A stretch of DNA of 64,000 nucleotides from Candidatus Binatia bacterium (GTDB lineage: Bacteria > Desulfobacterota > Binatia > Bin18). Position numbers and translations under genes: made by a program. Under the pieces are notes generated by a model. The model ran no database searches and was not told where the DNA came from. It saw nothing but the letters and a program-made list of their open reading frames with translations. Positions 1-64,000 of this stretch are shown here, piece by piece. The stretch lies in contig JAJDTY010000058.1 in the NCBI GenBank assembly GCA_022826945.1, forward strand, positions 1 through 64,000. The letters run 5' to 3'. Position 1 is the first letter of the stretch. Each line of letters opens with the position of its first letter.

Positions 1-1727
1 GTACACGCGGGGATAGACCTACTTTCCATCTGATTTGGGAGATGTTCTTCATGGTTCCCCCGTACACGCGGGGATAGACCTACTATCTGGTACTGTATCC
101 AGGTGGAGGAGTGGGTTCCCCCGTACACGCGGGGATAGACCCGGGCTCAGGATCGAAGCCACCGCGCTTAGAAAGGTTCCCCCGTACACGCGGGGATAGA
201 CCATCATCGAAAAAAGGGCAAAAATAGCCCAAAAAGGTTCCCCCGTACACGCGGGGATAGACCCTCAAGCCGTCCACCGGCAGGTTGACGCCGTACGGTT
301 CCCCCGTACACGCGGGGATAGACCTATCGCCGACGCCATCGACCGGGCCGACCGCAAGGTTCCCCCGTACACGCGGGGATAGACCCCGAGCGGGACCAAG
401 GGGGCCAAACCGGAAGGGGGTTCCCCCGTACACGCGGGGATAGACCCTGAACACAGCCGAAGGCAAAACACAGGCGCAAGGTTCCCCCGTACACGCGGGG
501 ATAGACCTACTGCATTAGCCAATGGCTACATGAGTATCCCGGTTCCCCCGTACACGCGGGGATAGACCGCGAGCCAAAAAAACACAATGAAATCGTATAG
601 TGGTTCCCCCGTACACGCGGGGATAGACCGCATTATAGTTTCACAGGGACCAGACTGTCGCCGGTTCCCCCGTACACGCGGGGATAGACCCGGTTTCCTT
701 GGCGCTATCCACGTCAGGCTTGAGGTTCCCCCGTACACGCGGGGATAGACCGCTGAAAAGCAAGCTGATGGCGTTCGCGTTTAGGGTTCCCCCGTACACG
801 CGGGGATAGACCCGTCTTAGGACTGTCTCAGGAAGAGTCTTTGCAGGTTCCCCCGTACACGCGGGGATAGACCTTCACTTCCTCGTCCTCCTGATAGTCC
901 ACCTGCGGTTCCCCCGTACACGCGGGGATAGACCGCACTCTTGCTAGATTTCTCGCAGGAGGGAGAGGGTTCCCCCGTACACGCGGGGATAGACCCGAGT
1001 AGACACCCTCAGGCTGCTGTCCTCCTGCGGTTCCCCCGTACACGCGGGGATAGACCTTAACGTCGTGAAATAGTTTCACAATGAAACAAGGTTCCCCCGT
1101 ACACGCGGGGATAGACCCCCTGATGGGCGTGCTGGGCGAGCATAAACACGGGTTCCCCCGTACACGCGGGGATAGACCCTTCCACACCGCGCCGGGCACC
1201 GAGATACCCCCGGTTCCCCCGTACACGCGGGGATAGACCTCACGCAAGATCGCTCCGAGTGTAGATTCTCGGGGTTCCCCCGTACACGCGGGGATAGACC
1301 TCAGTGATGCGAATCGACGTGAAGAAGGGCAACGGTTCCCCCGTACACGCGGGGATAGACCGCGTTCACAGTCGTGGCATGGTAGGTATGGGTTGGTTCC
1401 CCCGTACACGCGGGGATAGACCCCGGACACGCAGGTTGTCCAGGTCAGACACGTCGGTTCCCCCGTACACGCGGGGATAGACCCGGACAATCCGTGAGCG
1501 CCACTACAGGAGCATGGGTTCCCCCGTACACGCGGGGATAGACCCCCGTTTATGTCGCCTTACACCACCCCAGTTCCGGTTCCCCCGTACACGCGGGGAT
1601 AGACCTTATATCGGGTTTATCGACAAAAGAAAAACAGAGGTTCCCCCGTACACGCGGGGATAGACCCTTCAACGGCTGCCCTCCTGTCGAGGGCTGGTAG
1701 GTTCCCCCGTACACGCGGGGATAGACC
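1..1727 (+). CRISPR. Type I-E-like CRISPR array, trailer end (28 full repeats plus one partial)
   Basis: A 28-bp repeat begins at 53 and recurs every 61 bp (53, 114, 175 ... 1700); bases 1-19 are the 3' part of one more copy. Every copy read is identical and every spacer is 33 bp, giving 28 spacers here. The repeat starts GGTTCCCCCG, has the CCCCG/CGGGG stem around TACACG, and ends ATAGACC, matching in layout the E. coli type I-E repeat (GTTCCCC...GGGGATAAACC). By that homology crRNAs are transcribed on the plus strand with an ATAGACC-type 5' handle, so leader and cas genes should lie left of base 1; none is in the window. The last repeat (1700-1727) is not degenerate. Apparent proteins on the minus strand here are repeat translations. 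Confidence 0.95.
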
Positions 1728-1768
1728 TTTTGGCTGTGCCCGCTCACATATGTGGGGGTGAATCTCCT

Positions 1769-1875
1769 AGCACCGGCCTTAACGGGCCGGTGAGGATTGA
1801 AACCCTTGAGACTCCTGGCGTACAATGCCCACCTGGTAAAAGCACCGGCCTTAACAGGTCGGTGAGGATTGAAAT
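1769..1875 (+). CRISPR. Two-repeat CRISPR remnant of a second repeat family
   Basis: Two 35-bp copies, 1769-1803 and 1841-1875, flank a 37-bp spacer. Both begin AGCACCGGCCTTAAC, contain an ACCGGCC/GGCCGGT stem, and run into GGTGAGGATTGAAA. The 3' GATTGAAAC end is typical of type I-A/B/C/D and type III repeats, not of I-E. The second copy differs at three positions (two in the stem, plus the final C to T), as expected of a degenerate terminal repeat, which supports plus-strand orientation. It begins 41 bp after the last I-E repeat and ends 17 bp before the next start codon. Whether it is functional cannot be told; no cas genes are nearby. Confidence 0.8.
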
Positions 1876-1891
1876 AAACGGAGGGAATCCA

Positions 1892-2212
1892 ATGGGCAAA
1901 TACATGTTTCACGCAACGTACACGCAGTCGGGACTGACTGGGTTACTGAAGGAAGGCGGCACGCGGCGGCGGGAGGCATTAACCCAGACCATTGAGGGCA
2001 TGGGTGGGAGCGTGGAGGTGCTGTACTACGCCTTCGGGGAACCCGACTTGTACATCATTGCCGACCTTCCCGACGACGCCACGGCATCGGCCGTATCCTT
2101 GACGATCGGTGCCGCCGGTGCCCTCAACATCGGCATCACCGTGCTCGTGACCCCCGAGACCGTGGACGAGGCCATAGGCAAAAGCGTGCCCTACCGGCCC
2201 CCGGGAGCCTGA
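1892..2212 (+). CDS. GYD domain protein
   Basis: A 106-residue protein beginning MGKYMFHATYTQSG. The start is fixed by GGAGGG just upstream; longer readings would translate the CRISPR remnant. The sequence YTQSGLTGLLKEGG, then a region around YYAFGEPDLYIIADLPDD, and the closing small-residue strand are characteristic of the GYD family, small alpha/beta-barrel-like proteins of unknown biochemical role. No membrane segment or signal peptide is visible. It lies directly after the CRISPR trailer, but nothing in its sequence links it to CRISPR function, so the adjacency is probably incidental. Confidence 0.85.
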   Translation: MGKYMFHATYTQSGLTGLLKEGGTRRREALTQTIEGMGGSVEVLYYAFGEPDLYIIADLPDDATASAVSLTIGAAGALNIGITVLVTPETVDEAIGKSVPYRPPGA

Positions 2213-2273
2213 TGCGCCGATAGCCTGGTCGGGCGACCGTCACTTCCTGTGATTGAACTCAGCAGTGCGTCGG

Positions 2274-2688
2274 CTACTTAACCGGCGGCGGTTCAATACC
2301 TACAGCTTGCGCGACGTTACGGAGCGCGCGGTCCAGCGTAGCAAGCGGTAATTGCAGCCGCATGGCGAGTTCCAGATACATTGCGTCGTAGACGGAAAGC
2401 TGGTGCGTTTGTGCCAGTTCCAGCGACACACCCCACACACGAGATGTAGTCACCGGATCGATTTCGATGGGCAATGCCTCAAGATCCGCGCAAATCTCCG
2501 GCCACTCGTCAACACGGATTTGGCCCCGTCGAGTGGCAATCAGCAGCACGTTGCCGACCTCCACCGCACAGGGATGGGGCGAACGCCCGGCCTTCCACAA
2601 GCGAATCTCGTAACCAGTCGGTGGCGTCCGTCGCTTCGTCGGGGAAGACCCAGGCCATGGTGACCGAGCAATCAAGAACAAATGCCAT
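2274..2688 (-). pseudogene. VapC-like PIN-domain toxin, frameshifted
   Basis: Starting at 2688 the minus strand reads MAFVLDCSVTMAWVFPDEAT..., a classic PIN N-terminus with the first metal-binding Asp, and continues through RAFAPSL. Near 2566-2572 the homology jumps frame to AVEVGNVLLIATRRG and runs on through SVYDAMYLELAMR and LATLDRAL, the remaining acidic PIN motifs, to the stop at 2274. A one-base deletion or two-base insertion would join them. The start overlaps the antitoxin stop by one base (TGATG), so this was a two-gene toxin-antitoxin operon. VapC toxins are Mg-dependent RNases. The break may be genuine inactivation or a sequencing error. Confidence 0.8.
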
Positions 2689-2930
2689 CAGTACTTGCGT
2701 CCTTCCTCGATCATCTGGCGAACCGACAGCCCTTCCAGACTGTGCGTTTCCTGAAACGTCTTCAGCCTGGCAATCGCCGCGCGTACCTTGTCGGAATCGT
2801 GCGGCTGAAAAGGAATCAACTCGGCCACGGGCCGATTCTGTTTGGTGATGATGAATCGCTCCCCCACCTGAACGCGCCGTAGCAGTTGCGGCAGGTGGGT
2901 TTTTGCTTCAAAAGCGCCGATTCTAGGCAT
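2688..2930 (-). CDS. Phd/YefM-type antitoxin
   Basis: An 80-residue protein starting MPRIGAFEAKTHLPQLL, the Phd/YefM N-terminal DNA-binding fold, followed by VQVGERFIITKQNRPVAELI, its strand-turn-strand signature. The start at 2930 is preceded by GGAGG; longer readings lack a site. The C-terminal part (ARLKTFQETHSLEGLSVRQM) would be the toxin-neutralising tail. The stop overlaps the start of the PIN toxin gene by one base. Such antitoxins normally repress their own operon; no operator was resolved by eye. Confidence 0.85.
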   Translation of the reverse strand: MPRIGAFEAKTHLPQLLRRVQVGERFIITKQNRPVAELIPFQPHDSDKVRAAIARLKTFQETHSLEGLSVRQMIEEGRKY

Positions 2931-3074
2931 GAAACAAACCTCCAGAATTTCAGACTGTTGGTAGACTAGTCGGAATTTGTAATAAGGTCGAGCCATTTAT
3001 CGGTAGCTGCCGGCATAGCCCTCTTGTGTCACTGACTCTCGTCAGGGAGCCGACTCCCTGCTATGTGACCGGTC

Positions 3075-4394
3075 ATGCAAGTCACCCACGCCCAGCCCCG
3101 ACGGACATTAGCCGCCTGGGCAATGTTCGACTGGGCCAACTCGGCGTTCGCCACCCTGGTGGTGACTTTTGTTTATTCCACCTATTTCACGACCGCCATT
3201 GCCGCGGACGAGGTGACCGGTACGGCGCAGTGGTCGCGCGCGATCGGCCTGAGCGGCATACTGGTAGCGGTGCTGGCCCCGCCGCTCGGTGCGCTGGCCG
3301 ACCGGAGCGGCTGGAGGCTGACCTGTCTGGGGGTGTGCACCCTGGTGTGCTGTGTCGCCAGCGCGGGGCTGACCGGCGTCCACCCGGACTGGGTCTGGGC
3401 CGGACTGATAGCACTGTCTCTGTTTGTGGTCGCCAATGTCGCATTCGAGTTGAGCACCGTATTCTACAACGCCTTTCTGCCTGAGTTAGTCCCGGTCGAG
3501 CGGGTCGGCCGGCTGTCGGGTTGGGCCTGGGGGCTGGGCTATGCCGGCGGCCTGCTGAGCCTCGTCCTGGCCCTGGCCGTGCTGGCGCGCGAGCAGCCCC
3601 TGTTTGGCATCAGTACCGAGGCCGGCTTCAACTACCGGGCGGTCTGCCTGCTGGCGGCTGGCTGGTTCGCGCTGTTCAGCCTGCCGCTGTTCGCTTTCGC
3701 CCCGCGCCAGCCGTCCGGGGGCCGTCCGGCCTCTCCCCGTACCGGAGCCTACCGTGAGATGATTCGCACGTTCAGGCGGCTGCGTCATTATCCGGACATT
3801 ACCCGACTGCTGGCCGCCCGGCTCTTGTATAACGATGGGCTGGTCACCATTTTCGCCTTTGGCGGCATCTACGCGGCCGGCACGTTCGGGATGAGCCTAC
3901 CGGAGGTTATCCAGTTTGGTATCGCCCTCAACGTCGCGGCCGGCATCGGCGCCGGTATATTCGGCGTTGTGGATGACCGGCTGGGCGGTAAGCGTACCAT
4001 CCTGGTGACGCTGGTAGCGCTGACAGTGTTTAGCCTGCTGTCGGTATGGGCGCCCAGCGTCGGCTGGCTGTGGCTGGCCGGCCTGAGCCTGGGGCTGTTT
4101 GTGGGACCGAATCAGTCGGCCAGTCGCACGCTGATGTCCCGCTTTGTACCAGAGCAGCACTCTGCCGCCTTTTTCGGCCTGTTCGCCTTTTCCGGTAAGA
4201 TTACGACCTTTGCCGGTCCTCTGTTACTGGGCATAGTAACCGAGGCGACGGGTAGTCAACGCCTGGGCGTGGCCACGACGGTCGGATTTTTCGTTCTTGG
4301 CGGCTTGCTGCTGCTGACTGTGGACGAACGACGCGGCATCAGAATGGGTCAGCAGACAGATCCACCAAGCGACACCTCATCGGACCGAACTTGA
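3075..4394 (+). CDS. MFS transporter, UMF1/Atg22-like family
   Basis: A 439-residue polytopic membrane protein. AMFDWANSAFATLVVTFVY at residues 16-34 is the hallmark opening of the UMF1 (Atg22-like) branch of the major facilitator superfamily, and PPLGALADRSGWR marks the loop between helices 2 and 3. About twelve hydrophobic segments are visible, with a hydrophilic central loop near 210-225. Substrates of bacterial UMF1 members are poorly defined. It reads alone, 90 bp before the polyamine-type ABC operon. The ATG at 3075 has no strong ribosome-binding site. Confidence 0.85.
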   Translation: MQVTHAQPRRTLAAWAMFDWANSAFATLVVTFVYSTYFTTAIAADEVTGTAQWSRAIGLSGILVAVLAPPLGALADRSGWRLTCLGVCTLVCCVASAGLTGVHPDWVWAGLIALSLFVVANVAFELSTVFYNAFLPELVPVERVGRLSGWAWGLGYAGGLLSLVLALAVLAREQPLFGISTEAGFNYRAVCLLAAGWFALFSLPLFAFAPRQPSGGRPASPRTGAYREMIRTFRRLRHYPDITRLLAARLLYNDGLVTIFAFGGIYAAGTFGMSLPEVIQFGIALNVAAGIGAGIFGVVDDRLGGKRTILVTLVALTVFSLLSVWAPSVGWLWLAGLSLGLFVGPNQSASRTLMSRFVPEQHSAAFFGLFAFSGKITTFAGPLLLGIVTEATGSQRLGVATTVGFFVLGGLLLLTVDERRGIRMGQQTDPPSDTSSDRT

Positions 4395-4484
4395 CACTAC
4401 TCGCTCGAATAAGTCAGGATACCTGCCATTTGAAGGGTACAGGTCGTCCGTATCCGCAGGTCTGGAAAGTCGCATAGGATCAAC

Positions 4485-5594
4485 ATGGCTTCAACCCATA
4501 ATGCCCACGTCGAATTCGAGCGCGTGTGTAAAAGCTATGACGGACGGGTTCAAGTCGTGCGCGACCTGGACCTGACCGTGCACGAAGGAGAGTTTCTGAC
4601 CCTGCTGGGGGCCTCCGGCTCGGGCAAGACCACCTGCCTGATGATGCTGGCCGGATTTGAAGCACCCACCTCGGGCACCATCCGTATCCGTGGGCGTTCG
4701 GTGCACGAGCTACCGCCGCGCAAGCGCGGTATTGGCGTAGTCTTCCAGAACTATGCGCTCTTTCCGCACATGACGGTGGGCGGCAATCTGGCGTTTCCGC
4801 TCGAAGTGCGCGGGATCGACCCGCAGCAACGCCGGGAGCGCGTCCGGCGGGCGCTGCAACTCGTCCGCCTGGAGGGCCTTGAGGACCGGCGACCCACCGA
4901 GTTGTCCGGCGGCCAGCAACAGCGTGTGGCCATTGCTCGCGCCTTGGTGTTTGAGCCCAGCCTAGTGCTGATGGATGAGCCGCTCGGCGCCCTTGACCGC
5001 CGTTTACGCGAAGAAATGCAGTATGAGATTCGGCGTATTCAGCGTAGCCTGGGGGTCACGGTCGTCTACGTCACCCATGACCAGCAGGAGGCGATGGTGC
5101 TGTCGGATCGGGTTGCCGTCTTTCGCCGCGGCCGTATTGAGCAGGTCGCCCTGCCGGAAACGCTGTATGAAGAACCGGAACGCCCGTTCGTTGCCAGCTT
5201 CATTGGCGAAAACAATCTGCTGCACGGGCGGGTCCTCAGTGTTGAGCACGAGATCTCGCGGGTGGAGGCCGGCGGCCAGGTCGTCCAAGCCTTTCAGGTC
5301 GGGCCGTGCAAACCCGGTGACCCGGTCACCCTGGCCATCCGTCCGGAGCGGGTCTGCCTCGCGCCCAAGCCGGAGCTGTACAGCAATCGGTTTGAGGCCG
5401 ATATTCAGGACATTACCTTTCTGGGCGATCACCTGCGCCTGCGGGTGGCCGTGTGTGGCAGCACGGATTTCATCATCAAGATCCCGAATATCGTCGGCCA
5501 TGGCGCCGTGCTGGCGGGCGACCGGGTCCAGATCGGTTGGACGCCGATCGATTGCCGTGCCCTGACACCGGACGAGGAGGAACGTACTGCATGA
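4485..5594 (+). CDS. potA: Polyamine-type ABC importer ATPase (PotA-like)
   Basis: A 369-residue cytoplasmic ATPase powering the importer encoded downstream. Walker A GASGSGKTT is at 42-50, Q-loop Q88, signature LSGGQ at 140-144, Walker B LVLMDEP at 160-166, D-loop near 170 and switch H198. The C-terminal third (about 235-369) is the TOBE regulatory region typical of PotA/FbpC-type subunits. Its stop overlaps the start of the binding-protein gene (ATGA, 5591-5594), indicating translational coupling. The family imports spermidine, putrescine or related compounds; the exact substrate is inferred from family only. Confidence 0.9.
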   Translation: MASTHNAHVEFERVCKSYDGRVQVVRDLDLTVHEGEFLTLLGASGSGKTTCLMMLAGFEAPTSGTIRIRGRSVHELPPRKRGIGVVFQNYALFPHMTVGGNLAFPLEVRGIDPQQRRERVRRALQLVRLEGLEDRRPTELSGGQQQRVAIARALVFEPSLVLMDEPLGALDRRLREEMQYEIRRIQRSLGVTVVYVTHDQQEAMVLSDRVAVFRRGRIEQVALPETLYEEPERPFVASFIGENNLLHGRVLSVEHEISRVEAGGQVVQAFQVGPCKPGDPVTLAIRPERVCLAPKPELYSNRFEADIQDITFLGDHLRLRVAVCGSTDFIIKIPNIVGHGAVLAGDRVQIGWTPIDCRALTPDEEERTA

Positions 5595-6700
5595 CACCCC
5601 GCCTACATCGCATCCGCCCGGTGATTCACGCTACGACACTCGTTTTGCTGGCCAGCCTGAGTTGGAGCCGCCCGGCTGCTGGCAGCGAATCGCTCACTTT
5701 GGTCTCCTGGGGAGGCTCCTATGCCCGCGCCTGCCAGAAGGCGTATAACGAGCCCTTCACTGCGGAAACGGGGATTGAGGTCCGCCTGGAATCCTATAAC
5801 GGCGGCCTGGCTCAAATCCGCGCTCAGGTAGAGACCGGTAAGGTCTACTGGGACCTGGTTGATCTGGAGATGGCCGATGCGGCGCGGGGCTGTGACGAGG
5901 GGCTGCTCGAACCCATCGTTGCCGCCGACCTGCCCCCGGCGCCGGACGGGACCCCTGCGGTGGACGATTTTTTCCCCGATATGATCACCGAATGCGGCGT
6001 CGGCATGCTGTTCTACTCCACGGTGTACGCCTATAACCCGACCCACCTGCCCGGTCCCAAACCGACGACGATCCGGGACTTTTTTGACCTGGAGAAATTC
6101 CCCGGCCGCCGCGGCATGCGCCGCAGTCCGCTGGTTAATCTGGAGTTCGCGCTGATGGCCGACGGCGTGCCCGTGGATCAGGTGTATGCGACGCTGGACA
6201 CGCCGGAGGGCGTGAACCAAGCCTTTCGCAAGCTCGACACGATCAAGGAAGATATCGTCTGGTGGGAAGCCGGGGCGCAGCCGCCACAGATGCTGGCCGA
6301 CGGTGAGGTCGTGATGAGCACGGCCTATAACGGCCGTATCTTTAACGCTCAGGTCTTGGAAAACCAACCCTTCGTGATTGTCTGGGACGGCCAAGTGCTG
6401 GACCACGGCATCCTCGGTATTGTCGCCGGTACGCCGAAGTTGGAAGCGGCTCAGAAGTTCCTCACCTTCGCCACGCGGACCGAGTCCCTGGCCGCGGTCG
6501 GGCGTTATATTGCCTATAGCCCCGCCCGGAAGTCGGGAGCGGCCCTGATTAGCACCCATCTCGAAACCGGGGTGGACATGCAGCCGCATATGCCGAACAG
6601 CCCCGCAAACGTCGCCCACGCCCTGAGCCACGACTGGCGCTGGTGGAGAGATCACGGCGACGAGATGAACGAGCGCTTCAGCGCGTGGCTGGCCCGCTGA
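5591..6700 (+). CDS. PotD-like periplasmic solute-binding protein
   Basis: A 369-residue exported binding protein. The ATG at 5591 overlaps the upstream ATPase stop and opens a signal peptide: a basic start (MTPRLHRIRP), a hydrophobic core (TLVLLASLSW) and a probable cleavage after AAG. The mature part begins SLTLVSWGGSYARA and continues with EAETGIEV-like and YWDLVDLE segments typical of PotD/PotF-type proteins. It delivers the substrate to the two permeases encoded next. The stop TGA (6698-6700) is followed after one base by a dispersed palindromic element. Confidence 0.9.
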   Translation: MTPRLHRIRPVIHATTLVLLASLSWSRPAAGSESLTLVSWGGSYARACQKAYNEPFTAETGIEVRLESYNGGLAQIRAQVETGKVYWDLVDLEMADAARGCDEGLLEPIVAADLPPAPDGTPAVDDFFPDMITECGVGMLFYSTVYAYNPTHLPGPKPTTIRDFFDLEKFPGRRGMRRSPLVNLEFALMADGVPVDQVYATLDTPEGVNQAFRKLDTIKEDIVWWEAGAQPPQMLADGEVVMSTAYNGRIFNAQVLENQPFVIVWDGQVLDHGILGIVAGTPKLEAAQKFLTFATRTESLAAVGRYIAYSPARKSGAALISTHLETGVDMQPHMPNSPANVAHALSHDWRWWRDHGDEMNERFSAWLAR

Positions 6701-6701
6701 A

Positions 6702-6755
6702 AAAGAGTACACGTGTCCTCCAATAGACAGGCAGAGGCTGGCACGTTTATTCTTT
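6702..6755. repeat. Palindromic dispersed element, copy 1
   Basis: A 54-bp sequence starting AAAGAGTACACGTGTCC and ending GCACGTTTATTCTTT, so its ends are near-complementary. Read on the minus strand it aligns closely with the copy at 29945, including a shared centre CTGCCTG.CTATTGGAGGAC. It begins one base after the PotD-like stop codon. The apparent GTG start of the next gene (6713) and its first 14 or so codons lie inside it. See copies at 15917, 29945 and 31272. Confidence 0.85.
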
Positions 6756-7936
6756 CCGGTCCACAGCTTCGCGCCGTAGGGCTGGTGCTGCCGCTGGTCG
6801 CCTTTATCGGGCTGACCTTTGTTGCGCCGCTGGCGACCATGCTGTCGCGCAGCGTGTACGACCCGGTAGTGGCTGATGCGCTACCCGAAACGCTGGGTCT
6901 GTTGCAGGATTGGGACGGTGTGCACGTCCCGCCCGAGCCGGCATTCGAGACGATCGCCCGCGAACTGCGCAAAGCACGTCAGGAGCGCACCCTGGGACGG
7001 GTCGCCACCCGTATCAACCGCGTGCACGGCGGACTGCGGAGCGTTATCACCCGCACGGCGCGGCGTGTACGCGAAGCGGAAGGTCCGTCGTGGCGCGGCG
7101 CGCTGGTCGGCATCCACGCGGCCTGGGACGATGTGCAAACCTGGCACGCGATTCGTTACGCCGGCGAGCGCTTCACTGCGCGCCACTATTTGCACGCCCT
7201 GGACCTGGAACGCCGAAGCGACGGCCGTATCGCTCCGCGACCGGACGAGTATCGCGTCTATCTGTCGCTGCTGTGGCGCACCCTGGTCGTGAGTCTGAGT
7301 CTGACCGGTCTGTGCCTGCTGCTCGGTTATCCGGTTGCCTATCTGATTGCCCATGCCCCGCCGCAACGGGCGAATCTCTTGTTGCTGCTGGTGCTAGTCC
7401 CATTCTGGACATCCTTGCTGGTGCGCACGACTGCCTGGATCGTCCTGCTCCAGACCCAGGGCGTGATCAACAGCATGCTCGTCGCGCTTGGCCTGATCGC
7501 CGACGATAGCCGCCTTGCCATGATCTACAATATGACCGGCACCATGGTTGCCATGACCCACGTCCTGCTGCCTTTCATGGTCCTGCCGCTGTACGCGGTC
7601 ATGCGTACTATACCGCAGCTGCATATGAGCGCAGCAGCGTCGCTGGGTGCAAGTACGATTCAGGCGTTTTGGCGGGTTTACTGGCCACAGACACTGCCCG
7701 GTGTTGGCGCAGGCTCGCTGTTGGTCTTTATCCTGGCGATTGGCTATTACATCACGCCCGCCCTAGTCGGCGGCCGGAGTGGTCAGCTCATTTCCAATAT
7801 GATCGCCTACCATATGCAGACTTCTCTGAACTGGGGACTGGCCGCGGCAATCGGCGGTCTGCTGCTGGCCTTCGTACTCGTGCTGTATCTGGTGTACGAC
7901 CGCTTGGTGGGAATCGAACGCATGAAGTTGGGTTGA
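6713..7936 (+). CDS. potB: ABC permease, PotB-like
   Basis: A 407-residue inner-membrane permease. The first membrane helix is near residues 23-43. A long hydrophilic insert of about 130 residues follows, and then the permease core with a further five helices. The conserved permease-ATPase coupling loop lies at AASLGASTIQAFWRVYWPQTLPG. Large inserts after helix 1 occur in some PotB-family subunits. The assigned GTG (6713) falls inside the palindromic element and has no clear ribosome-binding site. An in-frame GTG at 6785 would cut into helix 1, so the true start is uncertain. The following gene starts two bases after its stop. Confidence 0.85.
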   Translation: MSSNRQAEAGTFILSGPQLRAVGLVLPLVAFIGLTFVAPLATMLSRSVYDPVVADALPETLGLLQDWDGVHVPPEPAFETIARELRKARQERTLGRVATRINRVHGGLRSVITRTARRVREAEGPSWRGALVGIHAAWDDVQTWHAIRYAGERFTARHYLHALDLERRSDGRIAPRPDEYRVYLSLLWRTLVVSLSLTGLCLLLGYPVAYLIAHAPPQRANLLLLLVLVPFWTSLLVRTTAWIVLLQTQGVINSMLVALGLIADDSRLAMIYNMTGTMVAMTHVLLPFMVLPLYAVMRTIPQLHMSAAASLGASTIQAFWRVYWPQTLPGVGAGSLLVFILAIGYYITPALVGGRSGQLISNMIAYHMQTSLNWGLAAAIGGLLLAFVLVLYLVYDRLVGIERMKLG

Positions 7937-7937
7937 G

Positions 7938-8762
7938 ATGCCACCGAGAGGAGCCTGGGAGCGCGTCGGCCGGACTGCCTACCTGGCGTTCTGCACTGCG
8001 GTGTTCGTGTTTCTGATCGCGCCGATTGTGGTCATCGTCCCGCTCAGTTTTAACGTCGAACCTTATTTTACCTTTACCGAAGGGATGCTGCGTCTGGAGC
8101 CCGCGGCCTATTCGCTCCGCTGGTATCAGAATGTGATGGGCGACCCGGAGTGGCGGCACGCGCTGCTCAACAGCCTGTTCATCGGCCTGGCAGCCACCGT
8201 GCTGGCGACCACGCTTGGTACGCTTGCCGCCCTAGGGCTGACGCACCCTGCCCTGCCGGGCCGCTCGGCCATCATGGGCCTGCTGATCTCGCCGATGATC
8301 ACCCCGGTGATTATCTCGGCCGCGGGTATGTTCTTCTTCTACTCGAACCTGGGTCTGACGCAGACCCACCTGGGACTTATCCTGGCCCACGCCACGCTGG
8401 GCACACCGTTTGTCGTTATCACAGTAACCGCGACGCTGTCCGGTTTCGACCCCAACCTGTACCGTGCGGCGGCCAGTCTGGGCGCCGGGCCGCTACGGAC
8501 GTTCCGGCGCGTCGTGCTGCCGCTGATCGCCCCAGGCGTGATTTCCGGGGCCTTGTTTGCGTTTGCCACCTCGTTCGACGAAGTGGTGACCGTGCTGTTC
8601 ATGGGCGGCCTGGAACAGCGCACCGTGCCGCGCCAGATGTGGACCGGTATCCGTGAGCAGATCAGTCCGGCGATTCTGGCTGTGGCGACCCTGCTGATTG
8701 TCTTCTCCCTGCTGTTCATGCTGAGTGTGGAATGGCTGCGCCGGCGGGCGGGAACGCGCTAG
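7938..8762 (+). CDS. potC: ABC permease, PotC-like
   Basis: A 274-residue second permease with six hydrophobic segments. The N-terminus has a helix at about 12-35 followed by VPLSFNVEPYFTFT, common in PotC proteins. The EAA-type coupling loop is at YRAAASLGAGPLRTFRRVVLPLIAPG, and TSFDEVVTVLF is a conserved PotC segment. It completes the ATPase/binding protein/permease/permease set in the order A-D-B-C. The ATG lies one base after the upstream stop. Confidence 0.9.
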   Translation: MPPRGAWERVGRTAYLAFCTAVFVFLIAPIVVIVPLSFNVEPYFTFTEGMLRLEPAAYSLRWYQNVMGDPEWRHALLNSLFIGLAATVLATTLGTLAALGLTHPALPGRSAIMGLLISPMITPVIISAAGMFFFYSNLGLTQTHLGLILAHATLGTPFVVITVTATLSGFDPNLYRAAASLGAGPLRTFRRVVLPLIAPGVISGALFAFATSFDEVVTVLFMGGLEQRTVPRQMWTGIREQISPAILAVATLLIVFSLLFMLSVEWLRRRAGTR

Positions 8763-8874
8763 CCCAGCTCACCATCATCCGAGAAACAGGGGACTCGGGC
8801 AGCCGAGCGCAGCCCTCGTTTTGTAGTCGGTCGAGCTTGTAGACGGTGCGGAGATCAGGAACAATAGAAGCATC

Positions 8875-9852
8875 ATGCGTAAGAACCGACGGCGGGGGAG
8901 AGGTGGGAGAACGCAGTCCGGGGGGCAGAATCATCAGGCCCATAAGAGGCAGCGGGGACGGCGGAACGGCCCGCCCGGACCGTCAGCCGCGCTGCAAGAA
9001 TTTCAAAATCGGGTCCCCATCGCACCGAACCGGAAGATTCAGCTTGTTGGACCGGCTACGCCCCTGACGATTCGTATTCTGGATGTGTTCTGTCCGATTG
9101 GGTTTGGCCAGCGGGCCATTATCCTCGCGCCGCCTAAAACCGGTAAGACGACCTTCTTAAAAGACTTGTGTGTGGCGGCTGCGGCCGGGGCTCCGCAAGC
9201 CATCTTGTACAGCCTGCTGATTGACGAACGGCCCGAGGAAGTAACCGACTTTCGCCGGGCCGTCCCGGCTGAGGTATTTGCCTCGTCGAATGATCGTTCG
9301 CTGGAAGAACATCTGGAGACCGCCGCGACATGTCTGGAGCAGGCGGTTGAGAATGCCTTGCAGGATCAGGATGTGATCCTTGTCCTGGACTCGCTGACCC
9401 GTCTGGGCCGTGCCCACAATCTCAATACGGCCACCGGACGAACGATGAGCGGTGGGATTGATGCCAATGCGCTGGAAATCCCCAAGCGGTTGTTTGGGGC
9501 CGCCCGACAGCTTGAAGAAGGCGGCTCACTGACCATCGTCGCGACCTGCCTGGTTGACACGGGCAGTCGCATGGATGAGGTCATCGCCCAGGAGTTCAAG
9601 GGAACGGGCAATATGGAACTGCTGCTTGATAGACGCCTAGCCGACCGGCGGCTGTTCCCGGCTATTGATATTGCGGCCTCAGGCACCCGCAAAGAGGAAC
9701 AACTGCTCGATCCCGATACACTCAAAATGGCCCGCTTGCTGCGCCGTCAGGTTGCCGCGATGCCGACCGTAGAGGCAACCCAGGCGGTTTTGGCCGCCTT
9801 TGAGAAAGCGGAATCCAACGCCGCGATGGTGGCCCAGTTTGCAGCGGTCTGA
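8875..9852 (+). CDS. Rho-like hexameric ATPase lacking the RNA-binding domain
   Basis: A 325-residue protein whose residues 41-325 match the C-terminal motor of transcription terminator Rho. Visible motifs are P-loop APPKTGKTT (85-93), LLIDERPEEVT (114-124), DSLTRLGRAHN (172-182), the Q-loop-like GGIDANALEIPKR (193-205), EEGGSLTIVAT, DTGSRMDEVI, FKGTGNMEL and the arginine-finger segment SGTRKEE (269-275). Canonical Rho has about 420 residues. The N-terminal helical and cold-shock RNA-binding domains are missing here, replaced by a 40-residue Arg/Gly-rich basic tail. Homology begins exactly where the cold-shock domain ends. The start lacks a strong ribosome-binding site. It stands alone after the ABC operon and is probably a paralogue rather than the main Rho. 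Confidence 0.85.
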   Translation: MRKNRRRGRGGRTQSGGQNHQAHKRQRGRRNGPPGPSAALQEFQNRVPIAPNRKIQLVGPATPLTIRILDVFCPIGFGQRAIILAPPKTGKTTFLKDLCVAAAAGAPQAILYSLLIDERPEEVTDFRRAVPAEVFASSNDRSLEEHLETAATCLEQAVENALQDQDVILVLDSLTRLGRAHNLNTATGRTMSGGIDANALEIPKRLFGAARQLEEGGSLTIVATCLVDTGSRMDEVIAQEFKGTGNMELLLDRRLADRRLFPAIDIAASGTRKEEQLLDPDTLKMARLLRRQVAAMPTVEATQAVLAAFEKAESNAAMVAQFAAV

Positions 9853-9885
9853 CCCCCTGTCCCAAGGTATGCGTGGGTCTCCGCG

Positions 9886-10356
9886 TTAGTCCTCGACTTC
9901 CACAACCATTTCAATCTCAACGGCGATACCGAACGGGAGTTGGTTCATGCCCACGGCCGAGCGGGCATGCCGGCCGCGATCGCCAAACAGGGCGACGAGC
10001 AGGTCGGACGCGCCGTTGATCACTTTGGGCTGGTCGGGGAAGTCGGGCGTGCAGTTGACAAAGCCGAGCAGCTTGACCACTTTGCGGACTTTGTCCAAAT
10101 CCCCCAGTTCCTGCTTCATGGATTGCAGGATATTGAGCATGACCTGCTTGGCCGCATCATAACCCTGCTCAACGTCCAGGTCTTTGCCGAGCTTACCCTG
10201 GATGAACGACACGCTGCCATCCTTGAGGATGCCGGGCCCGTGGCCGGAGACAAACAGGAGGTTGCCGGTGCGCACCAGGGGCAGATAGTTGGCCACTGGG
10301 GTGGGAATGGGCGGCAGGGTCAGCCCGAGTTCTTCGAGTTTCTTTTCAGCTTCCAT
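9886..10356 (-). CDS. RidA/YjgF-family protein
   Basis: A 156-residue protein starting MEAEKKLEELG at 10356, with AAGGAG upstream on the minus strand. It has the RidA-family pattern: GNLLFVSGHGP, a helix around MLNILQSMKQELGDLDKV, and the closing HARSAVGMNQLPFGIAVEIE. RidA proteins deaminate reactive enamine/imine intermediates; this length and ending suit the YjgF-like subgroup that includes uncharacterised members. It is first in order of a minus-strand run only by position; the small membrane protein gene lies 19 bp upstream. Confidence 0.9.
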   Translation of the reverse strand: MEAEKKLEELGLTLPPIPTPVANYLPLVRTGNLLFVSGHGPGILKDGSVSFIQGKLGKDLDVEQGYDAAKQVMLNILQSMKQELGDLDKVRKVVKLLGFVNCTPDFPDQPKVINGASDLLVALFGDRGRHARSAVGMNQLPFGIAVEIEMVVEVED

Positions 10357-10375
10357 TACTGTCTCCTTTCGCACT

Positions 10376-10618
10376 TCAGTCTTGAGGAACAACACGCTCG
10401 TCCGGCGTGAGTTCTGGAAACGGATACTCGGCATACCGCGTCAGCAACTGCGGCAGAACCACGACCAGAAAGAAGAGCAGGACAATCACCAGGAACAGTA
10501 AGCGGAGCACTTTGCTGAGCGCAACGAGCAGGGCGATACCACCGCCCAGAAGAATCAATTGGACCTTGGACAGGCCGAGGAGCCAGTTCCAGGTCTCGGT
10601 AAACATCTCTGGGAGCAT
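10376..10618 (-). CDS. Small hypothetical membrane protein
   Basis: An 80-residue protein with a hydrophobic stretch covering about residues 20-60, probably two closely packed helices (IQLILLGGGIALLVAL region and LLFLVIVLLFFLVVVL). The acidic tail YPFPELTPDERVV would face the cytoplasm or periplasm. No family is recognised. It sits between the NnrU-like and RidA-like genes, with 12 and 19 bp gaps, so it is likely co-transcribed with them. Confidence 0.6.
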   Translation of the reverse strand: MLPEMFTETWNWLLGLSKVQLILLGGGIALLVALSKVLRLLFLVIVLLFFLVVVLPQLLTRYAEYPFPELTPDERVVPQD

Positions 10619-10630
10619 GGTGGGAATATC

Positions 10631-11323
10631 CTAGAGCGTCATCAAAATCCCGCCAAATATATCAGGGTGAAAGGTCCGCACCAGGTAGAATACCACGACG
10701 CCAAGGATAATCGCCCCCCAACGCAGCTCTCCAAGGGGAAACGGCTGCCGTTGGCTGACAATCGCCCCGAAGGGCAGGAAGGAGGTGGACAGCCGGAATT
10801 CTGTATAGCCGGGCAGCTCATCGGTTTTGCGTTGATCCTGACGCCATGCGCCAAGCCAGGAGTAGACAGCGAAACCGCCGAAGAAGACGATATCGCTCAG
10901 GGCGCCATTCACCAGGCAGTGCGCCACACCAAACAAAAAGAACGAGGCAAACACCGGGTGGCGGGTAATCCGGGTGATGCCATACGCCTGCGGTGCTTCG
11001 CTGGCCAGTATGGAGCTGGGCGTAAGGGCCGCCAGACCACTGACGAAGAGGACAAAGGCCAGCCCCATGAGCAAGACATTCACATCACGGGCTATCAGGT
11101 AGGGGAGCAGCGTAACCCAGAGCTGGGGGCCGGTGTGCTTGTGTGCGCCGTAGTACATACACAGTGGTACGATGGTGCCGATAGCAATCAGAGAATAGAC
11201 GCCGAAGAAGCCCCACTCACCAAGCCGGGCAACGAGTTTCGGTCGCCAGCCGGGCGCAGACATGAGCATGTGTGAGCCACCGAACAGCACCCACCACAGC
11301 AGAAGAATAAACGACTCTTTCAT
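10631..11323 (-). CDS. NnrU-family membrane protein
   Basis: A 230-residue multi-spanning protein starting MKESFILLLWWVLFGGSHM at 11323, preceded by GGAGACGGG. It shows the NnrU layout: an N-terminal helix ending in a conserved SH, then GEWGFFGVYSLIAIGTIVPL, and YGITRITRHPVFASFFLFG with the RHP and conserved His/Arg. NnrU-family proteins are linked by genetics to nitric-oxide metabolism in denitrifiers and are related to isoprenylcysteine methyltransferase-type membrane proteins. No other denitrification gene is nearby, so a role in NO metabolism is only a family-level suggestion. Confidence 0.8.
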   Translation of the reverse strand: MKESFILLLWWVLFGGSHMLMSAPGWRPKLVARLGEWGFFGVYSLIAIGTIVPLCMYYGAHKHTGPQLWVTLLPYLIARDVNVLLMGLAFVLFVSGLAALTPSSILASEAPQAYGITRITRHPVFASFFLFGVAHCLVNGALSDIVFFGGFAVYSWLGAWRQDQRKTDELPGYTEFRLSTSFLPFGAIVSQRQPFPLGELRWGAIILGVVVFYLVRTFHPDIFGGILMTL

Positions 11324-11445
11324 CCCGTCTCCACTAGCGTGCTGTCTATCTCCCGTCAATAATGAAGGGCGGAGAATCCGTTATAGACCGGCTCTCCGCC
11401 GTCGCCGGGGAGTGCTGGGGATTGGGAGCGTCTGTGGGGCGGCCT

Positions 11446-12447
11446 TCAGGCGTGCAGCTGTTTGAGTATCTCTTCTGCTTCGGACACGATGTCGCGCACG
11501 ATTTGACCGGCCGGCTTGATGTCATGGATCAACCGGCATGACTCGCCCGCGTACAGTGCGGTTTGTTCCAGGTCACCCGCAAAGCCGGGCATGGGCGGAA
11601 AAATACCGTATTTGGGTAGCTCTATGGATATGCCGGCCATGGGCATCGTCCCGATGACGTGGCCTTCTCCAGGCCGCTGACCGCTGGCCGGACAACCCGC
11701 GGCTTCCCATTCGTCCATCGCCGTAGTGTGTAACACCCTGTGAGCGGCATCTGGCCAGCCCACATCAAAGAGTTTGGTGTAGACCGTATCTTCTGCCGTG
11801 CTGTCAACAATGCGCTGTTTGTATGCCTGGATGACCTGGATTTCTTCACTGGCCACAAAGCGCGTGCCCATGGACACGGCCTGAGCGCCCAGGGTTAAGG
11901 CCGCCACAACCCCGCGTCCGGTGGCAATACCGCCCGCGGCAATAACCGGTACGGGTTCGACGGCTTCAACAACGGCCGGGACGATGGTTGACAGCGAGGT
12001 GGTGCTTTTGACATGCCCGCCCGCTTCAACACCCTGAGCGATAATACCGTCAACCCCGGCGTTCACCGCAGCCACCGCTTCTTCAACCGAGCCAACCTGG
12101 AGGAAGACCTTGGTCCCGACGCGATGGGCCTCTTTGACATAGGGTTCAGGGTCACCCCAGAAGAGGACGAGCAGGGGAACGGCCTCGGCGAAGCAGGTTT
12201 CGATCTGCCCCTCTTGCAACAAGGGAAGAATGATATTGACGCCAAAGGGCTGCGTGGTCAGCGTACGGACCTGCTGGATTTGTTCCTGGATAAAGGGCGC
12301 GGGCAGACCGCCCATACCCAAGACGCCGCACCCGCCGGCGTTGGACACCGCAGCGGTGAGTCGCGGTCCGGCCATCCCACCGCCCATACCCACGGAGAAA
12401 ATGGGATAGGTTATTCCGAGGTCCTGGCAGACTGGCGTGTGTAACAT
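11446..12447 (-). CDS. Nitronate monooxygenase / 2-nitropropane dioxygenase-like
   Basis: A 333-residue FMN-dependent TIM-barrel enzyme starting MLHTPVCQDLGITYPIFSVG with GGAGG upstream; longer readings run into the glutamine synthetase gene in another frame. Family features are MGGGMAGPRLTAAVSNAGG at the N-terminus, GVDGIIAQGVEAGGH (FMN phosphate region), PVIAAGGIATGRGV, and QAVSMGTRFVAS. Members oxidise alkyl nitronates, and some act on other substrates. It lies 46 bp downstream of glutamine synthetase in the same direction. Confidence 0.9.
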   Translation of the reverse strand: MLHTPVCQDLGITYPIFSVGMGGGMAGPRLTAAVSNAGGCGVLGMGGLPAPFIQEQIQQVRTLTTQPFGVNIILPLLQEGQIETCFAEAVPLLVLFWGDPEPYVKEAHRVGTKVFLQVGSVEEAVAAVNAGVDGIIAQGVEAGGHVKSTTSLSTIVPAVVEAVEPVPVIAAGGIATGRGVVAALTLGAQAVSMGTRFVASEEIQVIQAYKQRIVDSTAEDTVYTKLFDVGWPDAAHRVLHTTAMDEWEAAGCPASGQRPGEGHVIGTMPMAGISIELPKYGIFPPMPGFAGDLEQTALYAGESCRLIHDIKPAGQIVRDIVSEAEEILKQLHA

Positions 12448-12493
12448 AGCGATCCTCCGAGCGAGAGGGAATATAAAGGTGTTATCTCCAGGC

Positions 12494-13504
12494 TCAGCCG
12501 CACGTTGTTTCGAGCAGGGCAGCACACACCTGATAGGGATCCATATTGGCGGCCGGACGGCGGTCTTCCAAATAGCCGCGGCCCTCGTTGGCCGTGGCCA
12601 TTGGAATACGGACCGAGGCTCCCCGGTCACTGATGCCGTAGCGGAACTCGTGGATGCTACACGTCTCGTGCAGGCCAGTGAGGCGCTCTTCGTTGTGGGC
12701 ACCGTACACGGCAATATGTTCCTCATGCCGTTTTTCCAGCGCCTCGCAGGCGGCTCTCACCACCCGTAGGCCGCCCTCCCCGCGCATGGCCTTGGTGCTG
12801 AAATTGGTGTGGGCACCGGCGCCGTTCCAATCTCCCTTGACCGGTTTTGGATGCAGCGTGGCATTGACGCCGTAATCTTCGGCGATGCGATACAGCAGCC
12901 AGCGCGCGACCCACAATTGATCTGCCACCTCAGGAATGCCTCTTGGACCGATCTGAAATTCCCACTGTCCGGGCATGACCTCGGCATTGATGCCGGAGAG
13001 GGCCAGCCCGGCTTCCAGACAGGCATTCATATGGGCCTCAACAATATCTCGGCCAAAGACCTCATCGGCACCAACACCGCAATAGAACGGTCCCTGAGGC
13101 GCGGGATAGCCGCCCTCCGGCCAGCCCAGGGGCGAGCGGCCTCGGAAAAACGTATACTCCTGCTCAATGCCGAACCAGGGTTCGTGGTCTTTATACTTGT
13201 CTTGCAGCTTAACCAGATGGGCTCGCGTGTTGGACTCGTGCACGGATCCATCCGGGAGCCGAACCTCGTTCATGACCAGGATGTTGTCACCGCGGCGGAT
13301 GGGGTCAGGCGCATAATAAATGGGGCGGAGCAGGCGATCACTGTCATGCCCTTCGGCCTGCATGGTGCTCGAACCGTCGAATCCCCACAGGGGAACGTCC
13401 TCAAGGCTGCTAACGGGTCCGTCAAGTATTTTCGTTTTTGAGCGTAACGTGGCAGTCGGTTTGTTGCCATCGATCCAAATATACTCGGCTCTGATGAGAC
13501 TCAT
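12494..13504 (-). CDS. glnII: Glutamine synthetase type II
   Basis: A 336-residue enzyme making glutamine from glutamate, ammonia and ATP. It is the short, eukaryote-like GSII form rather than the roughly 470-residue GSI. The start MSLIRAEYIWIDG at 13504 has AAGGAG upstream. Diagnostic segments are LWGFDGSSTMQAEGHDSD, WFGIEQEYTFF, INAEVMPGQWEFQIGP, GDWNGAGAHTNFSTKAMR, and RIPMATANEGRGYLEDRRP near the end. No adenylylation motif of GSI is expected or seen. Bacterial GSII genes often sit beside a GSI elsewhere in the genome. Confidence 0.95.
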   Translation of the reverse strand: MSLIRAEYIWIDGNKPTATLRSKTKILDGPVSSLEDVPLWGFDGSSTMQAEGHDSDRLLRPIYYAPDPIRRGDNILVMNEVRLPDGSVHESNTRAHLVKLQDKYKDHEPWFGIEQEYTFFRGRSPLGWPEGGYPAPQGPFYCGVGADEVFGRDIVEAHMNACLEAGLALSGINAEVMPGQWEFQIGPRGIPEVADQLWVARWLLYRIAEDYGVNATLHPKPVKGDWNGAGAHTNFSTKAMRGEGGLRVVRAACEALEKRHEEHIAVYGAHNEERLTGLHETCSIHEFRYGISDRGASVRIPMATANEGRGYLEDRRPAANMDPYQVCAALLETTCG

Positions 13505-13659
13505 TTCACGTTCTCCTTTCTTCAAGATACCCTCGCTGGAAGAAGTAACTGATAGTTATATTCTCTTCCCATCTCAACCCCACGGAAGTGTAACCAAGGT
13601 GGAGAGCAAGTTCAATTATGGGACGGGGGCACATCCCAGAGCGCTGCTCCCTCATCCCT

Positions 13660-14802
13660 CTACTCCCACAACGGTCCTGGATAGACCGGCTGGGCCTCGG
13701 CCACCGTGCGCGGCCACACGATTTCCTTACGGCCCTTCTGCCATTGGGTGACCAGCATGGGATGAGCGGTCTGGCGGCCGGTTTGCGCTTCTATAGCGTA
13801 CGGGCCGTAGAAGGTCGTACACCGCAGCCGACTCGCGGCCGTACGCAGGGCGGCTTGGTCCACACCGCCGACTTCCTCAACGCAGCGCTGGGCAATAACG
13901 CCAGCGGCATACCCTTGGGCGGCCGGATAGTCGATAGGCACGGTTGCACCTTTGAGGTAATGGGTCAGAAATTCACTTTCTGACGGACCGCAATCCACCC
14001 CGTACTCCACTTGCGGCTCCCACTGGCTCGGTGCCAAAAATCCGTCTGCCCGCTCGCCGAGCTCGGCCTTAAAGCGGCTGATGGCCGCCACCACCAGCCC
14101 GGCGGCTTTGAGCCGGGGCCGCAGGTCACACAACTGCCGGCCCAGCCGTAGGTCGTCCTCGACGCGGCCAACGCTGAGCAGCCAGTCCGGTGGGTCGTCC
14201 TTGAGCGGGTTGAGCATAGGGCTGAAATCGTCCAGACCGGACCGGTACAGTTGGTGGCTGGTGAGCGTCAGTCCGTGCTCTTGAATCCAGGCCAGCGCGC
14301 CGCTGGCCATATCGGTGGCAAAGCCGGTTTTGGCACTCAGTAAGGCCACCCGTTTTGCCTCGGGGTCAAACGTACGCAGCAGTTCGAGAATGGCGCACAG
14401 GTACTGAGACGCCGGACTCAACAGGCCCACGACCCAGGAGAGATTACACTCGAATATTTCGTCGGCCGATCCGCTGTGGTTCCACAGCACCTGCTGGGCG
14501 GCCTCGGCCGTCTCTGCGGCGGCCAGGGTCAGCCCGCTGCCGTAGGGTCCCATCAGCAGATCAACCTTGTCGCGGGTGATCAACTGCTCGGTCAGGCTGC
14601 GGACTTTGGTCTCGTCGCTTTCGTCGTCTTCGACAATCAGAGAGACGGGGAGTTTTCGATGCTCGGCCCCGAGCCGCATCCCACCGACGGCGTTCACATC
14701 GCGGATATAGCACTCCAGTCCCTCAAGGACCTGACGCCCAAGCAGGGCATAGCGGCCACTCAAAGAAATGGCGATACCAAGCGTTATGGAGTCTTGTGTC
14801 AT
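13660..14802 (-). CDS. Branched-chain-type periplasmic-binding-fold protein without signal peptide
   Basis: A 380-residue type I periplasmic-binding-protein-fold protein: ITLGIAISLSGRYALLGRQV is the LivJ-like opening, followed by VEDDESDETKV, MGPYGSGLTLAAAETAEAAQ and KRVALLSAKTGFATDMASGA. The best start (14802, AGGTGG upstream, 7 bp after the LLM gene stop) gives MTQDSITLG with no signal sequence. A start at 14847 also gives none. It could therefore be an AmiC-type cytoplasmic ligand sensor or an exported protein with a lost leader. The upstream LLM oxidoreductase gene is almost certainly co-transcribed. Confidence 0.8.
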   Translation of the reverse strand: MTQDSITLGIAISLSGRYALLGRQVLEGLECYIRDVNAVGGMRLGAEHRKLPVSLIVEDDESDETKVRSLTEQLITRDKVDLLMGPYGSGLTLAAAETAEAAQQVLWNHSGSADEIFECNLSWVVGLLSPASQYLCAILELLRTFDPEAKRVALLSAKTGFATDMASGALAWIQEHGLTLTSHQLYRSGLDDFSPMLNPLKDDPPDWLLSVGRVEDDLRLGRQLCDLRPRLKAAGLVVAAISRFKAELGERADGFLAPSQWEPQVEYGVDCGPSESEFLTHYLKGATVPIDYPAAQGYAAGVIAQRCVEEVGGVDQAALRTAASRLRCTTFYGPYAIEAQTGRQTAHPMLVTQWQKGRKEIVWPRTVAEAQPVYPGPLWE

Positions 14803-14809
14803 AGTCCAC

Positions 14810-15883
14810 CTAGTATTTCGCAATGACCTCACGGCTAAATTCTTCAATCATTTCGCGCCCATTATTCACCACCTGAACCGCAACCTGCTTGAGACCGGCC
14901 GCTTCGAGCGCCTTGAGCCGGGCAATGATCTCTTCGCCCGTCCCCGTCAACGTCATGCCGCGAATCAGGTCTTCATTACAGTAGCGTTCCTCCCCCGGCT
15001 TGAGGTAGATCAAGTGGCCCTCGTGGACTTCGAGATAGCGGCGGTCTTCCGCTGTGTGCATCTGCGCGACGTAGTCGGCAAAGCCCTGATAGAGCGGTTC
15101 CATGGCGGGCGGCATATTAGCCGTGACTGCGGACTGCTCCCACAAGGCGTGGAGGGCCACAATGGCAAACGGACCAACGCGATCCATGACACGCGGTGCG
15201 GCCGCCGACTCACCCGGTTGCAGCACGCAGGCGGTGGTCAGGGCAACATTGGGCAGGTCTTGGGCCGAGCGTCCAACCCGGGCCGCGCCCTTTTCGACCA
15301 CCGCCAGATTTTTGCGTAAGGTGTCCGGGGAGGAAATGGTCGTAATCCAACCATCTGCAATCTCTCCGGTCAGTTCCAGGGCTTTCGGCCCGTTGGCCGC
15401 AAAATGAATCGGAATCGGGTCTTTCAGATTGATATAGCCGTGGTCCTGGTGCAGGAAGCGAATCCAGCGTTGGCGAGACCCATCGCCTTCGTTGTCTTGA
15501 AAGAGCACCTCCTCTCCCCTGAGCAGGCTGCGACACTGCTCGATATAGTGACGTGTGCTTGTGAGCGAGACCGGCGGGAGACCCATGGTATTGCGTCCGG
15601 TGAATCCGGTTCCCAGCCCGAGGATGACCCGACCGGGCGCGAGCTGATTGATGGTAGCAATGGAGTGGGCGGTCACCGGAGCGATACGATTGCTCGGGAT
15701 GGCGACGCCAGTCCCCAAAACAATCGTAGCGGTGTGCTCCGCGGCAAGCGCCATGCACGCATACACGTCGCTATAGATCATCTGTGAGTCGTACAGCCAA
15801 GCATGGCTGAAGCCGTTGTCTTCAGCCACGACAATGTCTTTCCACGCATCTGGTTTAGCCGGGTAGGCAATGGCAAATTCCAT
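14810..15883 (-). CDS. LLM-class flavin/F420-dependent oxidoreductase
   Basis: A 357-residue luciferase-like TIM-barrel protein. MEFAIAYPAKPDAWKDIVVAEDNG, LGTGVAIPSNRIAPVTAHS and RVILGLGTGFTGRNTMG match the F420-dependent, methylene-H4MPT-reductase-like branch of the LLM family, which uses FMN or F420. A strong AGGAGG lies before the ATG. Substrate unknown. It forms a two-gene unit with the binding-fold protein downstream. Promoter sequences probably lie between it and the palindromic element at 15917. Confidence 0.85.
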   Translation of the reverse strand: MEFAIAYPAKPDAWKDIVVAEDNGFSHAWLYDSQMIYSDVYACMALAAEHTATIVLGTGVAIPSNRIAPVTAHSIATINQLAPGRVILGLGTGFTGRNTMGLPPVSLTSTRHYIEQCRSLLRGEEVLFQDNEGDGSRQRWIRFLHQDHGYINLKDPIPIHFAANGPKALELTGEIADGWITTISSPDTLRKNLAVVEKGAARVGRSAQDLPNVALTTACVLQPGESAAAPRVMDRVGPFAIVALHALWEQSAVTANMPPAMEPLYQGFADYVAQMHTAEDRRYLEVHEGHLIYLKPGEERYCNEDLIRGMTLTGTGEEIIARLKALEAAGLKQVAVQVVNNGREMIEEFSREVIAKY

Positions 15884-15916
15884 GGGCGTCCTCCTGTCTT
15901 ATGTTGATGGTCCAGA

Positions 15917-15970
15917 AAAGAGTACACGTGTCAACATCTGCATGTTTACTGGCGGACACGTTTACTCTTT
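15917..15970. repeat. Palindromic dispersed element, copy 2
   Basis: A 54-bp inverted repeat with arms AAAGAGTACACGTGTC and GGACACGTTTACTCTTT, complementary except at one position. It overlaps the end of the HAD gene: on the minus strand the element's AAAGAGTAA provides the last two codons (Lys-Glu) and the TAA stop. The plus-strand end runs into TTTTT, so it could also fold as a terminator. It is a member of the four-copy family at 6702, 29945 and 31272. Confidence 0.9.
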
Positions 15971-16612
15971 TTCCATATAGGCCAAGAGCTCGGGCAGGCG
16001 GTGAATCACCAGGTCGGCCTCAACCCTCCAGGTCGGCGTTTTGCCGTTGGTCAGGAGAACCGTCATAGCACCCGCCGCACGTCCGGCCTCCGTATCGTGC
16101 CGAAAGTCTCCTACCATGAGCAGGGTCTCCACCTGAACCCCCAGGCGGGCGCTTGCCAGCCGGACACAGGCCGGGTCCGGCTTGGGAGTTGCGTCCTCTC
16201 GGGCAATCAAGACGTCGACACGGATGCCCAGGTGTGCACATACGGCGGTGAGTGAAGTCCGGCTGTTGCGGGTAATAATGGCGACCGGCAGACCGCGGGC
16301 CTGGAGTGCCGCTAATGTCTCCTGCGCCCCGTCGTTCCAGGCGACATGATCAACCCCGTCTTGTTCAAATGCCTCAATAGTGGCAAAGGCTTCAGCCCGT
16401 TGGTGAGGCGGGAGAGAGTCGGCCCAGTGGAGGATGTCACCCTCGGGCAGGTCGAGTTGGGCTCTGAGTCGGGTGAAGTCCAGATAGGGTCGCGTGAGCG
16501 TACTGTCGAGGTCAAAGGCAATGGCCCGTACAGGACGACGGTCCGTCTGCGACTTGGACAGCCGGATACAGTGTGTCACAACGTCATATTCAGGCGGCCG
16601 GGCGCAGACCAT
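15962..16612 (-). CDS. HAD-superfamily hydrolase
   Basis: A phosphatase-like protein of about 216 residues. Motif I is AIAFDLDSTLT, motif II lies at VAIITRNSR, motif III near TPKPDPAC, and motif IV is LMVGDFRHDTEAG. The helical cap between motifs I and II fits the phosphoglycolate phosphatase/beta-phosphoglucomutase-like branch. Start choice is uncertain: ATG at 16612 overlaps the upstream AOR gene slightly, ATGs exist up to 16648, and a GTG at 16579 is possible; none has a good ribosome-binding site. The final codons and stop come from the palindromic element. Confidence 0.85.
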   Translation of the reverse strand: MVCARPPEYDVVTHCIRLSKSQTDRRPVRAIAFDLDSTLTRPYLDFTRLRAQLDLPEGDILHWADSLPPHQRAEAFATIEAFEQDGVDHVAWNDGAQETLAALQARGLPVAIITRNSRTSLTAVCAHLGIRVDVLIAREDATPKPDPACVRLASARLGVQVETLLMVGDFRHDTEAGRAAGAMTVLLTNGKTPTWRVEADLVIHRLPELLAYMEKE

Positions 16613-18440
16613 AGGAGACGATTTGTTCATCAAACGCCCGGAGAACACGGGCGCGTAATTGGTCCCAAAAGTCTGGCGTCAGAAAATGTGGTAACTGGAC
16701 GTGTGGATTCTGCTCATAGACCCGAGCGGGCAACACATAATCGTCCAGAGTTGCACCCTGCTTCCGTTCCAATAAGAGCCCCCGCAGATAGGCGCGCTGG
16801 GTGGCATGCTGCATATCCTCACGCGTGACCTTTACTCCGTACAGCTCCTGAAAAACGGGTTCAATCACCTCATCTGGCGTTCCGGCAAATTTGCAGAGTC
16901 CAATGACATCATCCCGGGTGTAATAAATGCCGCGCCTCACAATGGCATCAACCCAGTAATCAAGGTCGGTCTTCCCTTCGGTCACGAGCAGGAGGAAGGT
17001 CCGCATCCCCATATGGCCGCCCGCAATAGCGAACGGATAGCCCGGGTTCGTTTCTGGCAGGTAGGCCGGTAGCTCCAGACCCTTGCAGTGCATGGCATAG
17101 GCAGGTTCGCCCAGCTGCTCGGACAGGCGTTTCACTCCGCGTCCGATCTCAGGCACCCCGCCGGCCGCGGCCTGCACAATCGCGTGACGGGTGGATGCGA
17201 AATCGCCAAACGATAGGCCATTGACAATCGGGCTCTCAGGATGACGGGCGTTATGGTCCATAATATACCCTAAGGTGACACCCAGACTAATCGCATCAAA
17301 GCCAACCTGATCAACCAGCTCAACGAGTTCGAGAGACTGTTCCGGATCGTATATGCCGAGGTTCACCGTCAGCAGGTCCAGTGGTTCATAATCAAACTTC
17401 GTATAAAATTTTCCAGGCTTGCGCCGTCCGTTCTCTTCGCGCACGGAGTAGATATTTTTATGGCAGGCAATGCCGCACTGAAAACACGACTCGTCCTTAA
17501 TATAGTAGGCGTCTTCCATCGAGTCCCGATACAGGGACACGGGCTGTTCGGTGCCTTGTGGCCAAAAATTCTTCTCGGGTAACGCACCGACCGGATGCAG
17601 GCCAGCGACATTACGCCAAGTCCCACCGTTCCCGCCCTTCCTGGCATCGCGATAGTTGACTGACCCCGGGCCTCGACTGATCTCTTTATTTGCCGCAAGC
17701 AGGGCGGGAGAGAGCTTGCCGCGTGTCCGGTCCGGCGCCTGGGCGACAATAGCGATCAGGTTTTTAGATCCCATGATACTGCCCATGCCACCTCGACCGG
17801 CAAATCGCGGCTTACATTCACGGGAGTGGATTTGATTCACCGTACTGCAGGCAATAGACGCGTAGCAGTTCTGTTGCCACTGTTCTCCAGCGGGGCCAAT
17901 GACGGCAACGTGCGCATCCTGGTACCGATCAGTCAGGGAGAGAATTTTATCATGGGTGGTCAGGCCGGTGATGCTCCGCGCATCTTCGAGCGAGAGGGAC
18001 AGACCGGCGTCGTTGGTATGGCGTATCAACAGCAACACTGGACGCGTCGCCCGTCCTAGAAAAATGACTTCGTCGACACTGGCAGCCAGAACTTTTGTGG
18101 CGAATTTTCCGGACGCCGTCGCCCACATGGCAAAGGGCTTGCCGTTATTGGCGACTTTAAGCGGACTGTAGGCGGAGAAGAACACGCGCAAGCCCGTCAT
18201 CAGCGGCGTACCGGAGAACACCCCCAGGTTCATGACCAGCGGTGCGTCCGGGGCATAGGCATCCTCGACGTCATAGTGTTCGAGCACGCGCAACGCACGC
18301 CCCATACCGCCCAGAAAGTCGTCCAGGTCGCGGCAGGGAGCGACCTCCTGCTGAATATGCTCGTGTCCGAGATCGACAATGAGCCGTCGGAACTGATAAT
18401 CGGTCACGTCCTTCGTTGCGTGTGTCACGCTGGTCCACAT
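16590..18440 (-). CDS. Aldehyde:ferredoxin oxidoreductase (tungsten enzyme)
   Basis: A 616-residue AOR-family protein starting MWTSVTHATKDV (AGAGG upstream). GRGGMGSIMGSKNLIAI (215-231) is the conserved tungstopterin-binding segment; ESCFQCGIACHK holds the first three Fe4S4 cysteines (319, 322, 326), and GLCKF near the C-terminus supplies the fourth. AOR enzymes oxidise aldehydes to acids with ferredoxin, using a tungsten bis-pterin cofactor, mostly in anaerobes. No ferredoxin or cofactor gene is adjacent. The HAD gene downstream overlaps its end. Confidence 0.9.
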   Translation of the reverse strand: MWTSVTHATKDVTDYQFRRLIVDLGHEHIQQEVAPCRDLDDFLGGMGRALRVLEHYDVEDAYAPDAPLVMNLGVFSGTPLMTGLRVFFSAYSPLKVANNGKPFAMWATASGKFATKVLAASVDEVIFLGRATRPVLLLIRHTNDAGLSLSLEDARSITGLTTHDKILSLTDRYQDAHVAVIGPAGEQWQQNCYASIACSTVNQIHSRECKPRFAGRGGMGSIMGSKNLIAIVAQAPDRTRGKLSPALLAANKEISRGPGSVNYRDARKGGNGGTWRNVAGLHPVGALPEKNFWPQGTEQPVSLYRDSMEDAYYIKDESCFQCGIACHKNIYSVREENGRRKPGKFYTKFDYEPLDLLTVNLGIYDPEQSLELVELVDQVGFDAISLGVTLGYIMDHNARHPESPIVNGLSFGDFASTRHAIVQAAAGGVPEIGRGVKRLSEQLGEPAYAMHCKGLELPAYLPETNPGYPFAIAGGHMGMRTFLLLVTEGKTDLDYWVDAIVRRGIYYTRDDVIGLCKFAGTPDEVIEPVFQELYGVKVTREDMQHATQRAYLRGLLLERKQGATLDDYVLPARVYEQNPHVQLPHFLTPDFWDQLRARVLRAFDEQIVSYGLRPAA

Positions 18441-18559
18441 AAGAGCCTCTTTTCGTTGAGGGGAGAGGACAGAGATCACGCACAGCAATGGGGTTCCCGC
18501 AGGCTACGCTCCCGAAGACCAGACAGTGAGCACGGGATGTCTCCTTTTGGAATAGCTGC

Positions 18560-19057
18560 TCACCTGCCCTGGGCGTATGACTCTGACTCTTGTCTTGGCA
18601 CCTCTCCGCTCTCTGGTGCTGATTCAAGAAGCGGCGTTAGATGATGGACCGGGTCTTTACCGGCGGCCGACCACCCGCGGTTTTCGTCCGGCGCACGCTT
18701 CGGCTCCGTACTAAAAAGGAAATGAGAACAGGCCGGGGGATACGCGGCATCCTCAGGGAGCAGCGGTCCGCTCCCGCACTGAGGGCAGGCGGTGGAACGG
18801 CGGGATCGTCTCCAGACTGAGTATCCCAAACCAGGCAGACACAAGAGCACGACGAGAAGCTGAACAAACTGCCCCACCAACAGCAGCAGTCCCATACTTG
18901 TCACGCCGAATCCCCATAAGAGACTTTCAATGACGAGAGAGCCGCGCCTAGGGGACTGCGGCGAACCGCTCCAGAAACAGGCCGGGCACAGGAGGTAGGA
19001 AGGTGCGGGGGACAGTTGCTCAGCAGTCGGTCGAACAACTGCGGGAAGCGAACTCAT
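18560..19057 (-). CDS. Membrane protein with two CxxC zinc-ribbon-like motifs
   Basis: A 165-residue protein starting MSSLPAVVRPTAEQ at 19057 (GAGG upstream). LLCPACFWSG comes before and TACPQCGSG after a hydrophobic hairpin (about 45-80), so the two CxxC pairs could form one zinc ribbon on the same side of the membrane. No enzyme motif is recognised. It lies between the AOR gene and the D-aminoacylase-like gene, on the same strand as both, but separated by over 100 bp from each. Confidence 0.5.
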   Translation of the reverse strand: MSSLPAVVRPTAEQLSPAPSYLLCPACFWSGSPQSPRRGSLVIESLLWGFGVTSMGLLLLVGQFVQLLVVLLCLPGLGYSVWRRSRRSTACPQCGSGPLLPEDAAYPPACSHFLFSTEPKRAPDENRGWSAAGKDPVHHLTPLLESAPESGEVPRQESESYAQGR

Positions 19058-19154
19058 CGCCTCATCTCTCAATGCTCTCCACCTCCTTCGCGGGGATGTG
19101 TTTTTCTGATGAAGGTCGTCCAAGTATATCAGGCTGAACACAGGCTGAACAGAG

Positions 19155-19181
19155 TCGGGGCGGGTTTCAAACCCGCCCCGA
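19155..19181. terminator. Perfect GC-rich hairpin downstream of D-aminoacylase-like gene
   Basis: TCGGGGCGGGTTT and AAACCCGCCCCGA are exact complements separated by one base, forming a very stable hairpin. It lies about 70 bp past the stop of the minus-strand gene ending at 19253. No U-tract follows on either strand, so it is either a Rho-assisted terminator, an RNA-stability hairpin or a palindromic site. Confidence 0.5.
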
Positions 19182-19252
19182 TCCCTCTATAAATCACGGG
19201 AAAACAACGGACGACCACGTCGTCGTTGTGAGAAACGCAAGGGAAACGGTGC

Positions 19253-20986
19253 TTAGCCTCGCCCGTTGCGAAGCAGGAGGCCCGGAGTTTCCCCGGTGCA
19301 CTCGCCGTCTTCGAACGTCTGGACCCCGTTCACCAGAATGGCGTGATAGCCCTTGGCCCGCTGAACCCGGCGCCACTCATTCCCGGGGAAGTCGTGCACA
19401 ATCTCGCCAATCCAGTTCGGCTCAATGTCCAGTTCGTCCAGGTTATAGACCACCACATCGGCGGCCGCACCCTCACGTAGCACGCCCCGGTCACGGAAAC
19501 CTGCCGCATGCGCAGGCAGAGCGGAGAGCCGGTAATGGGCCTCTTCCAGGCTGATGAGTTGTTCATCCCGGACGAGCCAGCGCAGGAAGTCGGTCGTAAA
19601 AGCGCCACCCGTGAAGAACTTGGTATGGGCACCGCCGTCCGAGGCTCCCGGAACGGTGAAATACGAGTCGTTGATCATCTCCGCCGTATGCTCGGCGTTA
19701 AAACCCCGGTCCGGTCCCAGGAATTCGACATTCAGATCGCCGGCAACCGACAGGTCGAGCATGACGTCGATGGGGTCTTTTCCCTCTTCTTCTGCAATCT
19801 GACCAACGGATTTCCCCACATAGGGTTCCAGGTCGGCTTGATTATTGGCCGTCTGGACGATCAGTCTGGGAATTGGACCGCCCACGCCAGCCTGGATGAC
19901 TTGCAGCTTACGGTCCGCTTCTTCGGTCTCGCGCTTGACTGCGGCACGCAGGGCCGGGTTTTTCATCTTAGCCAGCTTGTCGGTTTTGGTTCCGGTCGTC
20001 AGCTCACGCCAGGCCGGACTGGCATCGTACAGATTCCAGTGTTCCAGCGTGAACGCAAACCCCGTCCGGTGCGTTCCGGTCTGACCATAGATCGGCAGAT
20101 TTTTCGTCCGGCAGCGCTCCAGCCAGTCCAAACTCCGGCGGTGGACTTTCGGGTCCTTGCGGGCCGCAACAATGACGTTGTGCAGAATGGGTCGGCGGGC
20201 CGTCTCCGCCAGCTTCTCCAAAAAGGCCAAGTCGGCCTTGATATGTCCAGTGGATTGAGTGATCTGGATAAATCCCTCGTCTCGCTCCCGCAGGACTTGG
20301 GCCAAGCTCAGAATATCCTCATCCGCCATGATGTCCGTCACCATAGGAGAACCATCATAATCGGCTTGCGTTGAGTCGGGGCCGAGCCGCTGAATAGAAA
20401 AGCCGCACAGTCCGGCATCCATGCCTTCGTGCAGCAATCGCTGCATCTCTTCCTTTTCGGCGGATGTGGCCGTGCGGGACTTGGCGGCCTCCAGCCCCAT
20501 CACATAGGTCATGAGTGACGCAGTGGGCATATACTGAATACAGTTGACGCCTTTGGCTGAGCGGTCCAGCGAGTCCAAGTATTCAGGAATGGTTTCCCAG
20601 TCCCAGGTCATGCCTTCTTTCATGGAATCGTACGGGATGGCTTCCGTCCGCGTCATGGTGAGCATGGAGCGTTCCTGAAACTCGGGTTTGACTGGGGCGA
20701 AGCCAAAGCCGCAGTTGCCAAGAACCACCGACGTCACGCCGTGCCAGCCGGAAATCGTGCACCAGGGGTCCCAGCGAATCTGCGCGTCGTAATGGGTATG
20801 CAGGTCAACAAACCCGGGCGCGACAATTAGTCCGTCCGCATCAATGACTCTCTTCGCCCCACCGGTCGTCCGACCGCCAAGTTGGGCGATCTTTCCATCT
20901 TTAATCCAGATATCAGCCTGAAAGCGCGGGACGCGTGTCCCATCAACAACCGTTCCCCCTTTAATATGAACATCAAACTCAGCCAT
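19253..20986 (-). CDS. N-acyl-D-amino-acid deacylase-like amidohydrolase (copy 1)
   Basis: A 577-residue amidohydrolase-superfamily enzyme (D-aminoacylase branch). FDVHIKGGTVVDGTRVPRF opens the beta-sandwich, LIVAPGFVDLHTHYDAQ carries the HxH metal ligands, and GVTSVVLGNCGFGFAP contains the conserved Cys. SDGGAHTKFF holds the catalytic Asp, and GAAADVVVYNLDEL closes the sandwich. Such enzymes hydrolyse N-acyl-D-amino acids or related amides. AAGGAG precedes the ATG. It is a clear paralogue of the gene at 58641, with the same length class and motif order. Confidence 0.9.
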   Translation of the reverse strand: MAEFDVHIKGGTVVDGTRVPRFQADIWIKDGKIAQLGGRTTGGAKRVIDADGLIVAPGFVDLHTHYDAQIRWDPWCTISGWHGVTSVVLGNCGFGFAPVKPEFQERSMLTMTRTEAIPYDSMKEGMTWDWETIPEYLDSLDRSAKGVNCIQYMPTASLMTYVMGLEAAKSRTATSAEKEEMQRLLHEGMDAGLCGFSIQRLGPDSTQADYDGSPMVTDIMADEDILSLAQVLRERDEGFIQITQSTGHIKADLAFLEKLAETARRPILHNVIVAARKDPKVHRRSLDWLERCRTKNLPIYGQTGTHRTGFAFTLEHWNLYDASPAWRELTTGTKTDKLAKMKNPALRAAVKRETEEADRKLQVIQAGVGGPIPRLIVQTANNQADLEPYVGKSVGQIAEEEGKDPIDVMLDLSVAGDLNVEFLGPDRGFNAEHTAEMINDSYFTVPGASDGGAHTKFFTGGAFTTDFLRWLVRDEQLISLEEAHYRLSALPAHAAGFRDRGVLREGAAADVVVYNLDELDIEPNWIGEIVHDFPGNEWRRVQRAKGYHAILVNGVQTFEDGECTGETPGLLLRNGRG

Positions 20987-21326
20987 GGCGTCTCTCCTTT
21001 AATTTTTTACGCAGGCGCGGCTATGCAACCAGACCACACCCTCCGCCAGCATGATTCCTGACCGCGTGGGTTACTTTCCTCGCCTTTGTATAGAGAGAAC
21101 AGACCTGGAAGGCAAGCCGGGCATGGGACGTGATTATCAGGGTCAGACAGTCCGGGTACTCGATTATTTTGGCTGGAATGGCTTCACTAGGGGTGGCCGT
21201 GGCCATCGAATGAGGACAACGCACGGACAGCGTTCGTCCTCATCGTCCTCATCCTCGAAACCGTCGTCAGGCGAACACGCATACTCCATATGTCTAGTGT
21301 ACGGTACGAGTGGCAGCGCTGTCCAC
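20987..21326. other. 340-bp gap with hairpin and CCTCAT-type repeats, no convincing gene
   Basis: Between the OFA transporter gene and the D-aminoacylase-like gene, both on the minus strand. It contains an imperfect hairpin (21212-21222 with 21230-21241, GAGGACAACGC against GCGTTCGTCCTC) followed by a short run of GTCCTCATC repeats. Possible readings in both strands are low-complexity and lack ribosome-binding sites. The promoter of the gene starting at 20986 should lie here. Confidence 0.5.
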
Positions 21327-22652
21327 TCAGGTATTGGGGAGCGGGCTCTCCGCACGCCGGGGGTACGCAATGCCATACTGCCGGAGCGTCCCTTCCAGGG
21401 TCGGACGCTGCAGGCGAATACGCTCATCATTGAGTAAATACGAGAAGACATACCCAAGACCCAGCATAAAAATTCCGATCAAAAAGCAATACATAACCGC
21501 CCGGTCGGGATATTGGTCTTTCAAATGTCCTACATAGAGAGGACCGCAGATCCCTGCCGCAGCCCATGCGGTCAGAATTGTTCCGTAAATGGTGGACATC
21601 TTCTTCGTCCCAAAAACGTCGAGCACGAAAGAAGGCATGGTGGCAAAGCCGCCGCCGAAGCATAAGAGGACGTAGCAAACGAGAGCCCCAAATATCCAGG
21701 GATTCCGTTCGGTCATCAGGATACCGAAGACGATCATCTGACTGGCGAGCAGAATTCTGAAAACCCGGACGCGACCGATGCGGTCCGAGAGGAGCCCCCA
21801 GAACAGCCGTCCGACCCCGTTACACAACGAACTGACGGCAATCAGGGTCGCCCCGTATTCGACCAATATGGCCGGCTCTAAGGACGGGTCGGCGAAGCCC
21901 CACACCTCCTGCATGAGTTCCGACTGAAAGCTGATGACGGAGATGCCCGCGGCGATATTGAAGAAAAAGACAACCCACATGAAGATGAACGCCGAGGATC
22001 TGAGGTAGGGAGCAGCAGAGTCGAGTTCGTCGCTTCGCTGACCGTCTGCCACAGTGGCCACAGCGGTCGGGGGATCGCTCAGGGCAAAGCTGGACGGCAA
22101 TAAAATACAGGCAAAGACCACTCCCAGCCACAAGAAAACGAGGGCTAGGTCACCCTCCGCTTGCAGCACGAGCAGCGGGGCCAGCACCTTACTCAAAAGA
22201 AACGCCCCCACACCAAAGCCCATGACGACGATCCCGGTCACTAAGCCCTTGTGATCTGGGAACCATTTCGCCACGGTGGCGACTGGCGTCACGTAGCCAA
22301 ACCCGATACCCGCACCACCGATCACCCCATAGCCGAGATAAAAGAGCTCAATAATATCCAGGTGTAGGGCGAGGCTGGCGAGCACATAGCCGCCCGAGAA
22401 CATGAGGCTTCCGGCCACGGCCAATTTGCGCGGGCCGAACCGCGGCAGCATGGTGCCGGCCCAGGCTGCCGCGATACCCAGGGAAAAAATCGCCAGGCTG
22501 AAGGCCCAGGCCGTTTCCGTGAACGACCAGCCAAGCTGCCTGACCAGGAGCGTCTGAAAGAAACTCCACGCATAGACAGTCCCGAAGCAGGTTTGCAGGA
22601 GCGTACATAACAGGGCGATCATCGCCCGAGGCATATGTTTTTGTTTCGCCAT
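21327..22652 (-). CDS. MFS transporter, OFA (oxalate/formate antiporter) family
   Basis: A 441-residue protein with about twelve membrane helices. FGTVYAWSFFQTLLVRQLGWS and the segment GGAGIGFGYVTPVATVAKWFPDHKG-like region (written in part: GFGYVTPVATVAKWFPD) are signatures of the OFA subfamily, which exchanges small carboxylates such as oxalate and formate. The central cytoplasmic loop near 195-215 separates the two halves. The substrate cannot be read from sequence. It starts 100 bp downstream of the HAMP protein gene. Confidence 0.85.
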   Translation of the reverse strand: MAKQKHMPRAMIALLCTLLQTCFGTVYAWSFFQTLLVRQLGWSFTETAWAFSLAIFSLGIAAAWAGTMLPRFGPRKLAVAGSLMFSGGYVLASLALHLDIIELFYLGYGVIGGAGIGFGYVTPVATVAKWFPDHKGLVTGIVVMGFGVGAFLLSKVLAPLLVLQAEGDLALVFLWLGVVFACILLPSSFALSDPPTAVATVADGQRSDELDSAAPYLRSSAFIFMWVVFFFNIAAGISVISFQSELMQEVWGFADPSLEPAILVEYGATLIAVSSLCNGVGRLFWGLLSDRIGRVRVFRILLASQMIVFGILMTERNPWIFGALVCYVLLCFGGGFATMPSFVLDVFGTKKMSTIYGTILTAWAAAGICGPLYVGHLKDQYPDRAVMYCFLIGIFMLGLGYVFSYLLNDERIRLQRPTLEGTLRQYGIAYPRRAESPLPNT

Positions 22653-22758
22653 TTCCAGGGACCCTCAACCGCAACCGCTGACGAGCTGTTTTCTGGGACG
22701 GACGAGCCGGGCTCCCGTGCGACCCAGACACTGTTCGGAAACTCTCCGAGGTTAAACC

Positions 22759-23496
22759 CTATCCATCGTTTCCAGACGATACGCGCTGCTCCCCTTCGGC
22801 CTGCACTCCCTCTGAAAAATAGAGAAAGAGTCGAGCAAGTTGTCCAACTTCATCGTCGCGGGCCAGCAGCGTGTCGTCCGTTCCGTTGTCCGGGCCACGC
22901 GCGAGGGCAACGGCATAGGCGAGGAGGTCGCCCAGGGGCTTCGCCGCCAGATTCACGAACCAGATGGCGGCCAGGACGCCAACGACGAGGATGATGGAGA
23001 TGAGGTAGACCTGACGACCGATTGCTCGCTGAATCTTGAGCGCAATCAGATCGGTGTCCATACCGACATGAACGGTGCCGGCAACGCCGGCCAGAATCGG
23101 ACTGCCCACTTCCACAAAATCACCCATCCCCGGCAGGCTGCGCTCCACAGTCGCCGTATTATTCCGGTCTCCGGTTCGAATTTCTTCGGGTACACCGGGA
23201 ACAAACGTATGGGCGACAAACTCGCCCTCTTCGTCCGTAATGTAGATATAGCGTATGCTCTGAATTTCGACAAACTGATCGATGAGCGATTGGAGCGCCG
23301 ACAGGTCCCGATTCAAGAGAATGTCCACACTGGAATCGGCAATGGTCTTGGCGATGTCTTGGCTATTGCTCTCGTATTCCTCGGACAAATGTGTATCCAC
23401 GGTATAAATACACAGTACGGAGGTGGACAGGCTGATCAGACCAAACAGAGAGAAAACACCAAATAAGGTTTTCTGAAAAAGCTTTTGGATTTTCAT
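22759..23496 (-). CDS. Cache/HAMP membrane protein without output domain
   Basis: A 245-residue protein starting MKIQKLFQKTLFGVFSL, one base after the stop of the binding-protein gene. TM1 spans about 11-33 and TM2 about 162-185. The periplasmic domain between them includes SIRYIYITDEEGEFVAHTF and TVHVGMD, typical of a single-Cache ligand sensor. A HAMP segment follows TM2 (KPLGDLLAYAVALA ... RDDEVGQLARLFLYF). The protein ends there: no kinase, GGDEF, EAL or methyl-accepting domain. It may work with a separate output protein or be a truncated sensor. Confidence 0.75.
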   Translation of the reverse strand: MKIQKLFQKTLFGVFSLFGLISLSTSVLCIYTVDTHLSEEYESNSQDIAKTIADSSVDILLNRDLSALQSLIDQFVEIQSIRYIYITDEEGEFVAHTFVPGVPEEIRTGDRNNTATVERSLPGMGDFVEVGSPILAGVAGTVHVGMDTDLIALKIQRAIGRQVYLISIILVVGVLAAIWFVNLAAKPLGDLLAYAVALARGPDNGTDDTLLARDDEVGQLARLFLYFSEGVQAEGEQRVSSGNDG

Positions 23497-23497
23497 G

Positions 23498-24811
23498 TCA
23501 GGCAAACCTGTCTTCCCAATTGTCCAGCAGGACAAAACGGCCTTCGTCAACAACGGTATAGTAGACTTGTTGTAGCCCCTGGCGACGGTCGGGACCGAAG
23601 GAGGCCCGCTCGTCAATGCCCAAATCGAAATCCTGAACGGTGAAGACCGCCTGCTGGAGTTGGCTCCGTTCCGGTCTGTCCCCAAGCCGGCGCAAAATTT
23701 CAACCATCAATTTGGCGTCGATAAATCCTTCGAGGCTGACGAAGCTATGCTCGGAGGGCAGGTAGGGTTCCTTCAGCAGTTCTAGGGGTGGCTGCGGGTT
23801 ATAGCGGCGCATCAGGTCGCGATACTCTTTGATGGCGGGCATGGAGGCCTCTTCGTAGCTCGGAACCACTTGGGAGTTGACGAGGAGTCGCGTGTACTGC
23901 TCGCTGTTGCCACGCTCCTCGGTAAGCGCCCAGTGAGTGAGGAGTTTCAAGAGATTCTCGCTCCCAACAAAGGACAGGTTGGCAATCGGGACTTGCAGGC
24001 CGAGGTTGACGGCATCGCGGACAAAGGCCGCACAGGCCGCGTAGGAACCGATACAGATTACTGCTTCGGGCTGTGACGCCTTGAGGATTTCGACCTGCCT
24101 ACGCATGCTGGCGGTGAACTTTGTGCCACGACGGTAGGTCGCCTCGCCCGCAATCTGTCTTCCGTAGTGCTTCAAGGCACGCCTGACGCCCGCCCACCCG
24201 CTACGCCCATAAGCATCGGCTTGATAGAATACGGCGATACGTTTTCGGTTGATGCGCACGAAATTATCGACCAGACCAGCGGTTTCCTGGCGATAGGAGG
24301 AGCGCAGATTGAACGCAAAGTCGCCATAGGGAGGTTCCCGTTGCGGCTGGGCACCGGTGAAGGGAAAAAACAAAAAGAAATTCCGGTCCTGGAACTTCTT
24401 GAGCATAGGGAGGACACGCGTGACCGTTGGGGTGCCAACGTAGCCGAAGAGCAGGAACACCTGGTCTTGCAGCATCAGCTTCAGGGTATTCCGAACAGAA
24501 GGGGCAGGTTGGTAGCCGTCGTCATACGTTTTGAGCGTCACGTTGCGGCCGGCGATTCCTCCCCGCTCATTCACATGGTCGAAGTAAGCACTGGCACCAC
24601 GATACAGTTCGATACCTAACCCCCGGGATGGTCCGGAGAAGGCGGCGGACATGCCCAGAACAATCTCGGTGTCGGTCACGCCGGGTGCCATCTGCGGGGC
24701 AGGTTGGTCGGCGTCGGTATCAGCGTCCGCCCTCAGGGGCTTCAGCCAGGGGGCGACCGCGCACCAAGCAAGACCGGAACGGAGCAGCGCTCTCCTCGTT
24801 ATTGTTCTCAT
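23498..24811 (-). CDS. Tat-exported branched-chain-type ligand-binding protein
   Basis: A 437-residue type I periplasmic-binding-fold protein. The start at 24811 (GAGG upstream) gives MRTITRRALLRSGLAW, a twin-arginine-like signal, then TDTEIVLGMSAAFSGPSRGLG, the LivJ-type opening, and YDDGYQPAPSVRNTLKLM, RIAVFYQADAYGRSGWAG further on. No permease or ATPase is nearby. It is one base from the Cache/HAMP gene, so it more likely feeds ligand information to that protein than an importer. Confidence 0.85.
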   Translation of the reverse strand: MRTITRRALLRSGLAWCAVAPWLKPLRADADTDADQPAPQMAPGVTDTEIVLGMSAAFSGPSRGLGIELYRGASAYFDHVNERGGIAGRNVTLKTYDDGYQPAPSVRNTLKLMLQDQVFLLFGYVGTPTVTRVLPMLKKFQDRNFFLFFPFTGAQPQREPPYGDFAFNLRSSYRQETAGLVDNFVRINRKRIAVFYQADAYGRSGWAGVRRALKHYGRQIAGEATYRRGTKFTASMRRQVEILKASQPEAVICIGSYAACAAFVRDAVNLGLQVPIANLSFVGSENLLKLLTHWALTEERGNSEQYTRLLVNSQVVPSYEEASMPAIKEYRDLMRRYNPQPPLELLKEPYLPSEHSFVSLEGFIDAKLMVEILRRLGDRPERSQLQQAVFTVQDFDLGIDERASFGPDRRQGLQQVYYTVVDEGRFVLLDNWEDRFA

Positions 24812-24891
24812 GGTATCCTCATCTTTACGCTCAGGTTCCAATCGGTACAGAGGATTTGATGTTCATACGCGCCCACTCCCAAGAAGAACGG

Positions 24892-26232
24892 TCAGGCCGA
24901 GACGGCCGCGTCGGTAATATCGAGCGCCTGGTCAATAATGGCCAATCCCTCGCGGAGTTGTTCTTCGCTAATACACAGAGGCGGATTGACAAAAAAAGTG
25001 TTCCAGCGAACGAGGGTGAAAAGCCCGTTCTCTCGAAAGAACGCACCGAGCTGAGCCATGGCCCCCATCTCGGCAGCCGTCGCGTTAAAGGGGGCCAGGG
25101 GCTCACGTGTCTGGCGGTTTTTGACCAGCTCGAACAGGCCAAACAGGCCGATGGAGCGGGTCTCTCCAACCGAGGGATGCTTCTTCCGTAAGCGTTCCAT
25201 CTCGTGCGTCAGAACGGTCCCCATTTTTTTAGTATGCTCGATCAGACCGTCTTCCTGGTAGACCTTGATGGTGGCAACCGCAGCGGCACAGGAGACAGGA
25301 TGCGCCCCATAGGTCAACCCGGAATACAGGAAGTTGTCTTCAAAATGGGCCGCGATCTCATCGTTCACCATAATGGCCCCAAGCGGCAAGTAGGCGCTCG
25401 TTAAGCCCTTTGCCACCGTCATGATGTCAGGCACGACATCCCAGTGATCGACCGCAAACCACTCCCCCGTCCGGCCAAAGCCGCTCATGACCTCATCGGC
25501 TATCAGTAGGATGCCATATTTATCACACAGGGTGCGTAGCCCCCGCAGATAGCCGTCGGGCGGGATGATGATGCCGTTCGTGCCAGTCACGGTCTCAATC
25601 AGCACGGCAGCAATCGTGTGCGCACCCTCAAACTGGATGACATCTTCGACATGATTCAAGCAGTCGAGATTGCAGGCTGACTGCTCCTGGCACCAGCGGC
25701 ATCGATAGCGGTAGGGGTCCATGGCCCGTACAACCCCGGGGATACCGGGTTCAGCCCCCCAGCGGCGCGGCTCTCCGGTCAGGCTGACGGCCCCGGCTGT
25801 TGCGCCGTGATAGGAACGATAGCGGACAAGAATCTTCTGCCGCTGAGTGGCCAAGCGAGCAATCCGTACGGCATGCTCATTTGCCTCCGCTCCGCTCAGC
25901 GTCAGAAAAGATCGTTTGAGGGCACCAGGACTGACCTCGGCCAGGAGTTGATGCAGCCTGGCCCGCGGCTCGGTCACAAGATGCGGCATCACATAGGCCA
26001 GCTTTTCGGATTGCTCCCGAATGGCGGTCAGAACACGCTCATCACCGTGGCCAATATTGACGCACATCAGTTGCGAGTTGAAGTCAAGAAAACGTTGACC
26101 GTCGACCGTCCAGAAGTAGACGCCCTGAGCGTGGTCAACGCTGAGTGGCTTCACCGCCTTCTGCGCCGCCCATTCGTAAAGGCCGTACTCCCGAGTCAGG
26201 CGTAAAATCTCGGCAGAGGAGAGGTCGCTCAT
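24892..26232 (-). CDS. Class III (PLP-dependent) aminotransferase
   Basis: A 446-residue enzyme of the fold-type I aminotransferase class III. LTLSGAEANEHAVRIARLAT binds cofactor phosphate, SYHGATAGAVSLTGEPRR follows, LLIADEVMSGFGRTG holds the PLP Asp, and DIMTVAKGLTSAYLPLGA contains the Schiff-base Lys. A Cys-rich loop (CRWCQEQSACNLDC) interrupts the middle, as in several members of this class. Amino donors may be taurine, beta-alanine, omega-amino acids or similar; no choice can be made from sequence. AGGAG precedes the start. Confidence 0.9.
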   Translation of the reverse strand: MSDLSSAEILRLTREYGLYEWAAQKAVKPLSVDHAQGVYFWTVDGQRFLDFNSQLMCVNIGHGDERVLTAIREQSEKLAYVMPHLVTEPRARLHQLLAEVSPGALKRSFLTLSGAEANEHAVRIARLATQRQKILVRYRSYHGATAGAVSLTGEPRRWGAEPGIPGVVRAMDPYRYRCRWCQEQSACNLDCLNHVEDVIQFEGAHTIAAVLIETVTGTNGIIIPPDGYLRGLRTLCDKYGILLIADEVMSGFGRTGEWFAVDHWDVVPDIMTVAKGLTSAYLPLGAIMVNDEIAAHFEDNFLYSGLTYGAHPVSCAAAVATIKVYQEDGLIEHTKKMGTVLTHEMERLRKKHPSVGETRSIGLFGLFELVKNRQTREPLAPFNATAAEMGAMAQLGAFFRENGLFTLVRWNTFFVNPPLCISEEQLREGLAIIDQALDITDAAVSA

Positions 26233-26381
26233 ATGCGTCTCCTGTTTCTATCCGTCGCGCTGCATTCGTCGTCGTCCCGATGCCAGTGATAATAGCTATA
26301 CCGAACGAAAAAAGCGAGAAACGAGGCGACTGGTCCCCCACAGACCGGGATGCTATGTCGGGGGGCATACAGGAGGGAGAT

Positions 26382-27089
26382 ATGACGCGCACAAAAAGAG
26401 GCAGATTCGTTGCTCTGGCCGGACTCATGGGGGCTGTGTTTGTTTGTACGCCCCTCGGAGTACAGGGACAAGAAGCGCAGAACACGAACACCGTCACCGT
26501 TCTGCTTGAAGGCTATGTCAAGCCGATAGAAGGGCGACAGCCCATGCCCGGTGTGGCTGATGACGGAGCCAGACATGTGGCGGGTACGGTTGCCCTGGTC
26601 CGAGGCGAGAGTGTCACGCTGGTCGCCGACCCCGGCATGGTTGCAGAACGATCGCTCATCCTTGACGCACTGAAAAAAGAAGGCGTCTCAGCTGAGGATG
26701 TCACCCATGTCTTTATCAGCCATCACCATCCCGACCATACCGTGAATATTGCCCTCTTCCCCAAGGCCCGACTGGTCGATTTTTGGGCGACGTATACGGG
26801 CGACCTGTGGGAAGATCATGGAGATGCGTATGTCATTGCGCCCGGCATACGTGTGATACAAACTCCAGGACATACTGAAGAAGACGCGTCGCTGGTCGTC
26901 GAGACGGCACAGGGGACCTATGTCCTGACCCATACCTGGGCATTCCCGGACATCATGCCCGGAGACGCCCCACTGACCTGGAACCAAGAGGCCCTCAATG
27001 CGAGTCGAGAGAAGGTTTTACAGATCGCCGACTGGATTATCCCCGGTCACGGCAAGATGGTGCCCAACCCGAAGAAGGGAAAAGACTAG
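26382..27089 (+). CDS. Secreted metallo-beta-lactamase-fold hydrolase
   Basis: A 235-residue protein starting MTRTKRGRFVALAGLMG at 26382 with AGGAGGGA upstream; the first 29 residues form a signal peptide (likely cleavage after VQGQ). HHHPDHT (114-120) is the HxHxDH zinc site, GHTEEDASLVVET and WIIPGHGKMV supply further His ligands. It resembles the MBLAC1-like branch. Its substrate is not apparent. It is transcribed opposite to its neighbours, with 149 bp shared upstream with the aminotransferase. Confidence 0.85.
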   Translation: MTRTKRGRFVALAGLMGAVFVCTPLGVQGQEAQNTNTVTVLLEGYVKPIEGRQPMPGVADDGARHVAGTVALVRGESVTLVADPGMVAERSLILDALKKEGVSAEDVTHVFISHHHPDHTVNIALFPKARLVDFWATYTGDLWEDHGDAYVIAPGIRVIQTPGHTEEDASLVVETAQGTYVLTHTWAFPDIMPGDAPLTWNQEALNASREKVLQIADWIIPGHGKMVPNPKKGKD

Positions 27090-27142
27090 GGATAGTCGAG
27101 CGGTCATCCGTAGCCGGAGGGTGGTTGTTGCCGCCCCCTAGG

Positions 27143-27904
27143 CTAGAAATTCTTGAGTCGTTCGGTTGTTTCCGGATCGAGAAAACTGGCAACGGTCGCC
27201 TCTGTTTCCAGTCGAAGTGCGGTGTTGATGTCACTCACCGCGCACTGATTGAGCACACGCTTCATCGCTCGTACGGCAAGAGGCGGAAGGCTACTCAGTT
27301 TCTCCGCTACACTGTGCGCCTCTGCGAGCAGACGATCATCGGTAACGACGCGCCACGCCACACCCAGGTCCAGCAGGGTGCGGGCGTCATATTGTTCGCC
27401 CAGAAACAGCATTTCTCGGGCTTTGTTTAGCCCAACCAGGGCCGGTAAAAGCGATGAGACGGCCCCCGTCACAAAAGCGTTAAGCGACACTTCAGGGAAA
27501 AACCCTCGGGCGCTTTCTGCCCAGATCGGGAAATCACAATTGATCGCCAACTCAAACCCACCCCCAACTGCCCAACCGTTAATGGCCCCCACCACCGGTT
27601 TCCCACCAAAGACAATCGCCAGGGTCGCCCGCTGGACCGCGTCCACGGCATCTCTGGCCTCCCCCTCGTTTTCAGGCTGGCGATGTGCCTTACGGTCATC
27701 GCCAGCACAAAAGGCTCGGCCCTGGCCAGTAAAAATGATGGCTCGGGTCTCTGGATCGGCATTGGCTTCGTCAAATGCGCGTGCAATATCGACCATGAGC
27801 TTCCCGTTCATGGCGTTCAGGCGCTCGGGTCGGTTCAGGGCTATGGTGCGGACCCCACTGTCGCCCAGCGTGCTCAGAACGGTTTCATATTGAAAAGTGT
27901 CCAT
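27143..27904 (-). CDS. Enoyl-CoA hydratase/isomerase family protein
   Basis: A 253-residue crotonase-fold enzyme. IALNRPERLNAMNGKLM opens the fold, IIFTGQGRAFCAGDDRKA includes one oxyanion-hole segment, and GAINGWAVGGGFELAINCD the second. The catalytic Glu region reads FPEVSLNAFVTGAVSSLLP. The final ALRLETEATVASFLDPETTE helix is family-typical. Substrate uncertain (enoyl-CoA hydration, isomerisation or hydrolysis). GGAGGAAG precedes the ATG. Confidence 0.9.
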   Translation of the reverse strand: MDTFQYETVLSTLGDSGVRTIALNRPERLNAMNGKLMVDIARAFDEANADPETRAIIFTGQGRAFCAGDDRKAHRQPENEGEARDAVDAVQRATLAIVFGGKPVVGAINGWAVGGGFELAINCDFPIWAESARGFFPEVSLNAFVTGAVSSLLPALVGLNKAREMLFLGEQYDARTLLDLGVAWRVVTDDRLLAEAHSVAEKLSSLPPLAVRAMKRVLNQCAVSDINTALRLETEATVASFLDPETTERLKNF

Positions 27905-28055
27905 ATCGCTTCCTCCCGCTATGTTTCATTTTTTCCCACGTTCTTGAAGAGAGGTCCGACGACACTCTGGGTAACCTGAACGTGCACGTCCAATCAAGAA
28001 CACCGGGCAATCTTTTCTCACGGATGCCTCTTGAGGTACAAGGAAACAGGGAAGA

Positions 28056-28355
28056 ATGATGTATTGCCAAAAAGCCCGGATTGTGGAGCCGGAGAGTTGG
28101 GACAGGATCCACCCGGACTCGCACGCCTGGGTTCGTCAGCATCGTGGGGCAGAGTTATGGGTGGAGGCCACTCCTCCTCAGGGCACCCACCCGGCCCTTC
28201 ACGGCGGCATGGTGAGCAATTCGGTGAGAACACCGTATTTGTGGCACGGACGTATTCGCTACCGGATGTCGCTCGACGTGCTTGAACTCTTACCCGAGAG
28301 CGCTGACGTGCCGGATCAACCCTTACCGGACTGGATAGACGCACTGCACACATGA
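28056..28355 (+). CDS. Hypothetical protein
   Basis: A 99-residue protein beginning MMYCQKARIVEPESWDR, preceded by AGGGAAG. It is hydrophilic, with several Trp and His residues (HPDSHAWVRQHRGAELWV, TPYLWHGRIRYRM). No known domain is recognised and no signal or membrane segment is present. The next small gene starts 15 bp after it, so the two are probably co-transcribed. Confidence 0.55.
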   Translation: MMYCQKARIVEPESWDRIHPDSHAWVRQHRGAELWVEATPPQGTHPALHGGMVSNSVRTPYLWHGRIRYRMSLDVLELLPESADVPDQPLPDWIDALHT

Positions 28356-28370
28356 TACGAGTTCTCAACA

Positions 28371-28571
28371 ATGACGCGGGATGAAGAGATTCGGCAGGAC
28401 TTGGAGCGGCAGTGGGCGAAACTCGAAGGGCTGCCGCACCCGACGATTACGGGTCTCTCCCGGTGTTCCTGTGGCCACCCGGCTCTGGTACATGAACACG
28501 CCTGGACCGGCCACTGTCGCATCAGTCTGTGCGGTTGTCACCAGTTCACCGCAATACAGAAAGACCGGTAG
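28371..28571 (+). CDS. Small Cys/His-rich hypothetical protein
   Basis: A 66-residue protein with an N-terminal helix (TRDEEIRQDLERQWAKLEG) and a compact cluster of metal-ligand residues: RCSCGHPALVHEH, then GHCRISLCGCHQF. Five Cys and several His could bind one zinc ion or more. The function is unknown. It follows another small hypothetical gene by 15 bp. No clear ribosome-binding site, which lowers confidence. Confidence 0.5.
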   Translation: MTRDEEIRQDLERQWAKLEGLPHPTITGLSRCSCGHPALVHEHAWTGHCRISLCGCHQFTAIQKDR

Positions 28572-28709
28572 TCACCCGCTGTCTGGAATCGGCGATCCGC
28601 CCAGCACGGCTTTGTTTGCTCTTGTCAAATAACGCATACTCCGAGCAGTAAGATGGGGAGACACCGCCTGCTCTTCTCATTTGAGAAGGAGTACGGTAGG
28701 ACAGCTGGT

Positions 28710-29942
28710 ATGCAGACAATAGCACGCTGGATACTCGTAAGTGTTGGAGTATGTATTTGCGGCGTAACCCTGGCGCAAACAGACAGAACTGCTGAACTGC
28801 GCGCGCGGGCCGAGGCCGGTGACGTCGAGGCGCAGTACGACCTCGCCTTCCTGTACGATAACGGCTACGGCGTCGTACAAGATTACACCGAAGCCGGGGT
28901 ATGGTATCGCAAAGCCGCCGAGCAGGGCCATGCGACGGCCCAGTGGAACTTGGGGGTCATGTACGCCAACGGTCTGGGCGTGGCAGCGGATATGGACACA
29001 TCGATAGCGTGGTATCGCAAAGCCGCCGAGCAGGGCCATGTGACGGCCCAGTACGATCTGGGCATTCTATACTCATCGGGCAAGGGAATTGAGCAAGATG
29101 ACGTCCAGGCATTGCTCTTGATCAACCAGGCGGCCGATAGCGCGGCCAAGCTAGCTGTTTATAAAGGCGACCGTGATTCATTCAATGCCGCCAAAGCAAC
29201 CGCCGCGAAATACGCCGGTGCCCGCGATAATCTGATTGCACGGATGACGATTGCCCAGCTCACCCAATCGGCCGAGCAAGGCATCATGCATGCCCAGGCA
29301 GAATTGGGCATACTCTACGGCCTGGGCCAACGCGTTGACCAGGATGCGACCCAAGCGCTGCAATGGCATCGCCAGGCCGCCGAACAGGGCTCTCCGCAAT
29401 CGCTCTATTTTATGGGGCTCCACTACTACACGGGCCAAGGTGTGGCACAGGATGCGGCCGAGGCCGCCAAGTGGTATCGCCAAGCGGCTGACCAGGGCCA
29501 TGCCGACGCACAGTGGAATTTGGGGCTCATGTATCGCACCGGCCAAGGCGTGGCACAGGACGCGGCCGAGGCCGCCAAGTGGTATCGCCAAGCGGCCGAC
29601 CAGGGTCACGCCCAAGCCCAGATCAATCTGGGATTCATGTATGCAACCGGGCAAGGGGTCGAACAGAACGACACCCAGGCGGCGAATTGGTATCGTCGGG
29701 CGGCCAATCAAGATGATGCCCAGGCGCAGTATAATCTGGCGCTACGCTATGCCAGGGGCCAGGGTACGCCGCTGGACTATGGCCAAGCCTATATGTGGAT
29801 CAGGCTGGCGGAGACAAATGCCTCGGACGAGCACAAGAATGCCGTGCTCGAAGTGCGTGGGTATATCGTTGAGCTTATGGAACCTGAGCAGATTGAGGAA
29901 GGAGAAGAACTCTTTCGTAAGCGACAACGTTCGAGTTCTTGA
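28710..29942 (+). CDS. Secreted Sel1-like repeat protein
   Basis: A 410-residue protein with a signal peptide (MQTIARWILVSVGVCICGV, cleavage near LAQ) and eight Sel1/TPR-like repeats of about 36 residues. Each has the pattern AEQGH..AQ.NLG.MY..G.GV..D...A..WYR.A. Three repeats lie before and five after an irregular helical insert (about residues 130-175). Two of the later repeats are nearly identical, suggesting recent internal duplication. Sel1 proteins scaffold protein complexes; partners are unknown. The stop is two bases before palindromic element copy 3. Confidence 0.85.
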   Translation: MQTIARWILVSVGVCICGVTLAQTDRTAELRARAEAGDVEAQYDLAFLYDNGYGVVQDYTEAGVWYRKAAEQGHATAQWNLGVMYANGLGVAADMDTSIAWYRKAAEQGHVTAQYDLGILYSSGKGIEQDDVQALLLINQAADSAAKLAVYKGDRDSFNAAKATAAKYAGARDNLIARMTIAQLTQSAEQGIMHAQAELGILYGLGQRVDQDATQALQWHRQAAEQGSPQSLYFMGLHYYTGQGVAQDAAEAAKWYRQAADQGHADAQWNLGLMYRTGQGVAQDAAEAAKWYRQAADQGHAQAQINLGFMYATGQGVEQNDTQAANWYRRAANQDDAQAQYNLALRYARGQGTPLDYGQAYMWIRLAETNASDEHKNAVLEVRGYIVELMEPEQIEEGEELFRKRQRSSS

Positions 29943-29944
29943 AC

Positions 29945-29999
29945 AAAGAGTAAACGTGTCCAGCATCTGCCTGCCTATTGGAGGACCCGTTTACTCTTT
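29945..29999. repeat. Palindromic dispersed element, copy 3
   Basis: A 55-bp copy with arms AAAGAGTAAACGTGTCC and GGACCCGTTTACTCTTT (one mismatch) around the centre AGCATCTGCCTGCCTATTG... It starts two bases after the Sel1-repeat gene stop codon. It is the best reference copy: copies 1 (reverse), 2 and 4 align to it end to end. Confidence 0.9.
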
Positions 30000-30107
30000 C
30001 TAGCCAACACGCTCAAGGCGAAGTGTTCTTCTGAGTCGGGCGCTTCGCTTGCGCTGTCCAAGGACAGAAGTCAGTTCGGCTTGAGTGCCAAAAAAAGGAG
30101 GATGTGC

Positions 30108-31280
30108 ATGCCCGGCCCTGAAGCCTTACCGAGTCTCCCCATGTCAGGCGTGATCGATGCCGACGGTCATATACTCGAAGCGCCCGACCTCTGGGAAAAA
30201 TATCTGGAACCCAAATACCGTAGCCGCGCGGTCCGCATTCGGAAGGACGACGACGGCCTGGAATATCTTGAGGTCAACGGTCGGCCATCCAAAATGACGC
30301 GTAAGGGCGCACCCTCGGGGCTTGGTGTGATGGACCAGCTTGGGGGTATTGAGTATAAACGCGAGCCGACCGGGTCTGGCTATGTTGATAATGCCTCGTT
30401 TGGCTCTATGGATCCGAAAGAGCGGCTGCAACGTCTGGACATTGAGAATATTGAAAAGGTGTTTCTCTACCCCACTCTTGGCCTGTTGTGGGAACCCGAA
30501 TGCGAAGACCTCGAGCTGTCGATGGCCTATGCCCGGGCGTATAATCGCTGGCTGGTGGATTTTTGCTCAGACTCGGATGGACGCCTGCTCCCCATTGCCC
30601 ATATCCCCATTAGTATCCCCGAGCTTGCTGAAGCAGAGCTGCGCCGGGCGGCCAAGGATGGGATGAAGGGCTTTTTTGTGGCTCCGTATATCTGGAGCCG
30701 AAAGGCCCATGGCCATCCCGATCATGACCGCGTGTTTGCCGCGGCCCAAGAGCTCGGTCTGCCGTTTGGCATTCACCCGTCGTTTGAGCCCCACTGGGCG
30801 GCCCCAACCCGCTTTGGTCGGATGACGAGTTTTTCGACCGCGTTTTACCAAAACATCTCTGGCGGGGACGCCATTCGAGGCGGCTTTGTCTCGCTCTTTC
30901 AGTATGGGGTGTTCGATAAATTCCCACAGCTTAAAGTCATTGTCCTGGAGGTGGGCGCGGGCTGGATCGGGTACTGGCTGGAACGCATGGATGCGGTCTA
31001 CGACTCGCCGCTGGGCAAAAGTGTGCTGCTGAAAGACAAACCGAGCGAGTATTTCCGCCGACAGTGTTGGATCTCGGGCGACCCGGATGAACGTTCACTC
31101 GCCGGGGTCATCCCCTTTGTTGGAGAGGATCGATTTTTCTGGGCCAGCGATTTTCCGCATGCCGACCATCCACCCGAATATGTTCCCAATTTGATTGAAC
31201 TCACAAACCTGATGGCCGAATCGGCCCGAGAGGGCATATTGGGAAAGAACGTGCTGAAGTGCTACGGCATGAAAGAGTAA
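30108..31280 (+). CDS. Amidohydrolase family 2 (metal-dependent TIM barrel)
   Basis: A 390-residue enzyme. SGVIDADGHILEAPDLWEKY carries the family's DxDxH opening, FGIHPSFEPHW supplies another His ligand, and FFWASDFPHADHPPEY contains the catalytic Asp. This branch includes decarboxylases and hydrolases related to ACMSD. The start at 30108 is favoured by AGGAGG six bases upstream; a TTG at 30081 is also in frame. The final codons AAA GAG TAA come from palindromic element copy 4. Confidence 0.9.
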   Translation: MPGPEALPSLPMSGVIDADGHILEAPDLWEKYLEPKYRSRAVRIRKDDDGLEYLEVNGRPSKMTRKGAPSGLGVMDQLGGIEYKREPTGSGYVDNASFGSMDPKERLQRLDIENIEKVFLYPTLGLLWEPECEDLELSMAYARAYNRWLVDFCSDSDGRLLPIAHIPISIPELAEAELRRAAKDGMKGFFVAPYIWSRKAHGHPDHDRVFAAAQELGLPFGIHPSFEPHWAAPTRFGRMTSFSTAFYQNISGGDAIRGGFVSLFQYGVFDKFPQLKVIVLEVGAGWIGYWLERMDAVYDSPLGKSVLLKDKPSEYFRRQCWISGDPDERSLAGVIPFVGEDRFFWASDFPHADHPPEYVPNLIELTNLMAESAREGILGKNVLKCYGMKE

Positions 31281-31326
31281 ACGTGTCCAGCTTTGTCTGT
31301 ATTGATAGAGGACTCGTTTGCTCTTT
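31272..31326. repeat. Palindromic dispersed element, copy 4
   Basis: A 55-bp copy with arms AAAGAGTAAACGTGTCC and GGACTCGTTTGCTCTTT (two mismatches), and a diverged centre. It supplies the last two sense codons (Lys-Glu) and the TAA stop of the amidohydrolase gene, exactly as copy 2 does for the HAD gene. Confidence 0.88.
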
Positions 31327-31370
31327 GATTCGTAGTCACAGGACAGTCAGACCACAAGGAGGCTAGCAGT

Positions 31371-32129
31371 ATGGCAAAGTATGGACAGCTCACAAAAAGT
31401 CAGTTTGGCCCCTCCATGCCGGTGACCGCCCCCGCGGTCCAGTCTCCACCCTTCTATTACCGCAATATGGAGATGATTATCGTTGATTACCAAACCGATG
31501 AAGATGGTGCCCTGCGCCTCCTCCCAGAAGGGTTAGCCCTGGTTGAGCCGGCAACCGCCAGCCTCCTTATTGCCAAATACCACTTCTCGACCTTTGGACC
31601 GTATAACGAGGCGATTCTGGGCCTGGCCTGCACCTGGGAAGGTCAGCCCATGACCTATCTGCCGAATCTTTTCGTCACCCAGGAAGCGCCGCTGATCGCG
31701 GGGCGTGAGATCTGGGGCTATGCCAAAAAGCTGGCTCACGTTGACGTGACGCAGGAACATGAAGAGTTCATGGGCATTATTGAGCGGCCTACGGGTAACC
31801 GGCTGGCGACGGCCGTCATGCGGGCGATTCGCAACGCCCCGGTCGAGAGCTTCAAATTTCCACCCATTGTTTCCCTCAAAGTGATTCCCAGCGCGGAAGA
31901 AAGCGAGGAGCCGGCCTTGGCCCAGCTTGTCTCGTGCAATTTTGCCGTCACCCCTGTCGTGGGAACCGATGGCATTGCCGAGGTGTGGAGCGGGCCGGGC
32001 TCACTGGTCTATAACGCGCCAACGGAAGCCGATCCCTGGCACCAGTTGGCCGTCAAAGAAGTGGTGCAGTGCCGCTATGGCTTTTTTAACGCCCACCTGC
32101 CATACGGCCGCATATTGAAAACGTATTAA
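31371..32129 (+). CDS. Acetoacetate decarboxylase-like protein
   Basis: A 252-residue protein of the ADC fold. REIWGYAKKLA (112-121) contains the adjacent Lys pair corresponding to the Schiff-base-forming Lys115/116 of acetoacetate decarboxylase, and YNEAILGLACTWEGQPMTY matches the conserved hydrophobic core. ADC removes CO2 from acetoacetate; related family members act on other keto acids, so the substrate is open. It follows the amidohydrolase by 90 bp with GGAGG upstream, perhaps in one transcript unless copy 4 terminates. Confidence 0.85.
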   Translation: MAKYGQLTKSQFGPSMPVTAPAVQSPPFYYRNMEMIIVDYQTDEDGALRLLPEGLALVEPATASLLIAKYHFSTFGPYNEAILGLACTWEGQPMTYLPNLFVTQEAPLIAGREIWGYAKKLAHVDVTQEHEEFMGIIERPTGNRLATAVMRAIRNAPVESFKFPPIVSLKVIPSAEESEEPALAQLVSCNFAVTPVVGTDGIAEVWSGPGSLVYNAPTEADPWHQLAVKEVVQCRYGFFNAHLPYGRILKTY

Positions 32130-32144
32130 TAGCCGACATGAACA

Positions 32145-32187
32145 GAGGGGTCGCTGGGCAGCGGCCCCTCACTGCTCGCACGAGCAG
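32145..32187. terminator. Two adjacent hairpins between convergent genes
   Basis: GAGGGGTCGCTG (32145-32156) pairs with CAGCGGCCCCTC (32159-32170) through one G-T wobble; immediately after, CTGCTCG and CGAGCAG form a second small hairpin before TCTTATT. The pair lies between the stops of the decarboxylase-like gene (+) and the peroxiredoxin gene (-), so a bidirectional terminator is likely. Confidence 0.65.
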
Positions 32188-32189
32188 TC

Positions 32190-32852
32190 TTATTGCGGCT
32201 GCGGTACGATCCGCAGATACGGCTTGGGCGCCTTCCACCCGCCGGGGAATTTTTCCTTGGCTTCCTCGTTCGAGACCGCAGGAACAATAATCACGTCCTC
32301 GCCCTGTTTCCAGTTCACCGGGGTGGCGACTTTGTGTTGGGCGGTCAACTGACAGGAATCCAACACGCGCAGAACCTCGTCGAAGTTCCGCCCGGTGCTC
32401 ATCGGATAGGTAATCATGAGCTTGATCTTCTTGTCCGGCCCGACCACAAACACCGAGCGGACGGTGGCATTGTCGACCGCTGTCCGGCCCTTGGCAGTCC
32501 CGCTCGCATTCGGGTGGATCATATCGTACAGCTTGGCAACGGCGAGGTCCGTGTCGCCAATCAAGGGATAAGTGACGGAGTGCCCCTGAGTCTCTTCAAT
32601 GTCTTTGACCCATTCAGTGTGGTCGGCGACCGGGTCAATGCTCAGACCGATGATCTTGCAGTTACGCTTATCAAATTCCGGCTTGAGGCCGGCCATATAG
32701 CCCAACTCCGTTGTACACACCGGAGTAAAATCTTTGGGATGTGAAAACAAAATGGCCCAGCCATCTCCGACCCACTCGTGAAAGTTGATCGTTCCCTCTG
32801 TGGTCTCCGCCGTAAAATTGGGAGCTTCCTCACCAATGTGTAACGCCATCAT
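32190..32852 (-). CDS. 1-Cys peroxiredoxin (Prx6-like)
   Basis: A 220-residue peroxidase. DFTPVCTTELGYMAGL places the peroxidatic Cys at 46; the long C-terminal extension (residues 160-220, PVNWKQGEDVIIVP and GGWKAPKPYLRIVP) is typical of the Prx6 class. Two further Cys are present (NCKIIGL, DSCQLT), but no resolving Cys is at the 2-Cys Prx position. It reduces hydrogen and organic peroxides. Two ATGs are adjacent (32852 and 32849), with AAGGAG upstream. Confidence 0.95.
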   Translation of the reverse strand: MMALHIGEEAPNFTAETTEGTINFHEWVGDGWAILFSHPKDFTPVCTTELGYMAGLKPEFDKRNCKIIGLSIDPVADHTEWVKDIEETQGHSVTYPLIGDTDLAVAKLYDMIHPNASGTAKGRTAVDNATVRSVFVVGPDKKIKLMITYPMSTGRNFDEVLRVLDSCQLTAQHKVATPVNWKQGEDVIIVPAVSNEEAKEKFPGGWKAPKPYLRIVPQPQ

Positions 32853-32979
32853 GCATCTCCTTCAACGCTTGTACTTCTCACAGTTGCCAGTCGCCCACGG
32901 ATCGAATCGATTCGTTTATAGCGCCTTACGCGGAGAAGTGGAAGCAGTTCTGTCCTCTCTGACACCGTTCAGATTGGCC

Positions 32980-33189
32980 TTACATATTCAACCGAAATCC
33001 AACCTTGATCTTGACCTGGAACTGATTGACTTTGCCGTCCTGAATCACACCGCGCGCTTCAACGACCTCAAACCAATCCAAATTCTTGAGAGTTTGATTG
33101 GCCCGGGCAACGGCATTCTGGATGGCTTCTTCAATCGAGTTCTCCGATACTCCAACCAATTCAATTAACTTATACGTTTTGTCTGACAT
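32980..33189 (-). CDS. Dodecin
   Basis: A 69-residue flavin-storage protein starting MSDKTYKLIELVGVSENSIEE. The single-strand/helix/two-strand plan is visible: SIEEAIQNAVARANQTLKNL is the helix, DWFEVVEARGVIQDG contains the flavin-stacking Trp, and NQFQVKIKVGFRL the last strand. Dodecins form hollow dodecamers that bind riboflavin or FMN. GGAGG precedes the ATG. It lies 43 bp downstream of a second dodecin gene. Confidence 0.95.
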   Translation of the reverse strand: MSDKTYKLIELVGVSENSIEEAIQNAVARANQTLKNLDWFEVVEARGVIQDGKVNQFQVKIKVGFRLNM

Positions 33190-33232
33190 GGCTCCTCCCT
33201 TTCGTCTCTACACCCAGGGTTTGTATATGAGC

Positions 33233-33472
33233 TTACCCTTCCGCCCAGGCCTTCATTTCTTCGTCGCTCAAATAGCGAAAGCCCACATCAAGCGTGACCT
33301 GGTACTGTCCAACTTTGCCATCCACGACCGTTCCACGGAGTGCCTTGACCTCAAACCAGTCGAGTGCCTTGAGCGTCTTGTTGGCGCGATCAACCGCGTT
33401 GCTTACCGCCGCCGAGATCGACTGCTCAGAGGTGCCCACGATCTCGGTAATGACATAAGTTTTGTCCTGCAT
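33233..33472 (-). CDS. Dodecin (second copy)
   Basis: A 79-residue paralogue of the adjacent dodecin, about half identical: TYVITEIVGTSEQSISAAV, helix SNAVDRANKTLKALDWFEV, and GQYQVTLDVGFRYLSDEE. The DWF motif with the flavin-binding Trp is kept. It has an acidic C-terminal extension (SDEEMKAWAEG) missing in the first copy. GGAGG precedes the start. Confidence 0.95.
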   Translation of the reverse strand: MQDKTYVITEIVGTSEQSISAAVSNAVDRANKTLKALDWFEVKALRGTVVDGKVGQYQVTLDVGFRYLSDEEMKAWAEG

Positions 33473-33585
33473 ATCACTTCCTCCTTTCCGACCCTTGTCA
33501 TCTTAGTCTCGTTCTGCCTCTCTTACTCTGTCACCTTCACACTATCCTTCGCCCCTGGTCTCCGCCTGTCAACCACAGGAGGCCT

Positions 33586-33999
33586 TTAGTCGTACTCGCG
33601 GTAGTTGATCACACGCCAGCCCTCGGCCTGATTGCGCAGGGTCAACACAATATTCTTGGTAAATCGTCCGGCTCCGTCAATGTTAAAATCCGCCTTATAC
33701 AAGAAAGATACACTCGATTCACCGCGCGGTGTTTCTTCGAGCAGTTCGTAGTATACCCGCGGTTGCCGCGTTGTTGCATCGATGGTCAGGCCCTCGGTCA
33801 GTCGAATTTCCTCCTCTACCCGGTTACGGGCAAAGCCAGCACAGTAGGCTTTGGCGGTCGGCAAATCAATATGCACATAATGCGCGTCAAGAAAGAGTTC
33901 GGCCGTCCCTTGGGCCGTGTGAGGGTCGGGCTGGCAGGCACCCAGCAGCACGAGCCAGACAAGGCAAAAAAGCATCGGAGGGAAACGCAGAGCGGTCAT
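33586..33999 (-). CDS. Putative lipoprotein
   Basis: A 137-residue protein with a lipoprotein signal: MTALRFPPMLFCLVWLVLLG followed by the lipobox LLGAC (Cys near residue 22). The remainder (AELFLDAHYVHIDLPTAKAY, then NIVLTLRNQAEGWRVINYRE) looks like a small NTF2-like alpha/beta domain. Function unknown. The start at 33999 has GGAG upstream. It lies 13 bp after the Cys-rich gene on the same strand. Confidence 0.75.
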   Translation of the reverse strand: MTALRFPPMLFCLVWLVLLGACQPDPHTAQGTAELFLDAHYVHIDLPTAKAYCAGFARNRVEEEIRLTEGLTIDATTRQPRVYYELLEETPRGESSVSFLYKADFNIDGAGRFTKNIVLTLRNQAEGWRVINYREYD

Positions 34000-34012
34000 G
34001 GCAGGAACTCCG

Positions 34013-34303
34013 TCAGGACTTTTTTTTGAATAAGGCGTCCAGTTGCGCCCGAGCGTCGGCTGCAGATGGGCGAGCCGGACTCGGCTGCGTATGCTTGAGC
34101 GCAAAGAATTCACAAAAATTTGCCGCATCCTTATGCTGGACAAGATCGGCCTGTGGTTCGCGGCACGCATCAGCAGCACGCACATCGTAAAAGGTACAGT
34201 TGAGACAGCAGCGCACGTCAGCCCCGCACCCTGCACACGTGTCGCGTCGTCCAATGGGCTCTTCGAGAGATATTTCTGTCTGACACTGATAACAGACTCG
34301 CAC
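34013..34303 (-). CDS. Cys-rich zinc-binding hypothetical protein
   Basis: About 96 residues from the GTG at 34303 (an ATG at 34438 is also in frame but would overlap xerC). VCYQCQTEISLEEPIGRRDT is followed by CAGCGADVRCCLNC, and later NFCEFF. The two CxxC pairs make a zinc ribbon, and the C-terminal part is helical and basic, ending LDALFKKKS. The function is unknown. It is divergent from xerC; the 128 bp between the two starts should hold both promoters. Confidence 0.6.
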   Translation of the reverse strand: MRVCYQCQTEISLEEPIGRRDTCAGCGADVRCCLNCTFYDVRAADACREPQADLVQHKDAANFCEFFALKHTQPSPARPSAADARAQLDALFKKKS

Positions 34304-34431
34304 AACCGCCCCCGTTTTGCGCCTTACACTACCCAGCGTGCAATTTGTTTTCTCATCGCGGGCCGTCTCTCTCCTCACTTTCTTCAAACCGGACTTGTTG
34401 ATACCATTGCAAGTAATAAATTGAAATTCCA

Positions 34432-35376
34432 ATGGCACCAGAACTTCGCGAATTGTTTAACCGCTACACCGTATATCTGGAGGTAGAGAAAAATGTCTCT
34501 ACCCATACCCTGCGGAACTACTGTAGCGATCTGCACCAATTCTTCGCTTTTGTTGAAAAGCCAACAGAACAGGCGGAGCCCGGTCAGGTCGATGTCACCC
34601 AGATCAGCCACCACATCATTCAGGCCTTTTTGTCCACCTTGTATCGACAGCATACGAAAAGTTCGATTAGTCGGAAGCTCTCGGCACTCAAGAGCTTTTT
34701 TCGCTTCTTGCTGCGCGAGGCCGTGATTGACCAAGACCCGACCCTGCACCTGAGTTCGCCCAAGCAGGATCACCCCCTTCCGACCTATCTCCCGGTTGAC
34801 GATATGTTTCGACTCTTGGACACGCCGGCACCGGATACCCCCGCCGAGTTGCGCGACCGGGCCATACTCGAAGTGCTCTATTCGTGCGGGCTCCGCGTCA
34901 GTGAATTGACCGGCCTGAACTGGGAGGATATCGATCCCAACCTTGAAGTCCTGCGGGTGAAGGGGAAGGGGCAGAAGGAACGGATTGTGCCGATTGGCCG
35001 CACGGCGCTTGACGCGCTACACCGGTATCGGGCAGAGATTCCGGCCTTGCTCGGCAATAATTATCAGCCAACGTCCCACGACATGTCGGCAGGTGACGCC
35101 AGGCCGGTTTTTCTCAACCAACGCGGCGGACGCTTAACTCCTCGGAGTGTAGCTCGACTTGTGGCCAGCTATGCCAAGCAGTGCGGTCTGGCCCACAAGA
35201 TCAGTCCCCACGCACTGCGTCACACCTTTGCGACCCATTTGCTTGATGCGGGAGCCGACCTGCGGGCGATTCAGGAGCTATTGGGGCATTCCAGTCTGTC
35301 CACCACCCAGCGCTACACCCACGTCAATTTGGACCGCCTCACCCAAGTGTATGACAAAGCGCACCCGCGGGCCTAA
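34432..35376 (+). CDS. xerC: Tyrosine site-specific recombinase XerC
   Basis: A 314-residue recombinase resolving chromosome dimers at dif together with XerD. The N-terminal SAM-like domain (residues 1-95, VEKNVSTHTLRNYCSDLHQF) is followed by the catalytic domain with R155, K179, H260, R263, H286 and nucleophile Y295, in the contexts CGLRVSEL, GKGQKE, HALRHTFATHLL, LLGHSSLSTTQRYTH. It directly precedes hslVU, an arrangement common in proteobacteria, which favours XerC over XerD or an integrase. No clear ribosome-binding site precedes the ATG. Confidence 0.9.
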   Translation: MAPELRELFNRYTVYLEVEKNVSTHTLRNYCSDLHQFFAFVEKPTEQAEPGQVDVTQISHHIIQAFLSTLYRQHTKSSISRKLSALKSFFRFLLREAVIDQDPTLHLSSPKQDHPLPTYLPVDDMFRLLDTPAPDTPAELRDRAILEVLYSCGLRVSELTGLNWEDIDPNLEVLRVKGKGQKERIVPIGRTALDALHRYRAEIPALLGNNYQPTSHDMSAGDARPVFLNQRGGRLTPRSVARLVASYAKQCGLAHKISPHALRHTFATHLLDAGADLRAIQELLGHSSLSTTQRYTHVNLDRLTQVYDKAHPRA

Positions 35377-35478
35377 GCCGACCTCTTGTGACTCATCCCC
35401 TGCATCCTCTATAACGTCGCCTGCAATAGTTCATTCAATATCCTATGCTATGAATATCCGGTGGTTGGAGGACATACG

Positions 35479-36015
35479 GTGAGCGCACCCATGCATGGAA
35501 CAACTATTCTCACCGTCCGCCGTGACGGCAAGGTTGCCATGGCGGGAGACGGGCAGGTCAGCCTTGGAGACACGGTCGTCAAGCATGCTGCACGGAAAGT
35601 ACGCCGCTTGTACAAGGATCGTATTCTGGCGGGCTTTGCGGGCGGGACGGCGGATGCCATTACCCTGTGTGAGAAATTCGAAGGCAAGCTGGAGGAATAT
35701 AATGGTAATCTTCGGCGAGCTGCGGTCGAACTGGCCCGGGACTGGCGGGCGGACCGGGTCTTACGGCGCCTTGAAGCGCTGATGGCGGTCGTTGATCATG
35801 AGTCATCTCTGCTGATCTCCGGGAGTGGGGATGTACTGGAACCCGACGACGGCGTTCTGGCTATTGGATCGGGCGGCAATTATGCCCTGGCAGCAGCCCG
35901 TGCGTTAGTCGCCCATACGCCTCTGGATGCGGTCCGGATTGTTGAGGAGGCCATGCGCATCGCTGGAGCTATTTGCGTATACACCAACGACCAGATTGTA
36001 GTGGAGGAACTATAA
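35479..36015 (+). CDS. hslV: ATP-dependent protease peptidase subunit HslV
   Basis: A 178-residue threonine protease. The GTG at 35479 is chosen because GGAGG lies eight bases upstream; it reads [19 protein letters not shown], so the catalytic Thr would be freed by removal of the first seven residues. [32 protein letters not shown] and [16 protein letters not shown] are family segments. It forms a double hexamer capped by HslU. hslU starts one base after its stop. Confidence 0.95.
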
Positions 36016-36016
36016 G

Positions 36017-37405
36017 ATGACGGATGTCGTCGACGGGGCGCCCATACTCGTTCAAGACGCAGGCCCCCCGGTTATGACCCCGCGAGAAATCGTCTCCGAG
36101 TTGGACCGGTATATTATTGGCCAAGCAAAAGCCAAACGTTCCGTTGCGATTGCGTTACGGAATCGCTGGAGACGGCAGCAAGTCCCGGAAGATTTGCGGG
36201 ACGAGATTGCCCCGAAAAATATTTTGATGATTGGTCCGACCGGGGTCGGCAAAACCGAGATCGCCCGCCGTCTGGCGCGCCTGGCCCAGGCGCCGTTTAT
36301 CAAAGTGGAGGCCTCAAAGTTTACCGAGGTCGGCTATGTGGGACGCGATGTCGAATCTATGGTGCGGGACCTGACAGAATTGGCCGTCGGCCTGGTCAAG
36401 CAGGAAGAAAAGGAACGAATTCAAGTCAAGGCTCACGCCCAGGCGGAAGAGCAACTCCTCGACCTCCTGCTCCCCCCAACGCCGTCCACGTCCAGCCTGA
36501 GTGAGGAGGGGGCCACAAGCGCCAGACACAGCACACGGGAAAAAATGCGACGCATGCTCCACGAAGGGAAGCTGGACGAGCGGGAGGTGGAGCTTGAAAT
36601 TACCCGCTCCGCTGCCCCCTTTGTCGAGGTCATGGCTCCTCAGGGCATGGAAGAAATGGAGAATCAACTCAAAGAGATGTTCTCCAATATGATGCCTAAG
36701 CAAACCAAGAAACGCCGGGTGAAGGTCCCGGAAGCGCTCGATATTCTGACAGTCGAAGAGGCCGATAAGCTGGTTGATATGGACGCGGTTGTCCAGGAGG
36801 CCATTCGTCGGGTCGAACAGACTGGCATCATCTTTATTGACGAAATCGATAAAATTGCCGGACGAGAGAACGCCCACGGTGCAGACGTCTCTCGCCAAGG
36901 AGTTCAGCGAGACCTGCTGCCGCTGGTCGAAGGCTGTACCGTCAATACTAAATACGGCATGGTCCGTACCGACCACATCCTTTTTGTTGCATCGGGCGCA
37001 TTTCATACCGCCAAGCCCTCAGACCTGATTCCAGAATTTCAGGGGCGTTTCCCGATTCGCGTGGAGCTGGAATCTCTGACGCACGGAGACTTTGTGCGGA
37101 TCCTGACCGAACCAAAAAATGCGTTACTGACCCAGTATGTCGCCTTACTCGATACCGAAGACGTCAGGCTCAACTTTACGGCTGACGCTGTAGAGCAGAT
37201 CGCCCAGATTGCCGCCACTGTCAATGAACGGACTGAGAACATCGGAGCGCGGCGACTGCATACGGTAGTCGAGCGGCTGGTCGAGGACCTCTCCTTTGAT
37301 GCTCCGGAATTGAGCGGGCGGGAGTTGCCGATTGACGCCAATTATGTCCGGGACAAGCTGGAGGCAATTGTCAAAGATCAGGACTTGTCCCGGTATATTC
37401 TATAG
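36017..37405 (+). CDS. hslU: HslU ATPase / unfoldase
   Basis: A 462-residue AAA+ subunit that unfolds substrates for Hsl[21 protein letters not shown] and Walker A GPTGVGKT (73-80) precede [16 protein letters not shown], the pore-loop region. The variable I-domain covers about 110-255. Walker B is [13 protein letters not shown], and sensor/arginine-finger segments GRFPIRVEL and [12 protein letters not shown] follow. The end RDLSRYIL-like tail ([10 protein letters not shown]) docks into HslV. The N-terminus is about 15 residues longer than E. coli HslU. Confidence 0.95.
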
Positions 37406-37437
37406 GCATGGCAGAACCGATGCTGGACACAAGAAAA

Positions 37438-37462
37438 AAGGGCGGCTCCCGCCGCCCTTTTC
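37438..37462 (+). terminator. Intrinsic terminator after hslU
   Basis: AAGGGCGGC pairs perfectly with GCCGCCCTT around TCCC, followed by TTTTC and preceded by a run of A. The A-run and T-run on either side allow termination in both directions, which suits its place between convergent hslU (+) and minE (-). Confidence 0.9.
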
Positions 37463-37499
37463 GGTCCGTTCTGTTACGACAACCAGCTTTCAACAATCC

Positions 37500-37793
37500 T
37501 TATTTTGAGAGGTTCACAGCCCCTCGGCCAAGCTGTACGGGGGCTGTGACACGCATCTCCTTCTGATCGGCTGAGCTGGACATAAACTCCATAGTGAAGC
37601 CCTCCGCGTCGATATCGAGATGCTTCCGAATTGCCGCAAGGATGTCTTTCCGCAAGGCTTCCTTCTTTTCCCCAGTCAAACCAAGTCGGTCGTCTTGTAA
37701 GACCAGGAGGAGGCGATTCTTTGCAGCGTCCTTACTTCCACTTCCACTTCCACCCTTACGAAAAAAGAGCTGGATCCATTCCGTTAATGTCAT
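37500..37793 (-). CDS. minE: Cell division topological specificity factor MinE
   Basis: A 97-residue protein. KNRLLLVLQDDRLGLTG is the anti-MinCD helix/strand, preceded by an amphipathic membrane-targeting start (LTEWIQLFF). ILAAIRKHLDIDAEGFTMEF is the dimerisation domain. A Gly/Ser-rich linker (KGGSGSGSKDAA) is a little longer than in E. coli MinE. It drives MinD oscillation by stimulating its ATPase. minD ends three bases before its start. Confidence 0.95.
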   Translation of the reverse strand: MTLTEWIQLFFRKGGSGSGSKDAAKNRLLLVLQDDRLGLTGEKKEALRKDILAAIRKHLDIDAEGFTMEFMSSSADQKEMRVTAPVQLGRGAVNLSK

Positions 37794-37796
37794 AGC

Positions 37797-38591
37797 TTAT
37801 CTCCCAAAGATGAATTGGCCGAGCCGTTTGGCGAAACTAGAGTGGCCGTTCAGCTCGGGAATCGGAACGTCTTCCCCAAGAATCCTGCGCGCGATACGCC
37901 CATAGGCATCACCAGACGGCGAGCCGCCATTCAGGACGACCGGAGCCCCTTTGTTACCGGCAATCACGACTGCTTCATCTTCGGGGACAATCCCAAGGAG
38001 GCGGATGGCCAAGATGTCCAACACATCTTGTTGGTCAAGCATGTCCCCCCGCTTTACCATGGCCATAGACATGCGATTAATAATGAGCTGAGGTTCGCCG
38101 AGCGAATTCTGCAGCAGACCAATGACGCGGTCTGCATCACGGACTGGAGAGACATCTGGTGTCGTCACCACAATCGCCTCATCTGCCGCGGCCACCGCGT
38201 TTCGGAACCCCTGCTCAATCCCGGCCGGGCAGTCTATGAGGACGAAGTCGAATTCCTCCTTCAGCTGAGTGGACAAGTCCCGCATCTGGTCAGCATTAAT
38301 CGCCTCCTTCTGGTCAATCTGCGAGGCTGGAATCAGAAAAAGGCTCGAAATCCGCTTGTCCTTGACCAGTGCCTGCCTGTGCTGACAGCGTCCGCTCACC
38401 ACGTCGACAATATTGTAGACGACCCGGTTTTCGACGCCCAGAATGAGGTCGAGATTGCGCAGCCCGATATCCCCATCAATCAGCACTACCTTTTGCCCTC
38501 GGCTGGCAAGACTGAGGCCGATGTTTGCGGTCGCGGTCGTTTTCCCGACCCCCCCCTTGCCCGAGGTAACGACGATGGCTCGTCCACTCAT
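37797..38591 (-). CDS. minD: Septum-site determining ATPase MinD
   Basis: A 264-residue deviant-Walker ATPase. SGKGGVGKTTATANIG (10-25) carries the signature Lys, DGDIGLRNLDLILGVENR follows, and FVLIDCPAGIEQGFRNAV is the switch region. The C-terminus (SSFAKRLGQFIFGR) is an amphipathic membrane-targeting helix. It recruits MinC to the membrane to block FtsZ rings away from midcell. GGAG precedes the start, and minC ends 12 bp upstream. Confidence 0.95.
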   Translation of the reverse strand: MSGRAIVVTSGKGGVGKTTATANIGLSLASRGQKVVLIDGDIGLRNLDLILGVENRVVYNIVDVVSGRCQHRQALVKDKRISSLFLIPASQIDQKEAINADQMRDLSTQLKEEFDFVLIDCPAGIEQGFRNAVAAADEAIVVTTPDVSPVRDADRVIGLLQNSLGEPQLIINRMSMAMVKRGDMLDQQDVLDILAIRLLGIVPEDEAVVIAGNKGAPVVLNGGSPSGDAYGRIARRILGEDVPIPELNGHSSFAKRLGQFIFGR

Positions 38592-38603
38592 GGCTCACCT
38601 CTC

Positions 38604-39317
38604 CTATAGCTTCCCGTTATACGGTTCAATCACGATCTGATCATCCAGAACCCGAGCGACTTCCGGGTGGAGTACACCGCGGTGGTTTTGCCCTTCTTCC
38701 GGAATGGCGATCAAGGGTCCAATTCTGAGCTGTAGCGGCGTCAGGTTGAGCGCGATCACCACAGCCCTGTCGTTATCGGGATAGCCGGCGTGGACGACTC
38801 CGCGTAGCGTTCCTATCACAACCACATCCCCACCTGCGATGATTTCCGCTCCTTGGTTCACATCACCAGCCAGGATCACATCTCCATCAAAAACTTCTTT
38901 CTGTCCGCCCCGCATCCCGTGGCGCAGATATGATGCTTGCTGTCCTTCGGGCGGAAGAGGGTCTTGATCTGTTTTCTCCGTCCGGGGCAGCGGCACACTC
39001 TCCCGAACGGACAACCCTTCCTTGTATAACATCTTCCTGCTGGTGGCATCGTTTGAAACCACATAGCGCAGTAGTACCCCTTCTCGGTGGAGGGTCTCCT
39101 TCAGGTGCCACCATTCTTCTTTTTGCAGGGGACGGTCCCCGAAGTGTAGGACGATAGGAGAGCCACGAAAAAAACCGTTCGCCCGCGCTAATTCTTCCTC
39201 AACCGCTGCAACTACATCGGCAAACGGAGCATGGTCATCGAAGAGAAGGGTCGGGCCTTCTTTGAGCCCTTTTATAGAAAATAACGAGGTTCCCCCTTGT
39301 GACACGACCAACTCCAC
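38604..39317 (-). CDS. minC: Septum-site determining protein MinC
   Basis: A 237-residue FtsZ-assembly inhibitor. The N-terminal domain (about 1-105) includes FSIKGLKEGPTLLFDDHAPF and FFRGSPIVLHFGDRPL. A variable Pro/Glu linker leads to the beta-helical C-terminal domain with VFDGDVILAGDVNQGAEIIA and GGDVVVIGTLRGVVHAGYP, which binds MinD. It begins at a GTG. It is the first gene of a minC-minD-minE operon. Confidence 0.93.
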   Translation of the reverse strand: MELVVSQGGTSLFSIKGLKEGPTLLFDDHAPFADVVAAVEEELARANGFFRGSPIVLHFGDRPLQKEEWWHLKETLHREGVLLRYVVSNDATSRKMLYKEGLSVRESVPLPRTEKTDQDPLPPEGQQASYLRHGMRGGQKEVFDGDVILAGDVNQGAEIIAGGDVVVIGTLRGVVHAGYPDNDRAVVIALNLTPLQLRIGPLIAIPEEGQNHRGVLHPEVARVLDDQIVIEPYNGKL

Positions 39318-39531
39318 CCACTCGTTCTCTTGGATGCGGGTATGGTTACCCTAGGCCATCCACAACTTCCTGTAGCAGAAAAATATATGGCCTACAACAT
39401 CTAGTAGCTAAGATTTTCCCCACTGAGAAAGTTTGACCCTGTTTTCAGGTCGGGTTGAGACGAGTATAGTGTACACCTCAAGCTTAAGGGGACACCCGCA
39501 AGAGCAATCGGAGAGAAGGTCAGGAGAGACC

Positions 39532-39651
39532 ATGCATAGAGAAAGAGACCAGGAGATCCGTCGACGCCGCAAACGTCGCGAAAAAGCACTCAAGCGCCGC
39601 ATCAAAGAACTCAAAGCAGAGGCGAAGGTCAGAAAGGCCGCAGCTTCGTAA
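39532..39651 (+). CDS. Small Arg/Lys-rich protein
   Basis: A 39-residue protein, MHRERDQEIRRRRKRREKAL followed by a Lys/Glu/Ala-rich helix, preceded by a clear AGGAGA. It is nearly half basic and predicted to be one long helix. Similar tiny basic proteins (MxRERxxEIxRRRxRR) occur in several environmental phyla and are uncharacterised; an RNA- or ribosome-associated role is a guess. It stands alone between the divergent minC and convergent gspB-like genes. An upstream in-frame extension to 39433 has no ribosome-binding site. Confidence 0.6.
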   Translation: MHRERDQEIRRRRKRREKALKRRIKELKAEAKVRKAAAS

Positions 39652-39692
39652 TTCTTCCCCTCCGCCGGCCTCAGGCAGAAGGCCCTCAGGGT

Positions 39693-40616
39693 TTAGCGAA
39701 CGCGGATTTGAAAGCGGGTCGTACCAGACCGAAGGGCGACCGCGTCTGGCCGAATTTCGGCGACCGTATAGCCGCCAATAGCATCGCCTTCGTGAACAAG
39801 GGTCAACGGGCTCCCTCCGACCCTGACAAAGGCCTTTCGTTGCGCAGACTCGGGTGACCACTGAAGAAAGCTGACCGCTGAATTGGCTGGGGCAGGAGCA
39901 TAGACATCTTCCGGTTCGTCCGATTCTGCGACATCTGCCGGCTTCTCTGACGCAAGCGGCTGTTCTCGTTCAAAGTGCTCCGCCTTCCTGCCCTGTTTCT
40001 CGTGTCCACTCTCCAGGATGATCTCAAGCCCCTCGCCTGCCGTCTCGGAAACGTGCTGGACGCTGCCCTTGCGTCTTTGAGATACCTCTCGTTTTTGGTC
40101 GGCCTTCTCTCCAGCGGGCTCAGAAAATCCCTGAGGGGTGGCGTCCACAAGCGACGTGCGCAGCGCAGCTTGGGGCGAGGAAACAAAGGGGGAATCCTGG
40201 AGAGGCGGCGGCTCTGAGAGGACAAGGGGATGCTCAGGCAACAAGGGGTCGGCGTCGCTCTCTCTTTTTCTCCGTTCTTCCTGGACTTGCCCCCCCGTAG
40301 CGGCAGAGACTGTTTTCTCGGAATCTCCAAAATCTTCAGGTATGGCTGGTGGAGGAAAGCGGCGGTCAGCTTCCTTTGAGAGGCGATAAGTCGTTCCCCC
40401 TTCTTCTGGAGGACTTTCTTCCTGACGAATCATCCATATGCCTACGATAAATCCTACCAGAAGAAAACTCAGGCCAGCCGCCCACAGCCGGGACCGGTAC
40501 AGCGGGGCAGGAAAGAGCGGTCGAGGAGGGTCTGCCAGTACACGGACCCGAACCTTGTTACCCTGCTCTTGTCTTTCTCTTTCAATTTTTCTGAGGGCGT
40601 CAAGGATCGTACTCAT
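39693..40616 (-). CDS. GspB-like type II secretion accessory protein
   Basis: A 307-residue single-pass protein. MSTILDALRKIERERQEQGN is the cytoplasmic opening common to GspB/ExeB, a helix spans about 46-63, and a long Pro/Glu-rich region follows. The C-terminal domain AFVRVGGSPLTLVHEGDAIG ... YTVAEIRPDAVAL matches GspB. GspB works with ExeA/GspA in inserting the secretin through peptidoglycan. Its start overlaps the exeA-like stop by four bases (ATGA). Confidence 0.85.
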   Translation of the reverse strand: MSTILDALRKIERERQEQGNKVRVRVLADPPRPLFPAPLYRSRLWAAGLSFLLVGFIVGIWMIRQEESPPEEGGTTYRLSKEADRRFPPPAIPEDFGDSEKTVSAATGGQVQEERRKRESDADPLLPEHPLVLSEPPPLQDSPFVSSPQAALRTSLVDATPQGFSEPAGEKADQKREVSQRRKGSVQHVSETAGEGLEIILESGHEKQGRKAEHFEREQPLASEKPADVAESDEPEDVYAPAPANSAVSFLQWSPESAQRKAFVRVGGSPLTLVHEGDAIGGYTVAEIRPDAVALRSGTTRFQIRVR

Positions 40617-42490
40617 GCGTCCTTCCCCATAGGCTCCAGTTGCTCGATAGGCTCGACCTGCTTGCCACGAGGCGGAAGAGAGGTTCCTTGCCGCTCCCTC
40701 GTTGGAAGCGGATCAGCAAGCGCACTCCCCACCCTCTCTCTTCGACTCAGACTGGGCGGCGTATACGCGGGAAGGTGGCGATACAAGAGAATCAGGGTTT
40801 GCGGCCCCACGATCCCGTCGGGAACGAGGTGCTGCATTTTCTGGAACTGCGCTACTGCGTCTTGCGTTTGTGGTCCAAAAAACGGCGTCGGCCCGCCCGC
40901 CTGATGGACGAGTAAGGTTCCCATATGGGACGGCGTGGGAACGTGGGCCAACAAAGTTTGCAACTTCTCGACCGCCGGGCCACTACTGCCCATAGCCAGG
41001 GTCGTTCGGATCTCTTCGTAGTTTTTCCAAAAGACGTGCGCTTCTCGAACCCAGCGATGCGTAATCGCTTCGAGTGGCACAACAAAATCTCTCTCCAGCC
41101 GGATACGGCAGTGGGTATCTGTCACCTGGCGGATCAAAGCAAAGCGTGTCTGCTGAGAAGGTGGAACAGTCAAACCAACCATCACGGGTAGGTCCAATAA
41201 AGTCAGGAGGCGGATATCACTCCGCATGGGCAGATACTCAAGCTGACGAGCGGCGGCAATGACGGCAAGGTTGAGTTTACCGTCTTGCCACTCAATTTCT
41301 TCCAAAGGCGCTCCCTGCCACGTGGCAATCAACTCGCGTGTTGCGCGCACCGCACTGGACAGCGTCCCATCCTGCTGGAGGGCGTGGAATAATTCCTGCG
41401 AGGAGGATGTTGCAACCCCAAGGTCTACGGTCTGCGGCTCCAAAGTGGAGGGCGGTGTTTCCGCCCCTTTCTGTGCTTCCTGAGAAACGCCGAGCCGTGT
41501 CTCCAGTACCGGGAAGGTTTTCGCTGGAGGAGAGCGTTGTCCCTCTTCGCGGGATGCCCACCTATCCAGTTGATTCAACGCCGCAGGAATATCAAGGCTT
41601 CCCCAGACCAGCAGGAATCCACCAACAGCGAGCACAATTGCCGCAGTGGCTGGTGACCAGCGAAAGCGCGGGCTACGAACCGTATGGCGACGCAATTCCC
41701 AGAGCGCCTGTCGAACCGTCTGTGACTGTATATGCGACTCATCTTGAGTATAGCCAACCAATAGCACACGATGGCACAGGATATTGATAAGTCGTGGGAT
41801 ACCGCGCGAAAAGCGGTACACCTGCCGCAGGGCCGCAGGCGAAAAAAGCTCTGCTTCTCGTCCATCTGCGGCAACGCTAAGTCGGTGTCGGACATAGGCC
41901 GCGGTGTCTTTTACGCCCAGCGGCTCAAGATGCCAGCGTAGGGTTACGCGCTGGTCGAGTTGGGCAAGTTCTGGCCGGGCCAGAATTTCACGCAGCTCTG
42001 GTTGCCCAGCAAGAATGATATGCAGCAGTTTTTCTTGTTCGGTCTCAAGGTTAGAGAGAAGACGGAGCTGTTCTAAAACCGACGCTGCCAGGTTCTGGGC
42101 TTCATCGATAATCACCACCACCCGTCGTCCCGCAGCCTGTTGGGCGAGAAGAAAACGGTTGAGTTCGTCTGTTAGCTCTCTTTTGCTCGTCGAGTCGGCC
42201 GGTAGTCCAAGGTCAGCATTGATCGCTTGCAAAAGCTCGATATCGGACAGCGCGGGATTAAAGAGATACGCAAGCGTTGTCGACGCACCCAGGTCGCTCA
42301 CCAAGGTCCGCAGGAGAGTCGTTTTCCCCGCACCGATTTCTCCGGTCAGGACCACCACGCCGTTACCCTCATTCACCCCAAACAGGAGATGACCAAGGGC
42401 CTCCTGATGATTGGCGCTCAGAAAGAGGTAACGGGGGTCTGGGGTGAGACGGAACGGATTATCCTGAAAACCGTAAAAGGCTTCATACAT
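40613..42490 (-). CDS. ExeA/GspA-like ATPase with peptidoglycan-binding domain
   Basis: A 625-residue protein. MYEAFYGFQDNPFRLTPDPR is the hallmark ExeA start; Walker A GEIGAGKTT is at 50-58 and Walker B VVVIIDEAQNL follows. A membrane helix lies near 285-305, and the periplasmic end carries a peptidoglycan-binding repeat (SGPAVEKLQTLLA ... GPQTQDAVAQFQKMQ ... PDGIVGPQT). Together with GspB it helps assemble the type II secretin. No other gsp gene is in the window; similar pairs also occur with type IV pilus or exopolysaccharide systems. Confidence 0.88.
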   Translation of the reverse strand: MYEAFYGFQDNPFRLTPDPRYLFLSANHQEALGHLLFGVNEGNGVVVLTGEIGAGKTTLLRTLVSDLGASTTLAYLFNPALSDIELLQAINADLGLPADSTSKRELTDELNRFLLAQQAAGRRVVVIIDEAQNLAASVLEQLRLLSNLETEQEKLLHIILAGQPELREILARPELAQLDQRVTLRWHLEPLGVKDTAAYVRHRLSVAADGREAELFSPAALRQVYRFSRGIPRLINILCHRVLLVGYTQDESHIQSQTVRQALWELRRHTVRSPRFRWSPATAAIVLAVGGFLLVWGSLDIPAALNQLDRWASREEGQRSPPAKTFPVLETRLGVSQEAQKGAETPPSTLEPQTVDLGVATSSSQELFHALQQDGTLSSAVRATRELIATWQGAPLEEIEWQDGKLNLAVIAAARQLEYLPMRSDIRLLTLLDLPVMVGLTVPPSQQTRFALIRQVTDTHCRIRLERDFVVPLEAITHRWVREAHVFWKNYEEIRTTLAMGSSGPAVEKLQTLLAHVPTPSHMGTLLVHQAGGPTPFFGPQTQDAVAQFQKMQHLVPDGIVGPQTLILLYRHLPAYTPPSLSRRERVGSALADPLPTRERQGTSLPPRGKQVEPIEQLEPMGKDA

Positions 42491-42607
42491 AGCTGATGAA
42501 ACGGACCTGTGGACTCTCTTTCATAGTGAGCGTGGCTCAGTGTGGAGTCAAGAGCAAAGCCACACAATTGCCTTCGGATAAGAGATTCGGTAGAGTGAGT
42601 CGCCATA

Positions 42608-43705
42608 ATGGAGCACGCGAGAGACCCACGGTATGCCGCCTCAGGTGTCGATAGCGCACAGGCCGAAGCAGGCTTAAATCGGCTCCGTGCCTGGGTCGAA
42701 CAAACCTTCTCTTTTCACCCCACTGCTCGACCCGCTCTGCCCCTTGGATATTTTGCCAACGTCATTCGTCTCGACGCGCTCAACCTCGGCATTGGCATCA
42801 CCACCGATGGGGTCGGAACCAAACTCCTAGTGGCAGAGTTGCTGGGGAAATACGATACGGTTGGCATTGACTGCATCGCCATGAACGTCAACGACTTGTT
42901 GTGCGTTGGCGCGACCCCGATCTCATTTGTAGATTATGTCGCGGTCGAGAGCTTGCAGCCGGATGTGCTCGACGCATTGGGTCAGGGTCTGCATCGTGGA
43001 GCCGAGCAGGCCAGAGTCAACATTGCCGGCGGAGAAATTGCCCAACTCAGGGAGATGGTTCACGGCGTTCGTGACGACGGTGGCCTGGACCTCGCCGGGA
43101 CCGCCATCGGGACGGTTCCGCTTGACCGAATGATTATCGGCAAAGAGGTCGAGCCAGGCGATACGCTGATCGGGCTCGCCAGCAGTGGCATCCATAGTAA
43201 CGGCTTAACCTTGGCCCGACAGGTGCTGTTCAAGGATGCCCGCCTCAAGGTCGATAGCTATCTGCAGGAACTCGGACGCACTGTCGGGGAAGAACTGCTG
43301 GAACCAACCCGTATCTATGTTCCGGAAGTCACCGACATGTTTGCCGCCGACGTTCGGCTCAAAGCCCTGATTCACATCACCGGAGACGGCTTCTTCAATC
43401 TCACTCGGACCGCGGCCGCAGTGGGATATCATATTCACACTCTTCCGCCCCCGCCCCCGCTTTTCACGGTGTTGCAGGACGTTGGGCAGATCACCGACGC
43501 GGAAATGTACCAAGTCTATAATATGGGGATTGGCTTCTGTGTTGTCGTTGCTGAGGCTGATGCTGAGCGTGTGATACAGATCGCCGCCGATCATGGGGTC
43601 CAAGCTTGGCGTCTCGGTACGACGGTCGCCTCTCCGGAGCGGACGATCATCATCGAGCCTCTGAATCTCAAGGGCACGGCGGGACGCTTCGGGCCGCTGG
43701 AATGA
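42608..43705 (+). CDS. purM: Phosphoribosylformylglycinamidine cyclo-ligase (AIR synthetase)
   Basis: A 365-residue enzyme of purine biosynthesis converting FGAM to AIR with ATP. YAASGVDSAQAEAGLNRLRA is the PurM opening, GITTDGVGTKLLVAELLGKY binds ATP, and DCIAMNVNDLLCVGATPISF, GGEIAQLREMV, GLASSGIHSNGLTLAR and HITGDGFFNLTR follow in family order. It is separated from other purine genes here. No purine riboswitch-like structure was found in the 117-bp leader. Confidence 0.93.
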   Translation: MEHARDPRYAASGVDSAQAEAGLNRLRAWVEQTFSFHPTARPALPLGYFANVIRLDALNLGIGITTDGVGTKLLVAELLGKYDTVGIDCIAMNVNDLLCVGATPISFVDYVAVESLQPDVLDALGQGLHRGAEQARVNIAGGEIAQLREMVHGVRDDGGLDLAGTAIGTVPLDRMIIGKEVEPGDTLIGLASSGIHSNGLTLARQVLFKDARLKVDSYLQELGRTVGEELLEPTRIYVPEVTDMFAADVRLKALIHITGDGFFNLTRTAAAVGYHIHTLPPPPPLFTVLQDVGQITDAEMYQVYNMGIGFCVVVAEADAERVIQIAADHGVQAWRLGTTVASPERTIIIEPLNLKGTAGRFGPLE

Positions 43706-43715
43706 TGCCAACGCT

Positions 43716-44099
43716 ATGGCCAGCGTAAACGACCCGCCTGACCTTGCCAGCCTCAATCGCGAATCGCTTCTTGAACTGACCGTCGTCGGCCGAAAGACGG
43801 GCACACCACGCACAGTCAAAATCTGGTTTGTCGCCACCCAGGACAAGATTTATATTTCGTCCGGCCGAGGCTCGAACTCGCAGTGGATAAAGAACCTAAA
43901 ACAGACGCCGACCGTCACTTGCCAGATAGGCTCAACCCGCTTCCAAGGCATTGCAGTCTGGCTGGAGGAAGGGCAGGTCCGGAATACTATTTTCCCGCTC
44001 TTCTTTCGCAAATATTTCCTTGCTCGCCTCTTTCGCTGGATCGGTTGGTATAAAGAGGCCTTCGCCTTTGAGATCACTCCGCAGCAAGCCCAGGACTGA
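43716..44099 (+). CDS. F420H2-dependent quinone-reductase-like (DUF385/nitroreductase-type) protein
   Basis: A 127-residue split-barrel protein. LTVVGRKTGTPRTVKIWFVA, KIYISSGRGSNSQWIKNLKQ and PTVTCQIGSTRFQG match the deazaflavin (F420)-dependent nitroreductase/quinone reductase family of mycobacteria and environmental bacteria. The presence of LLM-class enzymes elsewhere in the window makes F420 use plausible but does not prove it. It starts 10 bp after purM, perhaps in the same transcript. Confidence 0.8.
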   Translation: MASVNDPPDLASLNRESLLELTVVGRKTGTPRTVKIWFVATQDKIYISSGRGSNSQWIKNLKQTPTVTCQIGSTRFQGIAVWLEEGQVRNTIFPLFFRKYFLARLFRWIGWYKEAFAFEITPQQAQD

Positions 44100-44138
44100 C
44101 CCTGCTTTTGCGGACAGGCTCACCTGAGTATTCTGTCC

Positions 44139-44843
44139 CTAGTCGGTCATCACGTCCAAACGCAGACAGAGTTCGGTTAGCGCGGGATAGTTTTCAACTG
44201 TTGCCCGGCCTTCGGGGATGGCCTTGTCGTACAGGAAAAATAATTGTCCGTAGACGGCCAGATCGGCAACGCTAGGCCGGTCCAGACCAAAAAAGAAGGG
44301 GCCACGTCCGACCATTTTGACGAGAGCCGCTAGGTGTCCATCGAGTTCGTGTACCAGCACGTCCGCAGGCAGCCGGCCCGTCCCTTGAGCCCGAACCTGT
44401 GACCGCATCAGGCGTGGAGCCATGATCCTGACCAGAGGACGGAGCAGCGGAGGTGCTGCGGACACAAAAGTCTGGAGCGCGCGTTTTACATTGGCCGAGA
44501 TCGTCCACCGCAGAGCCATGCCATACCAATACAGGGACTCGTCCGCCCAATCCTCAATCAACCGTTGTTGCGCGGCAATCAGTGGGTCAGCCGACAGCAA
44601 GGGCGGGCTCGGCTGGTAGGCGTCAAGCGCGCGCAGGATAAACGTTGAATCAAAGAGTAGCTGTCCATCCAGCTCAAGCGCCGGCATCTTGCCCGTCGTG
44701 GGATTATGCCGACGGAGGTCCTGAAACGTGTGGGGCTCGTGGACCTCAAATGGCAGGCGTTTCAGCATCAGACCTCGATAGACCTTTTCCACAAAAGGTG
44801 AGCGCCGTGAGCCGTAGAGAATGATTTTGTGGTGGTCGGCCAT
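44139..44843 (-). CDS. Glutathione S-transferase family protein
   Basis: A 234-residue protein. The thioredoxin-like N-terminal domain reads IILYGSRRSPFVEKVYRGLM, with TTGKMPALELDGQLLFDST containing the cis-Pro and glutathione-binding segment. An all-helical C-terminal domain includes PFFFGLDRPSVADLAVYGQL, the N-capping box motif. Its substrate is unknown. It starts five bases after the epoxide hydrolase stop, so the pair is an operon, consistent with detoxifying epoxides by hydrolysis or glutathione conjugation. Confidence 0.9.
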   Translation of the reverse strand: MADHHKIILYGSRRSPFVEKVYRGLMLKRLPFEVHEPHTFQDLRRHNPTTGKMPALELDGQLLFDSTFILRALDAYQPSPPLLSADPLIAAQQRLIEDWADESLYWYGMALRWTISANVKRALQTFVSAAPPLLRPLVRIMAPRLMRSQVRAQGTGRLPADVLVHELDGHLAALVKMVGRGPFFFGLDRPSVADLAVYGQLFFLYDKAIPEGRATVENYPALTELCLRLDVMTD

Positions 44844-44848
44844 CGACC

Positions 44849-46003
44849 TTAACGCAGACCGCGGAAGAATGTCCGAATATCCTCGACCAGTAACGCAGGC
44901 TGCTCCATGGCCGCAAAATGGCCACCGGCCGGCATATTAGCCCAGTGCTGAACATTATACGCCCGCTCGGCCCACTCCCGTGGGGGGCAGGCAATCTCTT
45001 TTGGAAAGGCGGCGACCCCGGTGGGTGCGCTCACTTTTTCGTCTTTTCCCAGCCGCCACGGATGGTGCCGCTCTTCATAATAAATGCGGGAGGCCGAATG
45101 GAAGGTTTGCGTGACCCAGTAAATCATGACGTTGGTCAGCAGCTGGTCTTTGGTATAGGAGTTTTCTGGATTTCCGTCACAGTCACTCCAGGTCCGAAAC
45201 TTTTCAACGATCCAGGCGCATACTCCAACCGGCGAGTCGTTGAGCGCAAAGCCCAAGGTCTGAGGCTTGGTGCCCTGAATTTCCTGGTAACCGCGTTCCT
45301 CGCGTTGCCAAGCTCTCATACTTTTCAGAAAGTCCTCTTCCGCAGGGCTCAAATTCTGGCGGTTGGCCGGATGGGGCGCAATCCCGACCATATTGAGATG
45401 TACACCGATCAGTTGGTCCGGATAGGCATAGCCCAGCCGGGACGAAATCATGGAGCCCCAGTCGCCCCCCTGGGCACCGTAGCACTCATAGCCGAGGACC
45501 TCTCGCATCAAGACGGCGAACCATTCGGCCATACGACTGATATTGACTTTACGCTCTTGGGGCGGGTCGGAAAATCCATAGCCCGGCAGGGACGGCACCA
45601 CCACATCGAATGCGTCGGCCGGGTCGCCACCGTGGGCAGCGGGATCGGTCAGCGGCCCAATCACCTCCATAAACTCATAAAACGATCCAGGCCAACCGTG
45701 CGAAATAATGAGCGGCAGCGGCGCGGGGCCTTTTCCCCGTACATGGATAAAATGAATCCCTTGTCCGTCTATAGTAGTTTTGAAATGGGCCCAGCGATTC
45801 ATCGCTCGTTCCTGGGCACGCCAGTCATACTGAGTGCGCCAGTATTCAACGAGTTGCTGGATATAGGAGAGATTCGCGCCATAGTCCCAGTCTGAATGGG
45901 GGAGCTCGCCCGGCCAGCGCACGCGGCTGAGTCGATCCTCCAGGTCATCCAGCACCGCATCTGGAATGGCAATCGTAAAAGGTTCCGGTGATGAGTATTC
46001 CAT
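44849..46003 (-). CDS. Epoxide hydrolase (microsomal-type alpha/beta hydrolase)
   Basis: A 384-residue enzyme starting MEYSSPEPFTIAIPDAVLDD, the epoxide-hydrolase N-terminal region (EHN), with GGAGG upstream. PLIISHGWPGSFYEFMEVI carries the HGxP oxyanion motif, YGAQGGDWGSMISSRLGY the nucleophile Asp, and the closing GGHFAAMEQPALLVEDI the catalytic His. It opens epoxides to diols. It lies upstream of and coupled to the GST gene. Confidence 0.9.
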   Translation of the reverse strand: MEYSSPEPFTIAIPDAVLDDLEDRLSRVRWPGELPHSDWDYGANLSYIQQLVEYWRTQYDWRAQERAMNRWAHFKTTIDGQGIHFIHVRGKGPAPLPLIISHGWPGSFYEFMEVIGPLTDPAAHGGDPADAFDVVVPSLPGYGFSDPPQERKVNISRMAEWFAVLMREVLGYECYGAQGGDWGSMISSRLGYAYPDQLIGVHLNMVGIAPHPANRQNLSPAEEDFLKSMRAWQREERGYQEIQGTKPQTLGFALNDSPVGVCAWIVEKFRTWSDCDGNPENSYTKDQLLTNVMIYWVTQTFHSASRIYYEERHHPWRLGKDEKVSAPTGVAAFPKEIACPPREWAERAYNVQHWANMPAGGHFAAMEQPALLVEDIRTFFRGLR

Positions 46004-46076
46004 GCTTTTCCTCCTTCCGCATGACAGCACCGCTGTCGACGCTGCCCCGACCCAGGCATCGGATGCCCGCTCCCTT

Positions 46077-47441
46077 TCAGTCCTGAGGGTCTGCTCGCCT
46101 TTTCCGCCATGCCTTCAGCCGCTCGCCCATGACTTTTTCATGGCCGCGGTCGCTAGGCTGATAATACTGTCGTTGGGTCAGCTTCTCAGGCAAATGGGCC
46201 TGGGTCACAGCGGCATCCTCGTAATCATGCGCATACTGGTACCCCTTGCCATACTCCAGGTCTTTCATCAGCTTTGTCGGCGCGTTCCGTAAATGGAGCG
46301 GAACAGGCAAAGGACCATGGGTCTGCACATCCGCCTGGGCGGCGGTCATGGCTTTATATGACGCGTTCGATTTGGGCGCGACCGCAAGGTAGGTGGCGGC
46401 TTGGGCTAATGGAATACGCGCCTCCGGCAGCCCGACGAAATGCACCGCTTCCTTGGTCGCTATGGCAAGAGACAGTGCCTGCGGGTCGGCGTTGCCGATG
46501 TCTTCGGCCGCAAAGATAACCATCCGTCTGGCAATAAAGAGAATATCTTCCCCGGCCTCCAGCATGCGCAGCATCCAGTATAAGGCCGCATCAGGGTCGC
46601 TCCCGCGCAAGCTCTTAATAAAGGCGGAGATGATATTATAATGTTCCTCCCCAGCCTTATCGTACAGGATGGCATTCCGCTGGGTGGCCTCTTGTACCAG
46701 GGCCACGTCAAGGCGCGTGGCTTTTTTTTGGACCGCCAGGGTCGTTGCGACCTCGAGGGTGTTTAAGGCGATCCGAGCATCTCCCTGCGCGGACTCGGCA
46801 ATGGTCCGCAGCACGGTTTCGTCCGCTTCAATCTCATACTGTCCGAGGCCGCGGTCCGCGTCCCGTAAGGCGTGAGACAGAATCTGGACAAGCTGCTCTG
46901 CTTCGAGCGCTTCCAGCACTACCACGCGAGAGCGGGACAAAAGGGGAGCAATCACTTCAAAAGACGGATTTTCCGTTGTTGCACCAATCAGGATAATCAG
47001 CCCCTGCTCTACATGCGGCAGAAAGGCGTCTTGTTGGGCTTTATTGAAACGGTGAATTTCATCTACAAATACGACAGTCGACTGCTCCGTTTGCCGCCGG
47101 TGCCGCTGCGCATCCGCCAGGATGAGACGCAGTTCTTTAACCCCGGACAGGACCGCCGAAAAGCTCACCCAGGGGAGCTCGACAGCCTGGGCGAGCACCC
47201 GGGCCAGGGTCGTTTTGCCACTGCCGGGCGGTCCCCATAAGATCAGAGAGGTCAGTGTTTTCTGCTCAATCATCTGACGCAGGAGGCTGCCTGGCCCGAG
47301 GAGATGTGTCTGGCCGATATAGGTATCCAGCGTCTGGGGGCGCATCCGCTCGGCCAGAGGGGCTTTCTTGGTTGCCTCCTTTTCGGCAGTATGAGCAAAT
47401 AAACTGTGTTGGTCCTTCAGATGAGGCTGACGGATTGCCAT
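46077..47441 (-). CDS. rarA: Replication-associated recombination protein RarA (MgsA)
   Basis: A 454-residue AAA+ ATPase. [20 protein letters not shown] is the typical opening, Walker A GPPGSGKT is at 70-77, Walker [10 protein letters not shown] near 125-133, and [11 protein letters not shown] the sensor segment. The C-terminal tetramerisation part has [20 protein letters not shown] and [11 protein letters not shown]. RarA acts at stalled replication forks. The 62 bp between its start and nadK's start hold two divergent promoters. Confidence 0.93.
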
Positions 47442-47503
47442 AGCTAGGTCATTATACGCGAGGCACAGAGAAAAGGGAGCGCCCTCGCCGCTCCGCTCGA
47501 TAT

Positions 47504-48358
47504 ATGCAGACAATCGGTCTGGTCATCAAAGTCAATACACCGGCGGCGATTGCGCAGGGTCGCGACCTGGCCGCCTGGCTGCAAGAGCATGGCAAGAGCA
47601 TTCTGCCGGAGGACCGGACCAGTGAAGAACTGGGCCTTGGGCGGGGGTGGCGTAAAGTCGAGATCATGGCCCAGGCCGACCTGGTTGTTGTGCTGGGCGG
47701 CGACGGGACGCTGCTCAGCGTTGCCCGACGGGCCACGTCACGGGACGTACCGATTCTTGGCGTCAATCTTGGCGGGCTAGGCTTTCTGACCGAAACAACG
47801 ACCGAAGAGCTGTTTACCACGCTCACCCGTATCTTCGCCGGTGATTATGCCATTGAGCGGCGCAGCCTGCTCACCACCACGCTTGTCCGCGACAGGCAGC
47901 CGGTTGGCACGTTTCAGGCGCTGAATGATGCGGTCATTAATAAAGGCGCACTGGCTCGTATTATGGACCTGGCGACCTGGGTGGATGGCAAACATTTATG
48001 TACCTATAAAGCGGACGGGCTCATTGTCGCCACCCCAACCGGCTCGACCGCCTATTCACTGGCGGCGGGCGGACCGATTGTTGACGCCACGCTTGGTGTT
48101 GTCGTGCTGACGCCAATCTGTCCGCATACGTTGACAAACCGTCCGGTGATTCTCCCAGACCAAGCCGAGATCAATGTTGTGATCCAGACTCCAGATGAGG
48201 ACGTCACTCTGACATTAGACGGCCAAGAAGGGCATCCGCTCAAGAGTGGGGACACCGTGTCTATCCAACGCTCCCGCGTGACCGTCCCACTCGTCATCTC
48301 CCCTAATCGGACCTTTTTTGATGTCCTGCGCAGCAAGCTCCGCTGGGGGGAGAGATAG
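47504..48358 (+). CDS. nadK: NAD kinase
   Basis: A 284-residue enzyme phosphorylating NAD to NADP. GGDGT (65-69) in LVVVLGGDGTLLSVAR is the catalytic motif, ILGVNLGGLGFLTE follows, and NDAVINKGALARIMDL plus TPTGSTAYSLAAGGPIV are the NE/D and glycine-rich substrate segments. The ATG at 47504 lacks a strong ribosome-binding site. It lies divergent from rarA. Confidence 0.95.
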   Translation: MQTIGLVIKVNTPAAIAQGRDLAAWLQEHGKSILPEDRTSEELGLGRGWRKVEIMAQADLVVVLGGDGTLLSVARRATSRDVPILGVNLGGLGFLTETTTEELFTTLTRIFAGDYAIERRSLLTTTLVRDRQPVGTFQALNDAVINKGALARIMDLATWVDGKHLCTYKADGLIVATPTGSTAYSLAAGGPIVDATLGVVVLTPICPHTLTNRPVILPDQAEINVVIQTPDEDVTLTLDGQEGHPLKSGDTVSIQRSRVTVPLVISPNRTFFDVLRSKLRWGER

Positions 48359-48447
48359 CCCCGCTAGCCGGCCAGTATATGCCTTGACCGGACTCGACCG
48401 GCTCCCATATATAAAATGCGGGTAGCCAAGAGAGAAGGAAAATCATC

Positions 48448-49422
48448 GTGAAATACTCTGCTCTTGTTCTTGCGACCGTGATCACACTGAGTTTCTTTTT
48501 TCAGCCACCCCCCGTCGGGGCAAATCCCTGTCAGGAAGCGCAAGAGTATCTGGGCCTCACCCTCCACCCAACCAAGCAAGAAGATGCACCGGGCCTCCCC
48601 ATTGCTGAGATTACCCAACTCACCCCAGGTTCGCGCGTGGGGTTGCGCAAGGGCGATATCCTTGAGCAGGTGAATAGCTGGCCTATTCAGAACTGTAAGA
48701 GTTACCGTAACGCTGTCCGTGACGCTCAGAAAAAGCAGAAGGCCGTCCTGTTGTTAGTCGCCCGCAAGGGGAAACGGCGTCCAATTTTTTTTGAACCCGA
48801 AATCTGGCAACGGATAGAAGAAAAGAAAGAGGAGAAACAGGCGGTCGCCAGCCTCCAGACTATGTTGGCGGCACCGTTGCCGGAGGGCGTACAAACGAGA
48901 ACAGAAGCCATAGGCGACCAAGCCCTCGCCACCTTGCGCGGACTGGAAACGTTGGCCGTACTGTCCGGTCCATTGCTCGTCTACGAAAAGGGCGTCCGAG
49001 AAGCCAGGAATCGTATCCGCAGCTTGAGCCGCCAAAGCCAAGGAGATGCAGAAAAGCGCGTGGTGGCCGGCGCCAGAGTCCTTTTTGGGTATTATGAGAC
49101 GGCTCGTGCGATCCGTCAGTATAAGCATGACTACATCAGCAGTGAACGGAAAGACATCCGGCAGGGTCGGGCCGTAAGCTTTACTTCTGAAACCGTTCCT
49201 TATTTTTACAATTCGCCCGTCACCGCCTGGGTAGATAAATATCCGTTTCTCCGTTCGAGCATAAAAGACTCACCGGATAAACTGGGTTTTGACTTTATTG
49301 AGCGGCCTGGCAGTTGGGACCCGGACCGAGCGGTTCAGCTTCTGTGGCGGCAGGCCCGGAATGAAACAGACAAATTTGCCCAGTGGGTGAACGGGCAGGC
49401 GAACACCCGGTCCACACCCTAA
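48448..49422 (+). CDS. Exported PDZ-domain protein of unknown function
   Basis: A 324-residue protein beginning at a GTG (AAGGA upstream). MKYSALVLATVITLSFFFQP is a signal sequence, likely cut after VGA. A PDZ domain covers about 30-110: YLGLTLHP, then ITQLTPGSRVGLRKGDILEQ, the PDZ carboxylate-loop and helix. The rest is a helical, charged region without a protease triad, so this is a PDZ scaffold rather than a DegP-type protease. Two Cys (CQEAQEYLG and NCKSYRN) could form a disulfide. Confidence 0.8.
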   Translation: MKYSALVLATVITLSFFFQPPPVGANPCQEAQEYLGLTLHPTKQEDAPGLPIAEITQLTPGSRVGLRKGDILEQVNSWPIQNCKSYRNAVRDAQKKQKAVLLLVARKGKRRPIFFEPEIWQRIEEKKEEKQAVASLQTMLAAPLPEGVQTRTEAIGDQALATLRGLETLAVLSGPLLVYEKGVREARNRIRSLSRQSQGDAEKRVVAGARVLFGYYETARAIRQYKHDYISSERKDIRQGRAVSFTSETVPYFYNSPVTAWVDKYPFLRSSIKDSPDKLGFDFIERPGSWDPDRAVQLLWRQARNETDKFAQWVNGQANTRSTP

Positions 49423-49646
49423 GGTCTCGAGCTGAAAGAAAGAGAACTTGGGGCTCAGTCTGAACTGTGCCTTTCTCTATCTTTCTAGTCCGTCGAGAGT
49501 CACAGGCGTGCCTCGACCATTTGACGTGAGTCCGCGTATCTGCTTTGGTTGCCCTCTTGAAAAATACTATCTACCCCGGATAAACATCTCATTCCGGTCG
49601 TGATCTATCGACACAGCACGGCGCGAATCACAGCAAGGAGGGAAGT

Positions 49647-50573
<927 letters not shown>

Positions 50574-50610
50574 ACGCGGATAGGGCCTATTTTTACTGTC
50601 GATATAGAGA

Positions 50611-50642
50611 GGGGTGGCCGCACTAGGCTGCCCCTTCTTTTT
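50611..50642 (+). terminator. Intrinsic terminator after esterase gene
   Basis: GGGGTGGCC pairs with GGCTGCCCC (two G-T wobbles) around GCACTA, followed by TTCTTTTT. It lies 38 bp after the esterase stop on the same strand, well before the next start at 50770. Confidence 0.8.
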
Positions 50643-50769
50643 GCTCTACTGTCGAGGGGACCAACTCCCTCCTTTTCACAACTCTTTCTTCCAATCCCGA
50701 TCCGGCATTGACTGTCCCTTGTCAGGGCATTAGCCTGAAAAAAGAATTCTCAACTCCACGGAGGTAGGT

Positions 50770-51477
50770 ATGGCTTCAACGATGACGTATTCCCAGCCCG
50801 CGGCCCATGCATCTGAAGTGGCTCGCGCGGAATTTATTCGCCGCACGTACACCCACCTCGCGTTGGCAATATTGGCCTTTATCCTGGTTGAAAATCTCCT
50901 GTTGCAGTCGTCGTTTGCGCCCGCTCTGGTCCAGACCATGGTTGGAGGTTACGGCTGGTTCGTCGTGCTTGCCGCATTCATGGGCGTATCTTGGCTGGCA
51001 GACCGCTGGGCGCAGTCTGATGCCTCACCGCAGATGCAATACCTCGGCTTGGGTCTGTATATCGTGGCCGAGGCCGTCATCTTTCTCCCCATGCTGTATA
51101 TTGCGACGCACTATAGCTCGCCGGATGTTATTCCGACGGCCGGCCTGATGACCTTGCTGCTGTTCGGCGGGCTGACGTTCACGGCCTTCACCACCCGTAA
51201 AGACTTCTCTTTTCTGCGGGGTATTCTCTCCGTGGGCGGCTTTGTTGCCCTGGGGGTGATCTTGGCCAGCATGCTGTTCGGCTTTAGCCTGGGATTGTTC
51301 TTCTCCACTATTATGGTTGCCTTTGCCGCCGGGTCTATTCTGTATACGACCTCGAACATTATTCACCATTATCGGACCGACCAGCACGTCGCTGCCTCGC
51401 TGGCGCTGTTTGCCGGTGTGGCCTTGATGTTTTGGTATCTGCTGCAAATCCTGCTTTCCCTGGCGAATGATGACTAG
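50770..51477 (+). CDS. BAX inhibitor-1/YccA-family membrane protein
   Basis: A 235-residue protein with seven hydrophobic segments. ARAEFIRRTYTHLALAILAF is the N-terminal signature, TAFTTRKDFSFLRGILSVGG a conserved loop, and YTTSNIIHHYRTDQHVAASL the segment before the last helices with the conserved Asp. Bacterial homologues form pH-sensitive calcium leak channels or interact with FtsH. GGAGG precedes the ATG. Function here is inferred from family only. Confidence 0.9.
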   Translation: MASTMTYSQPAAHASEVARAEFIRRTYTHLALAILAFILVENLLLQSSFAPALVQTMVGGYGWFVVLAAFMGVSWLADRWAQSDASPQMQYLGLGLYIVAEAVIFLPMLYIATHYSSPDVIPTAGLMTLLLFGGLTFTAFTTRKDFSFLRGILSVGGFVALGVILASMLFGFSLGLFFSTIMVAFAAGSILYTTSNIIHHYRTDQHVAASLALFAGVALMFWYLLQILLSLANDD

Positions 51478-51482
51478 CGGCC

Positions 51483-51504
51483 AGGGCAACCCCTGGGTTG
51501 CCCT
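51483..51504. terminator. Hairpin between convergent genes
   Basis: AGGGCAACCC and GGGTTGCCCT are perfect complements around CT, six bases after the stop of the BAX-inhibitor-like gene and facing the EamA gene end. No U-tract follows, so the assignment rests on position and stem quality. Confidence 0.6.
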
Positions 51505-51537
51505 GTATCGGGCTGTTGACTCATCATCTCCATTCCG

Positions 51538-52419
51538 TCACCGTTGCTGCCCCATCATAATCCCCGTCAGCAGGCCCACCGCCCCTATCCCTTGGAGCAG
51601 ACTTACTGACTCGTTGAGAAATATCCAGGCCAGCAGGGCAGCTCCGAGCGGTTCGCCGAGAATTGCCAGTGCGACCAGTGCTGGAGACATATAGGCCAGC
51701 GCCCAGTTCAGAATGGTATGACCCAACACTTGGGGAATAAGGGCAAGCAAGACGAGGATGAGGTAGACCCGTGGGGCATAGCCCAGCAGCGGCAGTTGGA
51801 GGACAAGACAGCCAGCGAGTAAGAGAACAGCCGCACACCCATAGACCAGCCCGACATACACGCTCAGGCCGAGGCGTGGTCGGGCCAGGCGTCCGCATAG
51901 CAGATAGGCAGAGATCATGACGGCACCGCATACGGCTAAGATGTCGCCGTACAGCGCGGACTCTAGGGCCGAACCTGCCTGCTGAAAATCGTTCCAACCG
52001 ATGCACAGGCTGCCGAGTAATGCCAAGCCTATCCCCAACCATTGACGCCGGACGAGACGTTCCCTCCAGATAAGATAGCCGGCGATGGCGAGTAGGAGTG
52101 GATTCATGGTCACCAATGCCACGGAACTCGCGACAGAGGTGTAGCGGAGCGAGGCAATCCAGGCGGCAAAGTGAAGGGCCAGACACAGACCGGCCACACT
52201 CACCACCCGCAGGTCAGGAAGCGAGAGTGAGCCCCCGGCGGTTCGAAGCCGGACGAGGCTCAGTGGGGTGAATATCAGCGCGGCGAAGCCTAGCCGAAAG
52301 GCGGCCACCACGAGCGGCGGGACGTCGGGAACAAGTTTTATCAGCGGCGCAGCCGTCGAGATGGCGAGGATGCCCACACCCAGAACAGCGAGCGTTGCAC
52401 GCGGCCTGGCTCCACTCAT
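51538..52419 (-). CDS. EamA/DMT-family transporter
   Basis: A 293-residue protein with about ten hydrophobic segments in two EamA repeats. PLIKLVPDVPPLVVAAFRLG and YTSVASSVALVTMNPLLLAI mark the first repeat, and WALAYMSPALVALAILGEP with GAALLAWIFLNESVSLLQGI the second. DMT exporters move small metabolites. It starts 19 bp after the ligB-like stop, so it is probably co-transcribed with the ligAB pair and may carry a product or substrate of that pathway. Confidence 0.85.
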   Translation of the reverse strand: MSGARPRATLAVLGVGILAISTAAPLIKLVPDVPPLVVAAFRLGFAALIFTPLSLVRLRTAGGSLSLPDLRVVSVAGLCLALHFAAWIASLRYTSVASSVALVTMNPLLLAIAGYLIWRERLVRRQWLGIGLALLGSLCIGWNDFQQAGSALESALYGDILAVCGAVMISAYLLCGRLARPRLGLSVYVGLVYGCAAVLLLAGCLVLQLPLLGYAPRVYLILVLLALIPQVLGHTILNWALAYMSPALVALAILGEPLGAALLAWIFLNESVSLLQGIGAVGLLTGIMMGQQR

Positions 52420-52438
52420 CCGAACTGTGAAATGGGCC

Positions 52439-53260
52439 TTACAGTTGGAACTGCATCATGCCGAAGCCCACGACCATGGTTCCTTCTTCGTACATGACGA
52501 CTTCGCCTCGTGCGCCTTCGACTGCCCCAGCCACCGCAATCCAGTTCCGGATTTCGTGCGTGCCGTTGCCGACCGCATCAATCTCCGCATCCGTAATATC
52601 GAGCATGGCCGGATCGTGTTGGCACAGGAGATCGAGGAATTTTTTATCGAAGTGCGCGTCCACCTTGCCCATGTCTGGCGTGCCAACCGCATGCGACAAC
52701 CCACCCGTGCCGAGCAGAGCCACGCGGCGGGAGCTGTCCCACGAACGGATGGCTTGCCCGACCATCCGGCCGAAATCATAACACCGCTTCAGGCTCGGCA
52801 GGGGCGGCAGGACACAGTTCTGGATCAGCCACAGATATGACATGTCCCACTGCGGCGTAAGAAAATTCAGGCAGGTGAGAAATCCATGGTCTAAGCCGAC
52901 TTCGCCAATCCGCGTCAAGTCGAACCCTTGGCGGACCCCCTCGTCAAGAACCGCTTCGGCCAGCTCCGGCTCAAAATTGACTGAGATGCTATTGCAGGGC
53001 ACGCCGAGCCAGTTTTCGACCGGACCAACGCTCGTCTCAGCGGTCACCACGCCAAACGACGGGTAGCGACGCGGGTCGAGCGCATTAAAATGTTCGTCTG
53101 AAATCACGACGATCGTATCGGCTCCGGCCGAGGTAAAAGTTTCTCGGAGGGTATCGAAGCCCGTATTGATCCTCCCCCAGGTGGCCTCATCCGCCATCCG
53201 GGGCGCACTCATCATCAAGGGGCTGTGAACTGACGACATGGCTGCAACGATGTCCGCCAT
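52439..53260 (-). CDS. LigB-like class III extradiol dioxygenase catalytic subunit
   Basis: A 273-residue protein related to protocatechuate 4,5-dioxygenase beta subunit. SSVHSPLM (H12) and VVISDEHFN (H57) carry the Fe(II)-binding histidines, GTGGLSHAVG another conserved His, and the C-terminal VVMYEEGTMV region the Glu ligand. It would cleave a catechol-type ring next to a hydroxyl. AAGGAG precedes the ATG. The small LigA-like gene lies 46 bp upstream in the same direction, and a Rieske oxygenase gene is divergent. Confidence 0.88.
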   Translation of the reverse strand: MADIVAAMSSVHSPLMMSAPRMADEATWGRINTGFDTLRETFTSAGADTIVVISDEHFNALDPRRYPSFGVVTAETSVGPVENWLGVPCNSISVNFEPELAEAVLDEGVRQGFDLTRIGEVGLDHGFLTCLNFLTPQWDMSYLWLIQNCVLPPLPSLKRCYDFGRMVGQAIRSWDSSRRVALLGTGGLSHAVGTPDMGKVDAHFDKKFLDLLCQHDPAMLDITDAEIDAVGNGTHEIRNWIAVAGAVEGARGEVVMYEEGTMVVGFGMMQFQL

Positions 53261-53306
53261 TGGATTCTCCTTTTCTCTCGTTTGAGGGGTGTCCAGGTTG
53301 GCCGTC

Positions 53307-53564
53307 CTACCCGGCCGCTTCTTTCACCTGTTGCACGTACTGCGGGATCTCGACCCCCATGGCTAAGGCAAATTGGACTAGAATGTAGGGGTGAATCCCG
53401 TGCGTATAGAGCCACCCCCAGTCTGGGCCTTTGAGCCGCGCCCGCTCTTCGTCCGTCACCTCGTAGTTTGCCAGAATCGCCTCGGGGTCCTTCTGGTACT
53501 GGGCCAACTCCGTCTCCGATCGAAACAGGTCAACCAGCATGATGTTCAAGCTTTGCGCGCTCAT
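53307..53564 (-). CDS. LigA-like small subunit of extradiol dioxygenase
   Basis: An 85-residue helical protein. VDLFRSETELAQYQKDPEAI and LKGPDWGWLYTHGIHPYILV match the LigA alpha-subunit fold that covers the active site of LigB; DWGWLYTHGIHPY carries the conserved aromatic/His residues. GGAGG precedes the ATG. It is the first gene of a ligA-ligB-eamA operon. Confidence 0.88.
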   Translation of the reverse strand: MSAQSLNIMLVDLFRSETELAQYQKDPEAILANYEVTDEERARLKGPDWGWLYTHGIHPYILVQFALAMGVEIPQYVQQVKEAAG

Positions 53565-53713
53565 AGGTCCTCCCTCTTCTCTCAGAGCCTGTTGGGGCAG
53601 CGCCCCTGCTCCCCGTATACGCGCCTCAAATATGGCTTGTCAATCGACACAAACCGGTGTCTACTAGGGAGAGGAAGTGGGAAGAGAAAAGCACTCATCA
53701 GGGAGGTGCGAGT

Positions 53714-54973
53714 ATGACTCTTTCACCCACGGACAATGTGCCCGTCGCGTTGAGCTGGCCGACCACAGCGGGGATGACCTCAGTCCCGTATCAGGTCTTT
53801 TGCGATCCTGCCGTATATAACCTGGAACAGGAGCGCATCTTCAGGGGTCCAATCTGGAGCTATGTGGGCCTCGAAGCGGAGGTGGCCAACCCCGGCGATT
53901 TCCGAACAACCTTTGTCGGCGAAACGCCCGTCGTTGTCTCGCGCGACAAAGCGGGGAAGTTGCACGCCTTTGTGAATCGCTGCGCACACCGTGGGGCACT
54001 AGTGTGTCGCGAGTCTCGGGGGAACCGAGCAACCCATACCTGTATCTACCACCAGTGGAGCTATAATCAGCAGGGCGATCTGATCGGCGTCCCGTTTCGC
54101 GCCGGCATTCGTCGGCAGGGCGGGTACCCGGCCGACTTTGATCCCGCCCAGCACTCCCTCCAGAAACTACGCGTGGATACCTGTAACGGGCTGATCTTTG
54201 CCTCCTTTTCTCCTGAGGTTGAACCGCTGGCCGACTATCTGGGCCCGGCCATGCAGCCGTGGCTCGACCGGGTCTTCAACCGGCCGGTCCAGGTTTTGGG
54301 CTACGCCCGTCAGTTCGTTCACGCCAACTGGAAACTCTACTCGGAGAATGTCAAAGATCCCTATCACGCCAGTCTGTTGCATCTCTTTCACACTACTTTT
54401 GGTATCTATCGTTCGTCCCAAGGGGGCGGTGTGATTCTGGATGAGTCGGGCCGGCACAGCATGCTGCGCGCATATAAAAAGACGGAGCAGGAAGAGGTTG
54501 CCGCCTACACGGGCAAGAACATCCGTAGTTACCAAACGGACTACACCCTCGCCGACCCTTCCCTGCTCACCTCACGCAAGGAATTCGAGGTGGAATTAAC
54601 AAACCACATCCAGATGATCTTTCCCTGCCTGGTCGTCCAGCAGATTCAAAACACACTGGCAACTCGACATATTCTCCCCAAGGGACCCGATCAGTTTGAA
54701 CTGCTGTTTACGTTCTTTGGCTATGAAGACGATGACGAGGAAATCCACCGTATCCGCATCAAGCAGGCCAATCTGGTCGGTCCGGCCGGCTATATTTCCA
54801 TGGAAGACGGCTATGCCACCGAATTGGTCCAGCAGGCTATCGCCCAGGAAAAGGACGAATGCTCCCTGCTCGCCTTTGGTGGTACGGGGAGAGAGAACCA
54901 GGAGAATCTGTTAACCGAGAGCGCCATCCGCGGCTATTGGGGTTATTATCACGACCTCATGGGCTTCCACTAA
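53714..54973 (+). CDS. Rieske aromatic ring-hydroxylating oxygenase, large subunit
   Basis: A 419-residue oxygenase. The Rieske cluster uses C90, H92, C110 and H113 (CAHRGALVC ... CIYHQWS). The mononuclear iron site is D215, H218 and H223 in NVKDPYHASLLH. These enzymes need a reductase and sometimes a small subunit; neither is in the window, so partner proteins lie elsewhere. GGGAGG precedes the ATG at 53714. It is divergent from the ligAB operon across 149 bp. A hydroxylation-then-ring-cleavage pathway is a reasonable inference. Confidence 0.92.
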   Translation: MTLSPTDNVPVALSWPTTAGMTSVPYQVFCDPAVYNLEQERIFRGPIWSYVGLEAEVANPGDFRTTFVGETPVVVSRDKAGKLHAFVNRCAHRGALVCRESRGNRATHTCIYHQWSYNQQGDLIGVPFRAGIRRQGGYPADFDPAQHSLQKLRVDTCNGLIFASFSPEVEPLADYLGPAMQPWLDRVFNRPVQVLGYARQFVHANWKLYSENVKDPYHASLLHLFHTTFGIYRSSQGGGVILDESGRHSMLRAYKKTEQEEVAAYTGKNIRSYQTDYTLADPSLLTSRKEFEVELTNHIQMIFPCLVVQQIQNTLATRHILPKGPDQFELLFTFFGYEDDDEEIHRIRIKQANLVGPAGYISMEDGYATELVQQAIAQEKDECSLLAFGGTGRENQENLLTESAIRGYWGYYHDLMGFH

Positions 54974-54997
54974 AAGCCCGACCGCCGCCTCTGTTTC

Positions 54998-55977
54998 TTA
55001 GCCAATGGCGGTCTGCGCTTCGCCGGTCGTGCGGGCGTACAGGTGGTCGGCGTGGTGGTGTTCGGTACACCCTTCCGGCGACCGCTCCACCTGGAGCGTG
55101 ATGTGCTGAATACCAAAGCCGCGAGCGGCAATCTCCCGCAGGGGGCGGCAGGGGTTCGAGTTCGCCGTCCGGATACTCAGGATCGACCAGGACGTGGGCG
55201 GTGAGCGCGTCGTAGCCGGGGACGATGGTCCAGACATGGATGTCGTGAAGCAGCGTGACTCCCTCCAATTCCTCCATCTTGCTACACAGACGGTATACGT
55301 CGATGTGGTCTGGGGTGCCCTCAAGCAGCACGTGGACGATCTTGGCGAGTAGGCGCTAGGTACTCAGCAAGATGAGCCCACCACTGATGACGCTCACAAC
55401 GGCATCGGCGAGTGTCCACTCAAAGGCCGAGACGAGGAGACCTGAGACAACGACGCCGCCCGCCCCAACAGGTCAGCCACGACGTGTCGATAGGCACCTT
55501 CGACGTTGACGCTGTGCTCGGCCGAGCGGCGGAGTATCCATGCCGCCGCGATATCCACGACAAGACCGAGAGCGCCCACACCCAGTACCAGTTCGCAGTG
55601 GATGTGGTGCGTTTCGTCGAAGCGGTGGAATGCCCGGTACATCACCCAGGCAGCGATCAGCCAGAGGGCGAGCGCGTTCAGCAGGGCCGCCAGAATTTCG
55701 AGGCGGTGATAGCCGAAGGTGCGCTCTACGGAGGCAGCCCTGCCGACGAATGCATGGCGACCAGAGCCAGGGCAATAGATGCCGCGTCGGTCAGCATATG
55801 TCCCGCGTGGGCCAGGAGCGCCAAGCTACCGGACGGAATGCCGCCGACGATATCGGCGAGCATATAGCCGACTTTCAGGACAAGGGCGACAATCAAGCTG
55901 CGCTTACTCGCCCTGCGCAGGTCGTGTCCATCCAGGCTGTGATGATCGTGACCAGGGCTCTTGAAGGTGACCGCCAT
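54998..55977 (-). pseudogene. Cation diffusion facilitator (CzcD-like) metal efflux, decayed
   Basis: Pieces of one CDF transporter lie in changing frames. At 55977-55726 KRSLIVALVLKVGYMLADIV and LLAHAGHMLTDAASIALALV carry TM1/TM2 with the metal-binding HxxxD. At 55645-55450 MYRAFHRFDETHHIHCELVL and SVNVEGAYRHVVADLLG follow. At 55331-55155 GTPDHIDVYRLCSKMEELEG and LHDIHVWTIVPGYDALTAHV come from the cytoplasmic domain. At least three frame changes, and probable small deletions, separate them. It would have exported Zn/Co/Cd but cannot be made as one protein now. Confidence 0.85.
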
Positions 55978-55998
55978 CGCGAGTGTGTAGGCGGATGA

Positions 55999-56031
55999 CA
56001 GGGGCGGTCCGTAGAACCGCCCCTGTTTTTT
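55999..56031 (+). terminator. Intrinsic-type hairpin with T-tract
   Basis: CAGGGGCGGT pairs with ACCGCCCCTG around CCGTAGA, followed by TTTTTT on the plus strand. Neighbouring genes are on the minus strand; the hairpin lies 24 bp past the stop of the LLM gene ending at 56055. It may act bidirectionally or stop antisense transcription into that gene. Confidence 0.75.
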
Positions 56032-56054
56032 CGTTGTTTACCCTGAAGCGCGCC

Positions 56055-57350
56055 TTAGGCCGCAGCGATATCAGGCACGATCTGTTCGCGTTTGCCGGAG
56101 GCCGGCAGCGGACGCGAACCCGGCGCGACCTCAAACGGCCCAGGCAGGTCGAGCTCTTTGGCCATTTCACGCATGGCCGGTAGGACTTCCTGGCCAAGCA
56201 GGCGCAGGCAGGTCTTGCGCTGTTCAAAATCCATCGGACCGTGGTGATACCACAGGCCCATGATGCCGGGTCGGAGGGTTTCGCACATTTTCCGCAGCTT
56301 TTTCATCACCGTCTCCGGTGTACCAGCCATAATCAGATCGCTGTCAAGCGAGGCCTGGAAACCCGACTCAATGCTCCGCTTGATTTCTTCGACGTTAATC
56401 TCACCCTGCGTATGCTTGATGATCTCGGCACCGGTGCGCGGGTCGGTCAGGGCTTGCGCCAAACGCTTGGTCGCGGCCTTGGAGTTGTATCCCGGAGGGA
56501 ACATCCACTCGGCACGGGCAAACGATCCGAATCCACCGCCAAAGACAAAGCCCCTGGCCAACTCATGCGCCTTCTCCTCCGTCTCGGCCACACACACGTT
56601 CTGCAGATAACCGAAGTTTTCCGGCCCGGCCTGATAGCCTTCCTGCTCGGCGACATCAGCATACAGATTCACCATTTCAACCGTGGATTCGACATTGGTA
56701 CCGAGCGCCACATAGGGATAGCGGTGTTTGGCACTCCAGATGACGGTTTCCGGGCTGATCAACCCCGGAATCCACTGTTGCGGCACCGGCTTTTGAATCG
56801 GCAACTGCCAGGGGTTGACGTTCCGGTAGTGATAATGTTTGCCCTCGTAACGCCACGGTCCCGGTTTTGTCCACGCCTGTTGAATAAAATCGTGGGCTTC
56901 GTTAAAGCGCTCCCGATTGTAAGCCGGGTTGATATTATTGGCGAGTTGTTCCGTGCCCGCACCACGCACCCAGCCCGGGACCAGACGGCCACCGGAAATC
57001 ATATCAATCGTGGCCAGCTCTTCCGCCAGTCGCAGCGGATCGCCCACCGGGAGGGGGTTACCGAGCAGGACAATTTTCACCCGCTTGGTAATCCGGGCCA
57101 GAATGGCGGCCTCCACGTCCATCACCCCACCACCACAAAACGGAGTCTGGTGGTGCTCGTTGAGCATGACACCATCAAAGCCCAGCTCTTCGGCGTAGAT
57201 CCGCTCGTCCAGATATTCGTTCATGAGCTGGCCGCCCCGATCAGCATTAAACATGGTATTCGGAAGGCCAAAATAGCTACTCCCGTTTTCGATGATTGCA
57301 TCCTCGGAGACATCGACGTATTCACGTTCCGAGAAAGACATAATATGCAT
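56055..57350 (-). CDS. LLM-class flavin-dependent oxidoreductase
   Basis: A 431-residue luciferase-family protein. YLDERIYAEELGFDGVMLNE and HHQTPFCGGGVMDVEAAILA carry the flavin-pocket residues, RVKIVLLGNPLPVGDPLRLA and EELATIDMISGGRLVPGWVR follow. It is a longer type resembling limonene/alkanal monooxygenase-like proteins. GGGAGG precedes the ATG. Substrate unknown. The neighbouring LLM gene (57521) is transcribed the same way. Confidence 0.88.
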   Translation of the reverse strand: MHIMSFSEREYVDVSEDAIIENGSSYFGLPNTMFNADRGGQLMNEYLDERIYAEELGFDGVMLNEHHQTPFCGGGVMDVEAAILARITKRVKIVLLGNPLPVGDPLRLAEELATIDMISGGRLVPGWVRGAGTEQLANNINPAYNRERFNEAHDFIQQAWTKPGPWRYEGKHYHYRNVNPWQLPIQKPVPQQWIPGLISPETVIWSAKHRYPYVALGTNVESTVEMVNLYADVAEQEGYQAGPENFGYLQNVCVAETEEKAHELARGFVFGGGFGSFARAEWMFPPGYNSKAATKRLAQALTDPRTGAEIIKHTQGEINVEEIKRSIESGFQASLDSDLIMAGTPETVMKKLRKMCETLRPGIMGLWYHHGPMDFEQRKTCLRLLGQEVLPAMREMAKELDLPGPFEVAPGSRPLPASGKREQIVPDIAAA

Positions 57351-57520
57351 ATGCAGTCCTCCCTTTTTCCTCGTTCTTGCGGTTTGAGATTGACCCGCCT
57401 GTACTACTGGCAGACGGCTACACCGAATCTTTCATATTTTAGGGGTAGATAGCAAGAGACCGGCAGGAGAGGAAACCCACCCCAACGCTCACACACCACC
57501 CCTATTGAGGAGGAGACACC

Positions 57521-58585
57521 TCATATTTCATCCCGAAACACGGGCATGACATATTTGGCAAAGCGTTCGAGTGAGGGCATGACATGTTCGTGCTTCATAC
57601 CGCCCTGGGCGATTTCAAGAATCAAATAGTTCGTACCGTAGAACTCTTTGGCCCAGCGGATGCGTTCGACCAGATTCTCGGGGTCGCCAACCAGGACCAA
57701 GTTGCGCTTGTCCAGGTCCTCGAAGGTCAGCCCGGCAAAAAGATGCGAAATCGTCCCTTTATGGTAGGCAAACGACTGAGAGGTTAGTGCGCCACGCTGG
57801 GCCAAAGCCCCAAAGAAGGCATAATACGTCAGCGCGTGCTGACCGCCGTTGCGCCGGGCTTCTTCGTTCGATTCACCGCAATACATCTGATACACGCCAG
57901 CGACATCGTATGCTGCTGGTTCATGGCCGTTTTCCCGGAGTGCCTGACGGTAGAGGCCGATACACTCCTGGACGTGCTCTTGATTGGGTAAGAAAAAGGC
58001 GGTCGCCAAATGAAAGCCCCGCTGACCGGCCCACTGATAACTCTCGGGTGTAATCGCTCCGGAAGCATAGATGGGCGGGTGGGGCTTTTGTAGGGGGCTG
58101 GGGAAAAAGGTGTAGTCTTCGAGTTCCCAGAATTTGCCGCGATACGAGAAGGGCTGCGGGCTCGTCCAGGCTTTACAGATAATATCCGTTCCCTCGTGAT
58201 AACGCTCGGTATTCTCCGCTTCGTCCACCCCAAAAATTTTATGCGAGTATTTCAGAAAGCCTCTGCCAATACCGTATTCCAAACGTCCGCCGGAGAGCAC
58301 ATCCACCATGGCGTACTCTTCGGCCAGTCGGATAGGGTTATTGAGTGGCACCAGGGAGATGCCGGTCCCGAGTCGAATGCGTTTGGTCCGACCGGCGGCT
58401 GCCATGGCCATAACGGGCGGCGACCCGAACGAATAGCCCGAGTAGTGGTGCTCGCCAAACCAGACCGCGTCGAAGCCGAGTTCTTCCTCCAGTTCGACCT
58501 GTTCCAGAATCTGATTGTAATACCGCTCAGCCGAGCCGTGGATGTCGGGGTAATAGTCGGTATTGTAGAGAATAGCGAATTTCAT
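57521..58585 (-). CDS. LLM-class flavin-dependent oxidoreductase (second)
   Basis: A 354-residue protein starting MKFAILYNTDYYPDIHGSAE, AAGGAGG upstream. LEEELGFDAVWFGEHHYSGY is the luciferase-like opening, RIRLGTGISLVPLNNPIRLA and EYAMVDVLSGGRLEYGIGRG the flavin phosphate and barrel core. It is distinct from the 431-residue neighbour, so the two could be different monooxygenases of one pathway or a two-component system. A D-aminoacylase-like gene lies 55 bp upstream. Confidence 0.88.
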   Translation of the reverse strand: MKFAILYNTDYYPDIHGSAERYYNQILEQVELEEELGFDAVWFGEHHYSGYSFGSPPVMAMAAAGRTKRIRLGTGISLVPLNNPIRLAEEYAMVDVLSGGRLEYGIGRGFLKYSHKIFGVDEAENTERYHEGTDIICKAWTSPQPFSYRGKFWELEDYTFFPSPLQKPHPPIYASGAITPESYQWAGQRGFHLATAFFLPNQEHVQECIGLYRQALRENGHEPAAYDVAGVYQMYCGESNEEARRNGGQHALTYYAFFGALAQRGALTSQSFAYHKGTISHLFAGLTFEDLDKRNLVLVGDPENLVERIRWAKEFYGTNYLILEIAQGGMKHEHVMPSLERFAKYVMPVFRDEI

Positions 58586-58640
58586 GCGCCCTCCTTGCCG
58601 TGCTGACGATTGATCGTCTGGCAACGCTCCGGCTCGGCTC

Positions 58641-60329
58641 TCACCCCGTACGCAGCATCTGCCCCGGCAGCGCTCCAGAGTGCTCGCCGTGAGTGAGCAC
58701 GGCCTCCCCGTTCACCACAACGTGGTGTATGCCTTCGGCGCGTTGCACAAAGCGCCGCTCTCCACCCGGCAGATCGTTCAGCATCACTTTTTCCCCGGCA
58801 TCGACTGCGTCGGGATCGAAGACTACAAAGTCCGCGGCTTTGCCTGTGGCAATCACGCCACGATCCAACACACCAAAAAACCGAGCCGGTTCGGACGTGA
58901 TGCGCTGCACCGCGCGTTCCAGACTCATGGCCTGACGCCTGCGCACCCAGGTCCCGAGCAGATAGGTCGGATAGCCGGCATTACACAGCATATCGACATG
59001 CGCCCCGCCATCCGACAAGCCGATCAGCACACGCGGGTCCGTAATGACTTCCTCAACCAAGTCGAGATCAAAATTCAGCATAGCCAGGGAGAACTCGGTC
59101 GCCAAATCGTCGGCCAGGGCCAGATCGAAAAAGGTGTCAAAGGGATCAGTGCCGGTTTGCTGACTCAGCTCCGCAATGCTCTTCCCCAGCCACGTCTGAT
59201 GCACTGGTTTGCCGACCTTGCACACCTGCGTCTGCTGCCACTGGCCGCTGAAGGCTTTGGGCATTGCCGTGCACGCCTCCCGGAACTCCGCCCGGAAGGT
59301 CGGGTCGGCATAGATCCGTGCCTGTTCCTCAGCGGTGCAATTAAACAAGGAGTGACAGACGTCATACGCGCCCAGGATAAAGGGATTGCGCAGATTGAAC
59401 TGGAGCTCTGTAGGTTGGCAGCTCGCCTGAGGAATCCCTCCGCGTTGAATCAGTCCATCGGTATTGGTCAGCAGTTCGCGGTGCGCGGTTGGCTGGTCAC
59501 TCCGCGTTTGCACCGACAGCCAAGTGACCGGACGTTGGCTTTCGACCAGTAGGAAATCAATCAACTCGGGACTGCCTGAGGGCAGGATGGATGATCCGGC
59601 GCCTCCCAGGTTCACCTCGATCGCACCCTGCCCGAGGTCGCGCAGTACATTTGCATACGCTCGTAGCTCGTCCCGACTGGCGAGGCGACACGCCAAGGGG
59701 CGGCCCTTGAAGCCCACGTGCTGCGTGGCCACGGTGGTAGAGAAGCCGAGCGCCCCGGCCTGTACGCCTTCCCGCAGGAGGGCCGCAATCCGCTGGGTCT
59801 CCTCAGGCGTTGCGGCGCGCTCTTGAGCAGCTTCCCCGATGATATAGGATCGAATCGGCGACAACGGAACCAGAAAACCAAGATTAATACCCATCCCCGT
59901 CTGGAACGGAGCAGCCATGAAATCCGCCATGCTCTCCCATTCCCAGGTCACGCCCTTGGACAATACCTCAAAGGACATCCCCTCCACATTGACTAAATCC
60001 CAGGCCAGCACCTCCCGCTTCTCGGGCAGACACGGCGCAAGCCCGACCCCGCAATTCCCCATCACCACACTCGTCACCCCGTTCCACGAAGAACAGGAAA
60101 TCAGTGGATCCCAGCAGACCTGGGCGTCGTAATGGGTGTGAGGGTCGATAAAGCCTGGGGCGACAATCAGGTCGGACGCGTCAATAACGCGGTCAGCGCT
60201 TCCATTGAGCGTCCCGGTCGGCACAATTTCAGCGATCCGGCCCTGCACCACCCCAATATCGGCCTGATAGCGGGCCGCCCCTGTGCCATCCACAACGGTT
60301 CCGTTTTTGATCAACAGATCGTAGGCCAT
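58641..60329 (-). CDS. N-acyl-D-amino-acid deacylase-like amidohydrolase (copy 2)
   Basis: A 562-residue paralogue of the enzyme at 19253. AYDLLIKNGTVVDGTGAARY opens it, LIVAPGFIDPHTHYDAQ gives the HxH metal ligands, GVTSVVMGNCGVGLAP the conserved Cys region, and GLSDGGAHVDMLCNAG the catalytic Asp. GKAADFVVFDPDAVDAGE is the closing sandwich strand. Likely hydrolyses an N-acyl-D-amino acid or a cyclic amide. GAGGGAAG precedes the start. It is 29 bp downstream of an amidohydrolase gene. Confidence 0.9.
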   Translation of the reverse strand: MAYDLLIKNGTVVDGTGAARYQADIGVVQGRIAEIVPTGTLNGSADRVIDASDLIVAPGFIDPHTHYDAQVCWDPLISCSSWNGVTSVVMGNCGVGLAPCLPEKREVLAWDLVNVEGMSFEVLSKGVTWEWESMADFMAAPFQTGMGINLGFLVPLSPIRSYIIGEAAQERAATPEETQRIAALLREGVQAGALGFSTTVATQHVGFKGRPLACRLASRDELRAYANVLRDLGQGAIEVNLGGAGSSILPSGSPELIDFLLVESQRPVTWLSVQTRSDQPTAHRELLTNTDGLIQRGGIPQASCQPTELQFNLRNPFILGAYDVCHSLFNCTAEEQARIYADPTFRAEFREACTAMPKAFSGQWQQTQVCKVGKPVHQTWLGKSIAELSQQTGTDPFDTFFDLALADDLATEFSLAMLNFDLDLVEEVITDPRVLIGLSDGGAHVDMLCNAGYPTYLLGTWVRRRQAMSLERAVQRITSEPARFFGVLDRGVIATGKAADFVVFDPDAVDAGEKVMLNDLPGGERRFVQRAEGIHHVVVNGEAVLTHGEHSGALPGQMLRTG

Positions 60330-60358
60330 GGCTTCCCTCTATTATCTATCCTGTGCAG

Positions 60359-61825
60359 TTACGCAGCCTCTTGAGCCAGCAGCTTGTCCACCGCCTCCTC
60401 CACCACCGTTCCTTTGAAAAAGTCAGGATTGGTTCCCGTCCACAACGTGGTTGGATTGGTGAAGACAAAATCCCGAAAGTCATCTGGGGTGATCACGTCG
60501 TGCTCGACCAGTTCGTGGGCCTCTTCCAGAACTTCTTCCATATCGGGCACGTCCCAGTGGCCGATGTCCGAACTGAAAATGGCCTTGAGGCGGGCACCAA
60601 ACGGATTCAGCCTGGCATTAAACGCGGTGGCATTCATGGGGTCGTCGGCTTCACAACCGAAATAGAAATTGGGGACAAACAAATCCTTGATGTCTTCGGC
60701 TTTTTCAATCCCGCAGCGCGCCCAGTCGTCCAGCGTGTTCGGGTCTTCGCGGGTGCCACCCATCAGGTTTTTTTCATCGATCAGACGACCGGGATATGCC
60801 TCGGCCCACTTGCCGCCGTAGCGTTGATACAGATCGAGCAACTGCTCGGGGTTCAGATTGGCCGGATCGTAGTTGGCCATCTTTGTGCCGTTGCGCTTCT
60901 CCCAGTGGCCGATCATGTCGGCGTACAGATTACACGCCCAGCCAACCCCACTTTCCAGGAAGCCGAACTTGAGCGTCGGAAACCGACGCGTGACGCCACT
61001 CATAAACATGGCTTTACACAGCGCCTCACCCGAAGCGGCAAAATGTCCGATGTGGTTATACATATAGTTCGAGATGGAGGTCCGACTACCCCAGCCCATG
61101 GCCGGCGAGTGAAAGGTCGGCGCGAGCTTCAACTCGACACAGCGCGCCCAGACCGGGTCATAGTCATATGCGCTGTCCAAACAGAAGGTGTCCAGCCAGA
61201 ACGCGTGCTCGGCAACCTCCGGGGCCGCCCGTTCGACAACCGGAATGGGACGCTGCACATGCCCGGCCATCATCACGGCCTTGAGACCGAGCTCGTGGAC
61301 CACAAACTCAAGCTCTTCAATGGCCTCCTGCGGCGTGTGCATGGGAATGACGGCCGCCGGGGTCATCCGGCTGGCATACTCGCCGAAATACTCCGCATGA
61401 AAAGTATTGAGCGCCCGGCAGGCGGCCCGGCGCATTTCGGTGTTTTCAATATGTGGGAACAGTAAACCCAGCGTCGGGTAGAGAACGGTAAAGTCCAGGC
61501 CGATGACGTCCATCCGTTCGGACAGCAGCTTGGGCAGCATAGCGGTTGCCCGATCCAAGGTATTCTTTGTCGGCAGCGCCCACCACGGCGAGCGCGTCGC
61601 GCGTTGGTCCAGCCGCTCTTCGGGCGACAAGGAATACCAGCGGAACAGCCGACCCCAGCCCCCAGAGTTGCGCTCGGGCGAGAGAAAGCGCTTGACCATG
61701 GAGGCACCGCCCTCCCGCTCGAGATAGTCGAGAAAGCCGGGTTCAAATTCGATCATATGGCCGTCTGAATCAATAACGGGGTGATCCAGCTTGGCTCGGA
61801 CTGCGGCAGATTTTGATGTTGACAT
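60359..61825 (-). CDS. Amidohydrolase family 2 (large form)
   Basis: A 488-residue metal-dependent hydrolase starting MSTSKSAAVRAKLDHPVIDS; GGAGG precedes the start. VIDSDGHMIEFEPGFLDYL carries the family's DxH metal motif, AVIPMHTPQEAIEELEFVVH a barrel strand, and FSSDIGHWDVPDMEEVLEEA the catalytic Asp. It is a longer relative of the gene at 30108. It is the first gene of the minus-strand catabolic run that includes the D-aminoacylase and LLM genes. Confidence 0.88.
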   Translation of the reverse strand: MSTSKSAAVRAKLDHPVIDSDGHMIEFEPGFLDYLEREGGASMVKRFLSPERNSGGWGRLFRWYSLSPEERLDQRATRSPWWALPTKNTLDRATAMLPKLLSERMDVIGLDFTVLYPTLGLLFPHIENTEMRRAACRALNTFHAEYFGEYASRMTPAAVIPMHTPQEAIEELEFVVHELGLKAVMMAGHVQRPIPVVERAAPEVAEHAFWLDTFCLDSAYDYDPVWARCVELKLAPTFHSPAMGWGSRTSISNYMYNHIGHFAASGEALCKAMFMSGVTRRFPTLKFGFLESGVGWACNLYADMIGHWEKRNGTKMANYDPANLNPEQLLDLYQRYGGKWAEAYPGRLIDEKNLMGGTREDPNTLDDWARCGIEKAEDIKDLFVPNFYFGCEADDPMNATAFNARLNPFGARLKAIFSSDIGHWDVPDMEEVLEEAHELVEHDVITPDDFRDFVFTNPTTLWTGTNPDFFKGTVVEEAVDKLLAQEAA

Positions 61826-61981
61826 GGCATCCTCCTCCCCTGCCGCCATAGCACTTTGCCGAGCGGGACAAAAGCCTTACCTCTCGTTCTTCAGCGAAAA
61901 CATTACTCTCAAACTTGCCTCTCAAATTGCAACTGAGTACACTCGCCCCAATACTTCCGGTACTGAAAAAGGGAAGGCACC

Positions 61982-62689
61982 ATGGCTGAATATTTCCCCT
62001 CTACCCTGCACATTGCCGAGGGTGGCTTTCGTCCCCGCCCGGAACTCCTGGACGCCTACATCAAACGCCACGAACAGTTCATGCCCCACGCCGTGGCACA
62101 GACGGGCTTTCGGGAAACCTATGGCGGGCCGATTGCGGGCACTTCCTGGTGGCTCTTCTTTGCCAAGTTTGACACGCTTGAAGCCATGGAAGACTGGCAG
62201 CGCGACCGTGAACATGTGCAGGTTCAGGATGAAGCCCGAGAAAAATGGTGGACCGCCTATTACATCCGCAAGGGACGGATACTGGCGGACAACAAAGCGA
62301 CGACCGGCACCATCCTGAACGAAACCATGCTGCTCCGGGATACACCGTTTTCAGACGCGGAGTCCAGTCAGGTCACCGTCGCACTCTCGGACATTGCGAG
62401 CTTTGGGATACTGCCCTATGAGGCACTCAAGAACGAACGTATCCCTACCCCCTATGTCTTTACCCAACTCGGCGGCATTGTCCCGCGGCAAGCACCCGTA
62501 CATTACGTCCTGCTCAGCTCTTGGGGCAGCACCGCAGACTGCCAGCGGTGGCAGCAGTCAGCCGGTTATGAGACGCTCTGCGGACTCGGGATCGCTCAGT
62601 CCGCCTGTTATCAGATTATTCCCGAGCGGAAGCCTCGCATGGGCCTCCACTCGGACCGGATGCAGCGTGAATGGATAGCCGAGGAATAA
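61982..62689 (+). CDS. Putative dimeric alpha-beta barrel (ABM/NIPSNAP-like) protein
   Basis: A 235-residue soluble protein. WWLFFAKFDTLEAMEDWQRD then REHVQVQDEAREKWWTAYYI resembles the ferredoxin-like antibiotic-biosynthesis-monooxygenase/NIPSNAP fold. The second half (ASFGILPYEALKN, VHYVLLSSWGSTADCQRW) could be a related diverged domain. No catalytic residues can be assigned, and the call is tentative. It is divergent from the amidohydrolase gene across 156 bp. Confidence 0.6.
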   Translation: MAEYFPSTLHIAEGGFRPRPELLDAYIKRHEQFMPHAVAQTGFRETYGGPIAGTSWWLFFAKFDTLEAMEDWQRDREHVQVQDEAREKWWTAYYIRKGRILADNKATTGTILNETMLLRDTPFSDAESSQVTVALSDIASFGILPYEALKNERIPTPYVFTQLGGIVPRQAPVHYVLLSSWGSTADCQRWQQSAGYETLCGLGIAQSACYQIIPERKPRMGLHSDRMQREWIAEE

Positions 62690-62694
62690 TTTCT

Positions 62695-63876
62695 CTATCG
62701 CGCGATCACTTGCAGCTTGTCAGGAAAATCGGTCAGCCGCTCAAGACCATTCTCTCCAACAATAAAATTCTCCTCAAAGAGAATGGGGCCGTAAGGTGTC
62801 TGGGTAAACCACTCCGGCGCAATTACCATATTGACTTCCAAACACAGGTCTGACGGACAACCGACTCCAAGCCACGGCTTCTCGACCATCTCATACCCAA
62901 GGTTATGGCCAACAAACTGCCCTTCAAGTGGATCAACCGCGCCGTGTTTGTGCATGACCTTGAGTGTGTCTTGAGCGATTTCCTTAATAGGCCGCCCCGG
63001 CCGCCAAAGCTCTAGCGCTTCGCGGTATATGACTTTCATGGAGTCAAATATTTTGAGCTGTTCCGTCGTGGGTTCGCCCCAGACCAGCATAATGTCGTAA
63101 TCAGAGGTGTAGCCCCGGTAGATGGCGCCGCCGTCAAACCACTGAAAATCGCCCGGCTCCATCAGACGGTCAGGATACTGAGCGCGGAAGAATGTATAGC
63201 CAGGATGCGTCCACGGCATGGCGATTCCAGCCTCGGTCGCTCCAGCCTCGGCCTGGCACTGGAACATGGTGAACATCAACTCAGTCTCACTGATACCACG
63301 GCCAATACGGCGAACAAATTTTCGGAAGGCGTTATTCTGAATCTCCACAGCTATGCGTAAGCAATTGACTTCAGCCGGCGATTTGACCATACGCAAACGA
63401 TAGAAGAGATCTGCTGCGTCTGTCAGATTGGCGTGGGGAAGCGCCTTTTTCAGTTCTTCGAATTCAGGGATGACAATGCCCCCATAGGCCCCAAGATCAA
63501 TACCGACCCGCCTCTGTTGGATTCCGAGGTCAGCGAGTGCGGTTTGCATTGCTTGGGGCCGATTTTCTTCTAGCGGAGGTGGAACAGTCCGGATGTCAGT
63601 AATATGAGTTGACTGTTCGTATGTCTCCGCTGGCATTTGGAATCCAACCAGGATCGGCTCTCGGTCCCGCGGCAGAATCACTTTTGGGAAGATCGCATGG
63701 TGTGAAAATTCGGGAAAGCGCTTGGCCGACAGAGAGCCGAGAAATCCGGATAGCCAGAACTGGTTGCCCGGACTATACGCGATAAGCGCATCGAGATTTG
63801 CCTCGGTCATTTTTTGCCAAGCTCGCTCATAGCGTGTCTGGAACTCCTCTTTTGGAAAGACCGGCTGGTGGAACAT
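62695..63876 (-). CDS. M24-family (Xaa-Pro peptidase/creatinase-like) metallopeptidase
   Basis: A 393-residue protein starting MFHQPVFPKEEFQTRYERAW (GGAGGGGGG upstream). The pita-bread domain carries WFDGGAIYRGYTSDYDIM (two Asp ligands), FVGHNLGYEMVEKPWLG (His), EVNMVIAPEWF (Glu) and LFEENFIVGENGLERLTDFP (Glu), so the metal site looks complete. M24 members include Xaa-Pro dipeptidase, creatinase and ectoine hydrolase DoeA-like enzymes; amide-cleaving chemistry fits the surrounding genes. It converges with the dimeric-barrel gene, only 5 bp apart. Confidence 0.88.
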   Translation of the reverse strand: MFHQPVFPKEEFQTRYERAWQKMTEANLDALIAYSPGNQFWLSGFLGSLSAKRFPEFSHHAIFPKVILPRDREPILVGFQMPAETYEQSTHITDIRTVPPPLEENRPQAMQTALADLGIQQRRVGIDLGAYGGIVIPEFEELKKALPHANLTDAADLFYRLRMVKSPAEVNCLRIAVEIQNNAFRKFVRRIGRGISETELMFTMFQCQAEAGATEAGIAMPWTHPGYTFFRAQYPDRLMEPGDFQWFDGGAIYRGYTSDYDIMLVWGEPTTEQLKIFDSMKVIYREALELWRPGRPIKEIAQDTLKVMHKHGAVDPLEGQFVGHNLGYEMVEKPWLGVGCPSDLCLEVNMVIAPEWFTQTPYGPILFEENFIVGENGLERLTDFPDKLQVIAR

Positions 63877-64000
63877 GTATCCCCCCTCCTGTGAGATATA
63901 TCTTTTGGTCACTACCACTAACCGAGATAGGTCGAAAAGAGTTGCATCTCAAAATTCTTGCGCTACGCTCTTTCCACAGCAACAGGGAAGGAGAGTTGTA

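What the first reader, a model, noticed from the sequence alone, without database searches (positions are those of the whole stretch)
6702..31326. Four-copy palindromic element of 54-55 bp, each at a gene stop codon
Copies at 6702-6755, 15917-15970, 29945-29999 and 31272-31326 share near-complementary 17-bp arms (AAAGAGTAAACGTGTCC / GGACACGTTTACTCTTT), and a partly conserved centre. All four begin at, or within three bases of, the stop codon of a gene. Copies 2 and 4 supply the last two codons (Lys-Glu) and TAA. This points to a non-autonomous REP/MITE-like element that inserts at gene ends or carries its own in-frame stop. It may double as a terminator. I know of no named family with these arms.
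Basis: seen in the sequence. Interest (0 to 1): 0.72.

Follow-up and report, generated by a model that had tools for sequence, protein, structure and literature searches.

The report
Tiny mobile DNA hairpins that flip
The four palindromes belong to a family of tiny (about 54-base) mobile DNA hairpins, dozens to well over a hundred per genome in one group of uncultured bacteria; they insert without copying host bases, often supply a gene's stop signal, and at many sites their middles have flipped over in place.

Summary
Observation confirmed: four 54-55 bp copies, each at a stop codon. They belong to a family with 97 places found in the 4.7 Mb genome. It is in all 7 genomes of the genus and both examined of a sister genus, and in 0 of 49 other relatives. 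Named carriers are Binatia/Binatota MAGs. At 42 of 145 loci another genome has no element; 22 of 42 show no net gain or loss of host bases, so no target duplication. A directional motif, roughly KCCNN^NYMBCV, marks the insertion point. Of 141 loci, 49 have a stop codon within -9 to +4 bp of the border; in 26 the element supplies AAA GAG TAA. In 10 of 28 multi-allele loci the same core lies in opposite orientations: inversion in situ, with arm homogenisation, as polymerase template switching predicts. Pairing shows no RNA-level selection. Five enzyme families that could move it were not found in the own genome or in single-contig carrier G006. Best reading: a new REP/MITE-like mobile hairpin family, neither a REP nor a classical MITE, mobiliser unknown.

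The parts
6702..6755 (+). Copy 1, 54 bp, core orientation +; one base behind the TGA (6698-6700) of the upstream ORF
   Evidence: locus also occupied in G004, G005 and the sister-genus genome G007; no element in G001 and G003; G002 and G006 not covered
15917..15970 (-). Copy 2, 54 bp, core orientation -; supplies Lys-Glu-TAA to the minus-strand ORF ending at 15962
   Evidence: orthologous locus occupied in all six genomes covered (G000, G001, G003-G006), core inverted in G003 and G006, orientation unclear in G001
29945..29999 (-). Copy 3, 55 bp, core orientation -; two bases behind the TGA of ORF 28653-29942
   Evidence: no element at the site in G001, G002, G003, G005, G006, where 13-26 flanking bases are also unaligned; G004 not resolved
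31272..31326 (-). Copy 4, 55 bp, core orientation -; supplies Lys-Glu-TAA to the ORF ending at 31280
   Evidence: same orientation in G001 and G005, inverted in G004 with an identical oriented core
5576..5577 (.). Empty target site 18 bp before the end of ORF 4485-5594; its orthologues in G001, G003, G004 and G005 carry the element, in both core orientations

Best explanation
A non-autonomous mobile DNA hairpin: two 17-bp arms (AAAGAG[T/G]AAACGTGTCC and its complement) around a ~20-bp asymmetric core (CTCCA...GCTGG). SHOWN by comparison: it is dispersed in many copies in two related genera (about 40-150 per genome if arm counts are halved), is present or absent at orthologous sites with no target-site duplication, and sits at a directional target motif that is also present in empty alleles. 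Copies are found mainly in intergenic gaps and at gene 3' ends, where the T-type arm supplies Lys-Glu-TAA in one frame. SHOWN: between relatives the core is inverted in place and changes appear on both arms together, with break points inside the arms. INFERRED: the flipping and homogenisation come from replication template switching at the hairpin; insertion needs an enzyme, unidentified, possibly acting on a single-stranded hairpin. No host function is shown; selfish or neutral spread is the default.
For: Copy number and controls. Restriction to two genera: 9 of 58 genomes; 0 of 296 other genomes in a phylum draw, 19 candidates scored each; no exact match in viral contigs; no match in plasmids or phages. 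Loci without element in another genome: 42 of 145, net 0 bp in 22 of 42 and +/-1 in 10 of 42; 11 loci have a fully exact junction. Occupied in one lineage with exact empty junctions in four others at coordinate 30799 of the G001 stretch. Target motif log-likelihood 234 against 54-93 in 10 random sets; at the true junction in 6 of 11 exact empty alleles, 0 of 11 one base to either side. Flips: 10 of 28 multi-allele loci; oriented cores identical in 5 of 10 and within 2 edits in 9 of 10, against a mean of 7.8 edits between random loci. Outer-arm mismatches stay while the core flips in 4 loci. Complementary double changes on both arms: 11 cells at 6 loci, where about 1.6 double changes of any kind are expected by chance. 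Template switching gives both arm homogenisation and spacer inversion in yeast (PMC8604942, passages read).
Against: No mobilising enzyme was found. Some empty alleles look like losses: at copy 1 the sister-genus genome G007 is occupied while G003 has an AAAAATTTT, remnant-like junction. 10 of 42 empty loci have net differences of 5 or more bases, and one of the 42 (L100) is a paralogous repeat in the same record. Flank repeats of 1 bp (45 against 33 shuffled) and 3 bp (6 against 2.4) are somewhat in excess. 7 further double arm changes are not complementary and 69 changes hit one arm only. Template switching is inferred from products only. The genomes with titles are all MAGs. Core orientation was assigned by my own score on two short motifs.
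Confidence: 0.72

Rival explanations
1. REP/REPIN: a hairpin moved by a RAYT (Y1 tyrosine transposase).
For: Dispersed, mostly outside genes, next to stop codons and able to supply one, as reported for GTAG REPs (PMC3733652, passages read). G001, G002 and G004 have 1-2 Y1 matches over the cut-off.
Against: No Y1_Tnp match at E<=0.001 in G000, G003, G005, G006, G007, all carriers. No element arm in the three fetched loci of Y1 hits in carriers (L213, L215, L216; the second G002 hit was not fetched). No GTAG/CGTC tag. Stem 17 bp against 5-13 bp in that paper's table.
Confidence: 0.08
2. Classical MITE: deletion derivative of an insertion sequence with the same terminal repeats and a DDE transposase.
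For: Terminal inverted repeats, many copies, presence/absence differences.
Against: No target duplication at exact junctions. Only 10 solo arms in 1.99 Mb, several of them truncated half-elements by eye, and no two of them frame a 0.5-4 kb stretch.
Confidence: 0.1
3. Functional RNA hairpin: terminator or mRNA stabiliser kept by selection on the transcript.
For: Stable consensus fold, -25 to -27 kcal/mol, z about -7 (copy 1 itself only -16.9, z -2.8); sits after stop codons.
Against: On the transcribed strand A.C mismatches (62) are as common as G.U pairs (53) over 107 loci; no T tract follows; 17 of 141 loci lie inside called reading frames; element-free alleles are common.
Confidence: 0.07
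4. Invertible switch: a dedicated site-specific recombinase moves the element and flips the core.
For: Inversion is frequent (10 of 28 loci) and bounded by inverted repeats.
Against: Break points lie at different places inside the arms: between positions 9 and 17 at copy 2's locus, and position 14 both kept and flipped at copy 4's locus, unlike a fixed cut site. A 20-bp spacer is very short for a recombinase synapse (general knowledge). No serine recombinase match in 5 of 7 genus genomes. Tyrosine recombinases were not searched.
Confidence: 0.08

Closest known systems
REP / REPIN elements (GTAG and CGTC superfamilies)
   Same: Small dispersed palindromes, predominantly downstream of coding regions and able to supply a stop codon (PMC3733652, passages read)
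   Different: No tag, longer stem (17 bp), asymmetric ~20-bp core, no Y1 match in 5 of 8 carriers searched
Small dispersed repeats of cyanobacteria (Elhai et al. 2008)
   Same: Very small mobile repeats without a known transposase (recalled; one search listed only papers that cite the work)
   Different: Sequence and host phylum; I recall no target motif or core inversion for them
Yeast mitochondrial GC clusters such as GC42
   Same: 42-nt mobile palindromes with presence/absence differences and an unsettled mechanism (PMC4478555, passages read)
   Different: GC clusters are flanked by AG or ACT repeats like a target duplication; here there is none
Template-switch spacer inversion and arm homogenisation at short inverted repeats
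   Same: Both products are seen here; described in yeast genes (PMC8604942, passages read) and as hairpin inversions in plastomes (PMC9653739, passages read)
   Different: There scattered native repeats, with 2-5 bp spacer changes in yeast; here one mobile family with ~20-bp cores shows it at 10 of 28 comparable loci

Membership tests
REP/REPIN | Dedicated RAYT (Y1 transposase) in the genome | tested here: not met
   No PF01797 match at E<=0.001 in 5 of 8 carrier genomes searched, including single-contig G006; 1-2 matches in the other three
REP/REPIN | GTAG or CGTC tetranucleotide at one end | tested here: not met
   Positions 1-4 outward from the ends have no base above 46% over 145 loci
REP/REPIN | High-copy, mostly extragenic palindrome | tested here: met
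   97 places; 17 of 141 loci inside called frames
MITE | Terminal inverted repeats | tested here: met
   17-bp arms, 93.7% of pair cells standard in 31 copies that were themselves picked by arm similarity
MITE | Target-site duplication | tested here: not met
   Net 0 bp in 22 of 42 loci, 11 fully exact junctions; slight excess of 1-bp and 3-bp flank repeats over shuffles
MITE | Related autonomous element with the same ends | tested here: inconclusive
   None in 1.99 Mb from seven genomes; whole genomes not scanned for arm pairs at a distance
Element moved by IS110, serine recombinase, RT or IS91-type Y2 enzyme | Enzyme family present in carriers | tested here: not met
   Genus genomes with a match: PF01548 1 of 7, PF00239 2 of 7, PF00078 5 of 7, PF04986 0 of 7; none of the four in G000 or G006. 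PF04986 rang in none of the 14 control genomes but in 3 of the 4 class relatives
Intrinsic terminator | Stem followed by a T tract | tested here: not met
   T is at most 32% at the three bases after the element's own TTT; the scan could not see a ~20-base loop
Known Rfam RNA family | Match above gathering score | tested here: not met
   0 matches in the window
Cyanobacterial small dispersed repeats | Sequence family membership | not tested
   Sequences not held; comparison is from recall

The most novel reading that the evidence does not exclude
A distinct class of bacterial mobile hairpin that transposes without target duplication into a directional ~12-bp motif by a mechanism outside the five enzyme families tested (perhaps insertion of a single-stranded hairpin at the replication fork by an unrecognised enzyme), and that, by carrying its own long inverted repeat and asymmetric core, works as a natural recorder of template switching in a bacterial genome.
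Probability: 0.3. Interest if true: 0.78.

Novelty: new variant of a known kind. Interest (0 to 1): 0.58.

Why it matters
It shows a very small mobile element spreading in genomes where the usual candidate enzymes were not found, and gives many copies with a built-in orientation marker, so that hairpin template switching in bacteria can be counted from genomes. It also warns that covarying stems ('compensatory changes') can arise at DNA level: here pairing is kept without any sign of RNA selection.

Tried and rejected
RAYT/REP link: rejected as a requirement. IS110, reverse transcriptase, serine recombinase and Y2 families: no match in G000 or single-contig G006; these four searches did not include the sister genus, and an enzyme lost after spreading, or a divergent one, cannot be excluded. 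Tyrosine recombinases and DDE families were not searched. Autonomous partner with the same ends: none in 1.99 Mb. RNA-level selection: G.U 53 against A.C 62, p 0.46. Strand links (p): target motif against local GC skew 33 opposite, 19 same (p 0.07); motif against transcription 51 opposite, 31 same (p 0.04); core orientation against transcription 51 same, 30 opposite (p 0.03). All uncorrected and possibly composition effects, so not used. Local hopping: 6 of 17 pairs under 1 kb have cores within 4 edits against 11% background, and neighbours within 3 kb are about twice the random number or more in 5 of 6 contigs but on counts of 2-5: only suggestive. Literature: no title or abstract start in the listings concerns this family; the library holds open-licence papers only.

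Limits: gene calls are from my own simple caller. Elements with under 80 bp of flank were left out of the orthology work (so the flipped pair L137/L035 seen is not among the 10), matches under 60 bp were ignored there (so G002 at copy 4 is not counted), and loci with under 500 bp of flank were left out of the context count (141 of 145 kept). 272 entries, many redundant, were collapsed to 145 loci by flank alignment. In 13 rows orientation was ambiguous. 'Net 0' includes loci with equal unaligned bases on both alleles; only 11 are exact, and alleles with more than 12 extra bases were not called empty. The motif EM took the best of 12 starts for the data and of 4 for each control. In one search a few shifted positions also passed the 95% level (1, 2 and 1 of 11 at +2, +3, +4).
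Full report
Observation. The four copies are real, at the stated places, far beyond chance (8 arm matches against 0.03 expected), and each abuts or contains a stop codon. They are a sample of a family. The arm at up to 3 mismatches occurs 180 times in the 4.71 Mb genome against 5 for the reversed pattern. A covariance model built from 31 copies gives 146 rows at E<=1 that collapse to 97 distinct places; 150 candidates were scored, so this is a lower bound. Arm counts at up to 2 mismatches are 146-302 in the seven genomes of the genus, 81 in a sister-genus genome, and 0-2 in 12 other relatives, the control level.

Distribution. With the model, 9 of 58 genomes carry it: 7 of 7 of the genus (own included), 2 of 2 of one sister genus, 0 of 7 from other genera of the family and 0 of 42 from the class (at most 99 candidates scored per genome). 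In a phylum draw of 297 genomes only the own genome matched (19 candidates scored each). An exact scan of the GTDB r220 species genomes for near-perfect copies found 62 stretches, all in six MAG sets titled Binatia, Binatota or, in one case, Desulfurellaceae bin18. None in viral contigs, plasmids or phages.

Anatomy. The consensus is AAAGAGTAAACGTGTCCTCCA-ATAGACATG-AGATGCTGGACACGTTTACTCTTT. Of 145 loci, 85 copies are 54 bp and 34 are 55 bp long. Arm position 7 is T-A in 91 and G-C in 38 of 145 loci. The core is asymmetric, so each copy has an orientation.

Mobility. In 1.99 Mb of stretches from seven genomes plus fetched loci, 272 element entries collapse to 145 loci. For 42 loci another sequence has no element: in 22 the net change is 0 bp, in 10 it is +/-1, and in 10 it is 5 or more; one of the 42 (L100) is a paralogous repeat. 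Eleven junctions are fully exact; examples are aligned. Flank repeats are only slightly above shuffles (1 bp: 45 against 33; 3 bp: 6 against 2.4; 4 or more: none). Occupancy in one lineage with several exact empty relatives (coordinate 30799 of the G001 stretch) points to insertion. At copy 1, occupancy in the sister genus and a remnant-like junction in G003 point to loss. So both happen.

Target. An orientation-free EM on the rejoined flanks of 145 loci gives a motif close to KCCNN^NYMBCV with near-exclusion of A at -6 and -4 and of T at +6; log-likelihood 234 against 54-93 for ten random sets. In 11 empty alleles with an exact junction, leave-one-out scores pass the random 95% level in 6 at the true junction and in 0 one base to either side. 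The motif is therefore present without the element. Core orientation relative to the motif is even: 30, 27, 27, 27.

Gene ends. Of 141 loci with enough flank, 26 have the stop at exactly -9, that is AAA GAG TAA read from the element; 10 share 1-3 bases of the stop with the border; 13 have the stop 0-4 bp before it (9%, against 0.5% of random points and 3% of random intergenic points); 17 lie inside a called reading frame. All 26 at -9 are T-type, and no T-type copy lies inside a gene in that frame, as the in-frame TAA requires. Of the 42 element-free sites, 17 are within 30 bp of a called stop, against 6.3% of random points. Selection against damage plus a self-supplied stop could explain this without a special affinity for stop codons (inference).

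Inversion in place. Of 28 loci with at least two distinct alleles, 10 show both core orientations between the same flanks. The core is the locus's own: identical after orientation in 5 of 10, within 2 edits in 9 of 10, and 6 edits at copy 2's locus; random loci differ by 7.8 edits on average and 22% of random pairs by 5 or fewer. One of the ten (G004 C22:48020) has the commonest core and is weaker evidence. In 4 loci an outer-arm mismatch (position 1, 8, 9 or 14) stays in place while the core flips; in 3 loci inner mismatches flip. So in those loci the whole element was not cut out and put back. Changes also appear on both arms together: 11 complementary double cells at 6 loci, for example T-A against G-C at copy 2's locus and at L069/L081, besides 7 other double cells and 69 one-arm changes; about 1.6 doubles are expected by chance. 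Some cells repeat one event.

Mechanism. Arm homogenisation with spacer inversion is the product pair that Abraham and Hazkani-Covo attribute to polymerase template switching in yeast (PMC8604942, passages read). Plastome authors describe small hairpin inversions as common (PMC9653739, passages read). RNA-level selection is not needed: on the transcribed strand A.C mismatches number 62 and G.U 53 over 107 loci. For insertion I infer an enzyme because of the motif. Families that could move an element without target duplication (my choice, from general knowledge) gave no match in G000 or in single-contig G006: Y1, IS110, serine recombinase, Y2 and reverse transcriptase. Other carriers have some of them: Y1 in G001, G002 and G004, reverse transcriptase in G001-G005, serine recombinase in G003 and G004, IS110 in G002. 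Tyrosine recombinases and DDE families were not searched. A lost or divergent enzyme remains possible.

Comparison and verdict. It works like REPs, small dispersed repeats and yeast GC clusters, but fails tests that define REPs (tag, RAYT) and MITEs (target duplication). I file it as a new variant of the mobile-palindrome kind, with an unknown mobiliser and an unusually clear record of hairpin inversion.

Noticed in passing
window 1-1874: CRISPR-like array: 29 repeats at 61-bp spacing, then two copies of a different 34-bp repeat at 1769-1874.
   Followed up: no
window 28849-29668: Internal direct repeats of about 142 bp within the ORF that ends at copy 3.
   Followed up: no
L112 near 3797-3851 against L087 1501-2450: The stretch between two neighbouring elements in G001 is missing in G003, with one element left at the joint: deletion (or insertion) between copies.
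   Followed up: partly
L033, L034, L100: Several copies sit inside another repeated palindrome-like sequence (gccgctacgcggcac / ccctccaaggagggg), perhaps a second dispersed repeat family.
   Followed up: no
G000 contig C67 (L170-L178): 23 copies in 174 kb, about one per 7.5 kb, against one per 49 kb over the whole genome.
   Followed up: no
L115, L009, L068, L101: Neighbouring loci (0.5-2.6 kb apart) share similar cores, hinting at local spread.
   Followed up: partly
G003 orthologue of copy 1: The element-free junction reads AAAAATTTT, like a remnant of the outer arm ends: possible loss through the hairpin.
   Followed up: partly
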